From Vulcanimicrobiota bacterium (GTDB taxonomy: Bacteria > Vulcanimicrobiota > JAJTBE01): a stretch of 64,000 bases of DNA. The position numbers were made by a program, and so were the translations under genes. The stretch lies in the NCBI GenBank assembly GCA_021107945.1, contig JAIORV010000160.1, positions 1 through 64,000 of the forward strand, in the 5' to 3' direction. Shown here in pieces: positions 1-64,000 of the stretch (positions within the stretch are counted from its first letter, which is position 1; each line of letters begins with the position of its first letter). The notes beneath the pieces were generated by a model, which saw only the letters and a list, made by a program, of their open reading frames with translations, did not search any database and had not been told where the DNA came from.

Positions 1-1165
1 CGGGAATAACTGATCTCAAGGCGGCATGATTTTTTGACAGAATGTATATACACCCTTCTGAAATCAAAGAATCGCTTATACTAAGCATCTCAGCTAACCT
101 GCCTATGGAGATAACTTCCTTTTCATATGCATCAAAACACAAATTAACATAGAAAGATGACAGGCCAAGTTTCAGAGCTTCTTTCTTTCTTTTTAAAATT
201 TTTGGAGAGAGAACGGGTTGTAGTTCTGGATCAATTTTTTCTTTTCTATTCAAGGGATTTGACTTCAACATCATAACAGTTTCTTGTGTGATTAGATTTG
301 CATCTTTCAGTGCATATGCAAGAGCTGATGTACTAACTTTTAAGTTTCTTGCCCATTCTCTGCCTTTATCTATTGTCCACTTGCTTGAATCAGGAATATT
401 AATCAATAATTCTCCTGGAATAAGAAAATTGGAGGCAAAGGCATTGGCGCGTATTTCTGAAAGTTTATTTCTATCATATTTTTTAAAAGAAATATTTGAA
501 TCTCCATTATCATCCAATATCGCGTGAGCGGCTTCGTGAGCGGCAGAGAATCTCTGTCTATAAATATCCTCATTATAATTTACAAGAATACAGTTTCCAG
601 CAGTCGGATGCCTAATAAATAAGCCAGAAATTCTTGGATTATCTAGCCTTCTTCGAAAAACATGAAAACCTATTTTCCTAAAGTCATTATATATATTGAT
701 AATTCCTTTGTTAAAATCATACCTAAGATATTTTCTTAGTTTTTCTGCTGCCTCTTTACCTTGCTCTTTGAAATACGTTCCTCTCTTTTTAAAATGAAAA
801 GGTGTTTGAAGCCTTTGAAAGGAAGTCTTTCTCATTAGAAATTCTTCACATTCACAGAGAAAAAGAAACTCCTGAATTGCCCATCGGTCTTCTTTGAAAA
901 GTTCCTCATCATAATTTCTGAAGAGAGTCTCTGTCTGCTCAAATGGAGCAATTTGTTGGTTTGAGATAAAGAATTTATAATCAACCATATAGAAATCGGC
1001 TAAAATTAAGATTTCGTCACCGGTTGGCTCTTTTATGCCATTTTCAATTTCGGTAATTCTATCTACTGGAATTCCTGTAGAATTGGACAAATCATCAATA
1101 TCAAACTGAAATTGTGTCCTATATCTTTTTAATTTTGATGATAACAATTCTAAGTCAAATGCCAT
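1..1165 (-). CDS. XRE-type HTH / ImmA-IrrE (M78) metallopeptidase, C-terminus outside window
   Basis: The frame is open from an ATG at 1165 to the window's left edge (about 388 codons, no stop), so the 3' end is missing. Residues ~6-60 form an XRE-like helix-turn-helix (DLSNSTGIPVDRITEIENG). HEAAH at residues 210-214 (nt 524-538) is the zinc HExxH of peptidase M78, followed by the family's conserved NAFASNFLIP. A second HTH-like stretch (IGRLAEMLSISDSLISEG) lies near the edge. HTH-plus-M78 proteins typically cleave or bind regulators in stress responses, mobile elements or toxin-antitoxin loci. HicBA lies just upstream on the same strand, which fits such a setting. A short opposite-strand ORF near 288-527 is a shadow of this gene. 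The family is clear; the target is unknown. Confidence 0.85.
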   Translation of the reverse strand, partial: MAFDLELLSSKLKRYRTQFQFDIDDLSNSTGIPVDRITEIENGIKEPTGDEILILADFYMVDYKFFISNQQIAPFEQTETLFRNYDEELFKEDRWAIQEFLFLCECEEFLMRKTSFQRLQTPFHFKKRGTYFKEQGKEAAEKLRKYLRYDFNKGIINIYNDFRKIGFHVFRRRLDNPRISGLFIRHPTAGNCILVNYNEDIYRQRFSAAHEAAHAILDDNGDSNISFKKYDRNKLSEIRANAFASNFLIPGELLINIPDSSKWTIDKGREWARNLKVSTSALAYALKDANLITQETVMMLKSNPLNRKEKIDPELQPVLSPKILKRKKEALKLGLSSFYVNLCFDAYEKEVISIGRLAEMLSISDSLISEGCIYILSKNHAALRSVIP

Positions 1166-1338
1166 TATTATTTTTCCTTACATCCAAATCATAATTAACA
1201 ATTATTTTAATATTCCAAATATCCTTTTGACAGAAGGTCCATTATACAATCTTATAACAGTCCGTAAAATCTTGGGATTAGTTCCTTCGCTTTGCTCAGG
1301 ACCGCTGCGTTCCTCGCAAGTATACTAAACTCTAAAAC

Positions 1339-1527
1339 TTAAAACTTTGGTTTTAATGACGCTTGTTTGCATAGTTCGTTAGCTGTTATTCGATCAAATA
1401 TTTTATGTCTTTTAATTGGTATTGTTTTTAGCTTATTTGTATAAATGGAATGATTTCCCCCTTCTCTAATGAGAAAGAAACCGTTTTCTTTAAGATATTT
1501 TATAAGTTCACGACGCTTTACGGACAT
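1339..1527 (-). CDS. hicA: HicA-family mRNA interferase toxin
   Basis: A 62-residue protein starting MSVKRRELIKYLKENGF, with the conserved GGNHSIY motif containing the HicA catalytic histidine and a second conserved PIKRHK segment. HicA is a small dsRBD-like ribonuclease that cleaves mRNA when its antitoxin is lost. I chose the ATG at 1527 because it matches the family N-terminus; the longer frame upstream is read-through of hicB in another frame. It overlaps the hicB 3' end by 20 bp, so the pair is probably translationally coupled, with the antitoxin gene first (hicB-hicA order). The length is typical of the family. Confidence 0.9.
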   Translation of the reverse strand: MSVKRRELIKYLKENGFFLIREGGNHSIYTNKLKTIPIKRHKIFDRITANELCKQASLKPKF

Positions 1528-1747
1528 TTTCAATCTCCACAGGTATTTGTTCAAACAATGCTCCGGCAGAAGGGATTTCCTTTCCCTGTTGGGTATAGGC
1601 AAGAATCATTTCCGAAAGAGCATCTTTTAACATTTCTCTGCATTCTTCTAATGATTTTCCTTCAGTTACTACTTCTGACCATTCCAAAATCTGCCCCATA
1701 TATCCCGATGGAATCTTTATGTATTTTGCAGTAAAACTGTTTATCAT
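1508..1747 (-). CDS. hicB: HicB-family antitoxin
   Basis: 79 residues with the HicB partial RNase H-like fold: a beta-rich N-terminus (GYMGQILEWSEVVTEGKSLEECREML), a helix (LKDALSEMILAYTQQGKEIP) and no clear C-terminal DNA-binding domain, so it is a short HicB. It would neutralise the HicA encoded immediately downstream. The start is supported by a GGAGGAG Shine-Dalgarno about 8 nt upstream of the ATG at 1747. Because it lacks an evident HTH or ribbon-helix-helix domain, autoregulation may need another protein; the XRE protein on the same strand is one candidate (inference). Confidence 0.88.
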   Translation of the reverse strand: MINSFTAKYIKIPSGYMGQILEWSEVVTEGKSLEECREMLKDALSEMILAYTQQGKEIPSAGALFEQIPVEIENVRKAS

Positions 1748-1841
1748 TATATATCTCCTCCTATACCCATTTTAGCATATTGATTATTGTTTCCTTTTTC
1801 CTTTTGCTTATCCTTCCCATTTCTCTTCTTCCAAACACCTC

Positions 1842-2348
1842 TTAGTTATCCCTGTGAAGAGGACCAACTGCGCATCTTACTCCGACTCCCCAGTGAATGC
1901 AGGTATCAAAGGGTATGGTGATCACTTCGATGCCTCTCTTTTCATACTCTGGAACTAGCCGCTCGTATTGCTTTGCCATTACCATGGTGTTGGGATCGAG
2001 CATTAGTCCGTTGGCGCCAAAAGCTTCATCTTCATTCTCCAGCTTTTTGATCTCAATTTTGTCCCATGCTTCAAGAGGCTCAGGAAGCTCCTTTATAAAC
2101 TCAGGATAATATGAAAGTAATCCCGGACGATGTAGCATACAGACTGTATCCAGATGAAGAATCTTTGGATGTAGATCAATTTTATACACTTTATATGGGG
2201 AACCCAGTAATTGTTGAAGCCATTCAATTCCCGCTATGCTTGTGGCATTCCCTGAATAACCGACATATACATTAAAGTTGTCAGTAAGCACATCGCCGCG
2301 TTCAAGATACATATCATCTTCCAGGTAATGGGGTGAACAGGGAGGCAT
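1842..2348 (-). pseudogene. N-terminally truncated amidinotransferase / arginine-deiminase-fold protein
   Basis: 168 codons that align with the C-terminal half of glycine amidinotransferase/dimethylargininase-type pentein enzymes: an acidic DD cluster before RGDVL, GIEWLQQLL, the LHLDTVCML histidine segment, GANGLMLDP, and the C-terminal GVGVRCAVGPL with the nucleophilic cysteine. The Asp-His-Cys catalytic positions therefore survive. Family members usually have about 260-370 residues and need all five propeller modules; the N-terminal part is absent here. The frame upstream of 2348 runs only 8 more codons to a TAG at 2373-2375, and no Shine-Dalgarno precedes the ATG. A remnant is more likely than an active enzyme, but a short functional form cannot be excluded. 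Confidence 0.55.
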
Positions 2349-2376
2349 GGCGACATATCGGGAATTGTCAAGCTAT

Positions 2377-3156
2377 CTACTCCTTTGCCCCATGTTTCAT
2401 CAGCAATTTTACCATTTTTTCATGCTGACCCTGTTTTGCTATTGACAGTGGAGTTCTGCCGTCACCTGTCTTCACATTGATTTTCGCTCCGTTGTCAATG
2501 AGCATTTTTCCCACTTCATCGCTTCCCACAATGGCCGCCTGGTGTATCGGTCTCCATCCGTCCTTGTTTATTACATTGACATCGCTTCCTTTTTTTATCA
2601 GCATTCGCGCAATGTCGGCATACCAGTAACCCAGGGGCGGTTTTCCCATTTTCATGGTGTAAAACAGCGGGGTATTGCCCGATATATCCTTTGCATTTAC
2701 ATCGGATTTCCTGTCTATCAACAGCTTTGCAATTTTTGTTCTTCCTCCGCTCGCCGCCCAGAACAAAGGCGTCCATCCGTTCTCGTCTTTTATATTTACA
2801 TTGCCACCGGCGTTTATCAGGAGCCTGACAACCCCCTCATTTCCTTTGAGAACCGCTCTATGCAATGGTGTACAACCATCCTTGTCCTTCAGGTTTACAT
2901 TTGCATTTTTTCCAATAAGGAATTTAATTACATCGACCCCACCATACCTGACTGCAAGATGAAGCGGAGTCTCATCCCGGACAAGCCAATCCTTATCTTT
3001 TGCATTTACAAGCTGAGGATTCTGGCGTATAAGCTCCTTTACTTTTTTCAGGTCGCCATTTTGCGCCGCCTTATGAATCTCGCCTGCTTCCACCGATAAT
3101 AAATTAAAAAAAAAGATTGTCAGCAGAAGTAAAATTGTTGTAATAATCTTCTTCAT
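2377..3156 (-). CDS. Exported ankyrin-repeat protein
   Basis: 259 residues. A Sec signal peptide (MKK, hydrophobic run to about residue 20, likely cleavage after SVEA) is followed by about seven ankyrin repeats filling the rest of the protein, with typical signatures such as TPLHLAVRYGG, TPLHRAVLKGN, TPLFWAASGG and GRTPLSIAKQGQ. Ankyrin repeats are protein-binding scaffolds and no catalytic domain is present, so it probably acts in the periplasm by binding a partner. Start ATG at 3156 has AAAGGA about 12 nt upstream. The amidinotransferase remnant lies just downstream on the same strand. The partner cannot be deduced. Confidence 0.85.
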   Translation of the reverse strand: MKKIITTILLLLTIFFFNLLSVEAGEIHKAAQNGDLKKVKELIRQNPQLVNAKDKDWLVRDETPLHLAVRYGGVDVIKFLIGKNANVNLKDKDGCTPLHRAVLKGNEGVVRLLINAGGNVNIKDENGWTPLFWAASGGRTKIAKLLIDRKSDVNAKDISGNTPLFYTMKMGKPPLGYWYADIARMLIKKGSDVNVINKDGWRPIHQAAIVGSDEVGKMLIDNGAKINVKTGDGRTPLSIAKQGQHEKMVKLLMKHGAKE

Positions 3157-3250
3157 AATGTCTCATTCCTTTCTCTGTATATCGGGGTTGGGAAATCCCT
3201 CGTAACCTGGAAACGGGAAGTGAGATACGGGAAACGGGATCCGCCCTCCG

Positions 3251-3290
3251 TTCTCCTCTGTGGTCTTTGTGGTCTTTGCGGTTAATAAAC
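3251..3290. repeat. Dispersed CTCTGYGG-type spacer repeat
   Basis: TCCTCTGTGGTCTTTGTGG followed by TCTTTGCGGTTAA: one of about 14 copies in this window of a degenerate repeat built from CTCTGCGG / CTTTGCGGTGAA units. It lies between the ankyrin and symporter genes and has no coding role. Confidence 0.7.
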
Positions 3291-3304
3291 AGACCTGTCA
3301 TCCT

Positions 3305-5095
3305 TTATCCGTTTTCCTTTTCCTTTTCCTTCTCCCTCAGCTTCTCATCCATTTGTGGTTTTCTTTTGAAATAGTCTTTTGTCATTGTCAACACTACCCC
3401 GCTAAGACCCAGTACCCCGATCAGATTTGGGAATGCCATTAGTGCGTTGAAAACGTCGGATATATTCCATACCAGCTTTATCTGTAATGCGGCGCCAAGC
3501 GGGATTATCAATACATAAATCCAGCGATAAATGTTTACTGCCTTATGTCCCATTAAATATTCCGCTCCGCGGTCTCCGTAATATGACCAAGAGACCAGCG
3601 TTGAAAATGCGAAAAAGATGATTCCGAATGTGACAATATACTCGCCTATATAAGGGATGCCCTTTTCAAATGCGGTCATTGTCAGAACCGATGAGGTCTG
3701 GCCGTTGCTCCATACTCCGGTGGATATTATCACAAGCGCTGTCATTGTGCAGATGGTCAGGGTATCGATAAAGGGCCCCAACATTGCGACAAGTCCCTGT
3801 CTCACGGGCTCGTCGGTCTTCGCCGCCGAGTGGATGATAGGGGCGCTTCCCAATCCGGCCTCACTTGAGAAAAGTCCCCTGGCCACTCCATAACGGATGG
3901 TTGTCATAACTACTGACCCCACGAATCCACCGACCGCCGCTGTTGGGGTGAACGCATGGGTGAAAATCAATTTCAGGGCGTCATCCAGAACGTTGAAATG
4001 AGTTATGAGTACATAGAGAGCGCCGAGGACATATATGATACACATAAAAGGGACAACTTTCGAAGCAAATGCTCCGATTCGCTTTATACCACCTATTATT
4101 ACGACGGCGGTCAAAACCGCCAGTATCAGTCCGACTGCGAATTTAATCCACTTCTCGGTAGCGCCTGAAGCTATTGCATCCGGGTAGAGATCCTCCAGCA
4201 GAAGTCTGTTGAAGCATTGTATCTCCGCATCGGTAAGTTTCCTGATTCCCTTTTTCTTATAATAATCGGTCTTGTCCCCCAATTTCATTTCTTTGAAATT
4301 TTCTTCACTGTAGAATTCCTTATTTTCTATAACTTTGTTGAGTCCGCCCATAAGCAATAATTTTGATTTTCCGTCAATCTCCGTTTCAGGGGAACTCCTC
4401 TCAATAATCTCTTTGGACGCGGGATCCAGGAGGAGCCAAAGCCGCTCTTCGGCGGGGTTCTCGACTTTTCTCAATCCCTTTATCAATTCTTTCCAGCTTG
4501 AAACATCTTCCTGTTTAATGAGGGATGAGCCCTTGACCCTGGACATATATAAGCTTGCAACCGGTGCGGCGACAGAGTTTGCCTGCACCATGTTCCCGAT
4601 TCCAAAGGATGCGATAACCGTAAACAAGGCGAAAAGGAAGCCAAGCCATTTTTGTTTCAGACCAAGCTCCAGGTAGTACATGGGTCCGCCACTAACGACT
4701 CCGTCCTTGTCGATTACACGGAATTTCTGTGATAGAACTGAGCTTGCATATTTCAGAACCATGCCCACGATTCCAACCATCCACATCCAGAAGATAGCCC
4801 CCGGACCGCCTGTCGCTATTGCGGTGGCAACGCCCGCGATGTTTCCCGTTCCGATTGTCGCGGACAATGCCGCCGACAATGCCTGGAAAGGTGTTATTTC
4901 CCCCGGATGATCCGGATCGTCGTATTTGCCGCTGATCAATTCCACCGCGTGCTTGAATGCCCGGAACTGGAGTCCCTTGAGTATTATAGTATAATAAAGT
5001 CCCGCTCCCAGGAGTAGTATAATTGTAAATGGACCCCAGGCGAAGCTCTGAGCTTTTTCTACAAATTTTTCCAGTATGATGGTGAAATTTTGCAC
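3305..5095 (-). CDS. agcS: Sodium:alanine/glycine symporter (AgcS type) with inserted soluble domain
   Basis: 596 residues; typical family members have about 450-480. Family signatures are clear: ALSATIGTGNIAGVATAI (residues ~76-93), GPGAIFWMWMVGIVGM, NMVQANSVA, GGIKRIGAFASKVVPF and GLFSSEAGLGSAPI. It should import alanine or glycine with Na+ through an APC/LeuT-fold membrane domain. The extra length is one block, residues ~186-316 (nt 4148-4540), placed exactly where a short loop normally joins NMVQANSVA and the next helix. This block is soluble, charged and homologous to an insert in the GltS-type symporter at 27979-29781. Start is GTG at 5095 with a GAGAAGA-like ribosome site. The C-terminus is a charged tail. 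It appears monocistronic. Confidence 0.93.
   Translation of the reverse strand: MQNFTIILEKFVEKAQSFAWGPFTIILLLGAGLYYTIILKGLQFRAFKHAVELISGKYDDPDHPGEITPFQALSAALSATIGTGNIAGVATAIATGGPGAIFWMWMVGIVGMVLKYASSVLSQKFRVIDKDGVVSGGPMYYLELGLKQKWLGFLFALFTVIASFGIGNMVQANSVAAPVASLYMSRVKGSSLIKQEDVSSWKELIKGLRKVENPAEERLWLLLDPASKEIIERSSPETEIDGKSKLLLMGGLNKVIENKEFYSEENFKEMKLGDKTDYYKKKGIRKLTDAEIQCFNRLLLEDLYPDAIASGATEKWIKFAVGLILAVLTAVVIIGGIKRIGAFASKVVPFMCIIYVLGALYVLITHFNVLDDALKLIFTHAFTPTAAVGGFVGSVVMTTIRYGVARGLFSSEAGLGSAPIIHSAAKTDEPVRQGLVAMLGPFIDTLTICTMTALVIISTGVWSNGQTSSVLTMTAFEKGIPYIGEYIVTFGIIFFAFSTLVSWSYYGDRGAEYLMGHKAVNIYRWIYVLIIPLGAALQIKLVWNISDVFNALMAFPNLIGVLGLSGVVLTMTKDYFKRKPQMDEKLREKEKEKENG
4148..4540 (-). other. 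Inserted domain inside AgcS, shared with GltS-type symporter
   Basis: Residues ~186-316 of the symporter. Landmarks in order: GSSLIKQ, W-x2-LIKGLRKVENPAEERLW, LLLD, a short variable stretch, LLLMGGLNKVIENKEFY, NFKEMKL, and EIQCFNRLLLEDLYPDAIAS. The GltS-type protein has the same landmarks in the same order (GSSVIKQ; W-x2-LIQRIQKHEDPVNERIW; NLLD; ILVGLNAIISNRDFY; EVQKFNRLVLESVYPETLAT). It has no hydrophobic segment long enough to cross the membrane, so it should be a helical soluble domain on one face of the transporter. I do not recognise it as a named domain. Confidence 0.8.
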
Positions 5096-5112
5096 TTCAT
5101 CTTCTCGCTTTC

Positions 5113-5157
5113 GTTGTAGGCACTACATAAGGGGAGGTCTGAAGACCTCGTCTACGT
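5113..5157. repeat. REP-like GTAG-headed inverted unit (BIME-like)
   Basis: TTGTAGGCACTACATAAGG followed by GGAGGTCTGAAGACCTCGTC-TACG. The right part read on the minus strand is GTAG-ACGAGGTCTTCAGACCTC, that is a GTAG head followed by a GAGGTCT/AGACCTC hairpin. GTAG-headed hairpins are the hallmark of REP elements recognised by RAYT transposases. The remainder of the 296-bp spacer shows nothing else I can name. Confidence 0.5.
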
Positions 5158-5391
5158 ATTTGGACAGGAATTATATATAAGAATTATATATTAAGAAAAT
5201 TCGAATAAGTTTAAGATATTCCTTTTGTAAGTATTCAGTTCCCCGGCATCTCGTTGCGAAAATCGGGGGTTGAAGTTTCTCATGCAGGCTGAAGTCTGAA
5301 TAGTTTCTTCCTTTTGAGTATATTAAACAGGAAGGAAACCTCTCAATTAGAGCGAAATCAAGGGGTAAAATAACAACAGGGAGATTGCCGG

Positions 5392-6723
5392 ATGCCAAGA
5401 TCTGAAAGTCGAAAAATCGAGAATATATCGGATGATTACAAGGAATACCTGTCCCAGTTGCTTACATTGAGCCAGATGTTGAACTCCTCGCTGAAGCTTG
5501 ATGAAGTCCTTAATATGACCATGGACTTGGTTGTCGATTTCGTCAAGGCCGAGAGGGGCTTTATCATGCTTTACAATGAAGACGAAGAACTTGAGTTGAA
5601 AGCTTATGAGAATGTTGACCCAGACTTGATAAAAGAACACAAGGACATCAGTCACACTATATTAAACGCATCGGCGAAAGAGGGAAAAGATGTTCTTTCC
5701 GTGAACGCCCAGCGGGATCCCCGTTTCAAGAACCTGGAGTCTGTCATGCTCACGGGGATGCGCTCCGTAATGTCAGTACCACTGAAAGTCAAGGACAGAA
5801 TAATCGGGGTTGTCTATCTGGATAACAGAATCGAGGAGGGGATGTTCAAGGAAAGACACTTGAATATGCTTTCCGCATTCTCTAATCAGGCGGCGGTCGC
5901 CATCGACAACGCGAGGCTATATGAAAACCTGGTACGCTCTTATGACGAGCGGTTTGAGCTTATACACGAATTACACCAACAGGAAAAAATGCGACTTGCG
6001 AGCGAGGAAGCAAACCGATTGAAATCGGAATTTGTCTCCATAGTTTCCCACGAACTCAGAAGTCCCATGACTGTCATCAAGACATACACATCGGCACTTC
6101 ATATTGATGGAGCATCGGGCAAGAATTCAATATCAAAAGAACAGACATTTGATATATACAAGACTATTGATCAGGAAGTTGACAGACTTATCAGCATGAT
6201 AAACAAGATGCTTGATATATCCAGGATTGACGCGGGAAAACCTCTTAAAATGGATTGGAGGGAATGTGATATAATTCCTTTTATCAGGAATCTTTTAAAA
6301 ATTCAAAGAACTTCGAAATTTTATCGAAAAAAACACAGGATTATTGAAAATATCCCGTCAAATTTGCCAAAATTAAGATGTTCTCAGGAGGAGCTGTCCC
6401 AGATAATTTCGAACCTGGTGGAAAACGCGCTCAAATATTCTCCTGACGGTGGGGATGTAATAGTCTCCGTAAAAAGCGAGCCTGAATGGATAGTTTTCTC
6501 TATAAAAGATCAGGGTATGGGAATATCCGGGGAGAACCAGGAGAAGTTATTCAGGAAATTCGAGAGATTTGACAAAGGAAGCAAGAGAACAATACCCGGC
6601 ACAGGACTGGGATTGTACCTGATAAAAAACCTGATAGACCTTCATGGGGGAAATGTCCAGGTTAAAAGTAAGCTCGGCGAGGGAAGCGAGTTTATTGTCT
6701 CTATTCCCCGGGAGATTAAATAA
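5392..6723 (+). CDS. GAF-domain sensor histidine kinase
   Basis: 443 residues, no membrane segment. GAF domain at ~28-180 (MDLVVDFVKAERGFIMLY … MLSAFSNQAAVAIDNARLYENL), short coiled linker, HisKA with H220 in FVSIVSHELRSPMTVIK, then HATPase: N-box SNLVENALKYSPDG, G1 KDQGMGISGE, F-box LFRKFERF, G2 GTGLGLYL. It should autophosphorylate on H220 in response to a small ligand or a partner bound by the cytoplasmic GAF domain. It lacks a receiver domain and no response regulator gene is nearby, so its partner is encoded elsewhere. Start ATG at 5392 has AGGGAG upstream. It appears to be transcribed alone. Confidence 0.92.
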   Translation: MPRSESRKIENISDDYKEYLSQLLTLSQMLNSSLKLDEVLNMTMDLVVDFVKAERGFIMLYNEDEELELKAYENVDPDLIKEHKDISHTILNASAKEGKDVLSVNAQRDPRFKNLESVMLTGMRSVMSVPLKVKDRIIGVVYLDNRIEEGMFKERHLNMLSAFSNQAAVAIDNARLYENLVRSYDERFELIHELHQQEKMRLASEEANRLKSEFVSIVSHELRSPMTVIKTYTSALHIDGASGKNSISKEQTFDIYKTIDQEVDRLISMINKMLDISRIDAGKPLKMDWRECDIIPFIRNLLKIQRTSKFYRKKHRIIENIPSNLPKLRCSQEELSQIISNLVENALKYSPDGGDVIVSVKSEPEWIVFSIKDQGMGISGENQEKLFRKFERFDKGSKRTIPGTGLGLYLIKNLIDLHGGNVQVKSKLGEGSEFIVSIPREIK

Positions 6724-6780
6724 ACCCGGATGATGCTTTTTAATTCACCGCAGAGGACGCAGAGAGCGCAGAGAGTTTAT
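6722..6780 (-). repeat. Extended copy of the CTCTGCGGTGAA dispersed repeat
   Basis: On the minus strand it reads ...CTCTGCGGTGAATTAAAAAG then CATCATCCGGGTTTA. The extended part (TTTAAAAAGCATTATCCGGG-like) recurs at 10041-10060 and 40912-40931, which shows that some copies are longer elements and not only the CTCTGCGG core. Confidence 0.7.
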
Positions 6781-6921
6781 TACAAATCAGGATTTAATGT
6801 AAATTCTGCGCATAAATTTTCAGGTATTACCTGGCATAGATTTATACTTCCAACAACAGAATTCTTTCACCGAAATAAAGCTACAGAGCATTAATTACAG
6901 GATTAAAGAGGAGAATTTTAA

Positions 6922-8133
6922 ATGAATCCTTCCTGGAAACCAACCCATGCGGTATGGGAATTGACTTTACTTTGCAACATGCGCTGTCTTCACTGCGGGT
7001 CCTATGCGGGGTCCCCCAGAGATGACGAGCTTTCCATGGAGCGGGCACTCGATCTTGTGGATGAGCTTGTTGACCTGGGACTTCGAAGAATTACACTTTC
7101 CGGAGGAGAACCTCTTCTGAGAAAGGGATGGGAAATAATTGCAGAGAGGTTTATTAATAAAGGTGTAAGGACCGGGCTAATATCAAATGGATGGTTTATC
7201 GAAAAAAATCTCGAAAAAATAAAGTCCACAGGGAAATGGGATGTAATCGCTATGAGTCTTGACGGTCTGCGAAAAACCCACGATGCTTTCCGTCGCACCC
7301 CGGGTTCATTTGACAAGATCCTGTCTGCATACCGTGCCCTTGATAAAGCGGAAATCGAAACAGCCTGCATCACCTGTGTCTCCCGGCATAATTTTCACGA
7401 AATGGACACAATCCACGATATTCTTCTCACCCACGGAGTTCGATCCTGGCAGGTTCAACCTCTTTTTATCGGAGGACGCACGAGAGAGTATCAGAATATG
7501 ATGCTCGATATCGAGGAACTTTATGAGATAGCGAAGTTCATTGCAAGAAAGAAAAAGGTAAGCCCGATGAATATCTTCCCGGCGGATGGAGTGGGTTATT
7601 ATTCACGCTTCGATAAAGAAATCCGCCCCGAGGGATGGCCAGGTTGTCAGGCGGGACTCCGGGTTATAGGTATCGAGGCTAATGGAAATATCAAGGGATG
7701 CCTCTCTTTATACCCGGAATCACTAGCGGGGAATCCCTTTGTCGAGGGAAATGTCAAGGAGCAATCATTAAGAGAGATATGGGAAAATCCCGAAGCTTTT
7801 GCATATAACAGGAAGTTCGATCCGGAGAAAGCGGAGGGTTTCTGCAAGGAGTGCAGGCATCTCGAGAAATGTCGTTGCGGGTGCTCAGCCGAGGCGTTTT
7901 TCTTAACGGGGACGACGTATGACAATCCTTATTGCATACACAGGCATGTCTGTCTTCAAAGCGAGCCTGAATATAAGACAACTGTACCGATGACCGATGA
8001 GTTCAAAGAAAAGTCGGATAAATATTATAAAAAGAAAAAAGAAGAGAAAAAGAAGAAGAAATTACATCGCAATGCACCGGGAAAAACCGGACTGTCGGAA
8101 TATAGTCCGGCTCATATACAGGTATTCAGGTAA
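6922..8133 (+). CDS. Radical SAM protein with SPASM domain
   Basis: 403 residues. The SAM-cluster motif C18-x3-C22-x2-C25 (CNMRCLHC) sits near the N-terminus, with SAM-binding features SGGEPLLR and SLDGLRKTHD. The C-terminal SPASM/twitch domain supplies auxiliary Fe-S ligands (GCQAGL, KGCLSL, FCKECRHLEKCRCGC, PYCIHRHVC). SPASM enzymes modify peptides or protein side chains or act in cofactor maturation. No precursor peptide gene is evident nearby, so the substrate is unknown. The C-terminus carries a very basic KKKKEEKKKKK tail after residue ~365, unusual for the family. Start ATG at 6922 has AGAGGAG upstream. Downstream lies only repeat-rich spacer. Confidence 0.9.
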   Translation: MNPSWKPTHAVWELTLLCNMRCLHCGSYAGSPRDDELSMERALDLVDELVDLGLRRITLSGGEPLLRKGWEIIAERFINKGVRTGLISNGWFIEKNLEKIKSTGKWDVIAMSLDGLRKTHDAFRRTPGSFDKILSAYRALDKAEIETACITCVSRHNFHEMDTIHDILLTHGVRSWQVQPLFIGGRTREYQNMMLDIEELYEIAKFIARKKKVSPMNIFPADGVGYYSRFDKEIRPEGWPGCQAGLRVIGIEANGNIKGCLSLYPESLAGNPFVEGNVKEQSLREIWENPEAFAYNRKFDPEKAEGFCKECRHLEKCRCGCSAEAFFLTGTTYDNPYCIHRHVCLQSEPEYKTTVPMTDEFKEKSDKYYKKKKEEKKKKKLHRNAPGKTGLSEYSPAHIQVFR

Positions 8134-8246
8134 TATGGAAATTGGAATCGAGAGGCGAGAGACGAGAATATTTCTCGTTTCACATTTCCCACTTCCCACT
8201 TCCCACTTCCCACTTCCCGCCTCCATTTAGGAGATATTAATGTGTT

Positions 8247-8276
8247 TTCTCCGGTTATTCTCTGCGGTGAATAGTT
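8247..8276 (+). repeat. CTCTGCGGTGAA dispersed repeat copy
   Basis: CTCCGGTTATTCTCTGCGG-TGAATAGTTA. It directly abuts the mreD stop codon and its last bases overlap the end of that gene. The preceding bases 8183-8225 are a microrepeat of CACTTCCC units. Confidence 0.65.
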
Positions 8277-8817
8277 AATCTATCGTGTAACCCTTGTTCT
8301 TCGGCGAGACATCGAAATCTAACTCACGTCCCGGCGGTACTATAACATTTTTGCACATAAAAAAGACCGGGAGGGCGAAAATTGCATTCCAGATTAAAAA
8401 GACGGGAATTTTATATAAATCTGCAAAAGTAGGATAATAAATGTCCAGGAGTATCGCTACACCCGATAGGATAAGAGCGAACCCCGCCGATCCTATAACG
8501 GAGGAGAGGAGAGGCACAAGGAAATTGTCCGTTTCAACTTTTTCCGGCACTATTCCCGCCGCCAATCCCGCGAGGCAATAACCCAGGATGTATAATCCCC
8601 ACAGGTTCCATGAAACGATTCCCGTGATGATCCCCCCGATCAACCCCACAATAATCCCCTCACGATAACCCTTCAAAAGCCCGATTGAAATGACGAAAAG
8701 CAAGACAAGATCAGGCTTTATTCTCAACAGAATAAACTGGGGGAAGAATGACGTCTGCAAAAGCGCCATGACGGTTATTACCAATATATAAATAAGTATA
8801 GAAGCTTTTTTTCTCAT
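8275..8817 (-). CDS. mreD: Rod shape-determining protein MreD
   Basis: 180 residues, almost entirely hydrophobic with about five membrane helices (ILIYILVITVMALLQ, PDLVLLFVISIGLL, IIVGLIGGIITGIV, FLVPLLSSVIGSAGFALIL, IPVFLIWNAIFALPVFF). Family landmarks include the N-terminal TSFFPQFILLRIKPDLVLL and GYREGIIVGLIGG. MreD is the small membrane subunit of the elongasome that works with MreC and MreB to direct sidewall peptidoglycan synthesis. It follows mreC after 12 bp on the same strand. Length is usual (160-180). Confidence 0.9.
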   Translation of the reverse strand: MRKKASILIYILVITVMALLQTSFFPQFILLRIKPDLVLLFVISIGLLKGYREGIIVGLIGGIITGIVSWNLWGLYILGYCLAGLAAGIVPEKVETDNFLVPLLSSVIGSAGFALILSGVAILLDIYYPTFADLYKIPVFLIWNAIFALPVFFMCKNVIVPPGRELDFDVSPKNKGYTID

Positions 8818-8829
8818 AATATGATCCCA

Positions 8830-9636
8830 TTACTTTTTTTCCACAAGTAACACATATTCCAGGTTGTTGAAATGTACCGCCGCTTTGATCTGAACGGATT
8901 TGTAAAGAATATTTTCAACTCCGTATATTCTCGACACTTCGCCGATAATTTTTCCCGGCGGGTAAATTCTTGAAAGTCGCGATGTTATTATCTTGTCGCC
9001 CACCTTTACCTCGGCGTCAGCTTCGATATATTTCATGCGGCATGTATTTCTGCCCTCGCCATAGACCACTCCCAGCGCGCCGGAGGAAACGACCTGTGAG
9101 GGCACGGCGGATTTCTCGTTAAAAATAAGCCTTACTTTTGAAGTATATTTTGATACGGAAACAACTCTGCCCACGAGTCCCTCCGCCGATATTGCAACCA
9201 TATTCTTCTTTACGCCATGTTTGAATCCCTTATTTAGCTTGATGGATTGAAACCAGTTGTCGGGATTCCTGGCGATTACTTCAGCCGCAATTACCTTCCC
9301 TTTCTGATGTCGAGATATATCCAAAAGTTTGCGTAAAGTTTTATTTTCATCAATAGCCCGGTTATATTTTTCCTGTTCTTCCCGCAGAGCGTATATTTCA
9401 GTCTGGAGCTTCTTGTTACCCTCTTCAAGAGTGGCAATTTTTGTGAAGGATCTCCAGGTGCCGGATATACTCTTACCTACACCGGTAAAGAAGGATTGCA
9501 GGGGAACAAAAACAGTAGATGAAGCTTTTTCTACTTTATTGGCTTCACCTTTTTGATAAGTATCCCACTGAATAAGTATTGCCACAATACTTATCGCCAG
9601 GATAATTAATATAGCTATTACTTTTTTCTTCCCCAT
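8830..9636 (-). CDS. mreC: Rod shape-determining protein MreC
   Basis: 268 residues: one N-terminal membrane anchor (VIAILIILAISIVAILIQW), a coiled coil at ~65-105 (TLEEGNKKLQTEIYALREEQ) and two beta-rich extracytoplasmic domains with the family segments VIARNPDNWFQSIKLNKG, GLVGRVVSVS and YIEADAEVKVGDKIITS. MreC is the periplasmic scaffold linking MreB/MreD to penicillin-binding proteins. It is upstream of mreD in a two-gene unit and separated from mreB by a 436-bp repeat-containing spacer, a wider gap than in most mre operons. Confidence 0.93.
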   Translation of the reverse strand: MGKKKVIAILIILAISIVAILIQWDTYQKGEANKVEKASSTVFVPLQSFFTGVGKSISGTWRSFTKIATLEEGNKKLQTEIYALREEQEKYNRAIDENKTLRKLLDISRHQKGKVIAAEVIARNPDNWFQSIKLNKGFKHGVKKNMVAISAEGLVGRVVSVSKYTSKVRLIFNEKSAVPSQVVSSGALGVVYGEGRNTCRMKYIEADAEVKVGDKIITSRLSRIYPPGKIIGEVSRIYGVENILYKSVQIKAAVHFNNLEYVLLVEKK

Positions 9637-10072
9637 TAGTTAAACTGTCTCAAATAAATCCTGCCTATTTCTGTTGGTCTTATGCAGGAGTAGTTTTGCA
9701 GGAGCCTTTTTCCCAAAGGCGACTTGCTCCTTAACTTGATTTTAACATATGCTGCCTATTTCCTTTAACCTACTGCGGAAGAAGTATTTGGAAATAGTTT
9801 TGTAGGAGCCTTTTCTAAAAGCGATTCTTTCAGATAACATTTATTAATGGCATAATCGGGACACAATGATCGCGATTTTATTGAGATATTCGTTTCCCGG
9901 AAAACCAAAAACCTGCTATTTTTAAACGGTATCGTTTTTATCGCAGGTAAAAAATTATATCGGAGAATGCCTGAAATTTGATGCGTATAATTGGCAGTGA
10001 ACCCTCGTATATAATAGATTCTCTGCGCCCTCCGCGGTGAGTTTAAAAGCTTTATCCGGGTTTAAATGTTGT
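9637..10072. other. mreB-mreC spacer with REP-like and CTCTGCGG repeats
   Basis: No gene seen. It holds two REP-like GCAG/GTAG-headed hairpins (9692-9723, TTTGCAGGAGCCTTTTTCCC then AAAGGCGACT; 9802-9829, GTAGGAGCCTTTTCTAAAAG then CGAT) and an extended CTCTGCG repeat at 10017-10060. A short inverted stretch around 9928-9952 (CTGCTATTTTTAAACGG … GCAG) may also pair. Whether mreC has its own promoter here is not evident. Confidence 0.6.
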
Positions 10073-11122
10073 TTATCCCAGTCTCATTTCCTTCCCCATA
10101 AATACTCGTTTGAATAATTTTGGGCTTTTGAACAGTCTTTCGCACCCCAGCGCAACGCTTGAAATGGGATCCTCGGAATTCTTACAAAGAACCCCCGATG
10201 CTTTTGATAGAACCTCATCAAGGTGACGCAGGAGACTGCCTCCGCCGATAAGGGTAACTCCCTGCTCATAAATATCTGCTGACAATTCCGGCGGGGTTGT
10301 CTCGAGAGTTTGTTTTAAAAGCTCCACTAACAGTTGGACTATCTCCTGGAGAGCTCCGCATATTTCGTTGCTGTCAATCTCCAGTGAACGCGGAAGTCCG
10401 CCGGTGAGATCTCTTCCTCTAACAATTGCTGAATGAGTCACCTTTGTCTCCATAGCAGATCCTATGGATATCTTTAATTCCTCGGCGGTACGAATTCCGA
10501 TAAGTAAATTATATTTTTTCCTTACATAATTGAGAATCGCTTCATCCATTTCATCCCCGGCAATTCTTGAAGTGCGCGCCTGGACAATATCCCCCATGGA
10601 GGTAACCGCCATTTCGGATGTTCCGCCTCCGATATCAACAACCATGCTCCCCTGGGGTTGCATTATGGGAAGTCCCGCTCCAATCGCCCCGGCAAGCGGT
10701 TGCTCGATAATATAGACACGACGCGCGCCCGCCGCCTTAGCCGCCTCGGAAACCGCTCTCCATTCAACATCCGTCACATCGCTGGGCACGCCTATTATGA
10801 CTCTGGGCTTTATAACGCCGTCAACCTTCAGTTTTTTCAGAAGATGTTGAATCAACTCCTCCGCCACGTCAAAATCGGCAATCACACCGTCCTTGATTGG
10901 GCGGACAATCTCGATGTTTCCGGGAGTTCTCCCCACCATGTTGCGGGCCTCGGTCCCCACAGCGATTATCTTCTCTGTGTCAAGGTCCCGGGCGACGTAG
11001 GAAGGTTCAATAAGAACAATCCCCTTTCCCTTTACAAATATGGGAGTATTGGACGTGCCAAGGTCTATGCCCACATCCGCCGAGAAACTGCTTAATAAAT
11101 TGTCAAGGTATATGTATGACAT
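10073..11122 (-). CDS. mreB: Rod shape-determining actin homologue MreB
   Basis: 349 residues with the actin/Hsp70 nucleotide-binding signatures: phosphate 1 DVGIDLGTSNTPIFVKG (residues ~16-32), connect 1, phosphate 2 GSMVVDIGGGTSEMAV, adenosine motif GVTLIGGGSLLRHLDEVL. Family peptides IVRPIKDGVIADF, EQPLAGAIGAGLPI and RIAGDEMDEAI confirm MreB. It polymerises under the membrane and positions the elongasome. TSNTPIF replaces the more common TANTLVY at the phosphate loop, a mild divergence. It is upstream of mreC/mreD on the same strand. Confidence 0.97.
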   Translation of the reverse strand: MSYIYLDNLLSSFSADVGIDLGTSNTPIFVKGKGIVLIEPSYVARDLDTEKIIAVGTEARNMVGRTPGNIEIVRPIKDGVIADFDVAEELIQHLLKKLKVDGVIKPRVIIGVPSDVTDVEWRAVSEAAKAAGARRVYIIEQPLAGAIGAGLPIMQPQGSMVVDIGGGTSEMAVTSMGDIVQARTSRIAGDEMDEAILNYVRKKYNLLIGIRTAEELKISIGSAMETKVTHSAIVRGRDLTGGLPRSLEIDSNEICGALQEIVQLLVELLKQTLETTPPELSADIYEQGVTLIGGGSLLRHLDEVLSKASGVLCKNSEDPISSVALGCERLFKSPKLFKRVFMGKEMRLG

Positions 11123-11192
11123 GATTGGTTATGAGAGGTGAGAGGTGAGAAACGGGATCCGATTTCCGTTATCCGTTATCCGTTATCCGTTT

Positions 11193-11218
11193 ATCGGGAC
11201 GGGGACGTCCCTCCTACA
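11193..11218 (-). repeat. REP element, GTAG-headed class A
   Basis: On the minus strand: TGTAGGAGGGACGTCC then CCGTCCCGAT. GTAG head plus a GGGACG/CGTCCC hairpin, identical to the repeats flanking the RAYT genes at 39.1-39.8 and 58.4-59.1 kb. It lies between maf and mreB within a run of degenerate (GGGAAACGGGAT)-like microrepeats. Confidence 0.85.
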
Positions 11219-11260
11219 GTTTCAACCTCTGATCTCCGTCATCCGTTCTCCATTCTCCTA

Positions 11261-11878
11261 TCACGGATTCATCAAATTCACCCCGATTTTTTTTAACATC
11301 AGATAAAGCTTCATCAGGGGTAATCCCACGACATTGGGATAATCTCCTTTTATCGAATCCACCAGGAAAACACCGTATCCCTGGATCCCGTAAGCCCCCG
11401 CTTTATCTGTATATTCACCGGTTTTGACATAATTATCAATCTCCACCGGATCCAGTTTTCGAAATGTAACCTCTGTTTCTTCGAAATCTTCCATTAACCT
11501 TCCGCCGGGGAGAGATAAAAGTACCACCCCGGTAATAACCCGGTGAGTCCTGCCTGACAGCTTATTCAACATAATCCTTGCTTCTTTTTCACTTCCGGGT
11601 TTTGGAAGGAGGTGGTTGTCAATAACAACGATTGTGTCCGCCCCGATAAGCACAATTTCTTCATCTCCCTCATGACTCTGGGGAGATTTCTTGATTGTCG
11701 AGGCCGCTGCTCTCACTTTTTCAATAGCATTCTCGCAGGCAAGATGTCTGAAATCCGTGAGATCCCCTTCATGTTGATTTTTTTCATTAGTCGAAGTTAC
11801 CAAGATATCAAAGGGGACGTTAAACTTTTCCAGCATTTCCTTCCTGCGCGGTGAACCTGAAGCAAGTATGATTTTCAT
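11261..11878 (-). CDS. maf: Maf-family nucleoside triphosphate pyrophosphatase
   Basis: 205 residues starting MKIILASGSPRRKEML, the Maf phosphate-binding motif. Other family elements are ENAIEKVRAAA, IGADTIVVIDNHLLPKPGSEKEA, LSGRTHRVITGV, TEVTFRKL and the C-terminal AYGIQGYGVFLVDSIKGDYPNVVGLPL. Maf proteins hydrolyse non-canonical or canonical dNTP/NTP to the monophosphate and often sit beside mre genes, as here. I place the start at 11878, where the conserved N-terminus begins, and not at the upstream ATG at 11905. An insertion KKSPQSHEGDEEI before the DTIVV strand is slightly longer than usual. Confidence 0.93.
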   Translation of the reverse strand: MKIILASGSPRRKEMLEKFNVPFDILVTSTNEKNQHEGDLTDFRHLACENAIEKVRAAASTIKKSPQSHEGDEEIVLIGADTIVVIDNHLLPKPGSEKEARIMLNKLSGRTHRVITGVVLLSLPGGRLMEDFEETEVTFRKLDPVEIDNYVKTGEYTDKAGAYGIQGYGVFLVDSIKGDYPNVVGLPLMKLYLMLKKIGVNLMNP

Positions 11879-11932
11879 AGTTGGCTGATTATAACATAAG
11901 TGCATACCTTTGCCAAGTTTTATTCATGTTGT

Positions 11933-13180
11933 TTATCTTAACGGAATTGAGAAATTGCCGATCTTTATATCGGGAAATTTGCTCTTTATCTCGTCAAGAT
12001 ATTTTTTTACTCCGATAGATTTACCTCCGGGGTGACCCATAATCTCGAAATAATAATCAGGATCGATATTCAAATTCCTGATCTGGATCATGTCAATTTT
12101 ATATTCCTCCAGAAATTTGAAGAAAGCATCCCTCTCCTCTTCACGGTCATTTATTCCCGGAAGAAAGAGATGATTCAGAGAAATGAAGATTCCTTTCTCT
12201 TTGCCTCTTTTTATGCTTTCAATTACATCCCCGAATTTATATCCAACGGGGCGGAAATATTTTTGATATCTCTCCTCTATGGCACTGTTCAAGCTTACTC
12301 TCATGCTGTCAAGTCCGGCGTCGAAAAGCTCGCTCATCATATCGGGCAAGCTTGCGTTTGTGTTTATGTTTATCGTGCCTTTATCGGTATCCTGGCGGAT
12401 TTTTCTGATTGCATCGGCAATAAGCTTCCCTTTCATCAAAGGCTCCCCCTCGCAACCCTGTCCGAAGCTTATTATGCCGCCTTTTGTCTCAAGGTGAGGA
12501 ACGGCAATTTCAACAATCTCATTAACCGTAGGGATAAATTTTATTCTATCCTGGGGTGACGGAACGCCGTTAATGCGATTTTCCGAGATACATCCCCCGC
12601 ATCTTGCATTACACACCGGGCTAACAGGGATTCCGCCTTCCCATCTATCATAAAAGATATTTTGCGCTGTAAAACATTTGTACTCAACACTGCAGTTGGA
12701 CAGGTGTTTCAACAGCCTGTTTTTTTTATGCGCCTTGAGCTTTCGCTTTATTTTGCCCGCCAAATCCAGGCTGCTATACTGCGTGGGATCCCACCTGATA
12801 TCTTCATGGGTTTTAATGGCGGCGCAAAAAATATTCTCTCCCTGTATTGCCATTGCGGTGTATGCAAAGAAAGGAAGAATGCGGGCATCTTTTTCTTTCT
12901 TATATGCCGGCAGGTAAGTGCGGGTATATCCCGGTGGAATTATCGCCGCCACGGGGAACGCATTTTGCTTGTCGATTTTCCTGACCTCAACACTCCTCTT
13001 TTTCTTATCCCGACCAAGAGCAATCCTGTCAATCATCATTGACAACGAAGAACCCGGCGGCAGGGGAATGAAATCATCATCACTCAAGGGAATATTATCC
13101 TTTCCGGATCTTCCCATCGGTGTCAATCCAGGCTCTTCAAAAAGGTCGCCTGATTTATTTGATATTGCAAGGTAATACAT
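11933..13180 (-). CDS. Radical SAM protein with long N-terminal extension
   Basis: 415 residues. The first ~190 residues have no motif I recognise (beta-rich, LPPGSSLSMMIDRIALGRDKK). The radical SAM core follows: C-x3-C-x2-C (VCNARCGGCISE, around residue 190), then ISFGQGCEGEPLMKG (the GGEP-like SAM region), INTNASLPDMMSELFDAGLDSMRVSLNS and FISLNHLFLPGINDREEE. The core resembles pyruvate formate-lyase-activase/MoaA-like enzymes; the reaction cannot be assigned. It lies 54 bp upstream of maf on the same strand, so the two may be cotranscribed. No SPASM cluster is seen at the C-terminus. Confidence 0.85.
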   Translation of the reverse strand: MYYLAISNKSGDLFEEPGLTPMGRSGKDNIPLSDDDFIPLPPGSSLSMMIDRIALGRDKKKRSVEVRKIDKQNAFPVAAIIPPGYTRTYLPAYKKEKDARILPFFAYTAMAIQGENIFCAAIKTHEDIRWDPTQYSSLDLAGKIKRKLKAHKKNRLLKHLSNCSVEYKCFTAQNIFYDRWEGGIPVSPVCNARCGGCISENRINGVPSPQDRIKFIPTVNEIVEIAVPHLETKGGIISFGQGCEGEPLMKGKLIADAIRKIRQDTDKGTININTNASLPDMMSELFDAGLDSMRVSLNSAIEERYQKYFRPVGYKFGDVIESIKRGKEKGIFISLNHLFLPGINDREEERDAFFKFLEEYKIDMIQIRNLNIDPDYYFEIMGHPGGKSIGVKKYLDEIKSKFPDIKIGNFSIPLR

Positions 13181-13593
13181 ATTAAAAAATCTCCTTAAAT
13201 TATATTTATATCATTATTATTCATCCTTGATTATACTTTTGCTGTCACAATTCAACTGAACCTCATCACAGGGACGTCATCCTGAACTTGCCTGCCCTGA
13301 ACTTGTTTCAGAGTTTCAGGATCTATTCATGATAATTTCAGGTTCAATTTAAAAAAACCTGTACTGAACTCGTTTCAGGAACCAATATTCGAAAAATCAT
13401 TAATTCCAGAAGAACGGAGGGTGCCCTCTTATCAGGAAAGGATATTATTCCCTCATACATAAAATATATATTCAGGTGATCCTGCTATTCATCCGGGTGA
13501 TCCTGCTATTCATCCGGGAGCATCAATAATTCTTAAAAAATTATCAAGTCATTACCTAAACATAATATTTTATCTTGGAAGGGAGTATGTACA
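13181..13593. other. Repeat-rich spacer with a 21-bp tandem duplication
   Basis: No gene seen. 13270-13330 carries the widespread TCATCCTGAACTTG/TTTCAGGATCT spacer repeat in degenerate form. At ~13475-13517 the 21-bp unit GTGATCCTGCTATTCATCCGG-like occurs twice in tandem. The end holds the ribosome-binding site GGAAGGGAG of the following peptidase gene. Confidence 0.6.
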
Positions 13594-14823
13594 ATGAATA
13601 AGTTAATTGCCAGGTTTTTCACCTTGGCTCTTGTCATGAGCATGGCAGTATGTTTATTTGCAAATGCTGAGGAAAAACAATCCCCGGAGAAGAAAGGGGG
13701 GATTTCATTACCGGTGGGTGCCATTGTTGAAGCACCGATAAATCCAACAATTGTTAGAGCTGAGGGCAAGATAAACTTTGTATATGAATTACATATCACA
13801 AATATGAGTAAAAAACCCATAAATTTGAAGAAAATCGAGGTTTTTGGATATGTCGAGAGAGAATCTCCCCTTGTATGTTATAAAGCCAATGACTTCAAGG
13901 ATATACTTATAAGACTTGGCGAGAAACCCGGAGCGAACGACAACAGGGAAATCAAACCAGGCAAGAGAGCGGTGGCATATATCTGGATTGCGCTGGATGA
14001 AAAAAGGCTTGTGCCCGACAAATTATATCATCGGATTACTTTTGACGAGGATGAAATCTCCAGGGGAGAGTTGGCGGTTCTCAATGTGCCGATAATCAAT
14101 GTAAGCAAGGAAAAGCCGATAAGAATCCATTCGCCTTTATTTGGCAACGGTTGGCTGGCGGCCGAGGGGCCGATAAATATTAACGGTTATTCACATCATC
14201 GTTTTGGTATTATTCCATTTAAAGGCAAGGCATGGATTCCACAACGTTTTGCCATAGACTGGATGAAGTTCGGTCCCGACGGGGAACTATTCCATGGAGA
14301 TCCTTCGAAAAACGAAAACTGGTATTGCTACGGTAAGAAAATACACTCCGTCGCCGACGGGATTGTTGTTGAAGCGATGGACGGTGTGCCGGAAAATGTG
14401 CCTCTTGCCAAAGAGAAAGCGGTGCCGATGACTTTGGAGAATATATGTGGAAATTATGCACTAATTGACATCGGTAATGGACATTATGCGCTCTACGCTC
14501 ACATGATACCCGGAAGCGTAAAGGTTAAAAAGGGGGATAAAGTTAAAACCGGGCAGGTGCTTGGCTTGCTGGGAAATTCAGGTAATTCCACTGCTCCCCA
14601 CCTGCACTTCCATATAAGTACCACCCCATCGGGCAATTTGCTGGCCTCCGAGGGTTTGCCGTTCGAGATTGGATCTTTCCTGTATGAGGGAAAAATTCCG
14701 GTTCCATTTGAATGTGAAAGCATAAAAGGAATGGTATGGAAAAAGAAGCCCGGTGCGAAACCGGTGGCTCGAAAGAACGAGGTCCCGCTTGGATACAAGA
14801 TTTATGCGTTTCCGGAAAAATGA
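13594..14823 (+). CDS. Exported M23 (LytM-type) zinc peptidase
   Basis: 409 residues with a signal peptide (MNKLIARFFTLALVMSMAVC, cleavage near FANA). Residues ~30-180 are a beta-sandwich-like region of unknown role. The M23 domain is C-terminal (~200-370): RFAIDW carries the first zinc-ligand Asp in the position of HxxxD, and NGHYALYAHM and APHLHFHIS supply the remaining His ligands; KVKKGDKVKTGQVLGLLGNSGNS is the usual LytM loop. It should cleave peptidoglycan cross-bridges or act as an envelope-bound amidase activator. The typical first His of HxGxD is R/F here, a variant seen in some exported M23 proteins. Start ATG has GGAAGGGAG upstream. No clear operon partner. Confidence 0.88.
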   Translation: MNKLIARFFTLALVMSMAVCLFANAEEKQSPEKKGGISLPVGAIVEAPINPTIVRAEGKINFVYELHITNMSKKPINLKKIEVFGYVERESPLVCYKANDFKDILIRLGEKPGANDNREIKPGKRAVAYIWIALDEKRLVPDKLYHRITFDEDEISRGELAVLNVPIINVSKEKPIRIHSPLFGNGWLAAEGPININGYSHHRFGIIPFKGKAWIPQRFAIDWMKFGPDGELFHGDPSKNENWYCYGKKIHSVADGIVVEAMDGVPENVPLAKEKAVPMTLENICGNYALIDIGNGHYALYAHMIPGSVKVKKGDKVKTGQVLGLLGNSGNSTAPHLHFHISTTPSGNLLASEGLPFEIGSFLYEGKIPVPFECESIKGMVWKKKPGAKPVARKNEVPLGYKIYAFPEK

Positions 14824-14888
14824 AACATAATGCCGGAGGCAGATCTCCTTTATCTTTATATACATCTTTAATTATTGGTTATTTTCTG

Positions 14889-15027
14889 ATAAACCGCAAA
14901 GAAGCAAAGGGCGCAAAGGTTCCCGTAAAGAAATTTTACAAACAATTCTTTGTTTACAATCGGAAATACGACCGTTGGTCCATCAATCCCTTGAACCCTC
15001 TGTGGTCTCTGTGGTCTTTGCGGTAAA
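14889..15027. repeat. Inverted pair of CTTTGCGG repeats
   Basis: AAACCGCAAAGAAGCAAAGG at 14890 and CTCTGTGGTCTCTGTGG then TCTTTGCGGT at 14998-15024 are copies of the same dispersed repeat facing each other about 80 bp apart, so the spacer RNA could fold into a large imperfect hairpin just upstream of the flavin oxidoreductase gene. Confidence 0.6.
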
Positions 15028-15105
15028 AAAAATGTCATCAAAGAACCTCCAGACTATCCCGACTGGACAAATGAAAAACCAGGCACAATATAAAGGAGAA
15101 AGATA

Positions 15106-16278
15106 TTGGACAGCATCCTTTTTAAAAAAACAAAAATAAACAACCTGGAATTGAAAAACCGTTTCCTGATGTCAGCCGCCGCAAGCGCCAAGGTGACGGA
15201 AGACGGTGATATTATTGCAGACAAGCCATTGATTCATTACAGGGTTGCAAGGGGAGGCGTGGGGCTGATAATAAACGGCGCCGCGAATGTCCATATATCG
15301 GGACGAAGCTCCATCAAATCGTCATTAATTGATGATGATGAAAGGATACCGTCTTTCAGGCGGTTTGCCGACAGAGTACATGCAGGAGGGGCGCCGGTGT
15401 CGTTCCAATTGACACATGGGGGTTTATGGGCGGGAGCTTTTCAGATTGCAAACGACCGTCGCCCCTTCGCTCCGTCGTACGTTATTCAAGACAAGCTCTG
15501 TAAATATATGAGTCCAAATCGTGAAGATTGTCCCGCCACAGAAGAACAAGTCTATGAAATAATCGAGGCATACGGCGACTCTGCGGCGCGTGCAAAAAAG
15601 GCAGGATTTGACGCCGTGGAAGTTCATGCCGCCCATGACTCATTGCTTGCGCAATTTCTATCCCCTGTTACAAATATCCGTCAGGATAAGTGGGGCGGTA
15701 ATATTGAGAACCGATGCAGACTCCATTGTGAGGTTATGGCGAACATTCGCAAAAAAGTCGGGGCGGGATTCCCGGTGATAATCAAGCTCGGGGTATGTGA
15801 GGATCTCAAGGGAGGACTTACCCTGGATGACGGAATAAAGGCGGCTGAAATAATCGCACAAAAAGGTGATGTGGACGCTATCGAAGTAAGTCAGGGTCTC
15901 AGTTCCAGCGACGTGGATTTTAACGGAATGTCGATAAAGACCGGCATCAACAGCATTAAAAAAGAAGCATACTACCGGGAATGGACGAAGGCTGTGAAAT
16001 CAGCGGTCGGAGGCGGTGCCCTCGTTATTATGCAGGGAGGTCTAAGGAGCTTTGAGTTAATGGAGGAAGTTGTACAAAATGGGGAAGCTGACCTTGTTTC
16101 GATGTGCAGGCCTTATATCTGCGAGCCTGGAATAGTAAACCGCTGGATGGAAGGTGATCGTGAAAAGGCGAAATGTATCTCCTGTAATAATTGCATAATT
16201 GAGGGAATAATGAAAGGAAAGCCGCTGGAATGCGGGTTGAGGGAGAAATTGGGTGTTCCGGATTACACAAAGGAATAA
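15106..16278 (+). CDS. NADH:flavin oxidoreductase (Old Yellow Enzyme type) with Fe-S motif
   Basis: 390 residues forming one FMN TIM barrel: LKNRFLMSAAAS, VEVHAAHDSLLAQFLSPVTN with the His-x2-His substrate pair, RQDKWGGNIENRCR and FELMEEVVQNGEADLVSMCRPYI. After the barrel a cysteine set CISCNNC … C suggests a 4Fe-4S cluster as in 2,4-dienoyl-CoA reductase relatives, but the FAD and NAD(P) domains of those enzymes are absent, so electrons must come from another protein or directly from NAD(P)H. It probably reduces an enone or enoate. Translation starts at a TTG (15106), chosen because AAAGGAG lies 8-9 nt upstream. The ferritin-like gene follows after 61 bp and may be cotranscribed. Confidence 0.9.
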   Translation: MDSILFKKTKINNLELKNRFLMSAAASAKVTEDGDIIADKPLIHYRVARGGVGLIINGAANVHISGRSSIKSSLIDDDERIPSFRRFADRVHAGGAPVSFQLTHGGLWAGAFQIANDRRPFAPSYVIQDKLCKYMSPNREDCPATEEQVYEIIEAYGDSAARAKKAGFDAVEVHAAHDSLLAQFLSPVTNIRQDKWGGNIENRCRLHCEVMANIRKKVGAGFPVIIKLGVCEDLKGGLTLDDGIKAAEIIAQKGDVDAIEVSQGLSSSDVDFNGMSIKTGINSIKKEAYYREWTKAVKSAVGGGALVIMQGGLRSFELMEEVVQNGEADLVSMCRPYICEPGIVNRWMEGDREKAKCISCNNCIIEGIMKGKPLECGLREKLGVPDYTKE

Positions 16279-16339
16279 AATGAAAATAAGAGAATAAACA
16301 ACCCGGTTATTTATTATCCATAAAAAGGAGGAAGTTAAT

Positions 16340-16846
16340 ATGGGAACAAGAGGAAGAGAAATAGTAGGGATGGATGTTGACAAGCTTATAGGAAAGTTGA
16401 ATGCCGCCCTTGCCGACGAGTGGCTTGCTTACTATCAATACTGGGTAGGTGCCAGATTGGCAAAAGGCCCCATGCGGGGAATCGTTTCAAGCGAACTTAA
16501 TGAGCATGCAGGCGAGGAATTGGAGCACGCTGAGATATTGGTCGAGAGAATCCTTCAACTTGGAGGCAAACCGATTCTTAACCCGAAAGATTGGTTCGAG
16601 AAAACGAACTGTGGTTATGATACTCCAATGGATCCTTCAACAATGTCGCTCCTGGAGCAAAACATAAAAGGCGAACAATGCGCCATAGATGTTTATGTGA
16701 AATTGATGAATGAAGTGAAAGACGCTGATCCAATCACTTACAACATCATTGTTGATATACTGGAAGATGAAGTTCAGCATGAAGAGGATCTTCAAGCAAT
16801 ATTTGAGGATATCGAAATGATGAAGGAAAAACATATATGCGCCTGA
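16340..16846 (+). CDS. Ferritin-like diiron protein (bacterioferritin/Dps-like)
   Basis: 168 residues in a four-helix ferritin fold. Putative ferroxidase ligands: E in ALADEWLAYYQYW (helix 1), E-x2-H in ELEHAEILVERI (helix 2), E in NIKGEQCAIDVYVKL (helix 3), E-x2-H in LEDEVQHEEDLQAIF (helix 4). Such proteins oxidise and store iron or detoxify peroxide. Start ATG at 16340 is set by AAAGGAGG. A perfect 13-bp-stem terminator follows, ending the transcript that may also carry the flavin oxidoreductase. Confidence 0.9.
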   Translation: MGTRGREIVGMDVDKLIGKLNAALADEWLAYYQYWVGARLAKGPMRGIVSSELNEHAGEELEHAEILVERILQLGGKPILNPKDWFEKTNCGYDTPMDPSTMSLLEQNIKGEQCAIDVYVKLMNEVKDADPITYNIIVDILEDEVQHEEDLQAIFEDIEMMKEKHICA

Positions 16847-16883
16847 TGTGCATCATGAGTTAATTCATGCCAAAGATATAGTT

Positions 16884-16926
16884 AAATGGGAATGTTATCA
16901 AAACAACAACATTCCCATTTTTATTT
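16884..16926 (+). terminator. Rho-independent terminator after ferritin-like gene
   Basis: A perfect 13-bp stem AAATGGGAATGTT / AACATTCCCATTT with an 11-nt loop, followed by TTATTT. Placed 38 bp after the ferritin stop codon. Confidence 0.9.
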
Positions 16927-16929
16927 AAA

Positions 16930-16976
16930 AACGTAGCGCGGGTTTTCAAACCCGATAAAAAAGACCCGCTCGACTA
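16930..16976. repeat. REP-like GTAG-headed inverted pair
   Basis: ACGTAGCGCGGGTTTTCAAA then CCCGAT is a GTAG-headed hairpin (CGGGTTT/AAACCCG); GACCCGCTCGACTAC is an incomplete inverted copy whose CTAC overlaps the ade stop codon. The payload hairpin differs from class A REPs, so it belongs to a different REP class. Confidence 0.5.
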
Positions 16977-18596
16977 CTTCTCAAACAAACTTATAAAATT
17001 AAATATCTTCCCGTCAAATAATCCCCTGTCGCTCAATTTGATCTCCGGGATAACCAATAGCGCCATAAATGCGAGAGTCATAAAAGGAGCCCTCAATTTT
17101 GAGCCGTTACCCCTGACGATTTTTGTCATTTTTGAGTATTTTTCGGCAACCCCATATCCATCTGCATCCGTCATCAGACCTGCTATGGGCAGGCTAAGTA
17201 ATTCCTCTTCCCTGTCGATTGCCAGTGAAAGTCCTCCTCTGTTTCTGATTATCATATTGGCTGCACGGGTTATATATTCATCGGAAGTTCCCACGGCAAC
17301 AACATTGTGGGAATCGTGAGCGAATGACGATGCTATCGCTCCGTTCTTCAATCCGAAGTTCCTTACAAATGCAACCGCCGGAGGTACATTCTTGTATCGG
17401 TTCACAACCGTCAGTTTCAGTATATCATTATCCGTGTCGGACACAGCATTATCCCCGGAAAATTTTGCTGGTAAATTCAACCTGCGCGTTATTAGCTGTC
17501 CGTCAATCGCTTCGATAATATTGATAATCTTCCCGGCTTTTTTGACAACAAAATCCTCAACCTTCTTTTCGCCGGAATTAAAATTGTTAATAGTGTCAAC
17601 TTTCATGTTGGTCAGCAAGCTCTTCCCGTTCTCCATAACAAGCTTTCCGTCAATATATGTTTTTAGAGCATTGAAATTTTCGAGGTTATCAACAACAACC
17701 ATGTCGGCGGGATCACCTTTTTGCAGAAGCCCCACTTCCAGACCGTAGTGTTTTATGGGATGCAATATTGCGATGCGCAGAACGTCCATCTTGTCATATC
17801 CCAGCTTGACTGCCCTTGCCGCCATCTGATTTATATGTCCCTTCACAAGATCGTCGGGATGCTTGTCGTCACTGCAAAACATGCATTGATTCGGGAAAGT
17901 GCCGATAAACGGATGCAAGGCGTTGAAATTTTTCGCCGCGGATCCTTCCCTTATGATTAGTTTTAACCCAAGATCAAGTTTCTGTAGTCCTTCTTCATAA
18001 AAATAGGTTTCATGATCCGTCTGAATTCCCGCTGATACATATTTTTTCAGCCCCTCGCCGATAAGTCCGGGAGCATGCCCATCGATCGGTACTTTCAGTT
18101 TCTTTGCCACATCCAATTTTGCCATAACTTCCGGCACCCGATTAATTACTCCGGGATAATTCATCATCTCGCTGAGGTACTTGATTTCCTTTCTTTCAAG
18201 CAGCTTTTCGATTGAATCCGCCTCAAGACGAGCGCCGGAGGTTTCAAAGGATGTAGCCGGGACACAAGATGAAGCCCCAAAATAAAACTTGAACGGCACT
18301 TTGGCGGCGTTTTCAAGCATGAAATCCAATCCCGGAACTCCAAGCACATTGACAATCTCGTGAGGATCCGAGACAGTGGCAACAGTACCGTGAACCACTG
18401 CGAGCCTGGCAAATTCCGATGGTATCAACATCGAGCTTTCGATATGAATATGTGCATCCACAAAACCGGGTATTATATAATTGGAATATTCAGCGCTGTC
18501 TTCAATTATCTCTGTAATTTTCCCATCAGAAACAACAACAGTCCCCGGAAATATTTTTGAATCAACAATATCGACAATGTTTCCAGATATTTTCAT
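16974..18596 (-). CDS. ade: Adenine deaminase
   Basis: 540 residues of the amidohydrolase-superfamily adenine deaminase: metal-binding IIPGFVDAHIHIESSMLIPSEFA, VVHGTVATVSDPHEI, DGHAPGL, QTDHETYFYEEG, FCSDDKHPDDL, and the family-specific C-terminal domain with FAHDSHNVVAVGTSDEYITRAANMI and GGLSLAID. It converts adenine to hypoxanthine and ammonia in purine salvage. Length is somewhat shorter than the ~570-600 of many homologues but all motifs are present. Start ATG at 18596 has GAGGAGG 5 nt upstream. It stands alone, with no permease nearby. Confidence 0.95.
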   Translation of the reverse strand: MKISGNIVDIVDSKIFPGTVVVSDGKITEIIEDSAEYSNYIIPGFVDAHIHIESSMLIPSEFARLAVVHGTVATVSDPHEIVNVLGVPGLDFMLENAAKVPFKFYFGASSCVPATSFETSGARLEADSIEKLLERKEIKYLSEMMNYPGVINRVPEVMAKLDVAKKLKVPIDGHAPGLIGEGLKKYVSAGIQTDHETYFYEEGLQKLDLGLKLIIREGSAAKNFNALHPFIGTFPNQCMFCSDDKHPDDLVKGHINQMAARAVKLGYDKMDVLRIAILHPIKHYGLEVGLLQKGDPADMVVVDNLENFNALKTYIDGKLVMENGKSLLTNMKVDTINNFNSGEKKVEDFVVKKAGKIINIIEAIDGQLITRRLNLPAKFSGDNAVSDTDNDILKLTVVNRYKNVPPAVAFVRNFGLKNGAIASSFAHDSHNVVAVGTSDEYITRAANMIIRNRGGLSLAIDREEELLSLPIAGLMTDADGYGVAEKYSKMTKIVRGNGSKLRAPFMTLAFMALLVIPEIKLSDRGLFDGKIFNFISLFEK

Positions 18597-18882
18597 AGCA
18601 GCCTCCTCGATTGTTTGTTTATTATAGTACTTCCAATTAATTTTGTTCGAAAGCCCTGAATTCCCCCTCCATTTTTGGTTATATGTGTGAGGAAACAGAC
18701 ATTTATTTTTTTGATCTACGGCGAAACGCCACAGCCACCTATGTTGTTATAATGGTGGGGGTGGCGTCCCGCCGCCCAAATTACAAGACATTATTTTCGA
18801 AAAATAGCTAATACAAAATAAAAAGATATATAGGAATGAAGTTGAATAATATATAAAATCAAATAACCGGAGATAGGCCTTT

Positions 18883-21800
18883 ATGAAAGATAAAAGCAAA
18901 TTGGACTTCGAAATTCCACGAGACCTTCCATATTATATCCAGAAAAAACAGGCGGTATTATTCGTCGGAGCGGGGCTTTCGAAAGCGGCGGGATTACCAT
19001 TATGGGGCGAATTTATAGAGATATTGTTAAAAGATTTTGACACTAAGCCCCAGACTGCTGACTTCCTTGACATTGTTGAATACTATGAAAACGAATTCGG
19101 CCGCCCTCGTCTTATGGAAAAATTTCATGATATATTCGGAGCGAGAGGCATAAAGCTCACAGAGGCTCACAAGATAATCGCCAGGCTTCCCTGGAAAACA
19201 ATTGTTACCGGGAACTACGACAGGCTTCTGGAAAAAGCTCTTGAGGAATCGGGAGTTGATTTTAAGACAATTCTAACTAATAAGTCCATTTCTCTGGCAG
19301 CCGGAGATAAGATCAACCTTCTCAAGATGCACGGAGATGTGGATCTGCCTGAATCGATCGTTATATCCCGCACTGATTATGATGAATACAGAAACAAGAA
19401 TTCCTCCCTGATAAACCACCTGCGAAGCCTGATTACCACAAATCCGTTCTTCTTCGTTGGCTTCTCTCTCACGGATCCCAACTTCCGCCTTATCATGAAC
19501 GAGGTATATCAGGATTTGAAGGAATATCAGCGAATGAACTTCGCCCTGTGCGCCGGAATTGATAAATACCAACGGAAGCAATGGGAAAAAAGAAACATCA
19601 AGGCGGTGGATATACTCAATTGGAGTAACTTGACTCCCTTTTTCAAGAGGTTGGAAGAGAAAATTAAAATAGACCCCATTTCCATTCCACGGAGCTCTTT
19701 TGACTCTATAGCAAAAAGGTGGCGGAAAAAGGTTCACGACGGTGAAAAACAGCTTGACCCCAGAGGCATATTCCAACTTGTTCATTCTACAGGGATAATT
19801 AACCTAGAGGATATTTATGTTGAGCCTTTTCTGTCTCCGGGGGGAAAAGCAATGCCTATTTCCATCAGGAGTATCGCGGAATTCAATGCCAAAGATGCCC
19901 TGAGATTAATGTCGGAGGATGACGACACCGATATTAAAAGCATCAGCTCGGGCATATACAGAAGCCAGATTACAAGAGAAGGAAAGAAGCATATATTTCT
20001 TCACGAATCTGAAAGAAAAAAGTTCGAGGAGTTACACGGAAAAAAAATCGGCGATCTTCATGCTCTTGAAAGCCTACTCAGGTTTGAAAAGGATCTCGGT
20101 TTCATAGAGTTTGCAAAACACTGTCCCCGCGCTGTTATTATCGGCGATCCAGGATCGGGAAAAAGCGTCCTGTTACAGTACATGGCATACATATCTTCAG
20201 GAGAAAATAAAATCTTTCGCGATAAATACCTCCCCCTGAGGATTCCCCTGAAAAAATACTCCGCTCACCTTATGAAATCCCCGCAACATGTGCCGCTCAA
20301 AGATTTTATAGTTGAATATGTGCGAAAGAATATCGAGAACGAAGATTATATGGAAGCATTTCTATGGAAGAAAGTTGACGAAGGTAAGGTTCTCCTCCTT
20401 TTTGACGGCGTTGATGAGGTTTCGACCTTGAAGATGAGGGAAAAAGTATGTGCAGAAATACAAAGAGTCATTGATGACCATCACCGATGTCCCTGCTTCA
20501 TTACATCCCGCCCCGCCGGGTATCAGGGAATGGGGTATTTCAACCTGATACCTCACTTTAACCTGAAGCTTTTTAAAAATGAAGAGATAGAGAAATACCT
20601 GCAAAAATGGTTCGAGTTAAGCGGGCCCTGGTACAACGAAAACGAAAAAATTGCTCTCAATCATGCAGTGACCCTATTCAAGGATATCAAAAAAAATGAG
20701 AGCGTTCTGAAACTAGCTCGCACCCCGCTTCTTCTGTTTATCATCGCTCAGATTCACCGGCAGACTATTAAACTTCCTGAACGACGAGTGGAGTTTTATG
20801 ATGCCGCTGTCAAGACAATCGGCAGATCATGGCTTGAATTAAAGGGATTTCAGGAAGGAGTTGATTTCCCGCCCCTCTCGATTCTACTTGACGGGCTGGA
20901 CCTCGTCGCTTTCAATCTACATAAGGATTACGAGGAAAATATTGCCCCCGAGGATACCGTCAGGGATTGGATTGCCGATTCTTTTTGCACCCGGCGGGGA
21001 TATTCGCGTGAGAAGGGATTGGAGGAAGCCGAAGATTTCCTGGAGGCGGTCAGGGAGAAGGTAGGTATCCTGGTTGAGAAAGAAACGGGCAAATACGGAT
21101 TTATTCACCTGACATTCCAGGAATACTTCGCCGCCCGGCATCTATCCGTTGGAAAGGGAACATCATTTGCCACGGATTTCGTCAGGAAATGCAGGCATAA
21201 TCCCCGGTGGAAGGAGGTTATTATGCTTATGGTGGGAATGGCGAATCCAGCTCTTGCCGACAGACTACTCCGCGCCATAATGGAGCCTCCCTCCCTATAT
21301 GAGGATTTCCTTCACCGGGATCTTTTCCTGGCGTCCGAATGCCTCAAGGATCAGCCCGACGGGCTGAGTATTGAAAGGAAACAAGAGATTACTAATAAGC
21401 TTATTGAGGTAATCCAGGGAGATAATGTCGCCATAGCAAGAGGAGAAGCTTTTAATCTCCTTCCTTTTGGGGCTCCCATTGAGTCCTGGAAGAAAGAGGA
21501 CAGGAATTGGATGATGAAAAGACTGGTGAATGAAGATTCAGATGTCCGCCAATCCGCCGTTGAATATTTCACCCAAGCCGCCCCCGACGACCCTGAAATA
21601 AGAAATGAAATGAAGAAAAGACTGGGGGATGAAAATTGGCGTATCCGCAATTCCGCCGTTGAATATTTCACTCAAACCGCCCCCGACGACCCTGAAATAA
21701 GAAATGAAATGAAGAAAAGACTGGGGGATGAAAATTGGCGTATCCGCAATTCCGCCGTTGAATATTTCACTCAAACCGCCCCCGACGACCCTGAAATAAG

Positions 21801-22980
21801 AAATGAAATGAAGAAAAGACTGGGGGATGAAAATTGGCGTATCCGCAATTCCGCCGTTGAATATTTCACCCAAACCGCCTCCGGCGACCCTGAAATAAGA
21901 AATGAAATTATGAAAAGGCTGGCGGATGAATGTGAGGCTGTCCGCTATTCCGCCGTTCAATATTTCACCCAAACCGCCCCCGACGACCCTGAAATAAGAA
22001 ATGAAATTATGAAAAGACTGGGGGATGAAAATTGGTCTGTCAGCAATTCCGCCTTTGAATATTTCACCCAAACCGCCCCCGACGACCCTGAAATAAGAAA
22101 GGAAATGATGAAAAGGCTGGGGGATGAAGATTCAAGTGTCCGCTATTTCGCCGTTCAATATTTCACTCAAATCTCCCCCGAAGACACTGAAATAAGAAAA
22201 GTAATACGTAATAAAATTATGGAAAGACTGGGGGATAAAGATTTAATTGTCCGCAATTCCGCCGTTGAATATTTCACCCAAACCGCCCCCGACGACCCTG
22301 AAATAAGAAAAATAATAAGTAATAAAATTTTGGAAAGAATGGAAATTATGAAAAGAATGGGGGGTAAAGATTTAATTATCGGCGCTCCCGCCGTTCAATA
22401 TTTATTCCAAACCGGCCCCGACGACCCTGAAATAAGAAAAGTAATAAGTAATAAAATTATGGAAAGAAAGGAAATTATGAAAAGCCTGGGGGATGAAGAT
22501 TCAAATATCCGCAATTCCGCCGTTAAATATTTCACCCAAACCGCCCCCGACGACCCTGAAATAAGAAAGGAAATGATGAAAAGGCTGGGGGATGAAGATG
22601 AGGATGTCCGTTTATCCGCCGTTCAATATTTCGCCAAAACCGCCCCCGACGACCCTGAAATAAGAAATAAAATGATGAAAAGGCTGGAGGATAATAATTC
22701 AGATGTCCGCCTTTCCGCCTTTGTATATTTTACAAAAGCCATTAGCAAAGACAAAAAATTTGCAAAACAGATATTGGATTTTATTCAACGAAAGCCCGAA
22801 ATTCTTATTTTGACCCCTGCGTTAATCCCTGACGTTGCAAGGTCCATAAAAAATCACAAGTTTATATCCGATGAATACAAAAAAAGAAGACCCCATTTCC
22901 CGGCAAATGACAAAGAATCATTAGATCATATATACTACAATCTCCTTCTCGAAACCCTCAAACTTGTGGAGGCTGACTAA
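18883..22980 (+). CDS. SIR2-NACHT-HEAT NLR-like protein, probable anti-phage defence
   Basis: 1365 residues. N-terminal SIR2 domain (~15-270): NAD-binding VLFVGAGLSKAAGLPLW, TGNYDRLLE, catalytic-type KMHGDVD (His ~150), TTNPFFFVGFSLTDPNF. Central NACHT ATPase: Walker A GDPGSGKS at 421-428, Walker B LLLFDGVDE at ~505, sensor PCFITSRPAGY, and LTFQEYFAARHLS at the end of the helical region. C-terminus: 11 full HEAT-like repeats (892-1278), mostly 33 residues, plus a partial one. SIR2-STAND proteins such as Avs5 and NACHT proteins defend against phage by depleting NAD+ once the C-terminal repeats sense an invader; this protein fits that plan. It stands alone between ade and repeat-rich spacer. 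No partner gene is needed for this class. Function is inferred from architecture. Confidence 0.9.
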   Translation: MKDKSKLDFEIPRDLPYYIQKKQAVLFVGAGLSKAAGLPLWGEFIEILLKDFDTKPQTADFLDIVEYYENEFGRPRLMEKFHDIFGARGIKLTEAHKIIARLPWKTIVTGNYDRLLEKALEESGVDFKTILTNKSISLAAGDKINLLKMHGDVDLPESIVISRTDYDEYRNKNSSLINHLRSLITTNPFFFVGFSLTDPNFRLIMNEVYQDLKEYQRMNFALCAGIDKYQRKQWEKRNIKAVDILNWSNLTPFFKRLEEKIKIDPISIPRSSFDSIAKRWRKKVHDGEKQLDPRGIFQLVHSTGIINLEDIYVEPFLSPGGKAMPISIRSIAEFNAKDALRLMSEDDDTDIKSISSGIYRSQITREGKKHIFLHESERKKFEELHGKKIGDLHALESLLRFEKDLGFIEFAKHCPRAVIIGDPGSGKSVLLQYMAYISSGENKIFRDKYLPLRIPLKKYSAHLMKSPQHVPLKDFIVEYVRKNIENEDYMEAFLWKKVDEGKVLLLFDGVDEVSTLKMREKVCAEIQRVIDDHHRCPCFITSRPAGYQGMGYFNLIPHFNLKLFKNEEIEKYLQKWFELSGPWYNENEKIALNHAVTLFKDIKKNESVLKLARTPLLLFIIAQIHRQTIKLPERRVEFYDAAVKTIGRSWLELKGFQEGVDFPPLSILLDGLDLVAFNLHKDYEENIAPEDTVRDWIADSFCTRRGYSREKGLEEAEDFLEAVREKVGILVEKETGKYGFIHLTFQEYFAARHLSVGKGTSFATDFVRKCRHNPRWKEVIMLMVGMANPALADRLLRAIMEPPSLYEDFLHRDLFLASECLKDQPDGLSIERKQEITNKLIEVIQGDNVAIARGEAFNLLPFGAPIESWKKEDRNWMMKRLVNEDSDVRQSAVEYFTQAAPDDPEIRNEMKKRLGDENWRIRNSAVEYFTQTAPDDPEIRNEMKKRLGDENWRIRNSAVEYFTQTAPDDPEIRNEMKKRLGDENWRIRNSAVEYFTQTASGDPEIRNEIMKRLADECEAVRYSAVQYFTQTAPDDPEIRNEIMKRLGDENWSVSNSAFEYFTQTAPDDPEIRKEMMKRLGDEDSSVRYFAVQYFTQISPEDTEIRKVIRNKIMERLGDKDLIVRNSAVEYFTQTAPDDPEIRKIISNKILERMEIMKRMGGKDLIIGAPAVQYLFQTGPDDPEIRKVISNKIMERKEIMKSLGDEDSNIRNSAVKYFTQTAPDDPEIRKEMMKRLGDEDEDVRLSAVQYFAKTAPDDPEIRNKMMKRLEDNNSDVRLSAFVYFTKAISKDKKFAKQILDFIQRKPEILILTPALIPDVARSIKNHKFISDEYKKRRPHFPANDKESLDHIYYNLLLETLKLVEAD
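21556..22716 (+). repeat. Coding tandem repeats of the NACHT protein, 99-bp unit
   Basis: Eleven consecutive units with the core YFTQTAPDDPEIR. Units 1-6 and 10-11 are 99 bp; unit 7 is 111 bp; units 8 and 9 are 129 bp. Units 2 (21655-21753) and 3 (21754-21852) are identical over all 99 bp, and unit 1 differs by two bases, so copies arose very recently or are homogenised by recombination. All length variants are multiples of three. This is protein-coding tandem repetition, not a CRISPR array: there are no unique spacers. Confidence 0.95.
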
Positions 22981-23494
22981 GCTGTTTTAAAAGAAACGAA
23001 TTTATTCAGACCCCTCACTGTAGGAGAGCCTTCCAGGCTCGATTGTCGTGGCAAGATGCCACTCCTGCAAGAGGACTGAATACTCACAAAAAACATGTTG
23101 TTTTTAGCATTTATTCAGACCTCTCTTGTGGGAAGAACTCTACAATCTCGATTTTATGCCGTTTTCAGGCTGGTCGGGAGACCGACACATATCGAAGAAT
23201 TTCCTGAATGTTGTCCTGAGAGATCGCTATTCATGGATAGAGATCCTTCGCTGTGGAATAAATCGGAGAAATGTGAATCTCGTTCTTGAGAAAGGTTTGT
23301 TTGTTCAAGAAAATCGATCGTTTTCCGCTCAGGATGACAAAATGCGCAAGCCTTGTTATTGTGAACCTTTGTGGCCTTTGTAGTTAAAGACATCTTTGAA
23401 AACGAAAAAGTTTGATCCGAACAGATATGTATGTTTATTTAACAAAATCCCCGGTGGTATTTTTCAAAAGAATTAAACAACTATTCATTTATCT
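22981..23494. other. Repeat-rich spacer downstream of the NACHT gene
   Basis: No convincing gene. 23021-23069 is a BIME-like pair: GTAGGAGAGCCTTCCAGGCT-CGAT followed by the inverted TGTCGTGGCAAGATGCCACT-CCTGC, each with its own hairpin. 23111-23190 is a copy of an 80-bp repeat ending GGTCGGGAGACCG whose inverted partner lies at 33640-33720. 23195-23250 resembles the common TCCTGA…GGATCC spacer repeat, and 23361-23390 is a degenerate CTTTGTGG copy. Two short open frames here (near 23095-23383) are built from these repeats and are not credible genes. Confidence 0.65.
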
Positions 23495-24718
23495 CTAATA
23501 TTCATTTATCTTATTCATTGCCTCATCCCACTGTGTATCCTTGGCGAATTGGAGTTTTGGGTATCTCCAGTCCACCTTGTTCGAGTCGGGAATCTCGGCG
23601 TTTAGACCGTGAATGTTTCTCTTGAAGACTGAATGCTCCTCGGCTATTACTGCCCTTTTAACCGTTGTCATTACAAGCTTGCCGTATGCTTTTAACGTCT
23701 CGTCTTTTATGTCTTTACTTTCCGAGATTTGCTCGGCGAAATGGTAGAGGTCCTTGTAGCCGTAGAAACTTTTTGTCTTCTGGGCAATTTTTCTCAACAC
23801 TTCGTTGGGGGTATCGGTTTTTAATATCTGTTTTGCAAGTGAATTGCATGCATCTTTCAGGTTCGGCATTTTCGACAGATCGGTCGCTGAAATTGTGGAT
23901 ATTGCCCAGCTATCGCTCGCATCATCAACAATTTTCTTTGCAAGCGCTTCCGGTGAGATATCTAGCTTCTGCTTTAACGCGCCGTCCAGATTCTGGAGAT
24001 TTTTCTTTGTGAGGAGAGGAACATATGGCCATCCGTCTGCGCCCTCGTTGTTCTCGGAGGCGACCATGTATTTTGCGTTGTCTCTCAGCTCATACGCAAC
24101 CTCGGTTGAAGCCATGAGGCATGCATCGAATCCCAGGACATCGATCTGCCTGCCCGTATCTTTTTGTGCCAGATCCAGGCCTTCTTTTATCTGCGGCGTG
24201 GTCATGTCCCTATAATGGCCGTAGTCGGAAACCGCGCCCCTCCAGGCACCGCCATGATCAGATATAATAAGGGCATAATGCTCGGCGGGATATTTTTCCA
24301 TGCCAAATTTGATAAAATCTGCAAGCTCTTTGGGACTCGCCATGTTTGTACTGCCCATATCCTCGAGAACCGGGGATTTTATCTCGTCCATGTTATCGTC
24401 TTTTATAAGGTAATATCTCTTGCAATCTCTGTTCCCTTTATCCAGTTGGACAACAAGGTTCATATTGGCGGTTGAGCCTACCGATTCCATTTCGTTAACA
24501 TCACTTACCATATATGGCGTCAGGTTGTTATCACCGGCGGCATAATGAAGAATTGTCCACTTTTTAGGAGCTTTTGCATCTTTCCCGGAGTCAAGATCGA
24601 CGGAATCTTTGATTGTATGTTCTGATGTATTCTTTTCCGCGCTTTTTTCCGCATTTGACTTCGTTGATGACTGCGTCAATGCGTTTGTTGCACCGGGATT
24701 GATTCTTCCGATTGTCAT
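23495..24718 (-). CDS. Clostripain-family (C11) cysteine peptidase
   Basis: 407 residues from the chosen ATG at 24718 (GAGGGG 7 nt upstream; the frame is open further back but without a ribosome site). A low-complexity polar N-terminus (NALTQSSTKSNAEKSAEKN) precedes the C11 core: WTILHYAAGDNNLTPYMVSDVNEME, catalytic His in ALIISDHGGAW and catalytic Cys in DVLGFDACLMAS. C11 enzymes cut after Arg or Lys and may self-process. No signal peptide is visible although most relatives are exported, so the N-terminal tail may direct another route or the enzyme may be cytoplasmic. It is 121 bp downstream of the P-type ATPase gene on the same strand. Confidence 0.88.
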   Translation of the reverse strand: MTIGRINPGATNALTQSSTKSNAEKSAEKNTSEHTIKDSVDLDSGKDAKAPKKWTILHYAAGDNNLTPYMVSDVNEMESVGSTANMNLVVQLDKGNRDCKRYYLIKDDNMDEIKSPVLEDMGSTNMASPKELADFIKFGMEKYPAEHYALIISDHGGAWRGAVSDYGHYRDMTTPQIKEGLDLAQKDTGRQIDVLGFDACLMASTEVAYELRDNAKYMVASENNEGADGWPYVPLLTKKNLQNLDGALKQKLDISPEALAKKIVDDASDSWAISTISATDLSKMPNLKDACNSLAKQILKTDTPNEVLRKIAQKTKSFYGYKDLYHFAEQISESKDIKDETLKAYGKLVMTTVKRAVIAEEHSVFKRNIHGLNAEIPDSNKVDWRYPKLQFAKDTQWDEAMNKINEY

Positions 24719-24839
24719 GTTTCTTCCCCTCTCATTACGTTGAAAGAAATATATAGGTCTCTTTTCTTCTATAATTATAATTGAGTTAGTGGCCAAAAAC
24801 AATTAAAAACATGTTAACATATGGTAAAGAATATCGATG

Positions 24840-27470
24840 TCAGGATTTCTCCGGGGCTTTCGATTTTCTCTTGAACTTACTGAATATTTTCTCTTCCATC
24901 CATTCTTTATCTTTTTCATCAAGCTTGTCATAATTCTTCCATTTATCAAGATCCTCCGGTGTGCCGGGCAGGGTTACATTTAAATATTTATCTATTACCC
25001 GGGCTCTCCAGAAAAATCGAAGCACAATCGCCCACGCTATTGCTATAAGAATTACAACAAGATAATCAACAGGATGCCGCAGAAGTGTCAGTCCATAGAA
25101 ATTCCTCAACCCGGGCTTCACAAGGAAGAATATGAAGATAGCAAGCATTCCCGCGGATAGGATGGCGGGTTTCCAGTCATTATTAATTTCATCTCCTCCA
25201 CCCCAGAATTCCGTTGGCGGTTCTGCAAACACAATCAGGAGTAAGCCACAGAATACCGTCATATATGTTAGAGCGTGTTGAGCGTATTCAACATCGGGAA
25301 CGCCCATCTGAAAATTTGTCAACAGAAGGAAGAAAAGATATGTTAACAATCCCGCCGCGCTAAATGTAACAACCGCCGGTATAACAAAGTGCATCATCTT
25401 TTTTGTCATACTTCCCTTGCCAACTGCCCCGGGACGGGCCCAGAGCGCAAGGGCAAAGCAGGGAATCGACAAAGTCAGTATCGATATGATAGAACTTTGC
25501 TTTGGTGTGAAGGGAAAGCCTGCACCCAGGATGGATATTGCGGAAATAAGAAGTGTAAGGTAAAGAATCCTTGTCATGTAAAGCTTTAAAATATCCTTCA
25601 TCCCGTTTAATATTCTCTGTCCTTCCCTGAATGCCCGGGGAAGAGCCCGGAAGGAGTCGTTCAGCAATATAATCCCCGCAACGCTTCTTGTTGCCTGGCT
25701 TCCGCTTTGCATTGCAATTCCCAGGTTCGCCTGTTTGAGAGCAAGCACATCATTTACACCGTCGCCGGTCATTGCCACATAATGCCCCATAGCCCTGAGT
25801 GTCTTTACGATTCTCTCTTTTTGGTGCGGGACTATCCTGCCGAATATTGTCGTATTGTTAACAGTCTGCTTGAACTGCTCATCATCCATTTCCTTTAAGT
25901 CGGGTCCTGATATCATTTTCATAGGCTTGCCGTCTTTATCCAATCCTGCCTGCTTTGCAATGGCGGCAACTGTCACGGGATTATCGCCCGATATGATTTT
26001 GATCTGAATGCCGTCCTCTCTGAATTCCTTGAGGGTCCTCCTTGCATCACGTCGTATTTCGTCACTGAAGCAAAGAAGACATAAAGGAACGAGATCATCC
26101 GGCAACTCGGGTTTATCTTTCTCCACATAAAGGGATTTTAAATCGGGATGTATTGCGAAGAGCAAGACTCGAAATCCTTTGGAGGTCCAATTCTCGACCT
26201 GCTCATCGAGGTTTTCCGTCGGAGTTATATTTGATTTGAGCATCTCCGGCGCACCCAGGACAAACACACCATGAAGATCCTTGTTGTCAAACGATAGGGC
26301 GCTCCATTTTCTTGCCGATGAAAACGCTACTTCTTCATGAAATTCCATCTTCTCACCGTTACAAGCCCTTGCAATTGCATCGCTCGTGGGATTGCTTGCC
26401 GAGGAGCTCCGGGCATATACTCCCAGAATATTACGCAATTTATCTTCTGAAATGCCTGTATTCAAAACCCTCATATCGTTCATTTTTATTTTGTTTGTTG
26501 TCAGGGTCCCGGTCTTGTCAAGACACAGGACATCCACATTGCACAGAGATTCCACCGAGTTCGCCTGTTGAACCAACGCTCCCTTGTCGGCAATCCTGAC
26601 CGCTCCCATGGCATACGCTACGACAATCATTAAAAAGAGACTGCTCGGCGCAAGCCCGAATAGGACGGAGGCCATACGAACACTTTCCAGGAAAGAAACT
26701 TCATCAAGAATCGCCCTGAGTGTGAGGAGAATTCCAAAAAACAAAATTACCGCAAGGAGTATCCTTATTATAAGATCAATCTCTTTTTGAAGAGGTGTAT
26801 ATTCACGGGTGAATGTGCGTGCGTTTTTCGTCAGCTTGTTGGCGAAGCTTTCCGCCCCCACTTTTGTGGCCTCATACATTGTCTTTCCCGTAGCACAGAA
26901 ACTCCCCGACAGGACAGTGTCTCCCGCCTCTTTGGGAATGAGATCGCTCTCGCCGGTCAGAAGAGATTCATCAACATCTATCCTGCCGTGGCCGACAATC
27001 TTGCCGTCAACAAGAATCTGGTCGCCGGGACCTGCAATAACGATATCGCCCAGCACAATCTCGGATGGATCCGTCTTTTTTTCCTTGCCGTCCCTCATAA
27101 TCATAGCAAGGGGGCGCGTCAGAAGTGCAATCTGATCAAGCTTTTTCTTCGCCCTCACTTCCTGGACGATCGCAATGAAAACGTTGATGAATACAACGCC
27201 CGACGTTATTATTGCCTCGGTAGGTTTTCCCATGATGGCAAGGAGAAGCCCCAGGATGAATAAAACTATGTTGAAAAATGTAAATAGATTTTCCTTGAGG
27301 ATCTCTTTGTAAGATCTGCTTGTCTTGATCTTGATGTCATTTCCGTGTCCATCTTTTCTCCTCTTTTTAGCCTCAGCCTCGGTTAGGCCCTGTATCGGAG
27401 TGTCTCCATACGGGGAAGCATCTTCCTGCAGAATCTCTTTTGTTTCTTTGTTTTCTTCTTTTGTGTTCAT
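24840..27470 (-). CDS. P-type cation-transporting ATPase
   Basis: 876 residues. Actuator motif LLTGESDLIPKEAG, phosphorylation motif DVLCLDKTGTLTTNK, nucleotide domain SGDNPVTVAAIAKQAG and hinge MTGDGVNDVLALKQANLGIAM, with about ten membrane helices. It resembles the CtpE/MgtA-like branch of P2/P3-type pumps with a cytoplasmic N-terminus and no heavy-metal-binding domain. The ion-binding helix M4, where Ca2+ and Mg2+ pumps usually carry PEGL, reads GLAPSSLFLMIV here, so the transported ion is uncertain. The C-terminus is a charged ~60-residue tail. No Shine-Dalgarno is obvious at the ATG at 27470. Confidence 0.9.
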   Translation of the reverse strand: MNTKEENKETKEILQEDASPYGDTPIQGLTEAEAKKRRKDGHGNDIKIKTSRSYKEILKENLFTFFNIVLFILGLLLAIMGKPTEAIITSGVVFINVFIAIVQEVRAKKKLDQIALLTRPLAMIMRDGKEKKTDPSEIVLGDIVIAGPGDQILVDGKIVGHGRIDVDESLLTGESDLIPKEAGDTVLSGSFCATGKTMYEATKVGAESFANKLTKNARTFTREYTPLQKEIDLIIRILLAVILFFGILLTLRAILDEVSFLESVRMASVLFGLAPSSLFLMIVVAYAMGAVRIADKGALVQQANSVESLCNVDVLCLDKTGTLTTNKIKMNDMRVLNTGISEDKLRNILGVYARSSSASNPTSDAIARACNGEKMEFHEEVAFSSARKWSALSFDNKDLHGVFVLGAPEMLKSNITPTENLDEQVENWTSKGFRVLLFAIHPDLKSLYVEKDKPELPDDLVPLCLLCFSDEIRRDARRTLKEFREDGIQIKIISGDNPVTVAAIAKQAGLDKDGKPMKMISGPDLKEMDDEQFKQTVNNTTIFGRIVPHQKERIVKTLRAMGHYVAMTGDGVNDVLALKQANLGIAMQSGSQATRSVAGIILLNDSFRALPRAFREGQRILNGMKDILKLYMTRILYLTLLISAISILGAGFPFTPKQSSIISILTLSIPCFALALWARPGAVGKGSMTKKMMHFVIPAVVTFSAAGLLTYLFFLLLTNFQMGVPDVEYAQHALTYMTVFCGLLLIVFAEPPTEFWGGGDEINNDWKPAILSAGMLAIFIFFLVKPGLRNFYGLTLLRHPVDYLVVILIAIAWAIVLRFFWRARVIDKYLNVTLPGTPEDLDKWKNYDKLDEKDKEWMEEKIFSKFKRKSKAPEKS

Positions 27471-27978
27471 ATTACATTACTCGAATGTTGGTGACTGCAG
27501 CTTCTCGCCGCAGAAGAGATGATTCATTAATTATAAAAAGCTTATTTAACAAATATTAAATTTGAATTTGTGCTAACTTCCATGCCTCCAATCAAATTCC
27601 TCCAACAAGGAAAGCAGGAGGTTGGATGTCAGAACTGTAGGAGGGATGTCCCCATCCCGATAAACGTAGGCGGAGAAACGGATGTTTTTCACCACGAAGA
27701 CACGAAGGACACGGAGGACGGATCCTGTTCTAAAGATTAAAACTGCTAAACACACAATGTTTGAGGCGTCGTCCTGCCGCCTGGTTGAAAATCGGGTGTT
27801 ATATTAAAAATGTCATGAAATATTAGCTCATCGGGGGGAATCTGGGGTTGGGAATTGAACAAATATATAAAACAGTTTATTAATATGATGACTGAATACC
27901 GGTAAGCCCATTTGTCCGGAATACAACATTTTTCTGGGAATGACTCGAAATCACATACAAAACAAACCGGGAGGAATC
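27471..27978. other. Spacer with REP copy and CACGAAG repeat
   Basis: Divergent spacer between the P-type ATPase and the glutamate-type symporter. It contains a diverged class A REP at 27636-27661 (TGTAGGAGGGATGTCC then CCATCCCGAT), a CACCACGAAGACACGAAGG repeat at 27690-27720, and a GGCGTCGTCCTGCCGCC hairpin-like stretch near 27765 that resembles GGCGTCCCGCCGCCC at 18761-18775. Promoters for both genes must lie here but none is convincing by eye. The symporter's ribosome site is GGGAGG just before 27979. Confidence 0.6.
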
Positions 27979-29781
27979 ATGCAAGAATTAATAGACGGAT
28001 ACCTGAAATTCAATTCACTACCTATAAAGGGACTCATGGGATTTTTATTCAGTATATGCATTCTGTGTATTTTTCTTCTGGTCGGAAAATTGCTCAGGGT
28101 TAAAATCAAGTTATTTCAGAAGCTCTTCCTACCCTCGTCCATCATCGCGGGTTTTGTAGCGCTTATTATTGCAAACATATCATTTACCGGGTCTTCTGTT
28201 ATAAAACAAAACGAGATTCTCAACTGGCCGGTTCTAATTCAAAGAATACAAAAACATGAGGATCCCGTCAACGAGAGAATATGGAATCTCCTGGATACTA
28301 AAACACAGGCTCTTATCACCTCACTGAATCCAAAATCAGGAGACTCAACAAAAACCTATCTCGATGATGTCTCAAAGAAGACCATTCTTGTCGGATTAAA
28401 TGCCATTATTAGTAACCGGGATTTTTATCAGAATTCATTTGATGACAAACTCAAACTTCCAGCAAAATGTAATAAAATAAAGAATAAGGGAATGGCAAAT
28501 ATCAATGAGAAGGAAGTTCAAAAATTCAACAGGCTTGTTCTTGAATCTGTTTATCCAGAAACCCTGGCAACCTGCGATTATCGAATAGTTCCGAGTTGGA
28601 TAATGAAAGATTGGAAACCCCTGCCCGGCGTATTGATTAATATTGTATTCGCGTCCCTTTTCCTCGGTGTCGCATTGCCCAACTTAAAAACCCTATGGAA
28701 TTATGGCGGACCGCAGTTATGCTACGGCGTTGTCATGGGAATGGGACAGTATTTTATTGCCCTTCTGGTCACAGTACTTGTTCTGACTCCACTATTTCAC
28801 GTGCCCACAATATTTGCATGTATCGTGGAAATAGGATTCTCCGGGGGACACGGAACGGCGGCAGGAATGAGAGAGGTCTTTACAAAGCTCGGATTCCCCG
28901 CAGGCGGCGATCTGGGGCAAATGTCGGCGACCGTGGGGATCATATCGGCGGTTGTGTTTGGAATTATCCTTATCAACATTGCTATAAGAAAAGGATATTG
29001 TGCATGCCTCAACGAGAAGAAGGGAATTCCCACATATAAAAAGACCGGGCTTATCCCGGAGGCAAAAAGATTCTCTATCGCCACGGCGACAGTCGCCACG
29101 GAGGCAATTGAACCTCTGACATTTCATTTTGGAATAATCGCAATCGCAATTATTATCGGTTGGGTGATGTGGGTCGGCGTGAAAAATATTTCCCCGATTC
29201 TTGACAGTTTCCCACTATTTCCCCTGGCAATGATCGGCGGACTCATCGTACAAGCGATATCGGCATTCATGGGGATTGATAAGTATTACGACAGGGATAC
29301 ATTTGACAGAATCCTGGGATTCTCGCTGGATGTACTGGTTATATCGGCAATAGCGTCAATCAGGCTCGACCTTCTCCTTCAAAATATATGGCCGTTCCTC
29401 ATTATCATGTTTACCGGGATTTCCTGGGCTTTATTCTGTACCGTATTCCTCGCCCCGAGAATGTTCCCGAAGTACTGGTTCGAAAGAGGAATCACCGAAT
29501 ATGGGATGCAGACCGGCGTCACGGCAATCGGTCTCCTGCTCCTCAGGATCGTCGATCCCTTGTACAAGACCGGTACCGCCACAGCATTCGGATTCAAGCA
29601 GATGGTGTATGAGCCTTTCCTTGGAGGCGGTCTCATCACCGCCCTTGCGCCCATTATTGTGGTATCGCTGGGGAAATGGCCTTCTATAGGCGTCGCTTTT
29701 GCCATAATGCTGATATTTTTCTTTATTTCATACTTTAGTGGGTGGGTTAATTTCAAACCACATCTGAAGTTTGAGGATTGA
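27979..29781 (+). CDS. gltS: GltS-type sodium:glutamate symporter with inserted soluble domain
   Basis: 600 residues from the ATG at 27979 (GGGAGG upstream; an earlier in-frame ATG lacks a ribosome site). Typical GltS proteins have ~400-450. Family features: LFLPSSIIAGFVALI, LPGVLINIVFASLFLG, GVVMGMGQYFIALLVT, EIGFSGGHGTAAGMREVF and ITEYGMQTGVTAIGLLLLRIVDP. It should import glutamate or a related acid with Na+. The extra length is mainly one block, residues ~71-207 (nt 28189-28599), between the first helical hairpin and the W-x-PLPG helix. That block is homologous to the insert in the AgcS symporter at 3305-5095, although the two membrane domains are unrelated. No operon partner. Confidence 0.9.
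   Translation: MQELIDGYLKFNSLPIKGLMGFLFSICILCIFLLVGKLLRVKIKLFQKLFLPSSIIAGFVALIIANISFTGSSVIKQNEILNWPVLIQRIQKHEDPVNERIWNLLDTKTQALITSLNPKSGDSTKTYLDDVSKKTILVGLNAIISNRDFYQNSFDDKLKLPAKCNKIKNKGMANINEKEVQKFNRLVLESVYPETLATCDYRIVPSWIMKDWKPLPGVLINIVFASLFLGVALPNLKTLWNYGGPQLCYGVVMGMGQYFIALLVTVLVLTPLFHVPTIFACIVEIGFSGGHGTAAGMREVFTKLGFPAGGDLGQMSATVGIISAVVFGIILINIAIRKGYCACLNEKKGIPTYKKTGLIPEAKRFSIATATVATEAIEPLTFHFGIIAIAIIIGWVMWVGVKNISPILDSFPLFPLAMIGGLIVQAISAFMGIDKYYDRDTFDRILGFSLDVLVISAIASIRLDLLLQNIWPFLIIMFTGISWALFCTVFLAPRMFPKYWFERGITEYGMQTGVTAIGLLLLRIVDPLYKTGTATAFGFKQMVYEPFLGGGLITALAPIIVVSLGKWPSIGVAFAIMLIFFFISYFSGWVNFKPHLKFED
28189..28599 (+). other. Inserted domain inside GltS-type symporter, shared with AgcS
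   Basis: About 137 residues, hydrophilic, predicted helical. Matching landmarks with the AgcS insert: GSSVIKQ; NW-x2-LIQRIQKHEDPVNERIW; NLLD; KKTILVGLNAIISNRDFY; F-x7-L; EVQKFNRLVLESVYPETLA. Spacing between landmarks is nearly conserved; the main difference is a short extra stretch after NLLD. The ends coincide with the point where each transporter's normal alignment resumes, so the boundaries are sharp. Confidence 0.8.
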
Positions 29782-29815
29782 TGGTTGAGGATTGAAGTGA
29801 GACTGTCGAAAATTG

Positions 29816-29850
29816 ATTTTTCAACGCAGAGATCGCAGAGGGCACAGAGG
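29816..29850 (-). repeat. CTCTGCGG dispersed repeat copy
   Basis: TTTTTCAACGCAGAGATCGC then AGAGGGCACAGAGG, the minus-strand orientation of the dispersed repeat, between the symporter and the M50 protease. Confidence 0.65.
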
Positions 29851-29911
29851 TTTGGGAAAACTATCGATTATTCCTTATAATTAAATTCTTAATTCCAGAG
29901 GATAGCTCCGT

Positions 29912-31267
29912 ATGGACAAGAACTCTCCATCCCAAAAAGAAGAATTTACAGTATGCCAGAGGTGCGGCCGCCGGACAAGGGCAAAAGAGTTATTCAAACC
30001 CGTTCTGAAAATGGGAGTTTTCTATCTGAATAGATCCTTGGGAGATCTTCATTGCCCTCCATGCGCAAGAGAAGTTGAGATCGAGCAACAAAGAATATTC
30101 AAATTACTCCAGCTCACTTACTGGATATTCGGTTTGATAATTATATCATTAATACTTGGATTCTCATTTATGATATCCATGACAATATCCATAATTACAA
30201 ATGTTCTCCTGATTCTTTTGTTTCTGCTTCTGCTCATATTATTTCATGAAATCTCTCATGCAATTGCAGCACGTATTCTTGGCGGAAAAATCTATAGTAT
30301 TATAATAGGTTGTGGTAAAAGGCTATTCGCATTTGATCTTCTCGGCATTCCCTTTACTATTGGGAAGCCTCTGTTTAACGGATTTACACTGATTGGATTT
30401 CCGTGTAAAAGAGGAATAAGATTAAGGTCATTTCTCAGTATTGCCGCTGGTCCACTTTTCAATCTTATTCTTGCTTTATCGTTGGTTCATGGTCTTGATT
30501 TTAAATCAATTTCCACAATAATTGCATGGCAGGAATTAATCTTTATGACATCATCTTTCCTTTTTATAAGTAGCATAATCCCATTTGTTGAGAAATACGG
30601 CATTCCCAGTGATGGAATGAGAATGTTTAGATTAATATTCAAGCCTGATTGTAATGAGCTACATATCAATTATTTCCTTTTAGAAAGCAACGCGAGAATT
30701 GGCAGGAAAAACTATTTGGGAGCGACGGAAATTATCAAAGAAGGTCTTGAATTATACCCCGACAGCATTTCTCTTAAAACTCAATTGGCGAAGACAAGAG
30801 TCCTTGAACAGGAATACGTGGAAGCTCTTGTGTTGTTCGGGGAATTATTGGAATCTGGATTGGATGCTTTAAACAGGGCAGTTATTTTGGCAAAGATGGC
30901 GTGGTGTAAGCTCCGCTCGGGAGATGACGAAGACACAATCGAGAGTGCATATAATTACGCAAAAGAGGCTTTTGAAATTACCCCCTGGCTTCCGGAGATA
31001 CAGGGAATATGGGGAGGAGCGCTTATTGAGAGGGGTTTTTTCGAAAAAGGGCTCAAGAATGTACAAGAAGCATTGGAATTATATGATGATAGAAGACAGG
31101 GAATAAAAGAGATGGTATTTGCTTCCATAGCCTATTCCAAACTGGGAAAAAAGAAGAAAGCGATGGAAATGATGAAAGAAGTGGAAGGGATTGATCCTCA
31201 GGGAGAATTAATCAAATGTTTCCCGGATCGATATCAGGATATACTATCTAAGAATCGGCCCGAATAA
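29912..31267 (+). CDS. Zinc-ribbon / M50 site-2-protease-like membrane protease with TPR tail
   Basis: 451 residues. N-terminal zinc ribbon (CQRCGRRTR … HCPPCARE, residues ~13-50), membrane helices at ~70-110, M50 active site LLLILFHEISHAIAARILGG (HExxH), AAGPLFNLILAL, a third ligand region IPSDGMRMFRLIF resembling the LDG motif, then at least three TPR-like repeats from ~255 to the end (YLGATEIIKEGLELYPDSISL, EYVEALVLFGELLESG, FFEKGLKNVQEALELY). M50 enzymes cut substrates inside the membrane, often releasing anti-sigma factors or processing envelope proteins. The zinc-ribbon and TPR additions replace the usual PDZ domain and probably recruit substrates. Start ATG at 29912 has AGAGGA upstream. 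Confidence 0.85.
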   Translation: MDKNSPSQKEEFTVCQRCGRRTRAKELFKPVLKMGVFYLNRSLGDLHCPPCAREVEIEQQRIFKLLQLTYWIFGLIIISLILGFSFMISMTISIITNVLLILLFLLLLILFHEISHAIAARILGGKIYSIIIGCGKRLFAFDLLGIPFTIGKPLFNGFTLIGFPCKRGIRLRSFLSIAAGPLFNLILALSLVHGLDFKSISTIIAWQELIFMTSSFLFISSIIPFVEKYGIPSDGMRMFRLIFKPDCNELHINYFLLESNARIGRKNYLGATEIIKEGLELYPDSISLKTQLAKTRVLEQEYVEALVLFGELLESGLDALNRAVILAKMAWCKLRSGDDEDTIESAYNYAKEAFEITPWLPEIQGIWGGALIERGFFEKGLKNVQEALELYDDRRQGIKEMVFASIAYSKLGKKKKAMEMMKEVEGIDPQGELIKCFPDRYQDILSKNRPE

Positions 31268-31636
31268 ATTCATTCCATTCCATTTGTGATAAGAGGAAAT
31301 GAGAAATGGGAAACCGGGTTCGTCATACGATATCCTGACTCAGGCATCCTTTATCTGTCATCCGCAATCTGATTTCATTATCGGAAAGACGCTGAAGCGT
31401 CTAAAGGTTTGTGTGAGAGACACGGGGAGTGGGATTCCTTCTGTTCCCCCGGTTAAAACCGGGGGTTATTCTCATGGGAGGTTTAAGAACCTCCACTCTC
31501 TGACATATGGCATCCGGACTCAGGCATCATTTATTTTTTTATCCGCAATCCATCATCGTCCTTCAATCCCTCTGTGGTCTTTGCGGTCTTTGCGGTGAAA
31601 AAACAGATCCGGCCTCCAACTTCCAACCTCCAACCT
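31268..31636. other. Repeat-rich convergent spacer
   Basis: No gene. It holds small hairpin repeats (CCCGGTTAAAACCGGGGG near 31448 and GGGAGGTTTAAGAACCTCC near 31477), degenerate CATCCTTTATCTGTCATCCG phrases, and a CTCTGTGGTCTTTGCGG copy at 31568-31600. The hairpins may serve to end transcription from either side. Confidence 0.6.
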
Positions 31637-33520
31637 CTAGTCATGATACATCCCCTTGACTCTCAGGAAGTCTTTTTCTCTTGCAAGGAATGCATTAACG
31701 ATATCGGGGTCGAAATGTCCCCCGGAGCATATTGAAATTAATTTTCTTGTGCGTTCATGAGAGAAAGCTTCTTTATACACTCTCTTTGATGTCATGGCGT
31801 CATATACATCCGCAATAGCGGCAATCCTTGCACAAAGCGGAATATCCTCACCTGCGAGTCCGAAGGGATATCCCGATCCGTCGAATTTTTCATGATGATA
31901 ATACGCTACTATTTTTGACATTTCAAGGAATTTCGGCCCTTCCAGGATATTTCCACCTATAACTGTATGTTTTTGCATGGCCTCGTATTCAATATCATTT
32001 AATTTCCCGGGTTTTTGCAGGATTGCGTCGGGAATCCCCACTTTTCCAATATCATGAAGAGGTGCGGAGTTATATATTTTTCTGATATACTCACGGTCTA
32101 TGGTATCCTTGTATTTGGGCAAAGTGGACAATTGAGAGGCGACGAGGCGGGCATAATTTCTCATGCGCTTGAGATGCTCTCCCGTTTCCCTGTCTCTTTT
32201 TTCGGCAAGCTCGGCCATTTTAACAAGCAGTGTGAACTGGGCTTCCTCTTTACCCTTGAACTGTGACTGTATGGAGAAAAGCGCGCCCACAGCAACTGAC
32301 AGTCCCTTGACCGTTTCGCCGTCATATATATTTACGTCCTTGGGGTAATTGAAAGCAATAAGTGCTCCCTTTTTCTCCCCGGTAATCCTATACGAAGCGA
32401 AATTCCTGATCTCTGGCAGGTACCTGGATAGCTCTTCCGGAAAAGAATTCTGGAAATCTTCAATATTGGAGCACAGGTCATACCAGTTTGCAAACTTCAA
32501 CTCACCACTTTCCGAAACTACAATAATAGATGAAAGGTTCCTGGGATGTATTACAATTTTATCTGAGACAACCCTGTGCATCCCATGGCGTTTTGCCACA
32601 ATGAAACCCTCGAGAAGTCTCTCCTCGTTTTCCATTGCCACGAATATATGAGTAGGATACAGGGAAGCCTGGTCTGTGAGGTCTCTTATCACCTGGTGCG
32701 TCACCGATATAAGGTCTATCTCTTCATCCAGGTCAATGAATCTGAATTCCTGGAGTGTTGACTCTATAAAATCAAGGACATGCCTTGTTCTGCCGTATGC
32801 GGAATCAATCTCTTCCTCCAGTGTTTTTCTCGCCGTGATATCCTTGCCGATAATCAGTACCTTATCCCCGTCACCCTTGAATGGTACGAATGTATATGTG
32901 AAAATATAATCGTCAAAATTATTTTCCACTCCCTCCAGCTTCCTGTCAGTTCCGACAAGTCTTCTCATATGATTTTGAAATTCATCAGGCAGAACTTTTT
33001 CAAGGTCCGCATTAATATCCATATTGTTGTTTGCGAAAAAATCCTTCACCGAGCTGTTGACATATGTGATCCCTAAGAATCTGTTCCATTCCATCAGAAA
33101 ATCAGGATTATTTTCAGGATACATTGCAAGTTGTTTGAGACGTTTTTCCATTTGCTTTCTTTTTGAAAGATCCCTGAAAATAAAATATATCACTGGAGAG
33201 TCATTATCATCATTTTTAACCTGTCCTGCCGTCACTTCGATATTGAGTATTGCGCCGGACTTGCTGACGCCGCGGGTTTCGAACGACAGTCCCCTACCCT
33301 TTTTAAGTAATTCAAAGAGAAAGACAAAATTTTCAAAATCTTCTTTATCTATAAGACTGAAAACAGAGTAATTTTTTATTTCCTCTTCGGAATACCCAAA
33401 AAGATAATGGCAGCCTTGATTCCACATCAACACATGAGCATCAAAATCACAGAATAAAAGTGCTTCAAGTGAATCGCGGGTAAATTTTTCATATATGTTT
33501 AAAGTCTCTATACAATCCAA
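31637..33520 (-). CDS. PAS-PAS HD-GYP protein, probable cyclic-di-GMP phosphodiesterase
   Basis: About 627 residues. Two PAS domains (~15-125, with LLFCDFDAHVLMWNQGCHYLFGYSEEEI; and ~135-235), a GAF-like region (~245-440) containing SVTHQVIRDLTDQ, and a C-terminal HD-GYP domain (~445-620) with HDIGKVGIPDAILQKPGKL, HHEKFDGSGYP and RIAAIADVYDAMTSKRVYKEAF. HD-GYP domains hydrolyse c-di-GMP; all metal-ligand motifs are intact. No membrane helix, so it senses cytoplasmic signals. The start is best placed at TTG 33520 because AAGAGG lies 8 nt upstream; a GTG nine bases earlier overlaps that site. No response-regulator receiver is fused. It stands alone. Confidence 0.9.
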   Translation of the reverse strand: MDCIETLNIYEKFTRDSLEALLFCDFDAHVLMWNQGCHYLFGYSEEEIKNYSVFSLIDKEDFENFVFLFELLKKGRGLSFETRGVSKSGAILNIEVTAGQVKNDDNDSPVIYFIFRDLSKRKQMEKRLKQLAMYPENNPDFLMEWNRFLGITYVNSSVKDFFANNNMDINADLEKVLPDEFQNHMRRLVGTDRKLEGVENNFDDYIFTYTFVPFKGDGDKVLIIGKDITARKTLEEEIDSAYGRTRHVLDFIESTLQEFRFIDLDEEIDLISVTHQVIRDLTDQASLYPTHIFVAMENEERLLEGFIVAKRHGMHRVVSDKIVIHPRNLSSIIVVSESGELKFANWYDLCSNIEDFQNSFPEELSRYLPEIRNFASYRITGEKKGALIAFNYPKDVNIYDGETVKGLSVAVGALFSIQSQFKGKEEAQFTLLVKMAELAEKRDRETGEHLKRMRNYARLVASQLSTLPKYKDTIDREYIRKIYNSAPLHDIGKVGIPDAILQKPGKLNDIEYEAMQKHTVIGGNILEGPKFLEMSKIVAYYHHEKFDGSGYPFGLAGEDIPLCARIAAIADVYDAMTSKRVYKEAFSHERTRKLISICSGGHFDPDIVNAFLAREKDFLRVKGMYHD

Positions 33521-33988
33521 AATAAACACCTCTTGAGTATTTCATTAAATATCCCCTATTGGCAACTATTCACCGCAGAGAACGCAGAGTTTTAAATGAA
33601 GTTTACACTTCAGACAATTATTAATTCCATAAAATTTGGGTGGATGCCGGTCTCCCGACCATCCTGAAACGTTATAAAATCGTAGTTTAGAAATCCCCCA
33701 CAAAAAGGGGCTGAATAGTTACCCTCATTATTACTGATATATACATTCAGGCAGTAAAGAACTATAACCAACTTATCATATTATTTCCCATAGGATCCCA
33801 CGATTCCTTTCAATATTCAAGTAGTACTATCAATTTTCTCCAAAAAATAAAAGAGGATGATTGTCTAAAGTAATATGATTTAGGGTATAAATAAGCAAAA
33901 TGTAATATTTTTTTTTAATAATTCCTGTTCTTTAGGCAGGAAATATTTTTAGATAATTAATATAGAATAGAATGAAAGGAGGAAGCAG
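33521..33988. other. Divergent spacer with two repeat families
   Basis: No gene. 33567-33595 is a CTCTGCGG repeat (CACCGCAGAGAACGCAGAG). 33640-33720 is an inverted copy of the 80-bp repeat seen at 23111-23190 (shared GGTCGGGAGACCG hairpin and CGATTTTAT core). The last 100 bp are very AT-rich and include a small TTCCTG…CAGGAA hairpin at 33923-33943; the promoter of the membrane-protein pair probably lies there. Confidence 0.6.
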
Positions 33989-34786
33989 ATGGCAAAACTC
34001 AACTCAGTGGAAAAGCAGATTGGGAGGATGAAGGAAACAAACGATGACTTCAGCAGATTCCTGAAACATCAGAGAGACAAAAACAAAAAGCTTTTCAACG
34101 TTTCACTCTTGCTCACAATCCTTGTTGTAGTTGTTTTTGTGGTATATATATTCTTCTTTTATGCCACAATAAAAAATAACTTCAAAGGTGAGAAACTCCT
34201 TCTCAGCCTGGAAAAACATGCTCCCGATATACTGGAGCCTGTTTCGAAGCAGTTTATCAGAGTGGCAACAGAAGCAGCCCCGGTTTATCACAAGTTGGCG
34301 ATCAAAAAAGCCGAGGAAACCTTACCGGTCTGGTCTGCACAGGTAGAGGAGGAAATGCAAATATTTTCTAAAGAGACTACTCCGCAGGCAAAAGAGCAGT
34401 TAAGAAAAGCACTCGTAGGGGCAATTGAGCATCAGGACGCTCCATTGAGAGCAGCATTCCCGGGAATGACTGACGAAGATGTAAAAACTCTGATCGCAGA
34501 AATGGAAAAAGACCTTCAGGAAGGCACTGAGGAAATTGTTAACCATGTTTTTGACAATTCAATAGATGACATGATTAACCTGAAGAAAACATTTGACAGC
34601 TTTGATACCAAAGGACTGCCCAATAACAGAGAACAATTATCAAAGCTATTCATTCATTACATGCTCTTATATCTGGACCAGGAAGTAATGGAAAAAGGAG
34701 GTGCGAAGATTGAAAAAGGAAAACGCTGGGAACGAAACGTCAAAAAAGGAAAAAAACGAGGAAGCGGTAAAAAAGGAAAAAAATGA
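33989..34786 (+). CDS. Single-pass membrane protein with long helical tail, function unknown
   Basis: 265 residues: hydrophilic N-terminus, one membrane helix at ~36-60 (FNVSLLLTILVVVVFVVYIFFFY), then a long, mostly helical region (LEKHAPDILEPVSKQFIRVATEAAPVY …) and a Lys/Arg/Gly-rich C-terminus (KKGKKRGSGKKGKK). I do not recognise a named family. The downstream gene encodes a protein of the same plan, so the two probably form a hetero-oligomer with long helices on one side of the membrane. The basic tail is encoded by the same DNA as the start of the next gene. ATG at 33989 has AAAGGAGG upstream. Confidence 0.8.
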   Translation: MAKLNSVEKQIGRMKETNDDFSRFLKHQRDKNKKLFNVSLLLTILVVVVFVVYIFFFYATIKNNFKGEKLLLSLEKHAPDILEPVSKQFIRVATEAAPVYHKLAIKKAEETLPVWSAQVEEEMQIFSKETTPQAKEQLRKALVGAIEHQDAPLRAAFPGMTDEDVKTLIAEMEKDLQEGTEEIVNHVFDNSIDDMINLKKTFDSFDTKGLPNNREQLSKLFIHYMLLYLDQEVMEKGGAKIEKGKRWERNVKKGKKRGSGKKGKK

Positions 34787-35549
34787 GGAAATAAAAACGG
34801 AAGTGAAAGCATGCCCTGGCGAAAAGGCAGCCGTGAGCAATATTAAAGAGCTCCGTGCTTCCATGGATTCCTCCTTCGATATTGTCAAGGAGGACCTTTT
34901 AAAAGCAGAGAAAAGACTGAAAATTACAGTTGGAGTTCAAGCTGTTTTGTTGATTTTTGTGATCTTTTACCTCGGATGGTTCTATTCACAAATATGCAAA
35001 ATCGATGCGGAATCTGTTGTCCAGACGACAAAATATCAGCTTCTCAATGCGCTTCCCTCCATAGGAGACGAAATGTCACAGCAACTCAAAGCCTCGGCAC
35101 CCAGAACAATCGAAAGCCTGAGGCAAAGTTCGCTGGATGTTATTCCACAAATACGAAGAGATCTCCAGAGACATCTTCTCGCTGAAACAACCAAGTTGAC
35201 AACCGGCATAGGTGACGAGGTGAACCATTTAATCTCCGAGTATGTAAAATCTCATGCACAAGATATCAAGAAGAATAATCCGAACCTGTCTGATCTTGAT
35301 AAAGCAAGAAGGCTTGTCAGAATGATCAAACTGGATTTTAAGGAAACCGTAAAACAAGCGACAAATAAGCATATTGACGAGTATGCAAAGGATATGAGAG
35401 AACTCAATAAAGAGATGAAAAAACTGAGAACCTCCAAAAAGCTCACAAAGAAGGAGATGTATCAGAAGAAGATGATCTCGGTATGGGTGAAGCTTATGAA
35501 GTTAGAAGTCAAAGAGATGCCCCATGCACAGGAGACTCTGGTACCATAA
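34710..35549 (+). CDS. Single-pass membrane protein, paralogue-like partner of upstream gene
   Basis: About 279 residues: Lys/Glu-rich N-terminus (ETSKKEKNEEAVKKEKNEE), one membrane helix at ~75-95 (ITVGVQAVLLIFVIFYLGWFY), then a long helical region (LNALPSIGDEMSQQLKASAP…, HIDEYAKDMRELNKEMKKL). Not a named family to my knowledge. Start is a TTG at 34710 because AAGGAGG lies 8 nt upstream; a GTG at 34701 falls inside that Shine-Dalgarno. It therefore overlaps the upstream gene by 77 bp in another frame, suggesting translational coupling and equal amounts of both proteins. A strong terminator follows 24 bp after the stop. Confidence 0.8.
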   Translation: MKKENAGNETSKKEKNEEAVKKEKNEEIKTEVKACPGEKAAVSNIKELRASMDSSFDIVKEDLLKAEKRLKITVGVQAVLLIFVIFYLGWFYSQICKIDAESVVQTTKYQLLNALPSIGDEMSQQLKASAPRTIESLRQSSLDVIPQIRRDLQRHLLAETTKLTTGIGDEVNHLISEYVKSHAQDIKKNNPNLSDLDKARRLVRMIKLDFKETVKQATNKHIDEYAKDMRELNKEMKKLRTSKKLTKKEMYQKKMISVWVKLMKLEVKEMPHAQETLVP

Positions 35550-35573
35550 ACCCGGTTTAAAATGTATAGTTTG

Positions 35574-35604
35574 AAAACCTGCCCTATCGGCAGGTTTTTT
35601 ATTT
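35574..35604 (+). terminator. Rho-independent terminator of the membrane-protein pair
   Basis: A 10-bp perfect stem AAAACCTGCC / GGCAGGTTTT, 5-nt loop CTATC, followed by a T-rich tract TTATTTT. Confidence 0.9.
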
Positions 35605-35700
35605 TACAATGCAAAGGCAAAGGATAATGAACTATAAATAGCCAAATCATTCTATAATCCCTTGAAAAATAAATACTGCGAACAAAATGGAGGAAACATC

Positions 35701-36570
35701 ATGAAAAAAATCATTCCGATTATTCTAATCATTATAATTACTATTTCTGCTATAGCAATATTTTCGATACCATCCATCCGTTACAATTTATTTGGAGTAG
35801 AATTAAAATATAAATTCTTCCAGGGTGAAAAGATAAACTACAAAACAAAAGTCGATATGAGTATTGATTTTAACAAAGGACCAAAGGCAATAGTCGGAAA
35901 GGATATTAGTGCGAAATTTGAAAGGGATTCGATATGGAGAATAAGTAAGGTTGTGGGAGATACGATAACTATAATAAACTCGGGAAAAATAAAAAAAGGC
36001 GACATAAGTCTTGGTGGTAAGACAATCTCGTTGAATGATGATAATAATAAAGAATCAAGGATTGTTATAGAACAGGATATGCAAGGAAAAGTTATTAATG
36101 TGGAAACTGGGGGCAGGCAGAAAGATGACCGGGAAAACATTCAAAGCCAGATGACCTTTTTATGGTGTAATGTATTACTACCAAAAGGTAAAGTAATGAT
36201 CGGGAGAACGTGGGAAGAAAATATTGATGCATATATGACCCAGCAGATTATCAAAACCCGGATAAAGGGCACAATACATTACAAATTTGAGAAAATTGAG
36301 AAATACAACAAGAAACTATGTGCCCTTATTACATATGATGATTCATTCGATACCACGTCGAAGATTGGGGGAAGTAACAAAATCGGGTTTGATACGACAG
36401 TTAAAATGAAAGGAAAAGCCTACCTTGATATAGACAGTGGAAAGATGATATTTTCCGAGAGAGAAATAAATCTTGAAATGTCAAAAACCATCCCCCTATT
36501 AAACATTCCTCTCTCGGCAAACGCAAAATTTCGCGTGGTATATGAGAAAAAAACGGGAAACGGGAAATAG
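35701..36570 (+). CDS. Exported or membrane-anchored beta-rich protein, function unknown
   Basis: 289 residues from the ATG at 35701 (GGAGG upstream). The N-terminal hydrophobic segment (MKKIIPIILIIIITISAIAIF) is a signal peptide or anchor; no clear cleavage site. The remainder alternates short hydrophobic and polar residues as in an antiparallel beta-sheet protein (YKFFQGEKINYKTKVDMSI, VIVEQ-like strands, KMKGKAYLDIDSGKMIFSER). The pattern of a lysine-rich surface and a C-terminal LDIDSGKMI … strand pair resembles envelope lipid-binding or assembly proteins, but I cannot name a family. It lies 110 bp upstream of the kinase gene and may be cotranscribed. Confidence 0.75.
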   Translation: MKKIIPIILIIIITISAIAIFSIPSIRYNLFGVELKYKFFQGEKINYKTKVDMSIDFNKGPKAIVGKDISAKFERDSIWRISKVVGDTITIINSGKIKKGDISLGGKTISLNDDNNKESRIVIEQDMQGKVINVETGGRQKDDRENIQSQMTFLWCNVLLPKGKVMIGRTWEENIDAYMTQQIIKTRIKGTIHYKFEKIEKYNKKLCALITYDDSFDTTSKIGGSNKIGFDTTVKMKGKAYLDIDSGKMIFSEREINLEMSKTIPLLNIPLSANAKFRVVYEKKTGNGK

Positions 36571-36680
36571 GAGGGTAGCGGAGGTTTTTAGCCCTCTAAT
36601 CATGAGAGGAATAATCCTTAAAACGATGGATAAAAAGGAAACCTGAAGGTTTCCGCTGCCGGGAATTGGAGTAATGTACT

Positions 36681-38933
36681 ATGAAATGTCCCGTTTGTGG
36701 AACTGACAATAAAGATACGGCCACATTCTGTTTTTCCTGCGGTTATGCATTATTGCAGGGATCCAACGTTTTTCGCGCATCAAGAAATCCCACCGTACCC
36801 ACCGAGTCTTCTACCGTAAACCAAAGTCCTCCTGAACAAAGCTCCCAAGCTTCTTCTCCTCCACCTGCCGGAGCAAGTTCTCAAGATTCATCTCACCTAT
36901 CTCCGAAAACTATCCATAAAGGGCGTTATCAGATTAACAGAAAATTGGGGCAGGGAGGTATGGGTGAAGTCTATCTTGCAAATGACACAGTGATGCATTC
37001 AAAAGTTGTGGTCAAGGAGATGAAGTCCAAGAACGCCTCCACAAATGACAGAATATATTTTGAGAAACGATTCGAGGAGGAAGCACGACTCCTATTCCGC
37101 CTGAAACATAACAATCTCCCCAGGGTAACTGATCTCTTCAAGGAAGGAGAAAGTTATTTCCTGGTTATGGAATATATCGAGGGAGAAAACCTGGAAGATG
37201 TTGCCGGAAAACGCCCGGACGGACGAATAACAGTGGATGAATGTATTGAATGGATGGGGACGGCTTTGGAAATTCTCAAGTATCTTCATGGTCAGAAACC
37301 TCCGGTTGTACACAGGGATATTAAACCCTCAAACATTATGCTGACGGAAACCGGTGATATATTTATTGTGGATTTCGGCATCGCCCGGACTGTGGGGACA
37401 AGAACATATACCCTGGTAGGCACTCCCGGGTTCATCTCACCGGAGCACATGACAGGCAAGCTCTGCCTTTCGTCGGATATATATAGCCTGGGGGCAACAC
37501 TTCACTTCCTGTTGACTGGAGATAATCCACAAAACCGGGATCCCTTCGACTTCCCTCCCCTATCGAAATACCGCGACGATATACCTGAAGGCTTACAGGA
37601 TATATTTGATAAGATGATTGCAATGAAGAGGGATGATCGTTACCGGAGGGTGGAAGATGTTCTGACAGACCTGGCAAACATCAAATGCATCCTATCCCCT
37701 GCCTCTCCATTTTCTGTAGGAGGGACGTCCCCGTCCCGATTTTTGGAGACGTCCCCGTCCCGAGATCCCGAACAACAGCCTTCCTCCGCCATGCCTCCTT
37801 CTGAATCACCGGCAATGGCAGATCTTCTCCCCGCTCCTGTAAGACCGCAAAAAAAACGTACACCAATCATTCCTCTTGTTATACTTATTGCATGTATAAT
37901 TACAACTGCAGTATTGTTTGTATATACGAGAAATAAGACAAAATCCGGAAAAACGGTTCTCCCTTCTTCAGGAGGAATGTCCTCATCCCAATACCCCGAT
38001 AAACAAACTCATTCTATTTCTCCGGGAATACAAAATGAACCACAATTAAAAAAATGGAAATGTCTGAGGACGCTAAAAGGGCATTCTTCTGATGTTAATT
38101 CAGTTGCATTCTCCCCTGACGGAAAATATATGGCGAGCGGAAGTAATGATAAAACAATTAAAATGTGGAATAAAGATACGGGAAAATGTTTGAGGACACT
38201 GAAAGGGCATTCTTCCGATATTAATTCCGTTAAATTCTCCCCCGACAGCAAATATATCGCAAGCGGAAGTTATGATCACACAATAAAAATATGGGATGCA
38301 GATTCCGGTGAATGTTTGAGGACACTGAAGGGGCATTCCGGTTCCGTTTATTCCGTTGCGTTCTCCCCCGACGGTAAATATATCGCATCGGGCGGTTGGG
38401 ATAAAACAATAAAAATATGGGATGCAGATACGGGCGAATGTCTGAAAACCCTGATAGGCCATACTCTTTGGGTTCGTTCGATCGCATTTTCCCCCGACGG
38501 AAAGAATATCGCAACAGGCAGTTCTGACAAAACAATTAAAATATGGGCAATAGATACGGGTGAATGTCTGAAGACCCTCAAAGGTCATTCCGATTATGTT
38601 ATCTCCGTCGCGTTTTCCCCCGACGGTCAATATCTCGCATCCGGTGGCTGGGATAAGACAATAAAAATATGGAATAAAGATACGGGTGAATGTTTGAAGA
38701 CCCTGGAAGGTTATTCTATCGACATAGAATCTGTTGCCTTCTCCCCCGACGGGAAACATATTGCATCCGGAGGTCGTGATAATACAATAAGAATATGGAA
38801 TAAAGATACAGGTAAATGCTCCGGTATCCTTGAAGGACATTCCGGTTGGGTTTTTTCCGTCACATTTTCCCCGGACGGCAGATACATTGCATCGGGAAGT
38901 AAGGACAAAACAATTAAAATATGGAGACGGTAA
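36681..38933 (+). CDS. Ser/Thr protein kinase with zinc ribbon, membrane helix and WD40 propeller
   Basis: 750 residues. Zinc ribbon (CPVCGTDNKDTATFCFSCG, 3-21); Ser/Pro-rich linker; Hanks-type kinase (~77-340) with GQGGMGEVYLA, lysine in VVVKEMK, HRDIKPSNIM and VDFGIARTVG; linker; one membrane helix (~396-415, IIPLVILIACIITTAVLFV); seven WD40 repeats (~457-750), e.g. CLRTLKGHSSDVNSVAFSPD and DKTIKIW. Seven blades close a full propeller, so the extracytoplasmic part is probably a ligand- or partner-binding sensor. The intracellular juxtamembrane linker contains one complete REP repeat in frame, plus a second partial copy, and a diverged one lies just outside the helix. No phosphatase gene adjoins it; a PP2C-type phosphatase is at 60.9 kb. 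Confidence 0.95.
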   Translation: MKCPVCGTDNKDTATFCFSCGYALLQGSNVFRASRNPTVPTESSTVNQSPPEQSSQASSPPPAGASSQDSSHLSPKTIHKGRYQINRKLGQGGMGEVYLANDTVMHSKVVVKEMKSKNASTNDRIYFEKRFEEEARLLFRLKHNNLPRVTDLFKEGESYFLVMEYIEGENLEDVAGKRPDGRITVDECIEWMGTALEILKYLHGQKPPVVHRDIKPSNIMLTETGDIFIVDFGIARTVGTRTYTLVGTPGFISPEHMTGKLCLSSDIYSLGATLHFLLTGDNPQNRDPFDFPPLSKYRDDIPEGLQDIFDKMIAMKRDDRYRRVEDVLTDLANIKCILSPASPFSVGGTSPSRFLETSPSRDPEQQPSSAMPPSESPAMADLLPAPVRPQKKRTPIIPLVILIACIITTAVLFVYTRNKTKSGKTVLPSSGGMSSSQYPDKQTHSISPGIQNEPQLKKWKCLRTLKGHSSDVNSVAFSPDGKYMASGSNDKTIKMWNKDTGKCLRTLKGHSSDINSVKFSPDSKYIASGSYDHTIKIWDADSGECLRTLKGHSGSVYSVAFSPDGKYIASGGWDKTIKIWDADTGECLKTLIGHTLWVRSIAFSPDGKNIATGSSDKTIKIWAIDTGECLKTLKGHSDYVISVAFSPDGQYLASGGWDKTIKIWNKDTGECLKTLEGYSIDIESVAFSPDGKHIASGGRDNTIRIWNKDTGKCSGILEGHSGWVFSVTFSPDGRYIASGSKDKTIKIWRR
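37715..37764 (+). repeat. Class A REP inside the kinase coding sequence
   Basis: A full REP (TGTAGGAGGGACGTCC then CCGTCCCGAT, 37715-37740) followed by a partial second copy (GGAGACGTCCCCGTCCCGA, 37745-37763). Translated in frame it gives VGGTSPSRFLETSPSRD in the linker before the membrane helix. Confidence 0.9.
37969..38000 (+). repeat. Diverged REP copy inside the kinase coding sequence
   Basis: CAGGAGGAATGTCCTCATCC then CAATACCCCGAT: a decayed class A REP that lost the GTAG head but keeps the AGGAGG..TGTCC..CATCC order. It encodes GGMSSSQYPD between the membrane helix and the WD40 domain. Confidence 0.55.
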
Positions 38934-39015
38934 AGGAAGACGGAGGGCAGAAGCCGGAGGACATAAGCCGGACGGCGGATTGCGGATGACGGATCTCATT
39001 TCCCGCCTCTAATTT

Positions 39016-39041
39016 TGTAGGAGGGACGTCCCCGTCCCGAT
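39016..39041 (+). repeat. REP element, class A
   Basis: Full copy, plus orientation, 70 bp left of the REP that bounds the RAYT unit. Preceded by AATTT as is the copy at 39087. Confidence 0.9.
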
Positions 39042-39086
39042 AAAAACAGATGACGGATCGCGTATCCCATTTCCCGCCTCCAATTT

Positions 39087-39112
39087 TGTAGGAGGGACGT
39101 CCCCGTCCCGAT
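39087..39112 (+). repeat. REP element, left end of RAYT unit 1
   Basis: CCAATTTTGTAGGAGGGACG then TCCCCGTCCCGAT; the CCAATTTTG lead-in matches, inverted, the CAAAATTGG after the right-end REP of unit 2 at 59112. Confidence 0.9.
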
Positions 39113-39151
39113 ATGTGTCCTTAATCCATATCTCTATCCTTCAACCAACAA

Positions 39152-39655
39152 TCACAAATTCTCTTCCTTAAAAAACCAGAATTCCCAATCTTCGGGTTTT
39201 TCTACCAATCCTTTTCTCACCGAATTCTCATGGCAATATTGCGCGATTTTTTCCAGGTTTTCATAACTCCTTATATTGTGATCATAATATTGCTCCTGCC
39301 AGACGAAACCCTTACGATTCAGTAGTTTATTGATCTTATGAGATGTGAAGCTCTTAAAATCCTTCATTACCTTTGAAAGATTCTGTCCCTCCATCAACTG
39401 GAAAACAACATGAATATGGTCGGGCATTACAATACCGCAAATCGCCTTTATTCTGCCCTTCTCCTCAAGAAAATAAAGGGAATCGAAAAGAATTTTGCAT
39501 ACCTTTTCATTTGCCAATATCCTGCGACGCTCATATGTTGTAGTGGTTATATAATAGCACAAGTTCGGTAATGAATATCTTCCTTTTCTAAGGTGAAATT
39601 TTCCTCGTTTTGGAAATGTGTATTTTTCCTGTTTTTTTGTTGGTTTATGTTTCAT
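39152..39655 (-). CDS. REP-associated tyrosine transposase (RAYT, Y1/IS200-like)
   Basis: 167 residues of the TnpA_REP/Y1 HUH family. The metal-binding HUH motif is HIH in GIVMPDHIHVVFQL; the candidate nucleophile Tyr is in GFVWQEQYYDHNIR; the RAYT-typical TSHKINKLLNRKG and NLEKIAQYCHENSVRKGLV follow. RAYTs bind single-stranded REP hairpins by their 5' GTAG and cut and join them, spreading REPs through the chromosome. Inverted REPs with exactly that GTAG head flank this gene, so these are presumably its substrates. A second copy at 58557-59060 has a nonsense mutation. The reading frame here is intact. Confidence 0.93.
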   Translation of the reverse strand: MKHKPTKKQEKYTFPKRGKFHLRKGRYSLPNLCYYITTTTYERRRILANEKVCKILFDSLYFLEEKGRIKAICGIVMPDHIHVVFQLMEGQNLSKVMKDFKSFTSHKINKLLNRKGFVWQEQYYDHNIRSYENLEKIAQYCHENSVRKGLVEKPEDWEFWFFKEENL

Positions 39656-39731
39656 GGTGTCACCTTATTTATTGTATTCTATTATCTGAATTAGGATAAA
39701 ATGGCATATGGAATAATCGGATGGGGATAAT

Positions 39732-39757
39732 ATCGGGACGGGGACGTCCCTCCTACA
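39732..39757 (-). repeat. REP element, right end of RAYT unit 1
   Basis: Full class A REP in minus orientation (ATCGGGACGGGGACGTCC then CTCCTACA), inverted relative to 39087-39112. Confidence 0.9.
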
Positions 39758-39794
39758 GATCCGGCATCCGACCTCTGACATCTGACATCCGTTT

Positions 39795-39820
39795 ATCGGG
39801 ACGGGGACGTCCCTCCTACA
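39795..39820 (-). repeat. REP element, class A
   Basis: A second minus-oriented copy 38 bp beyond the RAYT unit; the DNA between the two is made of ATCCG/CTGACAT microrepeats. Confidence 0.9.
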
Positions 39821-39910
39821 GATCTGGAAATGGGAAATGGGAAATGAGAGGCGGGAGACGGGATCCATCCTCCGTTCTCCGGCATCCGTTCTCTGGCATC
39901 CGTTCTCTGT

Positions 39911-40597
39911 TTATAATTTCTTCCAGATCTCCCAGAACTTGGGTTTTATGATCGGCGGCGCAACATTCCGGTTTAAATACCACCACCACCTTGTGAGAGG
40001 GGGATCGTTCACTATCTGGTACTGCTTGAAATTATTATAACCTATCTCCCTGACATATATCGCCGCTTTTGCTCTTAACTGAATATCCAACTTTACAATT
40101 TGCCCCCAGTATTCCTTGAGATTGATAGAGTCATCATATTTCAAGAGATCCAGCACATCCTGGATATCATCCCTGTAATAGTTGAGGTTAGAGGCGGCCA
40201 GACCGTTTTTTCCTATGTTTTCAACATATTTTCTGTATTCGTTTATCGATTCCTGAAGATATTCCAGCATCTCTCTTGCATCGGGATCAACTTTATTCTT
40301 CCCCTGACCGTCGGCACTATGAATATCTCCTCCGGCGAAAGTTCCGGAAAGTCCTATAATCATCTTACTTTGTGATTTCGCTTGTTGGAAATCAAGTTTT
40401 TGTTGTTTTATCCTCTTTTTCTCTTTCTCTTCTTTCTTTTTCTTCTCCCCGAACTCGCTTTCTTCCAAATCGGGTGGTTTCCCCACGGTTGGCAATTTGA
40501 AACTTAATGGAGATTCATCGCCTGTTTCTCCAGTTGTATCAGGGATTTCATCTTCCATTGTATCTTGATATTCACTGTAGTATTCGAATTCATCCAT
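39911..40597 (-). CDS. Charged hypothetical protein
   Basis: 228 residues. Acidic N-terminus (MDEFEYYSEYQDTMEDEIPD), then a Lys/Glu-rich helical stretch (EFGEKKKKEEKEKKRIKQQK, residues ~49-68), then a folded-looking C-terminal half (~100-228) with helices (ARE-MLEYLQESINEYRKYVENI, IQDVLDLLKYD) and an aromatic-rich end (DPPLTRWWWYLNRNVAPP). No signal peptide or membrane helix. I do not recognise the family. It stands alone, between the RAYT element and the sigma factor gene. Confidence 0.7.
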   Translation of the reverse strand: MDEFEYYSEYQDTMEDEIPDTTGETGDESPLSFKLPTVGKPPDLEESEFGEKKKKEEKEKKRIKQQKLDFQQAKSQSKMIIGLSGTFAGGDIHSADGQGKNKVDPDAREMLEYLQESINEYRKYVENIGKNGLAASNLNYYRDDIQDVLDLLKYDDSINLKEYWGQIVKLDIQLRAKAAIYVREIGYNNFKQYQIVNDPPLTRWWWYLNRNVAPPIIKPKFWEIWKKL

Positions 40598-41102
40598 TTT
40601 TAAACACCCAAGTCCTCCGGTTTATTAATTTCAGCTTCTTTATAATTAAAAGTAAAAACCAACATAGATATCTTTCCCGAATAATTATTAAATTACCTTT
40701 GTCAATGCTAAAATAAATCTTCACCGCATTAAGGAAGATGGAAAATGGAAATTGGAAATTGGAATATAGAAGATGGAAGTTGGAAGCTGGAAGCTGGAAG
40801 CTGGAGGTTGAAATTCCATTTTCCAACTTCTAATTTCTAACATCTATTTTGGAGATATCAACTTTTTTTTCTCCGGTTATCCTCTGCGCCCTCCGCGATC
40901 TCTGCGGTGAATTTAAAAAGCATTATCCGGGATTAAGGGAAAAGGAAGGTGCTTGTTACAAAATGGTAAAATCAGACTCCGCTTTAGAAGGAAAAAGCCG
41001 GTTCCTCTTTAAATTTCTCTTAATGGGTCAAAATAAAATCTTACATTTAATTTCCTGAAAAGGAGATTGGTTTTAATTTCGGATTTTACTCGGGGAGGAA
41101 GA
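40598..41102. other. Repeat-rich spacer upstream of the sigma factor
   Basis: No convincing gene. 40737-40815 is a microsatellite-like run of GGAAATTGGAA/GGAAGCTGG units; 40871-40932 is an extended CTCTGCG repeat sharing TTTAAAAAGCATTATCCGGG with two other sites. A short open frame at 40849-41058 consists mostly of this repeat. The sigma factor's ribosome site GGGGAGG ends at 41099. Confidence 0.6.
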
Positions 41103-41930
41103 ATGGTGGACACTTCCGATTTATGGAAGAAATATAAAGAACTGGAAGACGAAGAGTCAAAAAATAAGCTTATTGAGCATTATCTTCCCTTTGTCCGCCA
41201 GATTGCTTCCATGATCATAAAGAAACTTCGTCCCGGAGTGGACCTCGATGATCTGACCGGTGACGGAATTTTTGGATTAATCCGTGCGATTGATAATTTC
41301 GATCTTTCCCGGGGCTTCAAGTTTGAGACCTACGCCACACCCGTTGTAAGAGGATCCATATATAACGGTTTAAGGACCCTGGATTGGGTTCCTGAGAGAA
41401 CAAGGGGCAAGGTCAGGGCTGTTCAGAGGAGCCGCGAGAAATATTACAAAATGAAAGGTCGCTTCCCCACCGAGGAGGAGCTTGCTAACGAGCTAAGGAT
41501 GAGCTCCGAGGAAGTATATGATCTTATTGCCGATCTCGGATGTCTTTTTATACTCTCCCTGGAACAGCCTCTCACAAACATTGAGGGTGAAAACGGCACT
41601 ATAATATCATTGATTGAAAACGAATTGATAAATGATCCCCTGATGGAAGTGGAGTTCTCAGAGGAGAGGAAATTTCTTGAAGAAGCTATAGAAAACCTGA
41701 ATGAAAGAGAAAGATATATAGTTTCAAAGCATTATTTCGAGGGATTTACATTTGAGTCAATATCGCATGATCTTGGTGTTTCTAAACAAAGAATTTCACA
41801 GATGCATGCTCGTGCTGTGAGAAGAATGAGAGAGCACCTTGGCAGGATGACAATAAGCGACGAGGCGATAAAAGATTTTACATATGAAAAGCACCCGTTG
41901 ATCCCACCACGATGGAAGAAAAAAGAATAA
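41103..41930 (+). CDS. Sigma-70 family factor, FliA/WhiG type
   Basis: 275 residues from the ATG at 41103 (GGGGAGG upstream). Region 2: LIEHYLPFVRQIASMIIKKL and DLTGDGIFGLIRAIDNFDLSRGFKFETYATPVVRGSIYNGLRTLDWVPERTR; region 3: RFPTEEELANELRMSSEEVYDL; region 4: ERERYIVSKHYFEGFTFESISHDLGVSKQRISQMHARAVRRMREHL. It has no region 1.1, as expected for alternative sigma factors of flagellar or developmental type. No flagellar or chemotaxis gene is in the window, so WhiG-like developmental or stress control is as likely. The partner-switching anti-sigma set at 60.9-63.9 kb could control it, but they are 20 kb apart (inference). Confidence 0.92.
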   Translation: MVDTSDLWKKYKELEDEESKNKLIEHYLPFVRQIASMIIKKLRPGVDLDDLTGDGIFGLIRAIDNFDLSRGFKFETYATPVVRGSIYNGLRTLDWVPERTRGKVRAVQRSREKYYKMKGRFPTEEELANELRMSSEEVYDLIADLGCLFILSLEQPLTNIEGENGTIISLIENELINDPLMEVEFSEERKFLEEAIENLNERERYIVSKHYFEGFTFESISHDLGVSKQRISQMHARAVRRMREHLGRMTISDEAIKDFTYEKHPLIPPRWKKKE

Positions 41931-41972
41931 ACATACTATTCCCACGGACAGGCGTTTCCCGACTCCATTTTT

Positions 41973-42974
41973 CTATTTTTGGAGTCTCTCCCCGCTGTTC
42001 AACATTTTATATAGAGCTGATATAACAAGTCTTTCCGCTTCATAAATATCAAATACGTTTTTAATTGCACATCCTGCCGCTTTGGGGTGTCCTCCTCCGG
42101 AGAATGTAGCGGCGACTTTATTTACCGGAATCAGGTTTGAGCGAAGACTTACCTTTATTTCCCTGTCTTTCTTTTCTTTCAACAATGCCATTGTATTTAT
42201 TCCCTTGATCTGAAAAAGGTGTCTTGCAAAATTAGGATGATCGGCATCGTCGATTCCATATCTGTAAAGCAGGTCTCTGGTTAGAATTGAAGTGGCAACT
42301 CCACCTTCGTGTATCCTGATATTTTCCATAAGATGCCCCAGAAGTCTGAATACTCCCGGAGCCATTTCCCTGTCAACTCTTCTTGAGATTTCATCCAGTG
42401 GGAGATCAAATTTATCAAGCATTTTCGAAATTATCAGGTGAGTTTTGTTGGTAGTATTACTAAAATTGAATCCCCCTGTGTCGGTATATATGGCAACATA
42501 CAAATTAGTAGCAATTTCGCTATTCATCGGGTATTCCAGGCATGAGAAAATATCATAAAATATCTCTCCCACAGATGAAGCCCCTGTATCTACATAATTC
42601 AAATCACCATACAAATCATTATCAGGGTGATGATCAATGTTGACTGTTATTTTTGCTTTAAAATTATTACCTGCCGGACTGCGTGAATAGCTTGGGCATT
42701 CAAAAAGTATGGCGCAATCAAATTCGCTATCGGGAAGTGTGTTAGTGACATACTTAACACCCGGAAGGAAATTATACATTGAAGGCACGGTATCTGTTGT
42801 GAAGACTTTTATTTGCTTGCCTTTTTCCTTAAGAATCAGACAACAGGCAAGCAAAGAGCCAAGAGCATCCCCATCCATATTTATATGGGGTATCAGAAGA
42901 AATGAATTTGAAGATTTTATCACCTTATCAAATTGTAGTGCAAATTTCTGAATCTTGTTCATCGCGACTTTCAT
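41973..42974 (-). CDS. nrnA: Bifunctional oligoribonuclease / pAp phosphatase NrnA
   Basis: 333 residues, DHH-DHHA1 phosphoesterase: NMDGDALGSLLACCLIL, CAILFECP, the metal motif TVNIDHHPDND, DTGASSVGEIFYDIF, YTDTGGFNFSNTTNKTH and the DHHA1 signature FSGGGHPKAAGCAI. It degrades short RNA oligonucleotides and dephosphorylates 3'-phosphoadenosine 5'-phosphate. The start ATG overlaps the rbfA stop codon by 4 bp, the usual last position of the nus-inf operon. Convergent with the sigma factor; a 7-bp hairpin GACTCCA…TGGAGTC straddles its stop. Confidence 0.93.
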   Translation of the reverse strand: MKVAMNKIQKFALQFDKVIKSSNSFLLIPHINMDGDALGSLLACCLILKEKGKQIKVFTTDTVPSMYNFLPGVKYVTNTLPDSEFDCAILFECPSYSRSPAGNNFKAKITVNIDHHPDNDLYGDLNYVDTGASSVGEIFYDIFSCLEYPMNSEIATNLYVAIYTDTGGFNFSNTTNKTHLIISKMLDKFDLPLDEISRRVDREMAPGVFRLLGHLMENIRIHEGGVATSILTRDLLYRYGIDDADHPNFARHLFQIKGINTMALLKEKKDREIKVSLRSNLIPVNKVAATFSGGGHPKAAGCAIKNVFDIYEAERLVISALYKMLNSGERLQK

Positions 42975-43339
42975 TCTATGTCCTGATCTTCCATCTCTTC
43001 TTCTTTGTGTAAAGTTTCGAGGATTCTCCTTACTTTCTTACCCTTCTCTAATCCTGAATCCATACAAAAAACAACTCTGGGGGTTTTTTTCAGCCTTATC
43101 TCTTTACCTAATATCTTCCTGATATAACCTGCAGCTGATTCCAGTCCTTTGAGAACCTCTTCTCTCTTTTCACCTTCGGACATAGTAGTGACATAAACCT
43201 TCGCAATTTCAAGATCAGGCGTTACTTTTACTTCCGTAATAGTAACGAAGCCAATGCGGGGGTCATTAATTTTTACTAAAATATCTCCAATAGTCTCACG
43301 AATAAGCTCGGAAACTCTTTGCATCCTTTTTATCGACAT
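42971..43339 (-). CDS. rbfA: 30S ribosome-binding factor RbfA
   Basis: 122 residues with the KH-like RbfA fold: RVSELIRETIGDILVKINDPRIGFVTITEVKVTPDLEIAKVYVT, AAGYIRKILGKEIRLKKTPRVVF. It binds 16S rRNA during late 30S maturation. It sits 5 bp downstream of infB and overlaps nrnA by 4 bp, so the three are cotranscribed. Length is typical. Confidence 0.96.
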   Translation of the reverse strand: MSIKRMQRVSELIRETIGDILVKINDPRIGFVTITEVKVTPDLEIAKVYVTTMSEGEKREEVLKGLESAAGYIRKILGKEIRLKKTPRVVFCMDSGLEKGKKVRRILETLHKEEEMEDQDIE

Positions 43340-43344
43340 CTATA

Positions 43345-46005
43345 TCACCCGGATTTACTTTCCGCTTCGCCAAGCTCTCTTTTTATTTCCTTGAAGGTAT
43401 ATGCTTCGACAACGTCTCCCGGTTGCATGGCGCCAAATTTTTCGATTGTAAGACCACATTCAAAATTGGCACCGACTTCTTTGACATCATCTTTGAACCT
43501 GCGAAGTGAATCGATTTTAGCCTCGTAAATCACAACTCCGTCACGAATAATACGAGTATCTGAACCTCTGATAATTTTTCCCTCGGTAACATAACAACCG
43601 GCGATTACTCCGATCTTCGAAACCTTGAAGGTCGCTCTTACTTCGGCACGACCCAACATTACTTCCTTATATTCAGGATCGAGAAGTCCCGTCATCGCCG
43701 CCTTGATATCTTCAATTATATGATAGATTACGCGGTATAGTCTGATATCAACTTTCTCTTGATCCCCCATGCGTTTGGTAATGGGATCCGGCCTTACGTT
43801 ATAACCGATAATAATTGCATCGGATGCCGTGGCAAGCATCACATCAGACTCGCTGATAGCGCCTACTCCACCATGAATGACATTGATTTGCACCTCACTA
43901 GTTGAGAGACGCTGGAGAGAATGTCTTAATGCCTCAAGAGCTCCCTGTGTATCAGCTTTCAGAATAATCTTGAGATCTTTTACTTCTCCCTCTTGCATCT
44001 GGCGGAAAAGATCATCCAGAGATGTACGGGAGTAAGTTTCAAGTCTCTTTGTCCTCATATCGTCTTTCCGTTTTTCGGAAATTTCTCTGGCCTCTTTCTC
44101 ATCATCGACTACCAATAGATGATCGCCCGCCTGAGGGACTCCCGATAGTCCTGTAACGACTGCAGGCATCGAAGGGAAGGCTTTCTTTATCCTCTTTCCC
44201 TTATCATTGAGCATAGCCTTTATTCTTCCCCACTCATTACCTACTATAGCGCAATCCCCTATTTTGAGTGTTCCATTTTGTACAATTACCGTTGCAACCG
44301 GCCCCAGTCCTGTATCCATTGAGGATTCGATAATAGTGCCTTCGGCCTTCCTGTGTGGATTTGCCTTCAGCTCCTGCATATCTGCAATAAGCAAATTCAT
44401 TTCCAGCAAATCATCAATTCCGATTTTGGTTTTTGCTGAAACTGGAACCGTTACGGCCTCTCCTCCCCAGTCCTCTGCAATGATATCATACTCTGCTAAT
44501 TGCTGTTTGACTCGATCGGGATTAGCATTTGGCTTGTCAATTTTATTTATGGCAATAATGATAGGGACATTTGCTGCTTTTGCATGGTTGATAGCTTCAA
44601 TTGTCTGAGGCATAACCCCGTCATCTGCAGCCACAACAAGAATCGCAATGTCCGTCACTTTGGCTCCACGGGCACGCATAGCAGTAAACGCTTCATGTCC
44701 CGGGGTATCAATAAATACAACTTTTCTGTCACCCATTTCCACGACGGATGCTCCCACGCTCTGTGTAATACCGCCGCTTTCTTGCTCGGCAATATTTGTT
44801 TCTCTTATGCAGTCAAGCAGGGATGTTTTACCGTGGTCAACGTGTCCCAGAACAGTTACAACCGGGGGTCTTGGTGAGAGCAAAGCTGGATCGTCTTCAA
44901 TCTCTTCCGGTTTTGGCAGTTCAACCTTTGTACGTTCAACTCTGAAACCATATCTTTTGACTACTCCTGCGGCAAGATCAAAGTTAAGCAACTGATTGAT
45001 CGAAGCCATAATCCCCTGTTTCATGAGCAACTTAATAATCTCATTTGCGGGGACTTCCAGTTTTCTTGAAAGGTCGCCAACTGTCATGGTTTCTGGAAGT
45101 TCCATCCATTTTATTGTTGACTCCTTCATTGTAACTTCAGGAGCTCTTCTTTTTCTTGCTCTTCTGCCATATTTTGAGTATCTAAAAGTCCTGGTCTGCG
45201 TTCTCGTAATTTTTTTGGTTACCTTTCCCTTTTTCACTTCTTTGGCCTTTGTCGATTCTTTGGCCTTTACCGACTCTTTGGCCTTTACCGACTCTTTGGC
45301 CTTTACCGACTCTTTGGCCTTCATTGGTACCTCTACCCTGGGACGTATCACATCCGTTATATTCTTCAAAGAAGATTCCTTAGCCTTTGGTCTATGTCCC
45401 TTATGCCGCTTCTTTTTTTGCTTGGACTTCCCTTGTTCCATAACCTCGACTGGTTTTTTGTCTCCTTCGGTTGCCGGGGCCGACTTTTCTTGTCCTATTA
45501 CGACCTTTACAGTCTTTTTAGGCATTCCGGCTTTCCCGGGATGTGGTGTCTTTTCGGAAACTTTAACTATGCCGGGGGTTTCAACCTTTGTGGGTTCCTC
45601 CGGTCTTTCCCGCTTGACAGGCTGCGCCGGCTTTGGGGCGAACTTTGTTTCAACCGGCTTCTTACCATGTTCATGTTCCACTTTAATAGGAGTTGTCGGT
45701 TTTACTGGCAACTCTTCTTTTTTCACTTTCTCTTCCATGGTTTTCTTCTGCTCGTCAATTTTCTTCTGCTTGGCCAACTTTTCAACCTTTTCCTTTATCA
45801 CCCGCCTGGGTATATATTTCTTCCCTTCTTTTTTGGCCCTCCTCATTCTTCGAAATTCAAGAATAATCTCATTGGCGGTCGCCTGATCCACCGATGAAGA
45901 ATGAGACTTTATGGTAACTCCTATTATGTCTTTGATGCTATCCACCAGTTCTTTATTGGATACACCGACAATTTTTGAAAGATCGTAGATTCTAACTTTT
46001 GACAT
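43345..46005 (-). CDS. infB: Translation initiation factor IF-2
   Basis: 886 residues. IF2_N motif at the start ([21 protein letters not shown]), a long charged linker (~60-290), a second IF2_N segment ([25 protein letters not shown]), then the GTPase core with G1 [10 protein letters not shown]3 DTPGHEAF, G4 NKID, followed by domains II, III and IV. It delivers initiator tRNA to the 30S. The linker contains four near-perfect 18-bp repeats coding AKESVK (45241-45321). Operon: between ylxR and rbfA, spacing 36 and 5 bp. Large opposite-strand open frames across the linker are composition artefacts. Confidence 0.98.
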
Positions 46006-46041
46006 TCATTTCCCTTCCTTAGCGGTTCCCTATCGGTTCCC

Positions 46042-46329
46042 TTATGTTATGGAAAAGGTTTGAGAGAGATCTGCCAGCAACTTAAAAGCTTCCCCGTTAA
46101 GACTCCCGTGATAAATTTTCCTGAATCTCTTTTCATTTAATAGGCTCTTAATACAATCCCTGTTCTTACAGATATAGATTCCTTTTCCTGATTTAATACT
46201 TTTTTCATCCGGCTCAATGATTCCTTTATTATTTTTAATGAGTCTTATTAATTCCAATTTTGGAAACATATTTTTACAAACAACACACATTCTATAAGGG
46301 ACATGCCGTTTCCTCTTAATAGTACTCAT
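46042..46329 (-). CDS. ylxR: YlxR-family RNA-binding protein
   Basis: 95 residues from the ATG at 46329: KRHVPYRMCVVCKNMFPKLELIRLI, GRGIYIC-like KGIYICKNRDCI. The zinc-less YlxR fold is conserved between nusA and infB in many bacteria and is thought to bind RNA or act as a small transcription regulator. The start overlaps the nusA stop by 14 bp. A longer frame upstream reads nusA's tail in another frame and is not used. Confidence 0.92.
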   Translation of the reverse strand: MSTIKRKRHVPYRMCVVCKNMFPKLELIRLIKNNKGIIEPDEKSIKSGKGIYICKNRDCIKSLLNEKRFRKIYHGSLNGEAFKLLADLSQTFSIT

Positions 46330-47995
46330 CGAAGTCCTGACCTCTTCGCTTTTTCTTCTTTCTTGCGCCCTTCTTCTTCTTGGGGCGGCTATCTTGTCCT
46401 GGTTCCTTTGGTTTTGAAGTCTCAACTGGTTGTTGTGATTGTACACTTGTAGTTAAATCGGAGGATTCTTTCCTGTAGATCATAGCCATATATTCTTCTA
46501 CAGGCATATCTTTCGGTATCTCTTTGAGATACTTGTCCATTTTTTCTGTTTTCCTGGATTCCGCAATTGCAGCTTCAAGTTTCAGTTCTTCACCTGGTTT
46601 TAATTTGTATTCTGGAATTTCGGGAGGATTTTCAAGCAACTTCCTTTTTTCTTCCTCTTCCAATCTGGTTTTTTCCTCTTCTTCTTTCCTGAGACATTCC
46701 TCTTCTTCCCTCCTGAGTCTTTCTTCTTCCTCTTTCTTCCCGCGTTCTTCTTCGTCTTTAAGCTTTTTTTCCTCTTCTTCTATTCTTTTTCGCTCTTCTT
46801 CCTCTTTCTTATTCTTCTCGTCTTCAACTTTTTTTCTTTCTTCCTCTTCCTGCCTCACTTGAGCTTCAAGATCCTTGGACTGAGATTCACTCTTGATATC
46901 AATCTTCCATCCTGTCAATTTAGCGGCAAGCCTTGCATTTTGTCCTTCTTTTCCTATGGCAAGTGAAAATTGATTATCCGGCACGATAACCAATGCCGTA
47001 TTATCATCGGGATTGAGTGTCACCGTTAAGACTCTTGCCGGGCTCAGTGCATTGGAAACAAAAGTGAAGGGGTCTTCAGTATGATTAATGATGTCAATTT
47101 TTTCTCCACGCAATTCATCAACAATCATCTGTACTCTGCTTCCCCTGGGTCCCACACATGCTCCAAGGGGATCCACATTTGACTCAATTGCCCTGACGGA
47201 CACCTTTGATCTTGCCCCTGGCTCCCTGACCACATTGTGTATTTCGATCAATCCCTGTTGAATCTCCGGTACTTCCAGTTCGAATAATCTTTTAATCAAC
47301 CCCGGGTGTGTTCTGGAGAGGACGACCTGCGGTCCTTTTGGCGCTTGTTCAACCTTCAAGGCATATGCTTTGACTCTCTCTCCTCTTCTGAAATGCTCAT
47401 TTGGCGCCTGTTCATGTGGCGGAATAATTCCCTCAACCTTTCCAAGCTCAACTATCCAGCTTCGATGCTCGTTTCTCTGGATGGTTCCCGATATAATTTT
47501 TCCTTCTTTTTCGGCATACTCACTAAAAATAATATCTCTTTCAGCTTCCCGTATTTTCTGCATGATGACCTGTTTTGTAGTCTGTGCAGCGATTCTGCCA
47601 AAGTTCTTGGGATTTTCTTCCATAACTACATCGATATCCATTCCCAGGAAAAGCTCATCTTCTTCGGGAACAAAAGCCTCATCGCCCAGATCTGGCAGAA
47701 GTGACGGATCCAGTGGATGAATCTTGACGACATATCCATTTTTCATTTTCTTTCTTGCTTGAGAGAGAGAAATCTCAAAGGGGAGGTCTTTTCGACGGGA
47801 AACTACATTCATTGTCGCTATGACCTTGATTCCTCCTGATTTCCAATCAATCTCCACCCTGTAATTATCTCCCACATTAAAGGTTTTACGGTAGGAAGAA
47901 GTAAGCGCCTGTTCCACGGCCTCTTTTAGAGTATCCAGAGGAATATTGCGCTCTCTTTCTATCTGTTTAAGGGCCGAAATCAGATCCCCGTTCAT
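46316..47995 (-). CDS. nusA: Transcription termination/antitermination protein NusA
   Basis: 559 residues. N-terminal RNA polymerase-binding domain (MNGDLISALKQIERERNIPLDTLKEAVEQAL), S1 domain (GKIISGTIQRNEHRSWIVELGKVEGIIPPHEQ), KH1/KH2 (GACVGPRGSRVQMIVDELRGEKIDI; SLAIGKEGQNARLAAKLTGWKIDI). After residue ~365 comes a long Glu/Lys-rich coiled coil (EEEERKKVEDEKNKKEEEE…) and a basic tail (PKKKKGARKKKKRRG) in place of the acidic repeats of proteobacterial NusA. Downstream of rimP by ~106 bp. NusA governs pausing and antitermination. Confidence 0.97.
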   Translation of the reverse strand: MNGDLISALKQIERERNIPLDTLKEAVEQALTSSYRKTFNVGDNYRVEIDWKSGGIKVIATMNVVSRRKDLPFEISLSQARKKMKNGYVVKIHPLDPSLLPDLGDEAFVPEEDELFLGMDIDVVMEENPKNFGRIAAQTTKQVIMQKIREAERDIIFSEYAEKEGKIISGTIQRNEHRSWIVELGKVEGIIPPHEQAPNEHFRRGERVKAYALKVEQAPKGPQVVLSRTHPGLIKRLFELEVPEIQQGLIEIHNVVREPGARSKVSVRAIESNVDPLGACVGPRGSRVQMIVDELRGEKIDIINHTEDPFTFVSNALSPARVLTVTLNPDDNTALVIVPDNQFSLAIGKEGQNARLAAKLTGWKIDIKSESQSKDLEAQVRQEEEERKKVEDEKNKKEEEERKRIEEEEKKLKDEEERGKKEEEERLRREEEECLRKEEEEKTRLEEEEKRKLLENPPEIPEYKLKPGEELKLEAAIAESRKTEKMDKYLKEIPKDMPVEEYMAMIYRKESSDLTTSVQSQQPVETSKPKEPGQDSRPKKKKGARKKKKRRGQDFDEYY

Positions 47996-48101
47996 TTACT
48001 CTCCTCCTTTATTACCCAGTGGTGGATTGCCACTGAGAATAAAAATTTAATCCGGGAATAACTTCAATCTAATGTTGCTCAAACAAAAAGCTCTATGTCA
48101 A

Positions 48102-48386
48102 TCACTCAGGAATTTTTGAGTCGATTCCCGGTGAAGAGACTTCCAGACAATATCTCTCCTCAAGAAGGCCTTCCTCGTCGAGCTTTTCACTCAAAGCTCG
48201 TGAAAAGGTCTCACAATCGGAGAGGCTCACACCTCCCTGCCTGTCAATAATGACTCTCAGGATTCTTCTTCCGCCTTCCCTGACATACTCGGTTCGGATA
48301 AGCTCCACTCCTGTCTCATCCCGGACCTCGTCTGCCAGGCGGTTTATTTCTCGCTTTATTTCTCGCCTGTTAATTCTCAAGATCAT
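48102..48386 (-). CDS. rimP: RimP-like 30S maturation factor, N-terminal domain only
   Basis: 94 residues that match the N-terminal alpha/beta domain of RimP: EINRLADEVRDETGVELIRTEYVREGGRRILRVIIDRQGGVSLSDCETFSRALSEKLDEEG, and YCLEVSSPGIDSKIPE, where the protein stops. Usual RimP is about 150 residues with a C-terminal SH3-like domain after VSSPG-x-D; it is absent, and the 106 bp before nusA is too short to encode it in any frame. Position upstream of nusA is the standard one. Start: ATG at 48386 has GGAG only 1 nt away, so the TTG at 48380 may be used instead. Confidence 0.85.
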   Translation of the reverse strand: MILRINRREIKREINRLADEVRDETGVELIRTEYVREGGRRILRVIIDRQGGVSLSDCETFSRALSEKLDEEGLLEERYCLEVSSPGIDSKIPE

Positions 48387-48503
48387 TCTCCTTTATAATA
48401 AAAGAGTGGGGGGAGATCCCACTCTCTGTTTCGCGGAGAGATTTTCGATATAAATATATCACAAATAAAAATATTTGTAAAGCACTTTAACAACCAATTA
48501 GTA

Positions 48504-49646
48504 CTACTTCGGTAAAAAGCCGTAAATCTGGCGAGCCGCTTCTCCTGCCGCCTTTGGGGCTGCTAATTCCCTGGTTTTCAATACCATTTCTTCCCTCTCC
48601 AGGGGATTACTCAACAATCTCTCCACTTCTATGGAAAGATCTTTCTCCCGATAGACTCTTACTCCAACTCCCTTATCCATCAGATAACGGGTATTCCTCG
48701 TTTCCTGTCCGGGTATGGGAGATGTCAGAATCATCGGAAGTCCCACTGCAATGGCCTCGGCGGTTGTCATGCCTCCAGGCTTTGTGATGAGCAGATCTGA
48801 CGCTTTCATGTATTCATGAATATTATCAACATAGTCAAGGGTGCGAATCCTGTTCTTGAACTTGGGCAGATGCAACAGTGTTTCATCAACCTTCTTTTTG
48901 AGCTTGATATTTTTTCCAAAGACAATTACGGCCTGGAATGGAGTATTTATCTTCTTTAATGTTCTCAGTATTCCGGTCACCGGGCTCATGCCAAGGCCAC
49001 CGCCCATGACAAGAATGAGAGGCAGGGAAGAATCAAACCCAAGTTTCTTTCTTAACTCTTTCTTATCCACTTCAATACTGAAATTCGGATCAATAGGTAT
49101 TCCTGTGGTTACTACTCGACTACTGTCAATGCCTCGCTCAATAACATTATTCTTGAGATCCTCCGTCGCTATAAGGTACATATCCGTTTCCTCATATAGC
49201 CAGAAGGGACTTATTACAAAATCGGTAACCACTCCAAGAATTTTTTGATCTAAACCATACTTCTGTTTTATCACTGAAAGAACTCCGCAGGGAAATGCAT
49301 GAGTACAGACTATTAGATCGGGATTCCTCTCGTCTATCATCTTTTTCAAATTCGACGCACATGCCCGGTTTAACCAGTCTTTCAGTCCTTTGATAGTTTT
49401 TTTCTTATTCTTTCTCTCGTAAAAATACCCATATAGCTTGGGTAATAAACGGATAAGATGAAGATATCCTTCCTCCATTACCTTTTCAAGAATCAAGTTC
49501 AAAAACTTGTATGAATTGACAATTTCACATGAAACGGAAGGATCAATCATTCTCAAAGACTTTTTCAATGCCTTCGCGGCAATGGTATGACCAGTGCCGG
49601 CATTGGCCGAAAGAAATAATATTTTCGGTCTCCTGTTGAGACTCAT
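48504..49646 (-). CDS. MGDG-synthase/UgtP-like glycosyltransferase (GT28)
   Basis: 380 residues from the ATG at 49646 (AGGAGG upstream). N-terminal signature KILFLSANAGTGHTIAAKAL as in monogalactosyldiacylglycerol synthase; DLIVCTHAFPCGVLSVI; VVTDFVISPFW; then the C-terminal nucleotide-sugar half with VMGGGLGMSPVTGILRTL, MKASDLLITKPGGMTTAEAIAVGLPMILTSPIPGQE and RNTRYLMDKGVGVRV. It should add galactose or glucose to diacylglycerol in the membrane, or be a MurG-like relative. Alone, minus strand, 118 bp beyond rimP. Confidence 0.88.
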   Translation of the reverse strand: MSLNRRPKILFLSANAGTGHTIAAKALKKSLRMIDPSVSCEIVNSYKFLNLILEKVMEEGYLHLIRLLPKLYGYFYERKNKKKTIKGLKDWLNRACASNLKKMIDERNPDLIVCTHAFPCGVLSVIKQKYGLDQKILGVVTDFVISPFWLYEETDMYLIATEDLKNNVIERGIDSSRVVTTGIPIDPNFSIEVDKKELRKKLGFDSSLPLILVMGGGLGMSPVTGILRTLKKINTPFQAVIVFGKNIKLKKKVDETLLHLPKFKNRIRTLDYVDNIHEYMKASDLLITKPGGMTTAEAIAVGLPMILTSPIPGQETRNTRYLMDKGVGVRVYREKDLSIEVERLLSNPLEREEMVLKTRELAAPKAAGEAARQIYGFLPK

Positions 49647-49898
49647 CCTACCTCCTGAAATAAAAAACTTTCCCACTTCAATTCGTAACCCCTATATTAA
49701 ATCCTACTGAAAAGTGGAAATAATAATCACTCATCAAACATTTTCAATTTGACCGACAGTGGGCTGCGAGAGCATTTAAGATCCCGTCGTCTCCTGATTA
49801 CCTGCACAATTATACTCATATTCCAAATGAATGTCCAGTATTATATCGGTTTTTTTAAGATCGGAGGGAAAACATAATAATGATAGAAAATATTATGT

Positions 49899-50303
49899 AT
49901 GTTTATATTTGATGCAGGTCAAACAAGAAAAAAAGTTCACGGAATCAGAATTGAGCGTTGTGAAGCATGCAAAAGGCAAAGACCTCACCGGCTCACCGAG
50001 GTAGGCACTTTTGTCAGCGTCCTGGACGCGCCGGTTGTCCCATACAAGAAACGCTTCATATTAATATGCCAGAAATGCGGTGGTGGAAAAGAGCTTACAA
50101 AAATTGAGTTCGACCGGTTAAAAAGATATAGGGAAGGACAAGAGACAGAATCATACAACCTTCCCGTTGAAGAAGATAAAAGTATTTTTGAATATGAGAA
50201 AACAAGGCATTCCGGTAAGAAATATTGCATTCATTGTGGAAGCAAGCTAAGAAAAGGGGCAGTGTTTTGTAATGAATGCGGGCAAAAAGTTAAAAAAGTA
50301 TAA
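49899..50303 (+). CDS. Small double zinc-ribbon protein
   Basis: 134 residues. First ribbon: RCEACKRQRPHRL…FILICQKCGGG (Cys pairs ~25 residues apart); second, at the C-terminus: YCIHCGSKLRKGAVFCNECGQKV, a classical zinc-ribbon like that at the start of the kinase at 36681. No enzyme domain and no membrane helix. Such proteins act as adaptors or in nucleic-acid or redox contexts. The start codon ATG at 49899 has no good Shine-Dalgarno (a GGAGGG lies 35 nt away), so the start is uncertain. Confidence 0.75.
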   Translation: MFIFDAGQTRKKVHGIRIERCEACKRQRPHRLTEVGTFVSVLDAPVVPYKKRFILICQKCGGGKELTKIEFDRLKRYREGQETESYNLPVEEDKSIFEYEKTRHSGKKYCIHCGSKLRKGAVFCNECGQKVKKV

Positions 50304-50322
50304 CATATTAAGAAAGATTAAA

Positions 50323-50349
50323 ATGTTGTTAACATTTTGTTAACAACAT
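50323..50349. promoter_or_regulatory. Operator-like 12-bp palindrome upstream of the GDPH protein gene
   Basis: ATGTTGTTAACA-TTT-TGTTAACAACAT is a perfect inverted repeat with a 3-nt spacer. A TATAAT hexamer follows at 50366-50371 and GAGGAGG precedes the ATG at 50411. The arm length and the GTTAAC core look like a binding site for a dimeric repressor or activator. There is no T-run, so it is not a terminator of the preceding gene. Confidence 0.6.
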
Positions 50350-50410
50350 GTTACATGAACTCGGTTATAATATTAACAGTTTTTATGAAATATTTTGAGG
50401 AGGTACAAAC

Positions 50411-51352
50411 ATGAAAAAAATTCTACTCTGGGTAATGGTAATAGCTTTCGTTTTTTCCGTTGCCACCGCAATATATGCGGGAACAGCCGATCCTAATGCA
50501 AAGACAGGCGTAACACCAACTCGTACTCTCGATTACATACATCTGGGAGCACAGGCGATTAGACAGGAATTCGTCTGGGACGAAGCCTCTGGAACTTTTC
50601 AAACAGTAAATCTCTATTCCATAGGAGAGGTTGACGACTTTATAGCGGAAAGAGAACAGGTTCTCCAATATGGAGCGGAGGGAGACGGAGAAATAATTGG
50701 AGACGCGGCCGATTATACATATTGGGATGGAACCCAGTGGGTAACTCTCGACAATATCACCCGTTATGAAGGGTATGACGAAAGAGCCGAGGCCATTGTT
50801 ACACGCTATGACCTGACATACTGGACACAATCAACATCCTATTATCAGTCTATTACAGGCTATCAGACCCTTTATAGTACATCTTATTATTATAGAGTGG
50901 TAAGACACGACCCCTACTATTATACTTATACATATTCCAATCTGATTGCAACCGGAAGCATTGCCCAGACAGGGACCTTCTCGGTTGTTACCAACGTTCC
51001 AGATGCCTTTGACCCCGTTTTGGAAGTGGACCTTGCAAATGGCTGGAATGTAACCGTTAATTCACATTACACCGTATGGGGACATGAAGTACAAATTACT
51101 TCACCCAACGGAGAGACCTCATATGTCTATGGCGATCCCCACCTCTTGCAGGCAGGCGGAACTCAACAGCAGGAATTAGCTGCAATCGGTAATTATGTCT
51201 TCGATCTCGGCGGATATACGCTGGATCTGTCCTGTATGGAATCAAACGCCGGATTCTCACTGGTCACCGACTTCACGATTACCGGACCCAACGATTATTC
51301 AATGTCATACGGTCGTAACGGAGAGGTTAAAATAGAAGGTGGAACCAACTAA
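50411..51352 (+). CDS. Exported Tyr-rich protein with GDPH motif
   Basis: 313 residues. Signal peptide (MKKILLWVMVIAFVFSVATA, cleavage near YAG). A middle section is rich in Tyr, Thr and Ser (YWTQSTSYYQSITGYQTLYS…YYYRVVRHDPYYYTYTYS), looking like a beta-structured surface or fibre segment. The C-terminus contains SYVYGDPHLLQAGG, a GDPH motif as in von Willebrand D-like or DUF1521-type domains, followed by NYVFDLGGYTLDLSC. Cell-envelope or secreted role is likely; a more specific function is not visible. Upstream palindrome and TATAAT suggest regulated expression. A hairpin terminator follows. Confidence 0.8.
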   Translation: MKKILLWVMVIAFVFSVATAIYAGTADPNAKTGVTPTRTLDYIHLGAQAIRQEFVWDEASGTFQTVNLYSIGEVDDFIAEREQVLQYGAEGDGEIIGDAADYTYWDGTQWVTLDNITRYEGYDERAEAIVTRYDLTYWTQSTSYYQSITGYQTLYSTSYYYRVVRHDPYYYTYTYSNLIATGSIAQTGTFSVVTNVPDAFDPVLEVDLANGWNVTVNSHYTVWGHEVQITSPNGETSYVYGDPHLLQAGGTQQQELAAIGNYVFDLGGYTLDLSCMESNAGFSLVTDFTITGPNDYSMSYGRNGEVKIEGGTN

Positions 51353-51381
51353 AAGATAATTTATACATAAATATACACATA

Positions 51382-51416
51382 AATAGAGGTGGACTTTCCG
51401 CCTCTATTTTATTTTG
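51382..51416 (+). terminator. Rho-independent terminator
   Basis: AATAGAGGTGG-ACTTT-CCGCCTCTATT stem (11 bp with one G-T pair), 5-nt loop, then TTATTTT; 29 bp after the GDPH protein stop codon. Confidence 0.88.
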
Positions 51417-51649
51417 ACTTTTCTTTGGTGATATATTTTATGAAGAGTTCTTTTATTGATATATGTTTCAGAGGTTGCAAGTCAAGCACTCATCTAAAAT
51501 AAATTAAACCTACAACTGTCGAGTAAAATAAATGTTTATAGATAAATGAAAAAAAGGATATTCCATTTTAAATCCAGAAAGAAACTCATTCGGTAAAAAG
51601 AATTTATTAAACTGGATACCGATATTAGAAAATTAAAGAAGGTAAATCT

Positions 51650-51934
51650 ATGACCAAGTCTCAGTTAATCGATGCCGTTGCAAGACGATTAAAAACTACA
51701 AAGAAGTTCGCCGGACAGGCAGTTGACGAAGTTTTCAAGATAATAACGGAAACTATAGCTAAAGGAAATGAAAAAGAAAAGGTTCAAATCATTCCTTTTG
51801 GCAGTTTTTCCAAACGTTACAGAAAAGCCAGGGAAGGCAGGGATCCAAGGACGGGTGATAAAATTCAAATACGTGCCAGGACCGTTCCTGTGTTCACTCC
51901 CGGCAAAGCCCTCAAGGAAGCGGTTGATAAATAA
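51650..51934 (+). CDS. HU-family DNA-binding protein
   Basis: 94 residues with the HU/IHF fold: TKSQLIDAVARRLKTTKKFAGQAVDEVFKIITETI, IIPFGSFSKRYRKAREGRDPRTGDKIQIRARTVPVFTPGKALKEAV. The arm has RDPRTGDKI-x-I where HU has RNPQTGEEI. It bends and compacts DNA as a dimer. Ribosome site AGAAGG upstream of the ATG. Monocistronic, AT-rich DNA on both sides. HU and IHF subunits cannot be separated by sequence alone here. Confidence 0.95.
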   Translation: MTKSQLIDAVARRLKTTKKFAGQAVDEVFKIITETIAKGNEKEKVQIIPFGSFSKRYRKAREGRDPRTGDKIQIRARTVPVFTPGKALKEAVDK

Positions 51935-52146
51935 TTATCATATTTCGAGGGACACTACCCTGATTTTATAGAGTTGACGATCCTTACCTATAAATAACAT
52001 GAGCAAGTATATTCATGTATAAAAGGGATATCTTGGAATTGATTCTGACGAAACAATTTGGATAGCAGAAAACAAATTCACCTACCTATAGTAAAGCTTG
52101 TTTTCAAGTGAATTTGTTTATTATTAAATTTGAATATGAAGACAGA

Positions 52147-52845
52147 ATGATTAAAACAAAGAATAACAACATGATAACTGACAAGAAAAAGGTTTTTCTG
52201 ACAGGCCCCCTGGGCTCCGGAAAAACCGAGATTGCAATCAACCTTGCTCTCTATTTGAATTCGGAGGACCCGGGAAAGATTACATTAATTGATCTTGATA
52301 TGGTAAAGCCATATTTCAGACTACGATCCGTAAAAGAACCGATTAAAAAAAGCGGAATCGAAGTATTGACTCCCGAGGGACCGTATCAATACACTGATTT
52401 CCCCATCATTACAGCCCGGATGGAAAGTTACATCATAAGTCCCGAGAAAAGGGTCATTATAGATGTGGGAGGAGAGACAGTGGGCGCACGTATTGTGGGG
52501 AGGTATCGAGGTAATATTGACCCCGGGGAAGTTGAAGTGTTTTACGTTTTTAATGGAAGACGGAGTGTTGATAACAATCTGTCGGAAATGTGTGAAGATC
52601 TTGAACAAATCCGCAGAGTTCTTCCTTTCCCGTTGACAGGGATAATTCATAATTCTCACCTGATGAATGAATCAACCGTTGATATCCTCGAGTCACATAT
52701 TGATCAGGCGAAAGAAATTTCAAATTATTCAGGAATTCCACTTCGTTTTCATTGTATCCGGGAGGATCTATACAAGGAAGCTTCGAAAACAATAGAAGGG
52801 CATTTGTTGCCCTTAAAACTTTTATTAATACCCGAATGGTTATAG
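52147..52845 (+). CDS. P-loop NTPase, ParA/MinD-like, adjoining the vor cluster
   Basis: About 232 residues. Walker A is GPLGSGKTEIAINLAL (a glycine replaces the first MinD-type lysine), then LIDLDMVKPYFRLRSV, a Walker B/switch-like VIIDVGGETVGARIVGR, and LTGIIHNSHLMNES. The fold is that of SIMIBI NTPases, close to CobQ/ParA-type enzymes. It lies 90 bp upstream of the ferredoxin-vorBAC genes in the same direction. That genes of this kind precede 2-oxoacid oxidoreductase genes suggests a maturation or regulatory role, but this is inference. Start is uncertain: ATG at 52147 is chosen; GTG at 52108 and ATG at 52171 are alternatives. Confidence 0.82.
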   Translation: MIKTKNNNMITDKKKVFLTGPLGSGKTEIAINLALYLNSEDPGKITLIDLDMVKPYFRLRSVKEPIKKSGIEVLTPEGPYQYTDFPIITARMESYIISPEKRVIIDVGGETVGARIVGRYRGNIDPGEVEVFYVFNGRRSVDNNLSEMCEDLEQIRRVLPFPLTGIIHNSHLMNESTVDILESHIDQAKEISNYSGIPLRFHCIREDLYKEASKTIEGHLLPLKLLLIPEWL

Positions 52846-52935
52846 ATTTTGCAAACAAGGTAATTACAGGATTATGTAAAACTAATAACCTATATTTCAA
52901 GACTTTAAATTTTTTTCTGTAAGGAGGCCTGATTA

Positions 52936-53163
52936 ATGCCATTTATTAAAGTCAGGGATGACCTGTGCAAGGGATGTAAGTTATGCATAACTTTCTGCCC
53001 CAAACAGGTTATAAGAATGTCAGATCGGCTAAACCCGAAGGGCTACTATGTGGCGGAACTTTTTGATAAGGAAGGATGTACCGGATGCGGCATTTGCGCC
53101 AGAATGTGCCCTGATGTAGCTATATCCGTATATCGGGAAGATAAAAAGGAAGTTCCCGCTTAA
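52936..53163 (+). CDS. 2-oxoacid:ferredoxin oxidoreductase, ferredoxin (delta) subunit
   Basis: 75 residues with two 4Fe-4S motifs: CKGCKLCITFCPKQVI and CTGCGICARMCPDVAI. It passes electrons from the TPP-dependent core to external ferredoxin. Strong AAGGAGG upstream. First of a four-gene cluster with spacings of 45, 94 and 119 bp, followed by vorB, vorA and vorC. Confidence 0.95.
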   Translation: MPFIKVRDDLCKGCKLCITFCPKQVIRMSDRLNPKGYYVAELFDKEGCTGCGICARMCPDVAISVYREDKKEVPA

Positions 53164-53208
53164 ATATGAATGAGGTAAAATATCACACTTCAAGAAGGAA
53201 GGGATAGA

Positions 53209-54279
53209 ATGTCAAATAAAGTGCTGATGAAAGGAAATGAAGCTATCGGCGAAGCGGCAATAACCGCCGGTTGCCGACATTTCTTCGGTTATCCTATTAC
53301 ACCACAATCAGAATTACCCGCGTACCTCTCAAAGCACATGCCAAAGGTGGGTGGCGTATTCTTGCAGGCCGAGAGTGAAGTAGCGGCGATCAACATGGTT
53401 TATGGAGCTGCAGCCGCCGGAGCAAGAGTCCTGACTTCCTCGTCAAGTCCGGGAATCAGTCTCAAGCAAGAGGGAATATCATACCTTGCGTCATCCGAGT
53501 TACCCGCAGTGATATGTAATGTCATGCGCGCAGGTCCCGGGCTTGGTACAATTCAACCCGCACAGGCAGATTATTTCCAGGCGGTAAAAGGTGGCGGACA
53601 CGGAGATTATCACAATATAGTTCTTGCACCTGAATCGGTACAGGAAATAATTGACCATGTGAGACTGGGTTTCGATTTGTCAGACAAATACCTGAACCCG
53701 GCAATGATTCTCCTGGACGGTGCACTGGGACAGATGATGGAGCCTGTCGATTTTGGAGACTACAAACCTGAGCTGCAGGAGAAACCCTGGGCTGCAACAG
53801 GTTGCAAGGGAAGAAAGATGAATGCCATCACATCGATTCACATCGATCCCCGTGATATGGAAGCACACAACATAAAGCTTCAGGAAAAATACAGCAAGAT
53901 AAGGGAATCGGAGCAAAAATGTGAAGAATGGATGCTCGAGGATGCTGAAATCATGGTTGTTGCATATGGTTTATGTGCAAGAATATGCAAATCGGCAATC
54001 AGGGTATGCCGTGAAAAAGGCATAAAAGTGGGATTATTCCGTCTTATTTCATTATGGCCATTCCCGGAGAAAAAGCTCGATAAAGCTATCGACAAGGTAA
54101 AAGAGGTCTTTGTTGTGGAGCTATCAGCCGGGCAGATGATCGAGGATGTCAAGTTGGTAGATAATGGAAGAAAGCCTATTACTTTCCATGGAAGAATGGG
54201 TGGAATGACCCCGTCCGTGGAAGATATTTCCGATAGGATCGAGTTGATCCATGATCGCATTACCCAAAAGGTTGGATAG
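53209..54279 (+). CDS. vorB: 2-oxoacid:ferredoxin oxidoreductase alpha subunit (VorB type)
   Basis: 356 residues. Pyrimidine-binding domain: VLMKGNEAIGEAAITAGCRHFFGYPITPQSELPAYLS, QAESEVAAINMVYGAAAAGARVLTSSSSPGISLKQEGISYLA, GGGHGDYHNIVLAPESVQE. Residue pattern and length match the subunit usually named VorB (3-methyl-2-oxobutanoate, branched-chain 2-oxoacid) and also KorA (2-oxoglutarate); the two are hard to separate by eye. The enzyme oxidatively decarboxylates the 2-oxoacid to an acyl-CoA, reducing ferredoxin. Ribosome site GAAGGAAGG. Confidence 0.93.
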   Translation: MSNKVLMKGNEAIGEAAITAGCRHFFGYPITPQSELPAYLSKHMPKVGGVFLQAESEVAAINMVYGAAAAGARVLTSSSSPGISLKQEGISYLASSELPAVICNVMRAGPGLGTIQPAQADYFQAVKGGGHGDYHNIVLAPESVQEIIDHVRLGFDLSDKYLNPAMILLDGALGQMMEPVDFGDYKPELQEKPWAATGCKGRKMNAITSIHIDPRDMEAHNIKLQEKYSKIRESEQKCEEWMLEDAEIMVVAYGLCARICKSAIRVCREKGIKVGLFRLISLWPFPEKKLDKAIDKVKEVFVVELSAGQMIEDVKLVDNGRKPITFHGRMGGMTPSVEDISDRIELIHDRITQKVG

Positions 54280-54373
54280 ATTATTGGAATATTCCCGGTT
54301 ATTAAATCCGGGTATTTTCCATCTTCCAACTTCAAATATCTAACTTCTAACTTCTTTAATGGGAGGAATTTGA

Positions 54374-55111
54374 ATGAAAGTTGTATATGAGAGGCCGGAG
54401 TCGCTTCTTGATGTTCCCTTTACATATTGCCCCGGATGTACTCATGGTATTATCCACAGGATGGTTGCCGACACTCTTGATGACCTGGGAATTCGTGAGC
54501 GAACAATCGGTGTGTCCCCCGTTGGATGTTCCGTATTTGCATATGAATTTTTCAATTGCGACATGGTGGCGGCGGCGCATGGACGTGCCCCCGCGGTTGC
54601 TACAGGAATCAAGAGAGTACACCCGGATAAAATCGTATTTACATACCAGGGAGACGGTGATCTGGCCGCAATTGGAACGGCTGAAATCATTCATGCCGCC
54701 GCCCGCGGTGAAAATATCACCGTTATATTTGCCAATAATGTCATTTACGGAATGACAGGCGGCCAGATGGCTCCGACCACATTAATCGGACAGAAAACCG
54801 ACACGACCCCTTATGGCAGGAGCGTCGAGGCAAACGGTCATCCGATAAGAGTGTGTGAGCTTCTATCCAGTCTTGACGGTGTCGCCTACCTTGAAAGGGT
54901 ATCAACTCACGACCCCAAACATGTTTTGAAAGCGCAAAAGGCGATTAAAAAAGCTTTCCAATATCAGGTGGATGGTAAGGGATTTACTCTGATTGAGCTA
55001 TTATCAACCTGCCCGTCCAATTGGGGTATGAACCCGCTTGATTCCCTGAAATGGCTGGAAGAAAGTATGCTGCCATATTATAAACCCGGAGTATATAAAG
55101 ATATAGGATAG
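54374..55111 (+). CDS. vorA: 2-oxoacid:ferredoxin oxidoreductase beta subunit (TPP-binding)
   Basis: 245 residues. TPP-binding: YCPGCTHGIIHRMVADTLDDLGI, GVSPVGCSVFAYEFFNCDMVAAAHGRAPAVATGIKRV, the GDGD-x-A metal motif TYQGDGDLAAIGTAEI, and NNVIYGMTGGQMAPTTL. With VorB and VorC it forms the catalytic core. Ribosome site GGGAGG upstream. A short CCCGG/CCGGG hairpin with T-rich 3' side (54289-54317) lies in the vorB-vorA gap and may adjust their relative expression. Confidence 0.93.
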   Translation: MKVVYERPESLLDVPFTYCPGCTHGIIHRMVADTLDDLGIRERTIGVSPVGCSVFAYEFFNCDMVAAAHGRAPAVATGIKRVHPDKIVFTYQGDGDLAAIGTAEIIHAAARGENITVIFANNVIYGMTGGQMAPTTLIGQKTDTTPYGRSVEANGHPIRVCELLSSLDGVAYLERVSTHDPKHVLKAQKAIKKAFQYQVDGKGFTLIELLSTCPSNWGMNPLDSLKWLEESMLPYYKPGVYKDIG

Positions 55112-55230
55112 CGGGGAGAATTCCAAGCTACCTGAATTTTATATGCCCATAATAATTATTAAAGTAATAATTATGAAAGAAAATCTGTTTTATTTTGATA
55201 ATAAAAAATGAGAACAATGGAGGAATCCGG

Positions 55231-55791
55231 ATGCATGAAGATTTAATTATTGCAGGATTCGGCGGACAGGGCGTAATGAGTATGGGGCAGATGCTTGCAT
55301 ATGCCGGACTCACGGAAGGAAAAAACGTACTCTGGATGCCGGCTTATGGACCTGAGACAAGGGGAGGATTTGCCAATTGTACGGTTATCGTATCCGACAT
55401 GGAAATCGGCTCACCCATTGTCTCCCATCCCCGTTCAATTATCGTAATGAATCTTCCTTCCCTTGACAGGTTTGAAGATTCGGTAAAACCCGGAGGAACA
55501 CTGGTCGTAAACACTACCCTGGCCAGCAGGAAAGTCCGCAGGAAGGATATTGACGTAATACTCGTGCCTGCAACCGAAGTAGCGACAGAGCTGGGAGATT
55601 TGAGAGCGGCCAATATGGTGGCACTTGGAGCCTTCCTGGAGTGCAAGCCGATGATATCATTTAAAGCCGTCAAGAAGACTCTCCAGAAAGTCTTTGCGAA
55701 TAAGAAAAGTGTTATACCCCTGAATGAAAAGGCCCTTGAAAGAGGAGCGGAAATCGCCCGAGAGCAGAGAAAAGCCAGATCGGCAGTTTGA
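55231..55791 (+). CDS. vorC: 2-oxoacid:ferredoxin oxidoreductase gamma subunit
   Basis: 186 residues from the ATG at 55231 (GGAGG upstream; an earlier in-frame ATG lacks one). Rossmann-like gamma domain: DLIIAGFGGQGVMSMGQMLAYAG, MPAYGPETRGGFANCTVIVSD, MVALGAFLECKPMI. It completes the vor cluster, carrying the CoA-related domain. Length is typical. Confidence 0.93.
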   Translation: MHEDLIIAGFGGQGVMSMGQMLAYAGLTEGKNVLWMPAYGPETRGGFANCTVIVSDMEIGSPIVSHPRSIIVMNLPSLDRFEDSVKPGGTLVVNTTLASRKVRRKDIDVILVPATEVATELGDLRAANMVALGAFLECKPMISFKAVKKTLQKVFANKKSVIPLNEKALERGAEIAREQRKARSAV

Positions 55792-55883
55792 AACAGGAGT
55801 TGAGATATTTAATCTTTTATCATCACTCCCGTCTGTTTTAGGATTAGACCTGATAATAACTTCCCTGAAAAGGAGTGCACCTG

Positions 55884-56879
55884 ATGGCGGAAACCACTGA
55901 AAAGATAGCAGATAATGGAAAAATGAAGAGAAAAGTTGTGGCGGTCGGCGATCTTCACGGAGATTACGAACGCTTGATTCGCGTTTTAGACGAACACAAC
56001 TTGCTTATCGAGGGAACCTGGATGTGGAACCCCGGAGCCAACAATATCGATCTTGTTCTGATCGGTGATTATGTTGACTGGAGAGGGGAACCCCTTGAAG
56101 GAGACCCCACAAGGTGGGAAGAGGGACCCAAGAAAATACTTCATCTTCTTTTCTACCTGCGTCACAAGCTGAAAGAATACAGGGATAAAGATCCGGACTT
56201 CCGGTCATACATTCATCCGATACTGGGGAATCATGACCAGATGATGCTCGATGCAACATCAATATTCGAGTTTATGGATTTCGAGCAGCTAAAACAGGTC
56301 ATCCGCTTCAAACAAAATTACTCTCCCCTGAAGAAATACCTCAACGACATAAGACTCAACTATGAGCAGGTCGAGAAGGTTATGAAATATCTCAACTGGT
56401 ATTACCAGGGCGGCGAAGCTACAATCAAAGGATTTGGGGGTCTGGAAGTATGGAAATCCGAGATGGAAGGCGAGCTCGGCGATTTCCTCAGGAATAACCT
56501 CGTTCTGGGAGTGCGAGTCAATGACAGGTTATATGCCCATTCACTCCCGGATCGCAGGGAATTCTGGAAGTCAATCGATGATATCAGTAAACTTCCCGAG
56601 AAGGAAAGGATCAAGGCAAGGGAGGCCTTTATATGGGGCCGCAGGATCTGGGGAATCGATGCATATACTAATATGAAAACACCACAACCCGAAATAAAAG
56701 AAATTGATGATATGCTTTCAAGAATGGGCGTGAATGGCGCGGTTGTCGGGCATACACCGATGCTTCGCAGAGAGCCTGTGATTGCATTTGAAGGAAGAAT
56801 CATCAATATTGATCTCCATGGCATTCCGGGAAGCGGCGTATTTTCAGAGGAGTATGAAGCCCCCAAAAAAAATAAGTAA
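55884..56879 (+). CDS. Calcineurin-type metallophosphatase
   Basis: 331 residues from the ATG at 55884 (AAGGAG 8 nt upstream; a GTG at 55875 falls in that site). Metal-binding motifs: VAVGDLHGDYERLI, LVLIGDYVDWRGE, HPILGNHDQMM, and a C-terminal GAVVGHTPML. It resembles Ser/Thr protein phosphatase or bis(5'-nucleosyl)tetraphosphatase-like members. Substrate cannot be assigned. It sits immediately upstream of the MoxR ATPase gene, 17 bp apart, so the two probably share an operon with the DtxR-type regulator that follows. Confidence 0.85.
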   Translation: MAETTEKIADNGKMKRKVVAVGDLHGDYERLIRVLDEHNLLIEGTWMWNPGANNIDLVLIGDYVDWRGEPLEGDPTRWEEGPKKILHLLFYLRHKLKEYRDKDPDFRSYIHPILGNHDQMMLDATSIFEFMDFEQLKQVIRFKQNYSPLKKYLNDIRLNYEQVEKVMKYLNWYYQGGEATIKGFGGLEVWKSEMEGELGDFLRNNLVLGVRVNDRLYAHSLPDRREFWKSIDDISKLPEKERIKAREAFIWGRRIWGIDAYTNMKTPQPEIKEIDDMLSRMGVNGAVVGHTPMLRREPVIAFEGRIINIDLHGIPGSGVFSEEYEAPKKNK

Positions 56880-56896
56880 CGAGGCAGGGATCTTAA

Positions 56897-57820
56897 ATAA
56901 ACAAGTTCGTAAAAAAAATCGTCGATAATATCGAGAAGGTAATTGTCGGTAAAACCGATGAAGTCCTCCTTGTCATGGTCGCACTTCTATGCGAGGGGCA
57001 TATGATGGTGGAGGATGTTCCCGGCGTCGGCAAAACCATGCTTGCCAGGGCAATTGCGAAATCCCTTGGATGTGAATTTTCGAGAATCCAGTTTACTCCC
57101 GATCTACTACCCTCGGACATTATCGGGGTGAATATATTCAACCAGAAAACCAGGGACTTCGAATTCAAACCCGGTCCCATACATAGCCAGATTATTCTCG
57201 CCGATGAGATTAACAGGGCGACACCCAAAACCCAGTCGGCTCTTCTGGAGTGCATGGAGGAAAGACAGGTTACCGTCGATGGCGTTACATACAAGATGTT
57301 ACGGCCGTTCCTGGTGATTGCCACACAGAATCCCATTGAATATGAGGGGACTTTCCCACTACCCGAGTCACAGCTTGATCGCTTTTTTATCAGAGTAAAC
57401 CTGGGCTACCCTGATGAGGAAGCCGAGGGAGAAATCCTTATTCGACAACAGCTAAGACATCCCATAGATGATCTAAAACAGGTTGTAACTGTTGAGGAGA
57501 TCCTGGAAATGCAGAAAAAAACACGAGGAATTTTCATGGAGGATAGTCTCAGGGAGTATGTTGTTAAAATCGTTCAACAGACACGTAAAAATGAGAACCT
57601 TTTTCTGGGAGCAAGTCCCAGAGGGTCCCTGGCACTTTTCAGGGCGGCGCAGGCAAGGGCGGTTGTGGAAGACCGCGATTTTGTCATACCGGACGATATT
57701 AAATCGATGGCTCCATATACTCTTGCTCACAGGATGATCAGCAAGACCGACGGATTATTTTCCCCGGGACTGGAAAAACTTGTCGAAAAAATCCTTGATG
57801 ATATTCCGGTTCCCGCTTGA
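56897..57820 (+). CDS. MoxR-family AAA+ ATPase, non-standard start codon
   Basis: About 307 residues. Conserved N-terminus FVKKIVDNIEKVIVGKTDEVLLVMVALLCEGHMM, Walker A EDVPGVGKTMLARA, Walker B ILADEINRATPKTQSALLECMEE, sensor 1 VIATQNPIEYEG, arginine finger region PESQLDRFF, and lid ASPRGSLALFRAAQARAVV. MoxR proteins act as chaperones for assembling metalloenzymes, often with a von Willebrand factor A protein, which is not nearby. The conserved part begins well before the first ATG (56975), but upstream the frame has no ATG, GTG or TTG down to a TAA at 56894; translation seems to begin at ATA 56897. Followed 46 bp later by the DtxR-type regulator. Confidence 0.88.
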   Translation: MNKFVKKIVDNIEKVIVGKTDEVLLVMVALLCEGHMMVEDVPGVGKTMLARAIAKSLGCEFSRIQFTPDLLPSDIIGVNIFNQKTRDFEFKPGPIHSQIILADEINRATPKTQSALLECMEERQVTVDGVTYKMLRPFLVIATQNPIEYEGTFPLPESQLDRFFIRVNLGYPDEEAEGEILIRQQLRHPIDDLKQVVTVEEILEMQKKTRGIFMEDSLREYVVKIVQQTRKNENLFLGASPRGSLALFRAAQARAVVEDRDFVIPDDIKSMAPYTLAHRMISKTDGLFSPGLEKLVEKILDDIPVPA

Positions 57821-57866
57821 TATAACATGGTTAATTAAATTACGGTTAAGGAAGGAGAATGCAAGG

Positions 57867-58301
57867 ATGCTAGGAGAAAACCTGGAGGATTTCCTGGAAG
57901 CTACATTGAGTTCTTCAGAAGGAGAATGGGCTTCAACGGATACAGTCGCTAAATACCTAGGAATAAAACTTCATAGCGCTTATGTATCTGTCAGAAAGTT
58001 GTCGGAAATGGGATTTATTAAGACAAAAGATAAAGCGGCAAAAATCGCCCTTACAGAAATAGGCTTGAAACTTGCAAATGCCGTAACCGGTAAACATGAC
58101 CTCATAAAACGTTTCCTTACAAATTTCCTATGCGTACCGGAAGGTGTCGCCGACGAGGATGCACATCACATGGAGCACATTATAAGTGATGAGTCACTTG
58201 AAAAGATATTACAGTTCTTCGAATTCGTTGAAAAAGATCCTGATGATTTCATGAAATGGTTCTCAAAATACAAAACATTTGTTTGCAAAGTAAAAGTTTG
58301 A
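57867..58301 (+). CDS. DtxR/MntR-family metal-dependent repressor
   Basis: 144 residues from the ATG at 57867 (GGAG about 9 nt upstream). N-terminal winged helix: ENLEDFLEATLSSSEGEWASTDTVAKYLGIKLHSAYVSVRKLSEMGFIKTKDK; dimerisation and metal domain: LIKRFLTNFLCVPEGVADEDAHHMEHIISDESLEKILQFF, with the His and Glu ligands in DAHHMEH. It has no SH3-like third domain, as in MntR. It would repress Mn2+ or Fe2+ uptake genes when metal is bound. It is the last gene of the MoxR unit, so it may report on metal supply to metalloenzymes assembled by MoxR (inference). Confidence 0.9.
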   Translation: MLGENLEDFLEATLSSSEGEWASTDTVAKYLGIKLHSAYVSVRKLSEMGFIKTKDKAAKIALTEIGLKLANAVTGKHDLIKRFLTNFLCVPEGVADEDAHHMEHIISDESLEKILQFFEFVEKDPDDFMKWFSKYKTFVCKVKV

Positions 58302-58324
58302 GATTAAAAGTTGGAAGATAGAAA

Positions 58325-58350
58325 TGTAGGAGGGACGTCCCCGTCCCGAT
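58325..58350 (+). repeat. REP element, class A
   Basis: Full copy, plus orientation, 24 bp after the DtxR-type gene and 105 bp left of the second RAYT unit. Confidence 0.9.
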
Positions 58351-58454
58351 AAAAGGATGACAATCATCGGTTGTCAGTTGTATTGGTTTTTTGTTTTCAC
58401 CACAAAAACCACTTGAAAATGCGAAACTCATGACCTTAATTCAGTGACATTATT

Positions 58455-58480
58455 TGTAGGAGGGACGTCCTCGTCCCGAT
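58455..58480 (+). repeat. REP element, left end of RAYT unit 2
   Basis: TGTAGGAGGGACGTCC then TCGTCCCGAT; one base differs from the class A consensus. Confidence 0.9.
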
Positions 58481-58556
58481 ATTATCCCCGTCCAATTATC
58501 CATTATGCCTTTATATTCTCATTCAGATAATAAAATACAATGAATAAGGTAATAAT

Positions 58557-59060
58557 ATGAAAGATGGACAAATAAAAAACCGGGGGAAATACACATTTCC
58601 GAAACGGGGAAAATTTAACCTTCGAAAAGGAAGATATTCGTTACCGTACACATGCTATCATATAACCACTACAACATATAACCGACAAAAAATATTGGCA
58701 AATTAAGAGATATGCAAAATTCTCTTCGATTCCCTTTCTTTTCTTGAGGAGAAGGACAGGATAAAGGCGATTTGCGGTATTGTCATGCCTGACCATATTC
58801 ACATGGTTTTACAGTTGATGGAGGGGGGGAATCTTTCGAAGGTTGTGAAGGATTTTAAGAGCTTCACATCTCATAAGATCAATAGACTACTGAACCGTAA
58901 GGGTTCCATCTGGCAGGAACAATATTACGATCACAATATAAGAAGTTATGAAAACCTGGAAAAAATCGCACAATATTGCCACGAGAACCCAGTGAGAAAA
59001 GGATTGGTAGAAAAACCCGAAGATTGGGAATTCTGGTTTTTTAAGGAAGAGAATTTGTGA
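58557..59060 (+). pseudogene. RAYT transposase with in-frame nonsense codon
   Basis: It starts ATG at 58557 (KYTFPKRGKFNLRKGRYSLP) and runs in one frame to 59060, but codon 50 is TAA at 58704-58706 where the intact copy at 39152-39655 has GAA (ILAN-E-KVCKIL). After the stop the frame continues with GIVMPDHIHMVLQLMEGGN, WQEQYYDHNIR and NLEKIAQYCHENPVRKGLV, including HUH and Tyr motifs. An ATG at 58785 could start a 91-residue piece beginning at MPDHIH, which would lack the N-terminal strands. The nucleotide sequence is otherwise close to the intact copy, so the inactivation is recent. Confidence 0.9.
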
Positions 59061-59085
59061 TTGTTGATTCAGAATTATCCGTTTT

Positions 59086-59111
59086 ATCGGGACGGGGACG
59101 TCCCTCCTACA
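59086..59111 (-). repeat. REP element, right end of RAYT unit 2
   Basis: Full class A REP in minus orientation. It is followed by AAATTGGAGG, which is also found inverted beside the REP at 39087. Confidence 0.9.
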
Positions 59112-59186
59112 AAATTGGAGGTGAGAAACTGGAGGTGGGAAATGAGATCCGTCATTCGCAATCTATCCTCAGTCATCTATAATCCA

Positions 59187-59348
59187 TCATCTATCATCAG
59201 GATTTCCCCATATTTTTATTGTGTCATCAGCACTTCTTGACGCAATATATTTACCGTCGGGTGAAAATACTACGGATGGAACAGAAGAAGAATGCCCTTT
59301 CATTGTCCTTAAACATTTTCTTGTAGCGTAAACCTTTTTTTTATTCAT
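59187..59348 (-). pseudogene. Orphan WD40 blade, remnant
   Basis: A 53-codon frame reading CLRTMKGHSSSVPSVVFSPD then GKYIASRSADDTIKIWGN, a single complete WD40 repeat matching those of the kinase at 36681-38933, especially blades 1 and 3. It begins at an ATG at 59348 that overlaps the TPR gene's stop codon by 8 bp and ends at TGA 59187-59189. One blade cannot form a propeller, so it is most likely the last fragment of a deleted WD40 gene downstream of the TPR gene, or a piece copied from the kinase gene. Confidence 0.75.
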
Positions 59349-60789
59349 TTTCCTGAAGATTATTCCTTATATCCCCGGGTATAAATGCCTTCAGTCTTTT
59401 GACTTTTTCTTCCGCCTCCGAGTGCTCAGGATTCAACTGGAGGCACTTTTTATATTCCCAATAAGCTTCCTCTTTTTTACCCGTATTCAGATAATACTCA
59501 CCCAGATTGAAATGTATTTCCGGATCATCGGGTTCAATCTCCACCACCCTGTCAAAATATTCCTTCGCTTTGTTAAAATATCCCGTTTCAAAAAGCAATA
59601 CCCCCATCACGCCTAAAAATTCTGCATTATCAGGTTCAAGCTCAATTGCCTTCTCAAATTCATCGCAGGCCTCGTCAAGAAGACCCCTGAGTTTGTAAAC
59701 CACGCCCAGGGAGAGGTGTGGATCTCCATATTCGGGATCCATTTTTATTGCTTTTCTATACTCAATCTCTGCCTTTCCCGTGAGCGAAAGTCCGAGGTAG
59801 GCCTCGCCCAGGGTGAAATGATACTCTGCTTTATCGGGATCAATATTAATCGCCTTCTGATATTGATTAACAGCTTCATTAAACATTCCCTTTCCGGTAT
59901 AAATCGCTCCCATGGTATAGTGAGCTCCCGGATTCTTTGGGTCAAGCTGTACTGCTTTTTTAGCATTCTCAAGAGCTAGATCAAGTTTTCCTTCTTTGAG
60001 AAAAACCAAAGAAAGGAAATATCTTGCATCGGGATTCCGCGGGTCAAGCTCGCAGGCTTTTAATAAATTCTCCCTTGCAGATTCCATTTCGTCTTGCATT
60101 CCATTTAAATTACCCATTGCGATATATGCAAGCGGATTTTCCGGGTCACATTCAAGCGACTTTTCGCAGTATTTTCTTGCTTCATCTATTTTATCTTCTT
60201 CAGACAGAATCATACCCAGAACCGCCAATGCGTCCGAATTATCGGGTTCCAATTCCAACGCCCTTTCGCCCTCTTTTTTTGCCATTTCCACCTCATCTTT
60301 TTCCTTGTGTATCAATGATAACATCCAGTGAGGGTCGGCTTTTTCCGGAGAAATATCCAGGGCTTTTTGCAGGTGCTCAATGGAACTGTCAAACCTGTTT
60401 TCATTTAAATAAAGTACCCCCATAATGAAATGGAGCGTGTAAATATCACTTCTCATTTTTATCGCTTTTTTTAGATCCGCTATTGCCTTTTTATTCTGGT
60501 GCAGCTCCTTTGCCGCAAGAGCGGAGAGGAGAAGCAACTCAGGCTTGTTCTCCGCCTTTCCCTGTTTCCTCATGTTTTTTGAAAATTGGAGTAACTGATC
60601 CAGGTTGAAATGTACATCCACAAGAAGATTCGTCCAGATAAGTGAGAAAGGATCTTTATCCAATCTCTTCTTCACTGTCTCCCGCGCCCCGTCGAAGTTT
60701 CCTGTTTCTATAAATTTCACCACATTTATATAATCAGGATCTTTCTTATAATCAACTGTGGGAATGTTTCTTGTTTTGTCTTGCGCCAT
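59341..60789 (-). CDS. TPR-repeat protein
   Basis: 482 residues, cytoplasmic, with about twelve tetratricopeptide repeats from ~100 to ~470. Typical units: YLNENRFDSSIEHLQKALDI, AHYTMGAIYTGKGMFNEAVNQ-YQKAINIDPDKAEYHFTLGEAYLGL, and a final EEAYWEYKKCLQLNPEHSEAEE. Residues 1-95 are less regular (TVKKRLDKDPFSLIWTNLLVD). No signal peptide. TPR arrays serve as protein-binding scaffolds; it lies downstream of, and in the same direction as, the PP2C phosphatase set, so it may be part of that signalling unit. Start ATG has AAGGAG upstream. Confidence 0.9.
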   Translation of the reverse strand: MAQDKTRNIPTVDYKKDPDYINVVKFIETGNFDGARETVKKRLDKDPFSLIWTNLLVDVHFNLDQLLQFSKNMRKQGKAENKPELLLLSALAAKELHQNKKAIADLKKAIKMRSDIYTLHFIMGVLYLNENRFDSSIEHLQKALDISPEKADPHWMLSLIHKEKDEVEMAKKEGERALELEPDNSDALAVLGMILSEEDKIDEARKYCEKSLECDPENPLAYIAMGNLNGMQDEMESARENLLKACELDPRNPDARYFLSLVFLKEGKLDLALENAKKAVQLDPKNPGAHYTMGAIYTGKGMFNEAVNQYQKAINIDPDKAEYHFTLGEAYLGLSLTGKAEIEYRKAIKMDPEYGDPHLSLGVVYKLRGLLDEACDEFEKAIELEPDNAEFLGVMGVLLFETGYFNKAKEYFDRVVEIEPDDPEIHFNLGEYYLNTGKKEEAYWEYKKCLQLNPEHSEAEEKVKRLKAFIPGDIRNNLQENE

Positions 60790-60870
60790 GATAAATCTCC
60801 TTCGTTTTAATCACCTGGGATTTTCGGTTATAAACATTGAAATTATCTGAAAGTTCTTCTTTTTTTCTTA

Positions 60871-60910
60871 CCTGCGCGTCCTCTGCGTTCTCTGCGGTGA
60901 ATAGTTATAA
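60871..60910 (+). repeat. CTCTGCGGTGAA dispersed repeat copy
   Basis: CCTGCGCGTCCTCTGCGTTC then TCTGCGGTGAATAGTTATAA, just after the phosphatase gene's stop; ends like the copy at 8247-8276 (GGTGAATAGTTA). Confidence 0.65.
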
Positions 60911-62611
60911 TTATACATTTCTCCTTAGCATCATATAAGTGATATCATCAAACTGGCTTTCTCCCTGGAATTCATTCAGCGTTAAAATGATCGCTCCTCC
61001 CATTTCCTTTAAAGATAGATTGGCATTTTCTTTTAAAAGCGAGTGAAGCCTTTCTTCTCCGAAAAATTCTCCATTTTTCGATACCGCCTCTGTTATTCCG
61101 TCGGTGTAAATGAAAACCATCTCGTTTTGTTTCAATATAATGCTATCCTGTTTATAAAAATAATCTTCAAGAGCTCCAAGCGGCACGTCACCGAATGATC
61201 CCGATACTTTGGAATCTCCATTGGGTTCGACAAGTACAAACTCGTTGTGTCCCGCGTTGGCAAATGTAAGCTCACCGGTTTTTATGCCGTAATATCCCAG
61301 GAATACCGTGGCGAACATACATGTATCCCTGTATTCATCAAGAAACTTATTTGTCTCATTCAATGCGTCGGACGGGCTATCGGGATGTTTCATGCAAAGG
61401 TTCTTAAGCGCGGTTTTAACCACCGCCATATACATGGAAGCCGGGACTCCTTTTCCTGAAACGTCTCCCACAACAATGGCCATCGTGTTATCATCAATAA
61501 AGAAGAAATCGAAGAAATCTCCCGACACTTCTTTTGCCGGATATAGTGCAACAAACAAGTTGAATTCTTTTCTCTCGGGGAATTTTTTGGGGAGCATGTA
61601 CTCCTGGATCCTGCGTGCTATTTTGAGTTCGCTTTCGAGGGATTGTCTTGCAGTCACCTCTTGCCTCAATTTTTTCATGTATTGATCCAACTTGCTTCCC
61701 AGCTCATTGAAGCCATGGGAAAGCTCGATTATTTCTTTCGAGCCTTTTTCGGGAACTGTTGTGGAGAAATTGCCCTTTCCCAGCTTTTTAACCCCATCAC
61801 AGAGATCATTGATGGGTCCCGAGATCGACCCGGAGAAGAAAATTGCCAGTATAAAGCCTAAAATAAGCAAGCATACTCCTGCAACGGCACTGGAAAGCTT
61901 AATCTTTTTCATTGTGATTTGCCCCATTTTTTCTGTTGTATCTTCGATTACCTTGATTGTATTATTACCCATTTCCATAAGAGATTTATTAACGGGAACG
62001 AAGAATTCATCAATGTTCACAACCGAGGCGACTACAAACGGAGTGTTCTGAACCCTTGCCAGAACCATATATTTTCTTCTTGTCTTTCCCTCCTTGTCAA
62101 TAAAGTCGTATGATCCTTTCACAAGCGGTTCCTTGCGTGACTTGCTGACAAGCAGCCACATTTCCGGATACTTTTCTTTCCACTCCTTTAAATTCTTGCC
62201 CTCGACAAGCTTGTTGGGGTGAATAATGTTTATACCCTTGTCGTCATTCAGATCTGTATATCCCGCCACCTTACCATCATGAGTGTATATGTTCTGAATG
62301 ACAATCTTTCTTAATTTTTCATTTTTTCTCATCATTTCATAATCGGGAATCGGCATGTCGGCGAGGATTACCGACAAATCGTCTGCAACGTCACTGGCCT
62401 TGAGTTCAACTATATCCATTGCATATTTACTAAGAATCTTTCTAGAAAGTTTCTTGTTATCAAGCATTGTCTTTTCAATTGCCACTTTTGCCGCCTGAAA
62501 ACTCCTCTCTGTGAGTTCATCCACAACAAAATATGTGAAAAACCATATGACAATAAAAAAAACAAGTATGAGAAAAATATAAGACAGCATAAGTTTATTT
62601 CTTATTTTCAT
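60911..62611 (-). CDS. Membrane-bound SpoIIE/RsbU-type PP2C serine phosphatase with HAMP domain
   Basis: About 566 residues. Membrane helix at ~8-28 (IFLILVFFIVIWFFTYFVV), extracytoplasmic cache-like sensor (~30-245), second helix (~247-268, AVAGVCLLILGFILAIFFSGS), HAMP (ISGPINDLCDGVKKLGKGNF), coiled coil, then PP2C domain (~345-566) with EVSGDFFDFFFID, GDVSGKGVPASMYMAVV, NAGHNEFVLVE and FIYTDGITEA. It would dephosphorylate the STAS antagonist when its external signal is bound. Start ATG at 62611 has GGGAG 8 nt upstream; a GTG six bases earlier is too close to it. It overlaps the anti-sigma kinase gene by 17 bp, a sign of coupling. Confidence 0.92.
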   Translation of the reverse strand: MKIRNKLMLSYIFLILVFFIVIWFFTYFVVDELTERSFQAAKVAIEKTMLDNKKLSRKILSKYAMDIVELKASDVADDLSVILADMPIPDYEMMRKNEKLRKIVIQNIYTHDGKVAGYTDLNDDKGINIIHPNKLVEGKNLKEWKEKYPEMWLLVSKSRKEPLVKGSYDFIDKEGKTRRKYMVLARVQNTPFVVASVVNIDEFFVPVNKSLMEMGNNTIKVIEDTTEKMGQITMKKIKLSSAVAGVCLLILGFILAIFFSGSISGPINDLCDGVKKLGKGNFSTTVPEKGSKEIIELSHGFNELGSKLDQYMKKLRQEVTARQSLESELKIARRIQEYMLPKKFPERKEFNLFVALYPAKEVSGDFFDFFFIDDNTMAIVVGDVSGKGVPASMYMAVVKTALKNLCMKHPDSPSDALNETNKFLDEYRDTCMFATVFLGYYGIKTGELTFANAGHNEFVLVEPNGDSKVSGSFGDVPLGALEDYFYKQDSIILKQNEMVFIYTDGITEAVSKNGEFFGEERLHSLLKENANLSLKEMGGAIILTLNEFQGESQFDDITYMMLRRNV

Positions 62612-63038
62612 TATCACCGCTCCCTTGTTTGCGAAGAATGCGCTTTTTCATTATTACAATATTTTTATCTTCATCCCTTTTATAATCTATCTCATCCATC
62701 AGACTTCTCGCGAAATGTATTCCAAGTCCACCCTCATCACGCTCATCAAGCGATGCTTCAACATCGGGATTCTCAACCTGGAGAATATTAAAGCACTCGC
62801 CGCGATCTATTATATATACAATAAATTCGCCTTCATCCTCATATTCAACACCTACATCAATATCACCGACTTTCCCGGAATAGGCATATTTAATAATATT
62901 CACCAGGATTTCCTCGCAGGCCAATTCAACCTCAAATATAATTTCCATATTAATTCCGAGGTCAATCATTTCATTCCTGATATAATCCAGGAAACCGGGG
63001 AGATATTCCATTCTTGCGGGATAGTTTAAATAATTCAT
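62595..63038 (-). CDS. RsbW-like anti-sigma factor serine kinase (HATPase)
   Basis: 147 residues of the GHKL ATPase fold: EVELACEEILVNIIKYAYSG (N-box), IYIIDRGECF (G1-like), DERDEGGLGIHFARSLMDEIDY (G2). In RsbW-type proteins this domain binds a sigma factor and phosphorylates a STAS antagonist. It overlaps the phosphatase gene by 17 bp. The ribosome site GGTGAG upstream of the ATG at 63038 lies within a copy of the dispersed CTTTGCGGTGAG repeat, so that repeat contributes this gene's translation signal. The sigma partner is not adjacent; the only sigma factor here is at 41103-41930. Confidence 0.88.
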   Translation of the reverse strand: MNYLNYPARMEYLPGFLDYIRNEMIDLGINMEIIFEVELACEEILVNIIKYAYSGKVGDIDVGVEYEDEGEFIVYIIDRGECFNILQVENPDVEASLDERDEGGLGIHFARSLMDEIDYKRDEDKNIVIMKKRILRKQGSGDNENKK

Positions 63039-63638
63039 GGTATAAACTCACCGCAAAGCTACGGAGACCGGAGGCAAGAAGTCGGAATTTTGTCTTCCCA
63101 CTTGAGGTGTCGAAAAACATCCAAACCCCGTCAATTTCTCGTTTCCCGTTTCTCATTTTCCACTTCCGTTTTTTGCAGATTTGCGGTAAAATCAATCCTC
63201 CTCAAGCACCCAAATTTTATATCGATTTATCGTGGTCAGGAAACCGTTTCCACATAGAAAGAAATGTGTAAAACTGTCATTCCTTCACTTCGTTCAGGAC
63301 AGGCTCTGAGCGAAATACGATCTTTTAATTTACAGAATTGGCTTTGGCAGGAACGGGTTTTACTTACCTCCGATGTAATATTCAGCGAAGGATCTTAAAA
63401 AACCAATCATCCTCTTTTTTTTATTGAGACTTGCTCCCTGTAGGCCATTGTGGTCGAGATTCTTCGCTATGTAAATCTTTGGAGATCAAGAAAATCCCGT
63501 CCTTGAGAAAGTCATTGGAGTAAAGTAATCCTTTCTTGTATCGCTCAGAATGACAATTGCGTAAGCCCTGTATAATAAAAGAAAAAAAGGGTCAATCAAA
63601 ACACAAATTGAACCCCATCCATCCCGGTGATAAAGTTT
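63039..63638. other. Repeat-rich spacer between STAS and anti-sigma kinase genes
   Basis: 600 bp with no gene. 63043-63070 is the CTTTGCGG repeat that supplies the kinase gene's ribosome site. 63120-63170 has CTCGTTTCCCGTTTCTCATT-type microrepeats; 63275-63325 resembles the TCATTC..CTTCGTTCAGGACAGG spacer repeat; 63440-63480 has a similar GTCGAGATTCTTCGCTATG phrase. These insertions separate the first gene (STAS) from the rest of a partner-switching unit that is normally contiguous. Confidence 0.65.
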
Positions 63639-63932
63639 TTATTCGATTTTCATGATCTTATCAAATCCGGCAATTTTAAACACCTTTTTCACAGTGGGTT
63701 TCACATGCTCAACGGAAAATCTATCGTCTCCCATTTCTCTTGCAACTTTGAGGCAGATTCGAAGAAAAGCTGAAGATACATAATCCACTTCTTTCAAGTC
63801 AAATACTACGGAAAGATCCTGCCCCTTTATCTTTTCAATCAATTCACTTCCAACCCGGGTAGATTCCTCCGTATCCATACGCCCTGAAAACAAGCATGTA
63901 ATCTTTCCCTCATCAGAACGGTACTCTATCAT
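63639..63932 (-). CDS. STAS-domain anti-sigma factor antagonist (RsbV/SpoIIAA type)
   Basis: 97 residues: strand-rich N-terminus (KITCLFSGRMDTEESTRVGSEL), the signature VVFDLKEVDYVSSAFLRICL, with Ser in DYVSSAF as the phosphorylation site, and VEHVKPTVKKVFKIAGF. Unphosphorylated it would bind the RsbW-like kinase and free its sigma factor. ATG at 63932 has GAAGGAGG upstream. It is first in the minus-strand order STAS – kinase – phosphatase – TPR, but 600 bp of repeats intervene. Length is typical. Confidence 0.92.
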   Translation of the reverse strand: MIEYRSDEGKITCLFSGRMDTEESTRVGSELIEKIKGQDLSVVFDLKEVDYVSSAFLRICLKVAREMGDDRFSVEHVKPTVKKVFKIAGFDKIMKIE

Positions 63933-64000
63933 GGTAATCCTCCTTCAATATTTATTAATAATTTTGATTATATTCTTTCTCGATAGTTACAGCATTTATT

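Follow-up and report, generated by a model that had tools for sequence, protein, structure and literature searches.

A predicted helical domain inserted in frame into many unrelated bacterial proteins and into copies of itself

A domain with a profile length of 123 residues (~370 bp) interrupts proteins of unrelated Pfam families in at least three phyla, and copies of it lie inside other copies. The copies are homologous and under protein-level constraint, and some of their hosts have relatives with clean empty sites. Whether this guest domain has spread by in-frame insertion as a DNA cassette seems to us an evenly balanced question, and we lean towards that account as the best explanation. 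That it belongs to a new class of mobile element, one in which a folded domain is what jumps in frame, from gene to gene, from species to species and also into copies of itself, is a tentative proposal that falls a little short of even.

The window, the whole stretch of 64,000 nucleotides analysed here, holds two copies, each within a symporter gene:

3305..5095, minus strand: AgcS-type Na+/alanine symporter (host gene 1), 596 aa, interrupted; identified by Pfam PF01235 and 6cse
4166..4534, minus strand: guest domain copy 1, 123 aa, AgcS residues 188-310; identified by HMM and BLAST against other copies
27940..29781, plus strand: divergent GltS-type symporter (host gene 2), 613 aa, interrupted; identified by Pfam PF03616 and a hydropathy scan
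28186..28572, plus strand: guest domain copy 2, ~127 aa, GltS residues 83-211; identified by identity to copy 1

The initial annotation had proposed that these inserts are homologous, and they share 40% identity (E 3.2e-23, an E value for one genome). The ordered landmarks that it listed (GSS[LV]IKQ; W-x2-LI; E-x-P-x2-ER-[LI]-W; LLD; GLN-x2-I-x-N-[KR]-[ED]-FY; E-[IV]-Q-x-FNRL-x-LE-x2-YP) are legible in both translations, and both inserts are where it saw them, within limits (4148-4540 and 28189-28599) that were slightly too wide. As it also held, the host alignments resume on either side: PF01235 (Na_Ala_symp, E 6.7e-136) and PF03616 (Glt_symporter, E 9.7e-10) each match in two stretches flanking the insert, and 6cse, an AgcS of known structure, aligns with residues 12-182 and 321-576 of the window AgcS. 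The AgcS insert falls in the loop at the junction of 6cse residues 181 and 189, where 6cse is almost unbroken. The GltS insert was placed after predicted membrane helix 2 by hydropathy scan, and this copy has one 6-residue loop extension. Pfam is the sole support for the GltS empty site, because a PDB sequence search gave no match and no relative of this host was found in the 18 genomes searched. Its weak Pfam score reflects interruption by the insert, a warning for annotation of such hosts. Both insertion loops probably face outward, agreeing with the expectation that they share a membrane face: for GltS this comes from the charge pattern of the loops, and for AgcS from the position between helices that we take to be equivalent to LeuT TM3 and TM4, charge-pattern topology being unusable there (9 helices found versus 11 expected). 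The remaining window ORFs, all with E of at least 0.4, gave no further copies.

The profile search recommended in the initial annotation extended the domain far beyond two transporters. The two window copies are 2 of the 39 matching stretches in their own genome, and relatives were found in at least three phyla. None of the 39 stretches has a stop codon, and all lie inside longer open frames (at least 253 aa; 33 ORFs, counted by hand). In a reversed-ORF control with a threshold of E 1e-4, there were matches in 0/493, 0/502 and 0/117 reversed frames versus 36, 37 and 10 forward. Hosts in the same genome include a UvrD helicase, phosphofructokinase (PFK), NSS and nucleoside transporters, histidine kinases, and ankyrin, TPR and propeller proteins; elsewhere they include RpoB, MraY, FtsW, ClpC, an OmpA domain, LptE and signal peptidase. 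One relative, the MAG 'Bacillota bacterium UR.bin48', has two copies. Within its own phylum the domain was carried by 3 of 149 genomes. Host regions range from the cytosol (helicase, PFK) to secreted propellers and outward transporter loops. Since UvrD, PFK, histidine kinases, propellers, RpoB, MraY, FtsW and ClpC all carry the domain, no substrate, compartment or pathway is common to the hosts. The suggested portability thus holds for many more hosts than two, and the suggested tie to amino-acid transporters, through an amino-acid-related ligand or a shared regulator, finds no support in hosts as unrelated as a helicase, phosphofructokinase, kinases and RpoB.

Insertion is mid-fold in UvrD, PFK, RpoB, MraY and FtsW. 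Empty sites were clean in all three aligned uninterrupted homologues of PFK, in 8/8 of UvrD, and in the 6/6 FtsW homologues with the region present; the FtsW insert occurs in two species of one genus. In the NSS family the insert occupies two different loops in two lineages. Several copies (in HD-GYP, NUDIX, LptE and signal peptidase proteins) are at the protein end rather than inside a domain, a placement that counts against the guest model.

Copies inside copies reach a depth of four in a PorV-family protein. Nesting was assessed by joining the outer halves and matching the product to the profile, which gave one near-full-length match: profile positions 6-122 for L022 and 2-123 for L023. In L125, joined copies A (3-123), D (4-119) and B (3-121) enclose copy C (6-121); L131 has the same nest order, as does L128, with D weaker. 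The layout is one of complementary halves, N-N-N-full-C-C-C.

AF2 models of the AgcS copy (pLDDT 90.3, pTM 0.84, helical) and of the GltS copy (pLDDT 85.5, pTM 0.80, from an alignment without the AgcS copy) have a like order of main helices, in keeping with the same fold expected for both inserts. The predicted ends pair, because exactly two residues form the bridge, 11 and 121 (11 and 127 in the other model). These models suggest a compact seven-helix domain with both ends adjacent. The polar residues N66, N109 and R110 are near-invariant, as is W14. The domain had been taken to be undescribed, and we likewise found no convincing counterpart for it in Pfam, NCBIfam or the PDB. No match above curated cut-offs was found among 31 members scanned against Pfam (one weak match, GerPC, E 0.0049) and NCBIfam (one weak match, chorismate mutase, E 0.0034), both weak matches being at chance level. 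Foldseek against the PDB gave best E values of 6.0 and 2.2, a weak match from which neither different folds nor a new fold follows; VIA-align with 52 chains gave Z of at most 2.2, and the best E in a BFVD structure search was 3.1. A full-text literature search, with most subscription papers and preprints outside its reach, found no description of the domain.

Pairwise identity at the three codon positions was.449/.588/.327 versus.280/.303/.262 by chance (741 pairs), a pattern that indicates selection on the protein. The insert dN/dS was close to that of the host in an OmpA host pair (0.33 versus 0.34) and an FtsW host pair (0.22 versus 0.15), was relaxed in PorV within one genus (0.20-0.31 versus 0.07-0.14), and showed no constraint in an A2M-like pair (0.99 versus 0.57). 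In a tree, copies of the same genome cluster (5 changes versus 17.6 in shuffles). One duplicated gene aside, the closest pair of copies has 51% identity, in paralogous hosts. Near-identical copies in unrelated hosts were not found, so there is no sign of present movement; their lack counts against the guest model. So does the finding that same-contig copies are not more alike: neighbours scored 0.280 (22 pairs, omitting five C101 propeller paralogues and one TPR pair) versus 0.283 (528 pairs), and local copying along the contig was rejected. One tree places the window copies as sisters (97/81) and a second does not; we make no such claim.

The DNA itself gave no signature of transposition. There were no terminal inverted repeats (end-to-end inverted match of 6.38 for 39 copies versus 6.50 for 312 mismatched pairs), no excess of RNA structure (mean folding z of -0.45, 39 copies) and no target duplications (flank direct repeats of 5.68 for 38 copies versus 5.50 for mismatched pairs). 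A palindromic element was rejected on the 39 copies. Because the copies are old, former repeats may be lost and the duplication test is weak; the three negative outcomes count against the guest model. Purely selfish DNA should leave copies outside open frames, and none occurred among the 39 stretches, of a kind found with a protein profile that would miss decayed ones. We found neither an autonomous form of the domain nor a transposase or a terminal signal. Searches for a vehicle, each a weak test, were also unproductive: a pattern scan of viral contigs with one query had 101 pattern matches and 0 confirmed, tblastn of plasmid and phage collections with one copy as query had no match, nor did PADLOC, and in PHROGs three families were matched by one member each (best E 9e-4 among 41 members). 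The lack of matches in plasmid, phage and viral collections, at one query each, is a further point against the guest model.

How then did the domain come to be so distributed? In our preferred explanation, copies of a stop-free stretch of ~370 bp, encoding a compact seven-helix domain with its ends side by side, would have entered unrelated genes, and earlier copies too, with the reading frame kept. Where it landed in a surface loop, the guest would fold independently and the host would close round it and stay functional; insertions elsewhere would be lost. Selection would later keep the guest folded and harmless, and possibly also functional. Independent folding and the closeness of its ends could let such a domain persist. 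We infer that the hosts still work, RpoB, MraY, FtsW and UvrD presumably among them, and that the pattern was made by DNA copying rather than by rare gene fusion and selection.

A less probable account, though a serious one, is an accessory domain whose copies all bind one partner or ligand (a scaffold, a protease adaptor or a small signal, for instance), and which selection would have added to many proteins as a means of gathering or controlling the hosts jointly. Protein-level constraint across copies, the insert rates near those of the host in the OmpA and FtsW pairs, the near-invariant residues and the lack of stop-bearing copies all favour such a role, but the hosts share no pathway or compartment, self-nesting is hard to reconcile with shared binding, and the PorV copies show relaxed constraint and the A2M-like pair none. 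We consider it unlikely that ordinary domain shuffling suffices, acting over a long period through rare fusions and tandem duplications plus deletions and with no particular mobility, the high count being drift in a large permissive genome. The missing transposition signature, the age of all copies, the terminal positions and the few carriers in the phylum favour shuffling; the mid-fold insertions, the clean empty sites in three aligned cases and the nested complementary halves speak against it. More improbable still is an element removed after translation or from RNA, in the manner of an intein or intron. Essential proteins such as RpoB, MraY and FtsW resemble the hosts of removable elements, but the predicted model is all-helical, the alignment ends lack Cys/Ser...His-Asn, no Hint-type Pfam match is present and the protein sequence is under constraint; an intein proper was rejected on predicted fold and ends.

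If spread as a folded cassette is true, the folded protein is a level at which genes can be enriched or parasitised, and a single domain can enter dozens of unrelated hosts and leave them unbroken. The question of how domains come to be inserted into domains would become directly testable, natural insertion-tolerant sites would be marked in RNA polymerase and in cell-wall and division enzymes, and the domain could potentially serve protein engineering as a ready-made insertion module.

Among known systems, mini-inteins are about 120-150 residues long and lie in frame in essential genes. The guest domain is similar in size, frame and essential hosts; it differs in its predicted helical fold and in lacking splice-site residues and a Hint match. 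The closest precedent is the Rickettsia palindromic elements (RPEs), which, like similar Wolbachia elements, occur in frame in many unrelated conserved protein genes and are tolerated by the host (PMC2229807); the guest domain likewise sits in frame within numerous protein genes that are unrelated to each other. As far as that account goes, RPEs are 105-146 bp long and palindromic, with terminal inverted repeats, and are also found in intergenic sequence and RNA genes. In contrast, the guest domain is ~370 bp, has neither palindrome nor terminal repeat, is a predicted folded unit found in several phyla and nested in itself, and was in open frames in 39/39 cases, decayed copies escaping a protein profile. 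PARCEL, in the portion of PMC2996958 that introduces it, is a coding element scattered over distant microbes and suspected of moving between genes; it is a motif of 25 residues, repeated in tandem and showing dyad symmetry, whereas the guest domain is a single globular unit of ~123 residues without a dyad. The insertion-consistent families of ECOD, as outlined in PMC13114784, are compact with close ends, form A1-B-A2 arrangements and, for different families, nest as A1-B1-C-B2-A2. Those families, on that outline, have set partners, whereas here one family is found in dozens of unrelated hosts and within itself.

The guest domain, a predicted helical domain of ~123 residues, interrupts two transporter genes in the window.

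3305–5095, minus strand: AgcS host gene, insert of 123 residues
27940–29781, plus strand: GltS host gene, insert of about 127 residues

The assembly is 5.56 Mb in 215 contigs, the window being the beginning of contig 1. That the two symporters carry the same insert, as the initial annotation had claimed, was confirmed (40% identity, E 3.2e-23). The ordered landmarks it described are present in both, and Pfam matches each host in two stretches with the insert unmatched, so that the host alignment does continue on both sides. The GltS insert gave only two sub-threshold Pfam matches (E 0.08 and 0.14), at chance level. The GltS host itself scores weakly in Pfam, at 38 bits, and no relatives of it were found in 18 sampled genomes of its own phylum. 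The proposed portable domain stood; its proposed role in amino-acid transporters, binding a regulator or ligand, did not, because the hosts are unrelated. The phenomenon is bigger and stranger than first described.

The AgcS insert, modeled from four sequences, is predicted to be a helical domain (pLDDT 90.3, pTM 0.84). The GltS insert model (pLDDT 85.5, pTM 0.80) agrees with it in the main helices, as had been expected; its alignment excluded the AgcS copy, and two copies from the metagenome-assembled genome UR.bin48 were common to both alignments. Exactly two bridge-state residues occur per model, close to the two ends; since these must pair, the domain ends would be adjacent. Inserted domains need close ends, according to the available part of PMC13114784. 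Nothing convincing came from a PDB sequence search with the insert (best E 0.14) or from fold searches with the insert models (best E 6.0 and 2.2).

A single insert used as query matched 34 places in its own genome, and a profile of 31 copies matched 39 stretches at E ≤ 1e-5, falling in 33 ORFs (counted from the stretch list); stretches are not equivalent to copies, as each nested copy yields two or three (contigs 29 and 76). Reversed ORFs, the control for the profile search, gave no matches. No stretch (0/39) contains a stop codon, and the enclosing open frames span 253 to 1711 aa. Most hosts are interrupted internally.

Hosts in the window's own genome, assigned by Pfam
NSS symporter
PFK
UvrD/PcrA helicase
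CNT nucleoside transporter
AAA ATPase
PMT glycosyltransferase, and a second PMT
GAF histidine kinase, two copies
NUDIX/NrtR regulator, copy terminal
NhaC-type antiporter, copy in an N-terminal extension outside the antiporter domain
TPR proteins (two)
Ankyrin protein
Propellers
PQQ/DUF6754 protein
HD-GYP protein, copy terminal
NACHT/HEAT protein
EamA/SMR transporter

The host proteins L018, L019, L026 and L011 matched no Pfam family. Part of contig 6 recurs on contig 171, with an identical sequence within the insert; the NACHT-type proteins L012 (G000:C6:1500–9000) and L027 (G000:C171) share a long identical stretch including the insert and differ in their N-termini. This would reflect an assembly repeat or a recent event, either duplication or recombination. 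Locus L009 (2725–14447) has five adjacent WD40-like propeller genes with one copy each at a similar position, probably because a gene with a single insertion was later duplicated. At locus L058 (1392–4585), one host with one clear and one strongly decayed copy adjoins an apparent IS1595-type transposase gene (3668–4585, minus strand), assigned by eye.

Empty sites were found in uninterrupted homologs. Three aligned PFK homologs lack the insert and are otherwise unbroken. Pyrophosphate PFK is continuous at residue 307. The UvrD insert is absent from eight aligned homologs (8 of the 9 relatives having the gene, the fragmentary G005 gene being omitted). One PcrA of known structure is unbroken at 546|550 and other PDB entries are separate chains there, suggesting an exposed loop at this site. 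In LeuT-type symporters the sequence runs on unbroken at 225|224, and in CNT at 291|298. Four distant AgcS homologs lack the insert, with a ragged border. FtsW carries an insert after the first membrane helix in two species of one genus in one bacterial family, and the site is empty in the six homologs having the region (a further homolog was truncated, and another genome yielded no match).

The guest domain was found in 30 distinct genomes, counted across samples, with at most eight stretches listed per genome except for the window's own. Positives numbered 3/149 in its own phylum, 9/388 in a mixed sample, 7/325 in the phylum of genome G165 (three being partial matches only), 10/10 in the phylum of G277, and 22/386 among relatives of G714, a sample overlapping earlier ones. 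Within its own phylum, UR.bin48 carries one copy in a TPR protein and one in the C-terminal region of ClpC, and another genome has one in a clostripain-type peptidase.

Hosts in other lineages
RpoB (NCBIfam equivalog, 1310 bits vs cut-off 801)
MraY (NCBIfam, 364 vs cut-off 192)
FtsW
OadB beta (two)
MFS
GntP
LptE, copy at the protein's end
Signal peptidase, copy at the protein's start
PorV family
OmpA domain
Alpha-2-macroglobulin-type protein
NSS symporter, in a loop different from that used in the window's genome
CBM48-type domain, three species, by eye (Pfam matches only a second, uninterrupted module)
L115, LptA-like by eye (no Pfam match)

Copies also interrupt copies. The NSS host L022 reads, in profile positions, 6–46, a full copy, then 56–122, and its joined outer halves form one domain (6–122, E 1.6e-29); the NhaC host L023 reads 2–96, a full copy, then 104–123 (joined 2–123, E 8.9e-37). 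In PorV-family proteins the N-halves of A, D and B come first, in that order; a full C follows, and after it the C-halves of B, D and A. Joined halves cover A 3–123, D 4–119, B 3–121 and C 6–121 in L125; A 3–123, D 5–119, B 4–121 and C 9–119 in L131; and A 4–123, B 3–122 and C 6–122 in L128, where D covers only 4–71. D is the least certain level, since its N-half is weak by itself (E 0.009–0.03) and cut points were set by hand. Complementary halves in mirror order are not expected from tandem duplication with deletions. In an NSS symporter from another phylum (L122:1–1905), the guest copy (5–55, 47–119) is split by ~51 unrelated residues, in the same loop as is interrupted in L022.

Among 39 near-full copies (36 from the window's genome, one duplicate included, and 3 from two relatives; 741 pairs), mean amino-acid identity was 0.28, and identity at codon positions 1, 2 and 3 was 0.449, 0.588 and 0.327 vs chance values of 0.280, 0.303 and 0.262. 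Third positions are nearly saturated and second positions kept, evidence of selection on the protein. Comparison of dN/dS for insert/host in 21 pairs of orthologous hosts indicates that some copies are constrained like their hosts and others relaxed: 0.33/0.34 for OmpA, 0.22/0.15 for FtsW, 0.03/0.07 for a CBM48 pair with dS near 2 (two more were uncomputable), 0.20–0.31/0.07–0.14 for six PorV pairs within one genus, 0.45–0.82/0.21–0.30 for eight between genera, 0.59/0.25 for PorV pair L125–L126, and 0.99/0.57 for the A2M-type pair. Core hydrophobics make up most of the best-conserved positions, joined by N66, N109, R110 and W14; this fits a folding demand, and a binding site there would be compatible too.

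These data establish one family with many unrelated hosts, empty sites, self-nesting and constraint. We infer an in-frame cassette copied at the DNA level, whose insertions would then have been filtered by host tolerance. Ordinary domain shuffling, instead of DNA copying, is made less likely by the nesting and by the insertions in slow-evolving enzymes. In the copies we detected no terminal repeat or fold signal and no flank duplication, we found no young copies and none outside open frames, and distance between copies had no effect. An old burst from which translated copies alone remain would be expected to give such negatives; a history with no transposition would be expected to give them just as much. 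In the tree, copies from the window's genome cluster (5 changes vs 17.6 when shuffled), and those of genomes G002 and G003 are interspersed, as expected if a burst predated their split or if copies moved between lineages.

Rickettsia palindromic elements (RPE) fuse in frame into conserved genes, according to the available part of PMC2229807, and the guest domain likewise sits in frame in conserved genes; it differs from RPE, as that part describes them, in size and palindrome features. An intein was rejected on fold and on end residues. Palindromic amphipathic repeat coding elements (PARCELs), which the available part of PMC2996958 describes as short tandem repeats, are likewise distinct. Full-text search of a limited literature collection found no published description of the guest domain. 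Because it differs from RPE, inteins and PARCELs and had no match in that search, we rate it as falling outside the known kinds, as a putatively mobile domain.

Follow-up and report, generated by a model that had tools for sequence, protein, structure and literature searches.

Within the 64,000-nucleotide stretch of DNA that was analysed (the window), one gene encodes a protein that joins an NADase-type SIR2 domain, a NACHT module and an array of HEAT repeats, with the N-terminal effector and the C-terminal repeat sensor in one chain (Table 1). Its limits are those given by the initial annotation, and a GGAG motif lies 5' of the start codon, at 18869-18872. The gene had been proposed to be stand-alone, and this is borne out, a partner gene being absent; in particular, no TIR partner of the Thoeris type is found near it. 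Its neighbours are housekeeping genes (adenine deaminase, P-type ATPase, IF-2, NusA and similar), which rules out a defence island or an operon, and the clostripain-family peptidase gene located downstream is convergent with the SIR2-NACHT-HEAT gene and therefore not co-transcribed with it. Dispersed intergenic repeats are present on both flanks, and Rfam gives no match across 14-28 kb. The genome assembly is fragmented (215 contigs); it contains six other NACHT loci, DUF4062-NACHT proteins included, and HEAT and WD40 repeat proteins in abundance.

Table 1. Position of the SIR2-NACHT-HEAT gene, its domains and its flanking features in the window.
Feature	Position	Strand	Remarks
Dispersed intergenic repeat, upstream	18708..18809	.	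about 40 other matches scored in genome
SIR2-NACHT-HEAT ORF	18883..22980	+	1365 aa, ATG start, single intact frame
SIR2 (SIR2_2/ThsA-like) domain	18928..19605	+	aa 16-241; Pfam, PADLOC, phmmer
Catalytic Asn111 codon (TGNYD motif)	19213..19215	+	alignment to ThsA and phylum relatives
Catalytic His150 codon (MHGD motif)	19330..19332	+	alignment to ThsA and phylum relatives
Linker/pre-NACHT region	19690..20133	+	aa 270-417; aligns in part with Azotobacter relative
NACHT core	20134..20616	+	aa 418-578; Pfam, 45 bits
Post-NACHT helical region	20617..21492	+	conserved FIHLTFQEYF motif, aa 740-749
HEAT array	21520..22764	+	aa 880-1294, 12 unit cores
C-terminal helical tail	22765..22977	+	aa 1295-1365; AF2
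Dispersed intergenic repeats, at least three, downstream	23000..23340 (about 23000-23089, 23109-23183, 23186-23340)	.	
Clostripain-family peptidase	23495-24802	minus	downstream, convergent with SIR2-NACHT-HEAT gene

All the Pfam matches of the protein (SIR2_2, NACHT, HEAT and HEAT_2) exceed the curated cut-offs. SIR2_2, which scores 98 bits, is found only once in the whole genome, in this very protein. The SIR2 part is nearest to ThsA, with 157 bits in PADLOC and, in phmmer searches, 114 and 111 bits for the PDB entries 6lhx and 8bto. Alignment with ThsA and nine relatives from the phylum shows that both catalytic residues, N111 and H150, are kept, in agreement with the NADase-type domain initially proposed; in the same alignment, the SIR2 domain of a Minicystis protein (L035) has lost both of them. 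The AF2 model of the SIR2 part, with a pLDDT of about 30-60, was set aside, this low value being due to the small number of aligned relatives.

The NACHT switch is likewise supported. Walker A (GDPGSGKS, residues 421-428), Walker B (LLLFDGVDE, about 504-512) and the sensor Arg543 are intact, and G421, P423, G424, G426, K427, D508, D511, E512 and R543 are invariant or nearly so among 42 aligned sequences. The motif of the post-NACHT region also contains invariant columns (F740, H742, T744, F745, E747, Y748 and F749). An NLR-type NBD-HD-WHD fold is predicted by AF2, with a pLDDT mostly of 80-96 over residues 400-870, and the best PDB matches of the NACHT model are NLRP3, NOD2 and NLRC4 (E 5e-12).

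The C-terminal array is recognized as HEAT (92 bits) and HEAT_2 (91 bits) by Pfam and stands far above chance as a tandem repeat (TRF score 1091, 99-bp period). AF2 places helix pairs along its entire length, and a fold search with the array model matched HEAT and alphaRep structures. It had been described as a regular 33-residue array: the HEAT repeats stand, but strict regularity does not, as the anchor spacings are of 33 residues six times, then of 37, 43, 43, 33 and 33, three internal spacings thus exceeding 33 by 4, 10 and 10 residues. The units are nevertheless highly similar at the DNA level, with 96-100% identity among cores 2-4, 80-92% among most of units 1-11 and 75-85% for unit 9.

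The changes that do distinguish the units are mostly replacements. Counting minimal changes, 47 of the 52 inferred among HEAT units are nonsynonymous and 5 synonymous, an excess over neutrality with a P of about 0.003 at kappa 2, the site bootstrap of pN/pS being borderline (95% 0.93-9.1). Positions 18, 19, 22, 23, 26 and 30, i.e., those randomised in engineered alphaRep HEAT binders, hold 53% of the replacement divergence, as compared to the 21% expected from their number. In one solved alphaRep complex, every interface residue of A3 falls on such randomised positions (PMC3754942). The same offsets are hypervariable in 15 other bacterial NACHT-HEAT arrays, where their share is 0.49 (none of 5000 rotations exceeding 0.38) and whose offset profile correlates with that of our array (0.84). 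Replacements at alphaRep positions are also raised in L133, a HEAT array of the same genome that has no NACHT domain (55% identity). As this array shows the same tendency, and as raised dN/dS between copies is general in protein repeats (PMC5120217), the replacement pattern is not specific to immunity, and we did not accept hypervariability as proof of an immune function.

A close orthologue was found neither in the genus, for which the source genome alone was covered, nor in a single-sequence scan of GTDB, nor in the viral contigs searched, and 149 phylum genomes gave none that spans both domains; similarities in phage records are short and concern either SIR2 or NACHT only. Two other SIR2-NACHT proteins were found, on an Azotobacter plasmid and in Minicystis, both belonging to other NACHT clades, and the nearest NACHT relatives of our protein bear SMEK domains. 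The separate clade suggested by the initial annotation is thus not recovered. Monophyly of the three SIR2-NACHT proteins is rejected (p-AU 2.3e-5); the AU test gives p 6e-4 for our protein grouped with that of Azotobacter, and p 0.068, which is not a rejection, for its grouping with that of Minicystis. As the SIR2-NACHT proteins are not grouped on the NACHT tree, their combination looks as if it had been assembled repeatedly by effector swapping, and the fusion of SIR2 to NACHT probably happened more than once. The protein of the Azotobacter chroococcum plasmid NZ_CP066311 (L020:3368-6553) is illustrative: it has the same SIR2-NACHT-HEAT order, retains the SIR2 Asn and His and carries five near-identical HEAT units of 34 residues, but is only 26% identical to our protein. 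Its NACHT domain falls inside a cyanobacterial NNH2-NACHT clade with 100/100 support, and an independent assembly is therefore likely.

From the domain content, the intact catalytic and nucleotide-binding residues, the homogeneity of the repeats and the excess of replacements at contact positions, all directly observed, we infer that the protein is probably a stand-alone, NLR-like (STAND/NACHT) sensor, in which an invader protein detected on a fast-evolving HEAT surface would lead to NAD+ loss. In the resting state, the NACHT module would be bound to ADP and would keep the ThsA-like SIR2 domain inactive. On the solenoid formed by the HEAT repeats, one helix per repeat would display a mosaic of rapidly changing residues, equivalent to the alphaRep binding face, and an invader-derived protein, most likely a structural or replication protein of a phage, could bind there. 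Binding might then trigger nucleotide exchange and oligomerisation of NACHT, and the oligomer would bring the SIR2 domains together as an active NADase, so that NAD+ would drop and the infected cell would stop growing or die. Duplication and exchange of repeats would keep the array homogeneous while replacements of contact residues are retained, and recognition could therefore be quickly re-tuned. Avs5 (PMC12931631) and the bNACHT proteins (PMC12169576) offer precedents for this reading; the housekeeping surroundings of the gene, the failure to find a close orthologue in the genomes covered, the similar tendency of L133 and of protein repeats at large, and the borderline bootstrap weigh against it.

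Other functions have to be considered. The protein could be a STAND scaffold involved in housekeeping or stress signalling, whose HEAT array would bind cellular partners and whose SIR2 domain would act on NAD+ or on proteins without killing, the repeat variation resulting from ordinary relaxed evolution. The housekeeping surroundings of the gene, the plentiful HEAT and WD40 proteins of the genome and the general tendency of repeat copies to diverge fast under relaxed selection (PMC5120217) are in line with it. However, relaxed selection alone should give a pN/pS near 1, against the 47:5 ratio seen here, the replacements lie on the binding face instead of being scattered, and the SIR2 domain is of the defence NADase type, which makes such a scaffold unlikely. 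A receptor for regulated cell death or for self/non-self recognition, whose HEAT face would read a variable protein of the host or its kin, as fungal HET-D and HET-E do, and whose SIR2 domain would kill the cell, appears quite unlikely too: the NLRs of fungal incompatibility are typified by near-identical repeats with replacements at predicted contacts (PMC4986451; PMC12222747), the gene lies outside any defence island and the genome has its other NACHT loci, but those SIR2 effectors of STAND proteins whose function is known act against phages (PMC12931631).

Finally, the gene could be decaying or compromised by the assembly, either through mis-assembled repeats or as an inactive remnant transferred between dispersed repeats. 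Such repeats do flank it, the assembly is in many contigs and short-read assembly of near-identical repeats is unreliable (PMC12222747); against this, its 1365 codons are open in one frame, devoid of stops, with all key residues intact, and we regard this explanation as very improbable.

As to how bacterial NLR-like proteins shift their recognition, the anti-invader sensor proposed here and the 15 compared arrays suggest a testable answer: HEAT repeats would be copied near-exactly and would change only at some six contact positions, on a binding face proven by alphaRep engineering. As a tentative generalisation, the NACHT-HEAT proteins of many bacterial phyla might be natural counterparts of the engineered alphaRep library, with arrays homogenised by recombination and diversified at contact residues alone, forming a repertoire re-tunable like that of fungal het NLRs and coupled by repeated domain swapping to various killers, including SIR2 NADases. 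With this protein, SIR2 would also join the effectors that NACHT switches acquired through repeated, independent fusions, a reason not to define clades of such proteins by domain order. If the arrays prove polymorphic between strains, they would provide a parallel, in prokaryotes, to the incompatibility receptors of fungi.

The combination of an NADase-type SIR2, a NACHT switch and a HEAT sensor in one gene fits the logic of bacterial NLR-like proteins put forward initially. Avs5 (AVAST type 5, SIR2-STAND), in which binding of a phage protein leads SIR2 to deplete NAD+ (PMC12931631), is similarly a single gene with an N-terminal SIR2_2, a central STAND NTPase and a C-terminal repeat sensor, but it combines nSTAND3 (PF20720) with TPR/Sel1-type repeats where our protein has NACHT (PF05729) and HEAT. 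Membership in Avs5 is ruled out, as nSTAND3 gives no match in our protein even at E<=5 and the PADLOC profile (15.4 bits) matches at positions 108-216 of 771 only, within SIR2. ThsA of Thoeris is the closest SIR2 by sequence and shares the catalytic Asn and His; however, its C-terminal domain is STALD/SLOG instead of NACHT-HEAT, and membership is excluded by the lack of STALD and by matches stopping at residue 236. In DSR2, too, a long helical sensor comes after SIR2, and its profile scores 79 bits over the SIR2 part, but DSR2 is devoid of NACHT and the match does not extend beyond the SIR2 region (profile 21-263 of 1222); as its defining domains are missing, our protein is not a DSR2 either. 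The bNACHT proteins, which protect against phages (PMC12169576), have the same three-part layout, in which NACHT is central and the N-terminal effector swappable (Kibby 2023, as presented in PMC12169576), but the examples described there bear a PD-(D/E)XK nuclease with NCH1 (clade 6) or SNaCT (clade 14). Neither NCH1 with PD-(D/E)XK nor SNaCT was detected in residues 1-874, as a Pfam domain at E<=5 or as an NCBIfam counterpart, and the best match of this type is an EruA fragment (12.8 bits). The fungal NLRs of high internal conservation (HET-E/HET-D, NACHT-ANK/TPR; PMC4986451; PMC12222747) combine WD40, ANK or TPR repeats, or in some cases HEAT, with HET, HeLo or other effectors, whereas our protein is bacterial and combines HEAT with SIR2. 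Its array nevertheless displays, after a NACHT domain, two features typical of these fungal receptors, namely near-identical repeats and replacement-biased variation at the predicted contact sites.

The SIR2-NACHT-HEAT protein is encoded by one uninterrupted frame with a GGAG motif 10 bases upstream of its ATG, and the three domains that the initial annotation had read in it are borne out by Pfam matches exceeding the curated cut-offs. Its SIR2 part is nearest to ThsA (PADLOC, 157 bits; phmmer, 114 bits to 6lhx and 111 bits to 8bto), DSR2 and KomC ranking after it by PADLOC and phmmer, and the catalytic Asn and His, for which a check had been proposed, are both kept in an alignment with ThsA and nine same-phylum SIR2 proteins, as Asn111 within TGNYD and His150 within MHGD. 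Walker A, Walker B and Arg543 of NACHT, as well as the post-NACHT FxHxTFxEYF motif, are invariant or nearly so across 42 aligned relatives. The AlphaFold2 model obtained from this alignment is confident for the greater part of aa 400-870. Its NACHT is best matched in the PDB by NLRP3, NOD2 and NLRC4; the SIR2 part of the model is of low confidence and was left out of use. The protein is a genuine and complete member of the bacterial NLR-like proteins, armed with SIR2. In the SIR2-NACHT protein of Minicystis rosea, the catalytic Asn and His are replaced by Q and R, and its SIR2 is probably a pseudo-enzyme effector; SIR2-NACHT fusions can thus carry dead SIR2 domains, and the SIR2 domain studied here does not appear to be a dead one of this kind.

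Coordinates of the features discussed (window positions unless stated otherwise)
Feature	Position	Remarks
SIR2-NACHT-HEAT ORF	18883-22980 (+)	1365 codons
SIR2_2	aa 106-241	Pfam, 98 bits, above curated cut-off
NACHT	aa 418-578	Pfam, 45 bits, above curated cut-off
HEAT/HEAT_2	C-terminal third	Pfam, above curated cut-offs
HEAT array	aa 880-1294	twelve units
Dispersed repeats, upstream	18708-18809	intergenic
Dispersed repeats, downstream	23000-23340	intergenic
Ser/Thr protein kinase-WD40 gene	36681-38933 (+)	126-bp period, about 6 copies, 75% matches
Tandem repeat in IF-2 ORF (43345-46005)	45239-45321	18 bp, 4.6 copies
Azotobacter WP_233094047	L020 (plasmid) 3368-3643	annotated start 276 bases too late
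Minicystis SIR2-NACHT protein	L035 (locus) 5611-8985	

No protein covering SIR2 and NACHT together was found among the 149 phylum genomes searched, where SIR2-only and NACHT-only matches are present, and the source genome (5.56 Mb, 215 contigs) holds no second SIR2_2 protein. One same-phylum NACHT-HEAT protein (L004, genome G010) has a different N-terminus, nucleotide-cyclase-like by eye, with no Pfam match at E<=1e-4. A plasmid search gave one protein of matching architecture, from Azotobacter chroococcum, whose late annotated start removes half of the SIR2 domain; an in-frame ATG upstream recovers the SIR2 N-terminus. A GTDB scan seeded with the alignment of these two SIR2-NACHT proteins yielded 80 NACHT loci from many phyla, with N-termini including SMEK, TIR, EAD7, bDLD1 and NNH2, and SIR2 in Minicystis.

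The separate clade initially envisaged for the combination is not supported by a maximum-likelihood tree built from 45 NACHT regions, in which the three SIR2-NACHT proteins scatter. Ours groups with SMEK-NACHT proteins of Bacteroidales and Lachnospiraceae (support 85/88), on a long branch (1.72) that calls for caution, the Azotobacter NACHT falls within the cyanobacterial NACHT-HEAT clade (100/100), and that of Minicystis groups with Chloroflexota and Myxococcota. A single group of all three is rejected (p-AU 2.3e-5), as is a grouping of our protein with Azotobacter (p-AU 6e-4); its grouping with Minicystis is not rejected (p-AU 0.068). These placements and tests indicate that SIR2 and NACHT were joined on no fewer than two occasions, and probably on three. 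The protein would be a new combination within a familiar kind, put together independently of its look-alikes.

The HEAT array is less regular than first described, its 33-aa anchor spacing being interrupted by three longer ones (37, 43 and 43). At the DNA level, identity is 96-100% among the cores of units 2-4 and 80-92% for most others. Over units 1-11, pN is 0.162 vs a pS of 0.086, and the minimum changes are 47 nonsynonymous and 5 synonymous, where neutrality would give 12-15 synonymous ones (P 0.009 at kappa 1, 0.003 at kappa 2 and 0.0009 at kappa 4). Bootstrapping over sites gives a borderline result for pN/pS (2.5-97.5%, 0.93-9.1; P(<=1) 0.043). Replacements are concentrated around the V(I)R pair, at offsets -3, -2, -1, +2 and +6. 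The array shares sequence similarity with alphaRep, an engineered HEAT binder library, and its model, with a pLDDT of 71 and higher values in units 2-6, has a fold like that of HEAT solenoids, among them alphaRep. The randomised alphaRep positions (18, 19, 22, 23, 26 and 30), which hold every residue of the A3 binder's interface in one solved complex (PMC3754942), correspond to offsets -2, -1, +2, +3, +6 and +10 from the V of VR; these six of 28 positions carry 53% of the replacement divergence of our array (expected 21%).

The same pattern is found elsewhere. Tandem arrays were detected by TRF in 46 of 88 scanned ORFs, nearly all NACHT-related, and in fifteen other non-redundant NACHT-HEAT arrays 49% of replacements lie at alphaRep positions (rotation null 21%, maximum 38% over 5000 rotations), with a variability profile correlated at 0.84 with ours. 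Pooled, the five most variable offsets have pN 0.36 and pS 0.23 and the remaining ones 0.08 and 0.18, a comparison in which the offsets were picked after the data were seen, whereas the alphaRep set was fixed by the published library design. Anchoring in itself forces low variation at offsets 0, +1, +4 and +5. As a non-NACHT HEAT array of the same genome (L133) varies in the same direction (0.47 vs 0.30) and fast divergence is a general trait of protein repeats (PMC5120217), contact-position variability supports the predicted binding role, and not by itself immunity. Eleven cyanobacterial NACHT proteins (L051, L060, L071, L078, L081, L083, L088, L094, L095, L105 and L107) have 34-residue HEAT arrays of 4-15 near-identical units, hypervariable at the offsets seen in ours, with pN/pS of 3.2 in L105 and 2.1 in L071.

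The gene is flanked by housekeeping genes opposed in direction on either side, and adjoined by intergenic dispersed repeats of several families, each with tens of genomic copies (best copies 84-97% identical). These are possibly MITE-like, and could have aided arrival of the gene through recombination. Six further NACHT loci, three with DUF4062, make the host well supplied with such sensors. The DUF4062-NACHT proteins (L022 and L027 on contig C74, L023 on C119), of which one has WD40 repeats and another TPR, are laid out in the order of domains seen in human NWD1/TEP1; a recent paper reports DUF4062 as a TIR-like NADase (PMC13174449). The kinase-WD40 propeller of similar repeats looks like another repeat-homogenised, sensor-like protein in the window, where a short tandem repeat also lies within the IF-2 ORF.

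NACHT-HEAT proteins are already known in bacteria and fungi (PMC12258605). Avs5, in which SIR2 is joined to nSTAND3 and to repeats of the TPR/Sel1 type, depletes NAD+ upon sensing a jumbo-phage protein (PMC12931631); our protein differs from it in having no nSTAND3. What is notable here is a contact-site-diversified HEAT array, with a pattern common to bacterial NACHT-HEAT proteins; a literature search of partial coverage found no report of such near-identical, contact-selected repeats for bacterial NACHT-HEAT arrays. Near-identical sensor repeats with positive selection at contact sites are described in fungal NLRs (PMC4986451, PMC12222747), such repeat conservation having been noted in fungal HEAT repeats and bacterial WD40 proteins (PMC12222747).

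Follow-up and report, generated by a model that had tools for sequence, protein, structure and literature searches.

In-frame GTAG-type REP copies in a Ser/Thr kinase gene next to a RAYT transposase gene in a Vulcanimicrobiota bacterium

Results

The kinase gene and its REP copies

The gene under study lies in a 64,000-nucleotide stretch of DNA from a Vulcanimicrobiota bacterium, referred to here as the window; features of the window and of other loci in the genome are listed in Table 1. The encoded protein consists, in order, of a zinc-ribbon-like N-terminal pair of CxxC motifs, a Ser/Thr kinase domain (Pfam match at residues 83-285, with intact HRDIKPSN and DFG motifs), a linker, a membrane helix at approximately residues 396-414, and seven WD40 repeats. 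The stop codon of the gene and the first REP flanking a RAYT transposase gene are 84 bp apart. Dozens of Hanks-type kinase loci are found in this genome, with fusions to WD40, ankyrin, TPR or PQQ-type propellers.

An earlier note on this DNA had described a complete 26-bp REP followed by a partial copy in the kinase linker, and a decayed copy on the far side of the membrane helix. All three were found where it had placed them, and its translations of the REP segments are correct as written. Copy 1 is translated as VGGTSPSRF; the consensus GATAA(A) has become GATTT(T), with the loss of the REP's own TAA stop. Copy 2 has seven mismatches across the full 26 positions, including GAGA in place of GATA, yet shares with copy 1 the exact 16-mer GACGTCCCCGTCCCGA, which recurs 24 bp downstream. 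Copies 1 and 2 contribute 17 REP-encoded residues (346-362 of the protein), and the encoded GGTSPSRFLETSPSRD holds six Ser/Thr. Copy 3, at residues 430-438, shows seven mismatches to the main consensus and only four to a subfamily with a TG/CA stem and a TCCT loop that is common in the same genome, and can therefore be regarded as a genuine decayed REP; folding indicates that its proper hairpin is lost. A REP was considered intragenic when located wholly within an ORF with a product of more than 120 aa and read in frame, and all three copies lie in this manner within one ORF of 750 aa. According to the coding-score analysis, the REP copies in this gene are flanked on either side by sequence that resembles coding DNA.

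Table 1. Positions of the kinase gene, the RAYT units and the REPs read within genes. Entries without a prefix are positions in the window; C followed by a number denotes a contig.
Feature	Position	Strand	Remarks
Kinase host gene, 750 aa	36681..38933	+	Single ORF; domain matches and motifs
REP copy 1	37716..37741	+	CG/CG stem; 1 mismatch in 26 to GTAGGAGGGACGTCCCCGTCCCGATA
REP copy 2	37740..37765	+	Partial; 24-bp tandem of copy 1
REP copy 3	37968..37993	+	Decayed; in frame past membrane helix; subfamily match
Perfect REP, outer, flanking RAYT gene	39017..39042	+	
Perfect REP, inner, flanking RAYT gene	39088..39113	+	
RAYT / TnpA-REP transposase, 167 aa	39152..39655	-	Y1_Tnp (PF01797); HIH motif
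Perfect REP, inverted, flanking RAYT gene	39731..39756	-	
Perfect REP, inverted, flanking RAYT gene	39794..39819	-	
Second, decayed REP-RAYT-REP unit	58326..59110		REPs at 58326+, 58456+ and 59085-; RAYT frame with one stop
In-frame REP	C3:20889		Protein with weak CHAP match
In-frame REP	C7:28569		PQQ-like propeller protein
In-frame REP	C7:60464		U32 peptidase
Three tandem antisense REPs	C7:86487-86572		C-terminal part of ORF scores poorly
In-frame REPs	C9:18940 and 19039		Radical SAM protein
In-frame REP	C10:62874		B12-binding radical SAM protein
In-frame REP	C10:64670		GNAT
In-frame REP	C57:6758		
In-frame REP	C84:6642		Interdomain linker between two M16 peptidase modules
In-frame REPs	C112:4318 and 4345		
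In-frame REP cassette	C129		790-aa protein; from separate search

The REP family

The consensus of the family, TGTAGGAGGGACGTCCCCGTCCCGATAAA, comprises a GTAG head, a 6-bp stem, a 4-base loop and a GAT tail, and folds into the hairpin GGGACG-TCCC-CGTCCC. A total of 326 copies were found in the 5.56-Mb genome by using a 23-mer with up to 3 mismatches; approximately 20 copies and some variants lack placement, and all counts by location refer to the copies listed. The GTAG motif, which lies unpaired at an end of the palindrome, is strongly conserved, with every base kept in at least 94% of aligned copies. Stem positions change in pairs: among the aligned copies, position 10-17 is C-G in 229, T-A in 89 and mixed in 7, position 9-18 is A-T in 312 and G-C in 10, and position 11-16 is G-C in 299 and T-A in 19. 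Such paired changes are expected if the transposase recognises the hairpin. The main subfamilies differ by the 10-17 stem pair and by the loop (TCCC or TCCT). On the basis of its GTAG motif, complementary stem changes, high copy number and mainly intergenic location, the element is a member of the GTAG REP superfamily.

Among the copies listed, intergenic REPs are found between unidirectional (99), convergent (48) and divergent (11) gene pairs, being rarer in the last. Intergenic REPs are also 77-78% co-oriented with the adjacent gene, on the 3' and 5' sides alike (copies listed). A tract of the GGAAATGGGAAATGAGA type is located close to many REPs.

The family was absent from the other genomes of the same phylum, with no copy in sets of 57 and 148 genomes, and had no match in viral contigs. 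In a literature search, GGGACGTCCC was not found described as a REP. As a control, the reversed pattern was searched on both strands of 980 kb and gave zero matches at up to 5 mismatches, compared with 325 matches of the real pattern.

The RAYT gene and its REP-flanked units

The transposase gene downstream of the kinase gene is bounded by two REPs on each side, which point inward in inverted orientation. Its product matches PF01797 (E=3e-14) and the solved E. coli TnpA-REP structure 4er8 (E=1e-7), the latter alignment taking in the HIH motif and the QYCHENSVRKGLV region; the HUH motif, the catalytic Tyr and the kinship to E. coli TnpA-REP place it in the Y1 (HUH) class. The genome encodes twelve Y1 transposases, among which no other intact one has a member of this REP family on both sides. 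On contig C21 there is a likely third RAYT unit, the only REP near it being decayed. The kinase gene probably adjoins the source of the REP family. Judging from the association between gene and REPs, the RAYT of the window would have carried out the REP insertions.

A decayed duplicate of the REP-RAYT-REP unit is present at 58326-59351 of the window, with 88% identity along 618 bp, in the opposite orientation to the first unit and with one in-frame stop. It adjoins a WD40 fragment with 73-77% DNA similarity to the repeats of the kinase. This arrangement suggests that the 3' end of the kinase gene and the transposase unit were duplicated together.

REPs in frame within other genes

Approximately 980 kb around the listed REPs was examined. 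Coding potential was evaluated with a 3-periodic Markov model (median of coding windows 0.25; 95th percentile of wrong frames -0.03), which worked where a simple codon-usage score was too weak. A locus was counted if its ORF was coding-like on both sides of the REP, or if recognised domains were present on either side. Among the copies listed, REPs are read in frame inside at least about 11 genes besides the kinase gene, and around a dozen loci of some 330 REPs are intragenic overall. Members of the family are found in many proteins unrelated to one another; the kinase has thus not been singled out as a target.

The radical SAM protein on C9 contains a 46-aa REP-spacer-REP insert that is missing from all six same-phylum homologues, and is the cleanest case among these loci. 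The 790-aa C129 protein is unrelated to it and contains an 81%-identical cassette over 124 bp. The cassette (C9:18940-19065 and C129) is organized as REP, purine tract, pyrimidine tract and REP, with a length of about 130 bp, and looser relatives (approximately 71-78%) are found at other REP sites. For the U32 peptidase, the alignment did not resolve the insert boundaries, and none of the PDB matches for the M16, B12-radical-SAM and GNAT proteins extended across the inserts. On C7, the three antisense REPs are arranged head to tail with a 30-bp period and are read as YRDGDVPPTD repeats in an ORF of 231 aa with an N-terminal hydrophobic segment.

Reading frames and stop codons

The three sense frames of the REP consensus have different coding properties. 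One is open throughout and reads CRRDVPVPI, the second reads VGGTSPSR and then TAA, and the third begins with TAG. Among the copies listed, internal sense insertions are almost all in the open CRRDVPVPI frame. The VGGTSPSR frame is used in the kinase, where it is open only through the change of TAA to TTT. At least five other genes of the genome end exactly in ..VGGTS[PS]SR* on the TAA of a REP, and some end at the TAG.

Sense orientation within genes was considered as a sign of selection on the peptide, and this argument is weakened by the strong co-orientation already seen in intergenic REPs. After correction for co-orientation and frame openness, a sense share of approximately 44% would be expected; 11 of 12 were observed, and the corresponding p of about 0.001 is only suggestive.

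It is possible, though less likely than not, that the RAYT-driven REP family repeatedly supplies genes of this lineage with new protein segments read in frame. Under this reading, almost all insertions of REPs and of the REP-spacer-REP cassettes into genes would fall on one strand and use the single open frame, and the stops of the other sense frames would end proteins or, where one has been lost as in the kinase gene, lengthen them.

Homologues of the kinase and composition of the linker

According to the earlier note, homologues with this linker in genomes that lack the REP family would speak against capture. No such homologue was seen: the REP peptide was found in none of 37 homologues and paralogues, drawn from the genome itself and from other genomes with no close relative among them. 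Hits of a contig scan were limited to distant kinases of Ktedonobacteria and to short matches at the N-terminus. Kinase linkers do not align between paralogues, and the empty-site comparison comes from the radical-SAM gene. A REP-free WD40-kinase paralogue of 767 aa, at C3:69258-71558, has the same order of CxxC pair, kinase, linker, helix and WD40 repeats. Ser, Pro and Thr together account for 44% of the linker when the REP residues are counted and for 43% when they are left out; in the linker of the REP-free paralogue the figure is 51%.

Discussion

Origin of the kinase segments

The best explanation, to which we assign a probability of about 0.85, is that the kinase segments are GTAG-type REPs mobilised by the adjacent RAYT and inserted in a disordered linker, most likely as neutral spacer. 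The RAYT encoded just downstream would mobilise REPs of this type, one of which would have entered the Ser/Pro-rich stretch that joins the kinase domain to the membrane helix and that was disordered beforehand. Loss of its TAA codon would have allowed the ORF to continue, and the 24-bp partial tandem copy would have arisen in frame afterwards. An older copy of another subfamily may have entered beyond the helix and then decayed. The REP residues would have been kept because linkers tolerate in-frame additions. The good preservation of copy 1 might speak against neutrality, but a recent insertion would explain it as well.

The genes that end on a REP-donated TAA raise the question whether the kinase REP once did the same, ending a shorter kinase gene in ..VGGTSPSR* until stop loss fused it to a downstream helix-WD40 segment. 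The kinase REP is in exactly that frame and carries the corresponding TAA to TTT change. However, the REP-free paralogue already has the complete order of domains, so the kinase-WD40 fusion probably predates the REP, and we consider this history unlikely.

Retention of the hairpins for an RNA-level role, such as a translation pause between the kinase domain and the membrane helix, is very improbable. A stable 6-bp hairpin, stem pairs preserved family-wide by two-sided changes, the location of the kinase copies at domain boundaries, and the 77% co-orientation of intergenic REPs with the neighbouring gene would all agree with it. Recognition by the transposase, however, explains the family-wide stem conservation, copy 3 is without a proper hairpin, and insertions are found in many unrelated genes.

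The earlier note had suggested that REPs were captured as Ser/Pro-rich linker sequence on both sides of the helix, with added potential phosphorylation sites. Real REPs are indeed in frame on both sides, but they are not the source of the richness; the linker is equally rich in Ser, Pro and Thr without them, and richer in the REP-free paralogue. An adaptive gain of phosphorylatable segments, for which the six Ser/Thr encoded by the first two copies would speak, is hardly credible: copy 3 follows the membrane helix and, if the topology is usual, would be out of the kinase domain's reach, and the family enters unrelated proteins in another frame (CRRDVPVPI). Chance resemblance has a negligible probability and is refuted for copies 1 and 2, for although Ser/Pro-rich linkers are common in the family of this kinase, the identity is 25 of 26 to a family of more than 300 copies, the control with the reversed pattern yields nothing at up to 5 mismatches in 980 kb, and no homologue has the motif.

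Comparison with known systems

Di Nocera et al. 2013 (PMC3733652) describe tagged REPs in more than 80 species, single or grouped GTAG REPs wholly inside ORFs in several of them, and REP termini used as stop codons; they regard insertions as likely to fall in flexible linkers or loops, where they would plausibly be neutral. The present family shares the GTAG head, short hairpin, RAYT association, intragenic copies and REP-donated stops. It differs in being confined to one species, with none in the other phylum genomes examined, in the REP-spacer-REP cassette found in two genes that are unrelated, and in the loss of the internal stop from the kinase copy. The family is new by this description, but may be identical with one of the 24 consensus sequences of that study.

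Nunvar et al. 2010 (PMC2817692) described RAYT genes flanked by inverted REPs in Pseudomonas and Xanthomonas, including GTAGGAG... types in Xanthomonas such as GTAGGAGCGCGCTCGCGCGCGA. The layout is near-identical to that found here, with a RAYT gene between inverted REPs, whereas the stem and loop sequences are different and the phylum is distant.

Rickettsia palindromic elements (RPEs), the best-known case of mobile palindromes read as protein, are inserted in frame in unrelated protein-coding genes and add an extra peptide (reviewed in PMC10969869). The present REPs are likewise mobile palindromes read in frame in unrelated proteins. RPEs are of approximately 150 bp with a conserved peptide, nearly half of them in ORFs in the first report; the present unit measures about 26 bp, is associated with a RAYT, and is intragenic at only about 12 loci of some 330. 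An RPE-type long palindrome was also rejected from the size of this unit, and the 46-aa insert is REP-spacer-REP and not one palindrome.

The kinase REP is a clear new example, in a new family and host, of an already described phenomenon. A single genome unites an intact RAYT, more than 300 copies of the family, a dozen or so captures in frame and, at the radical-SAM gene, a clean comparison with an empty site. Such a system is suited to questions on the survival rate of insertions, the preference for one strand and eventual function.

Other repeats of the window

CCTCTGCGNNCTCTGCGGTGAA, together with its complement, forms a second repeat of intergenic regions, which is unrelated to the REP and occurs at positions 3255, 6743, 14997, 31569, 33568, 40881 and 60871 of the window. 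A 99-bp direct repeat array at 21403-22764, with 67-93% identity between units of 33 codons, probably encodes a repeat protein such as ankyrin.
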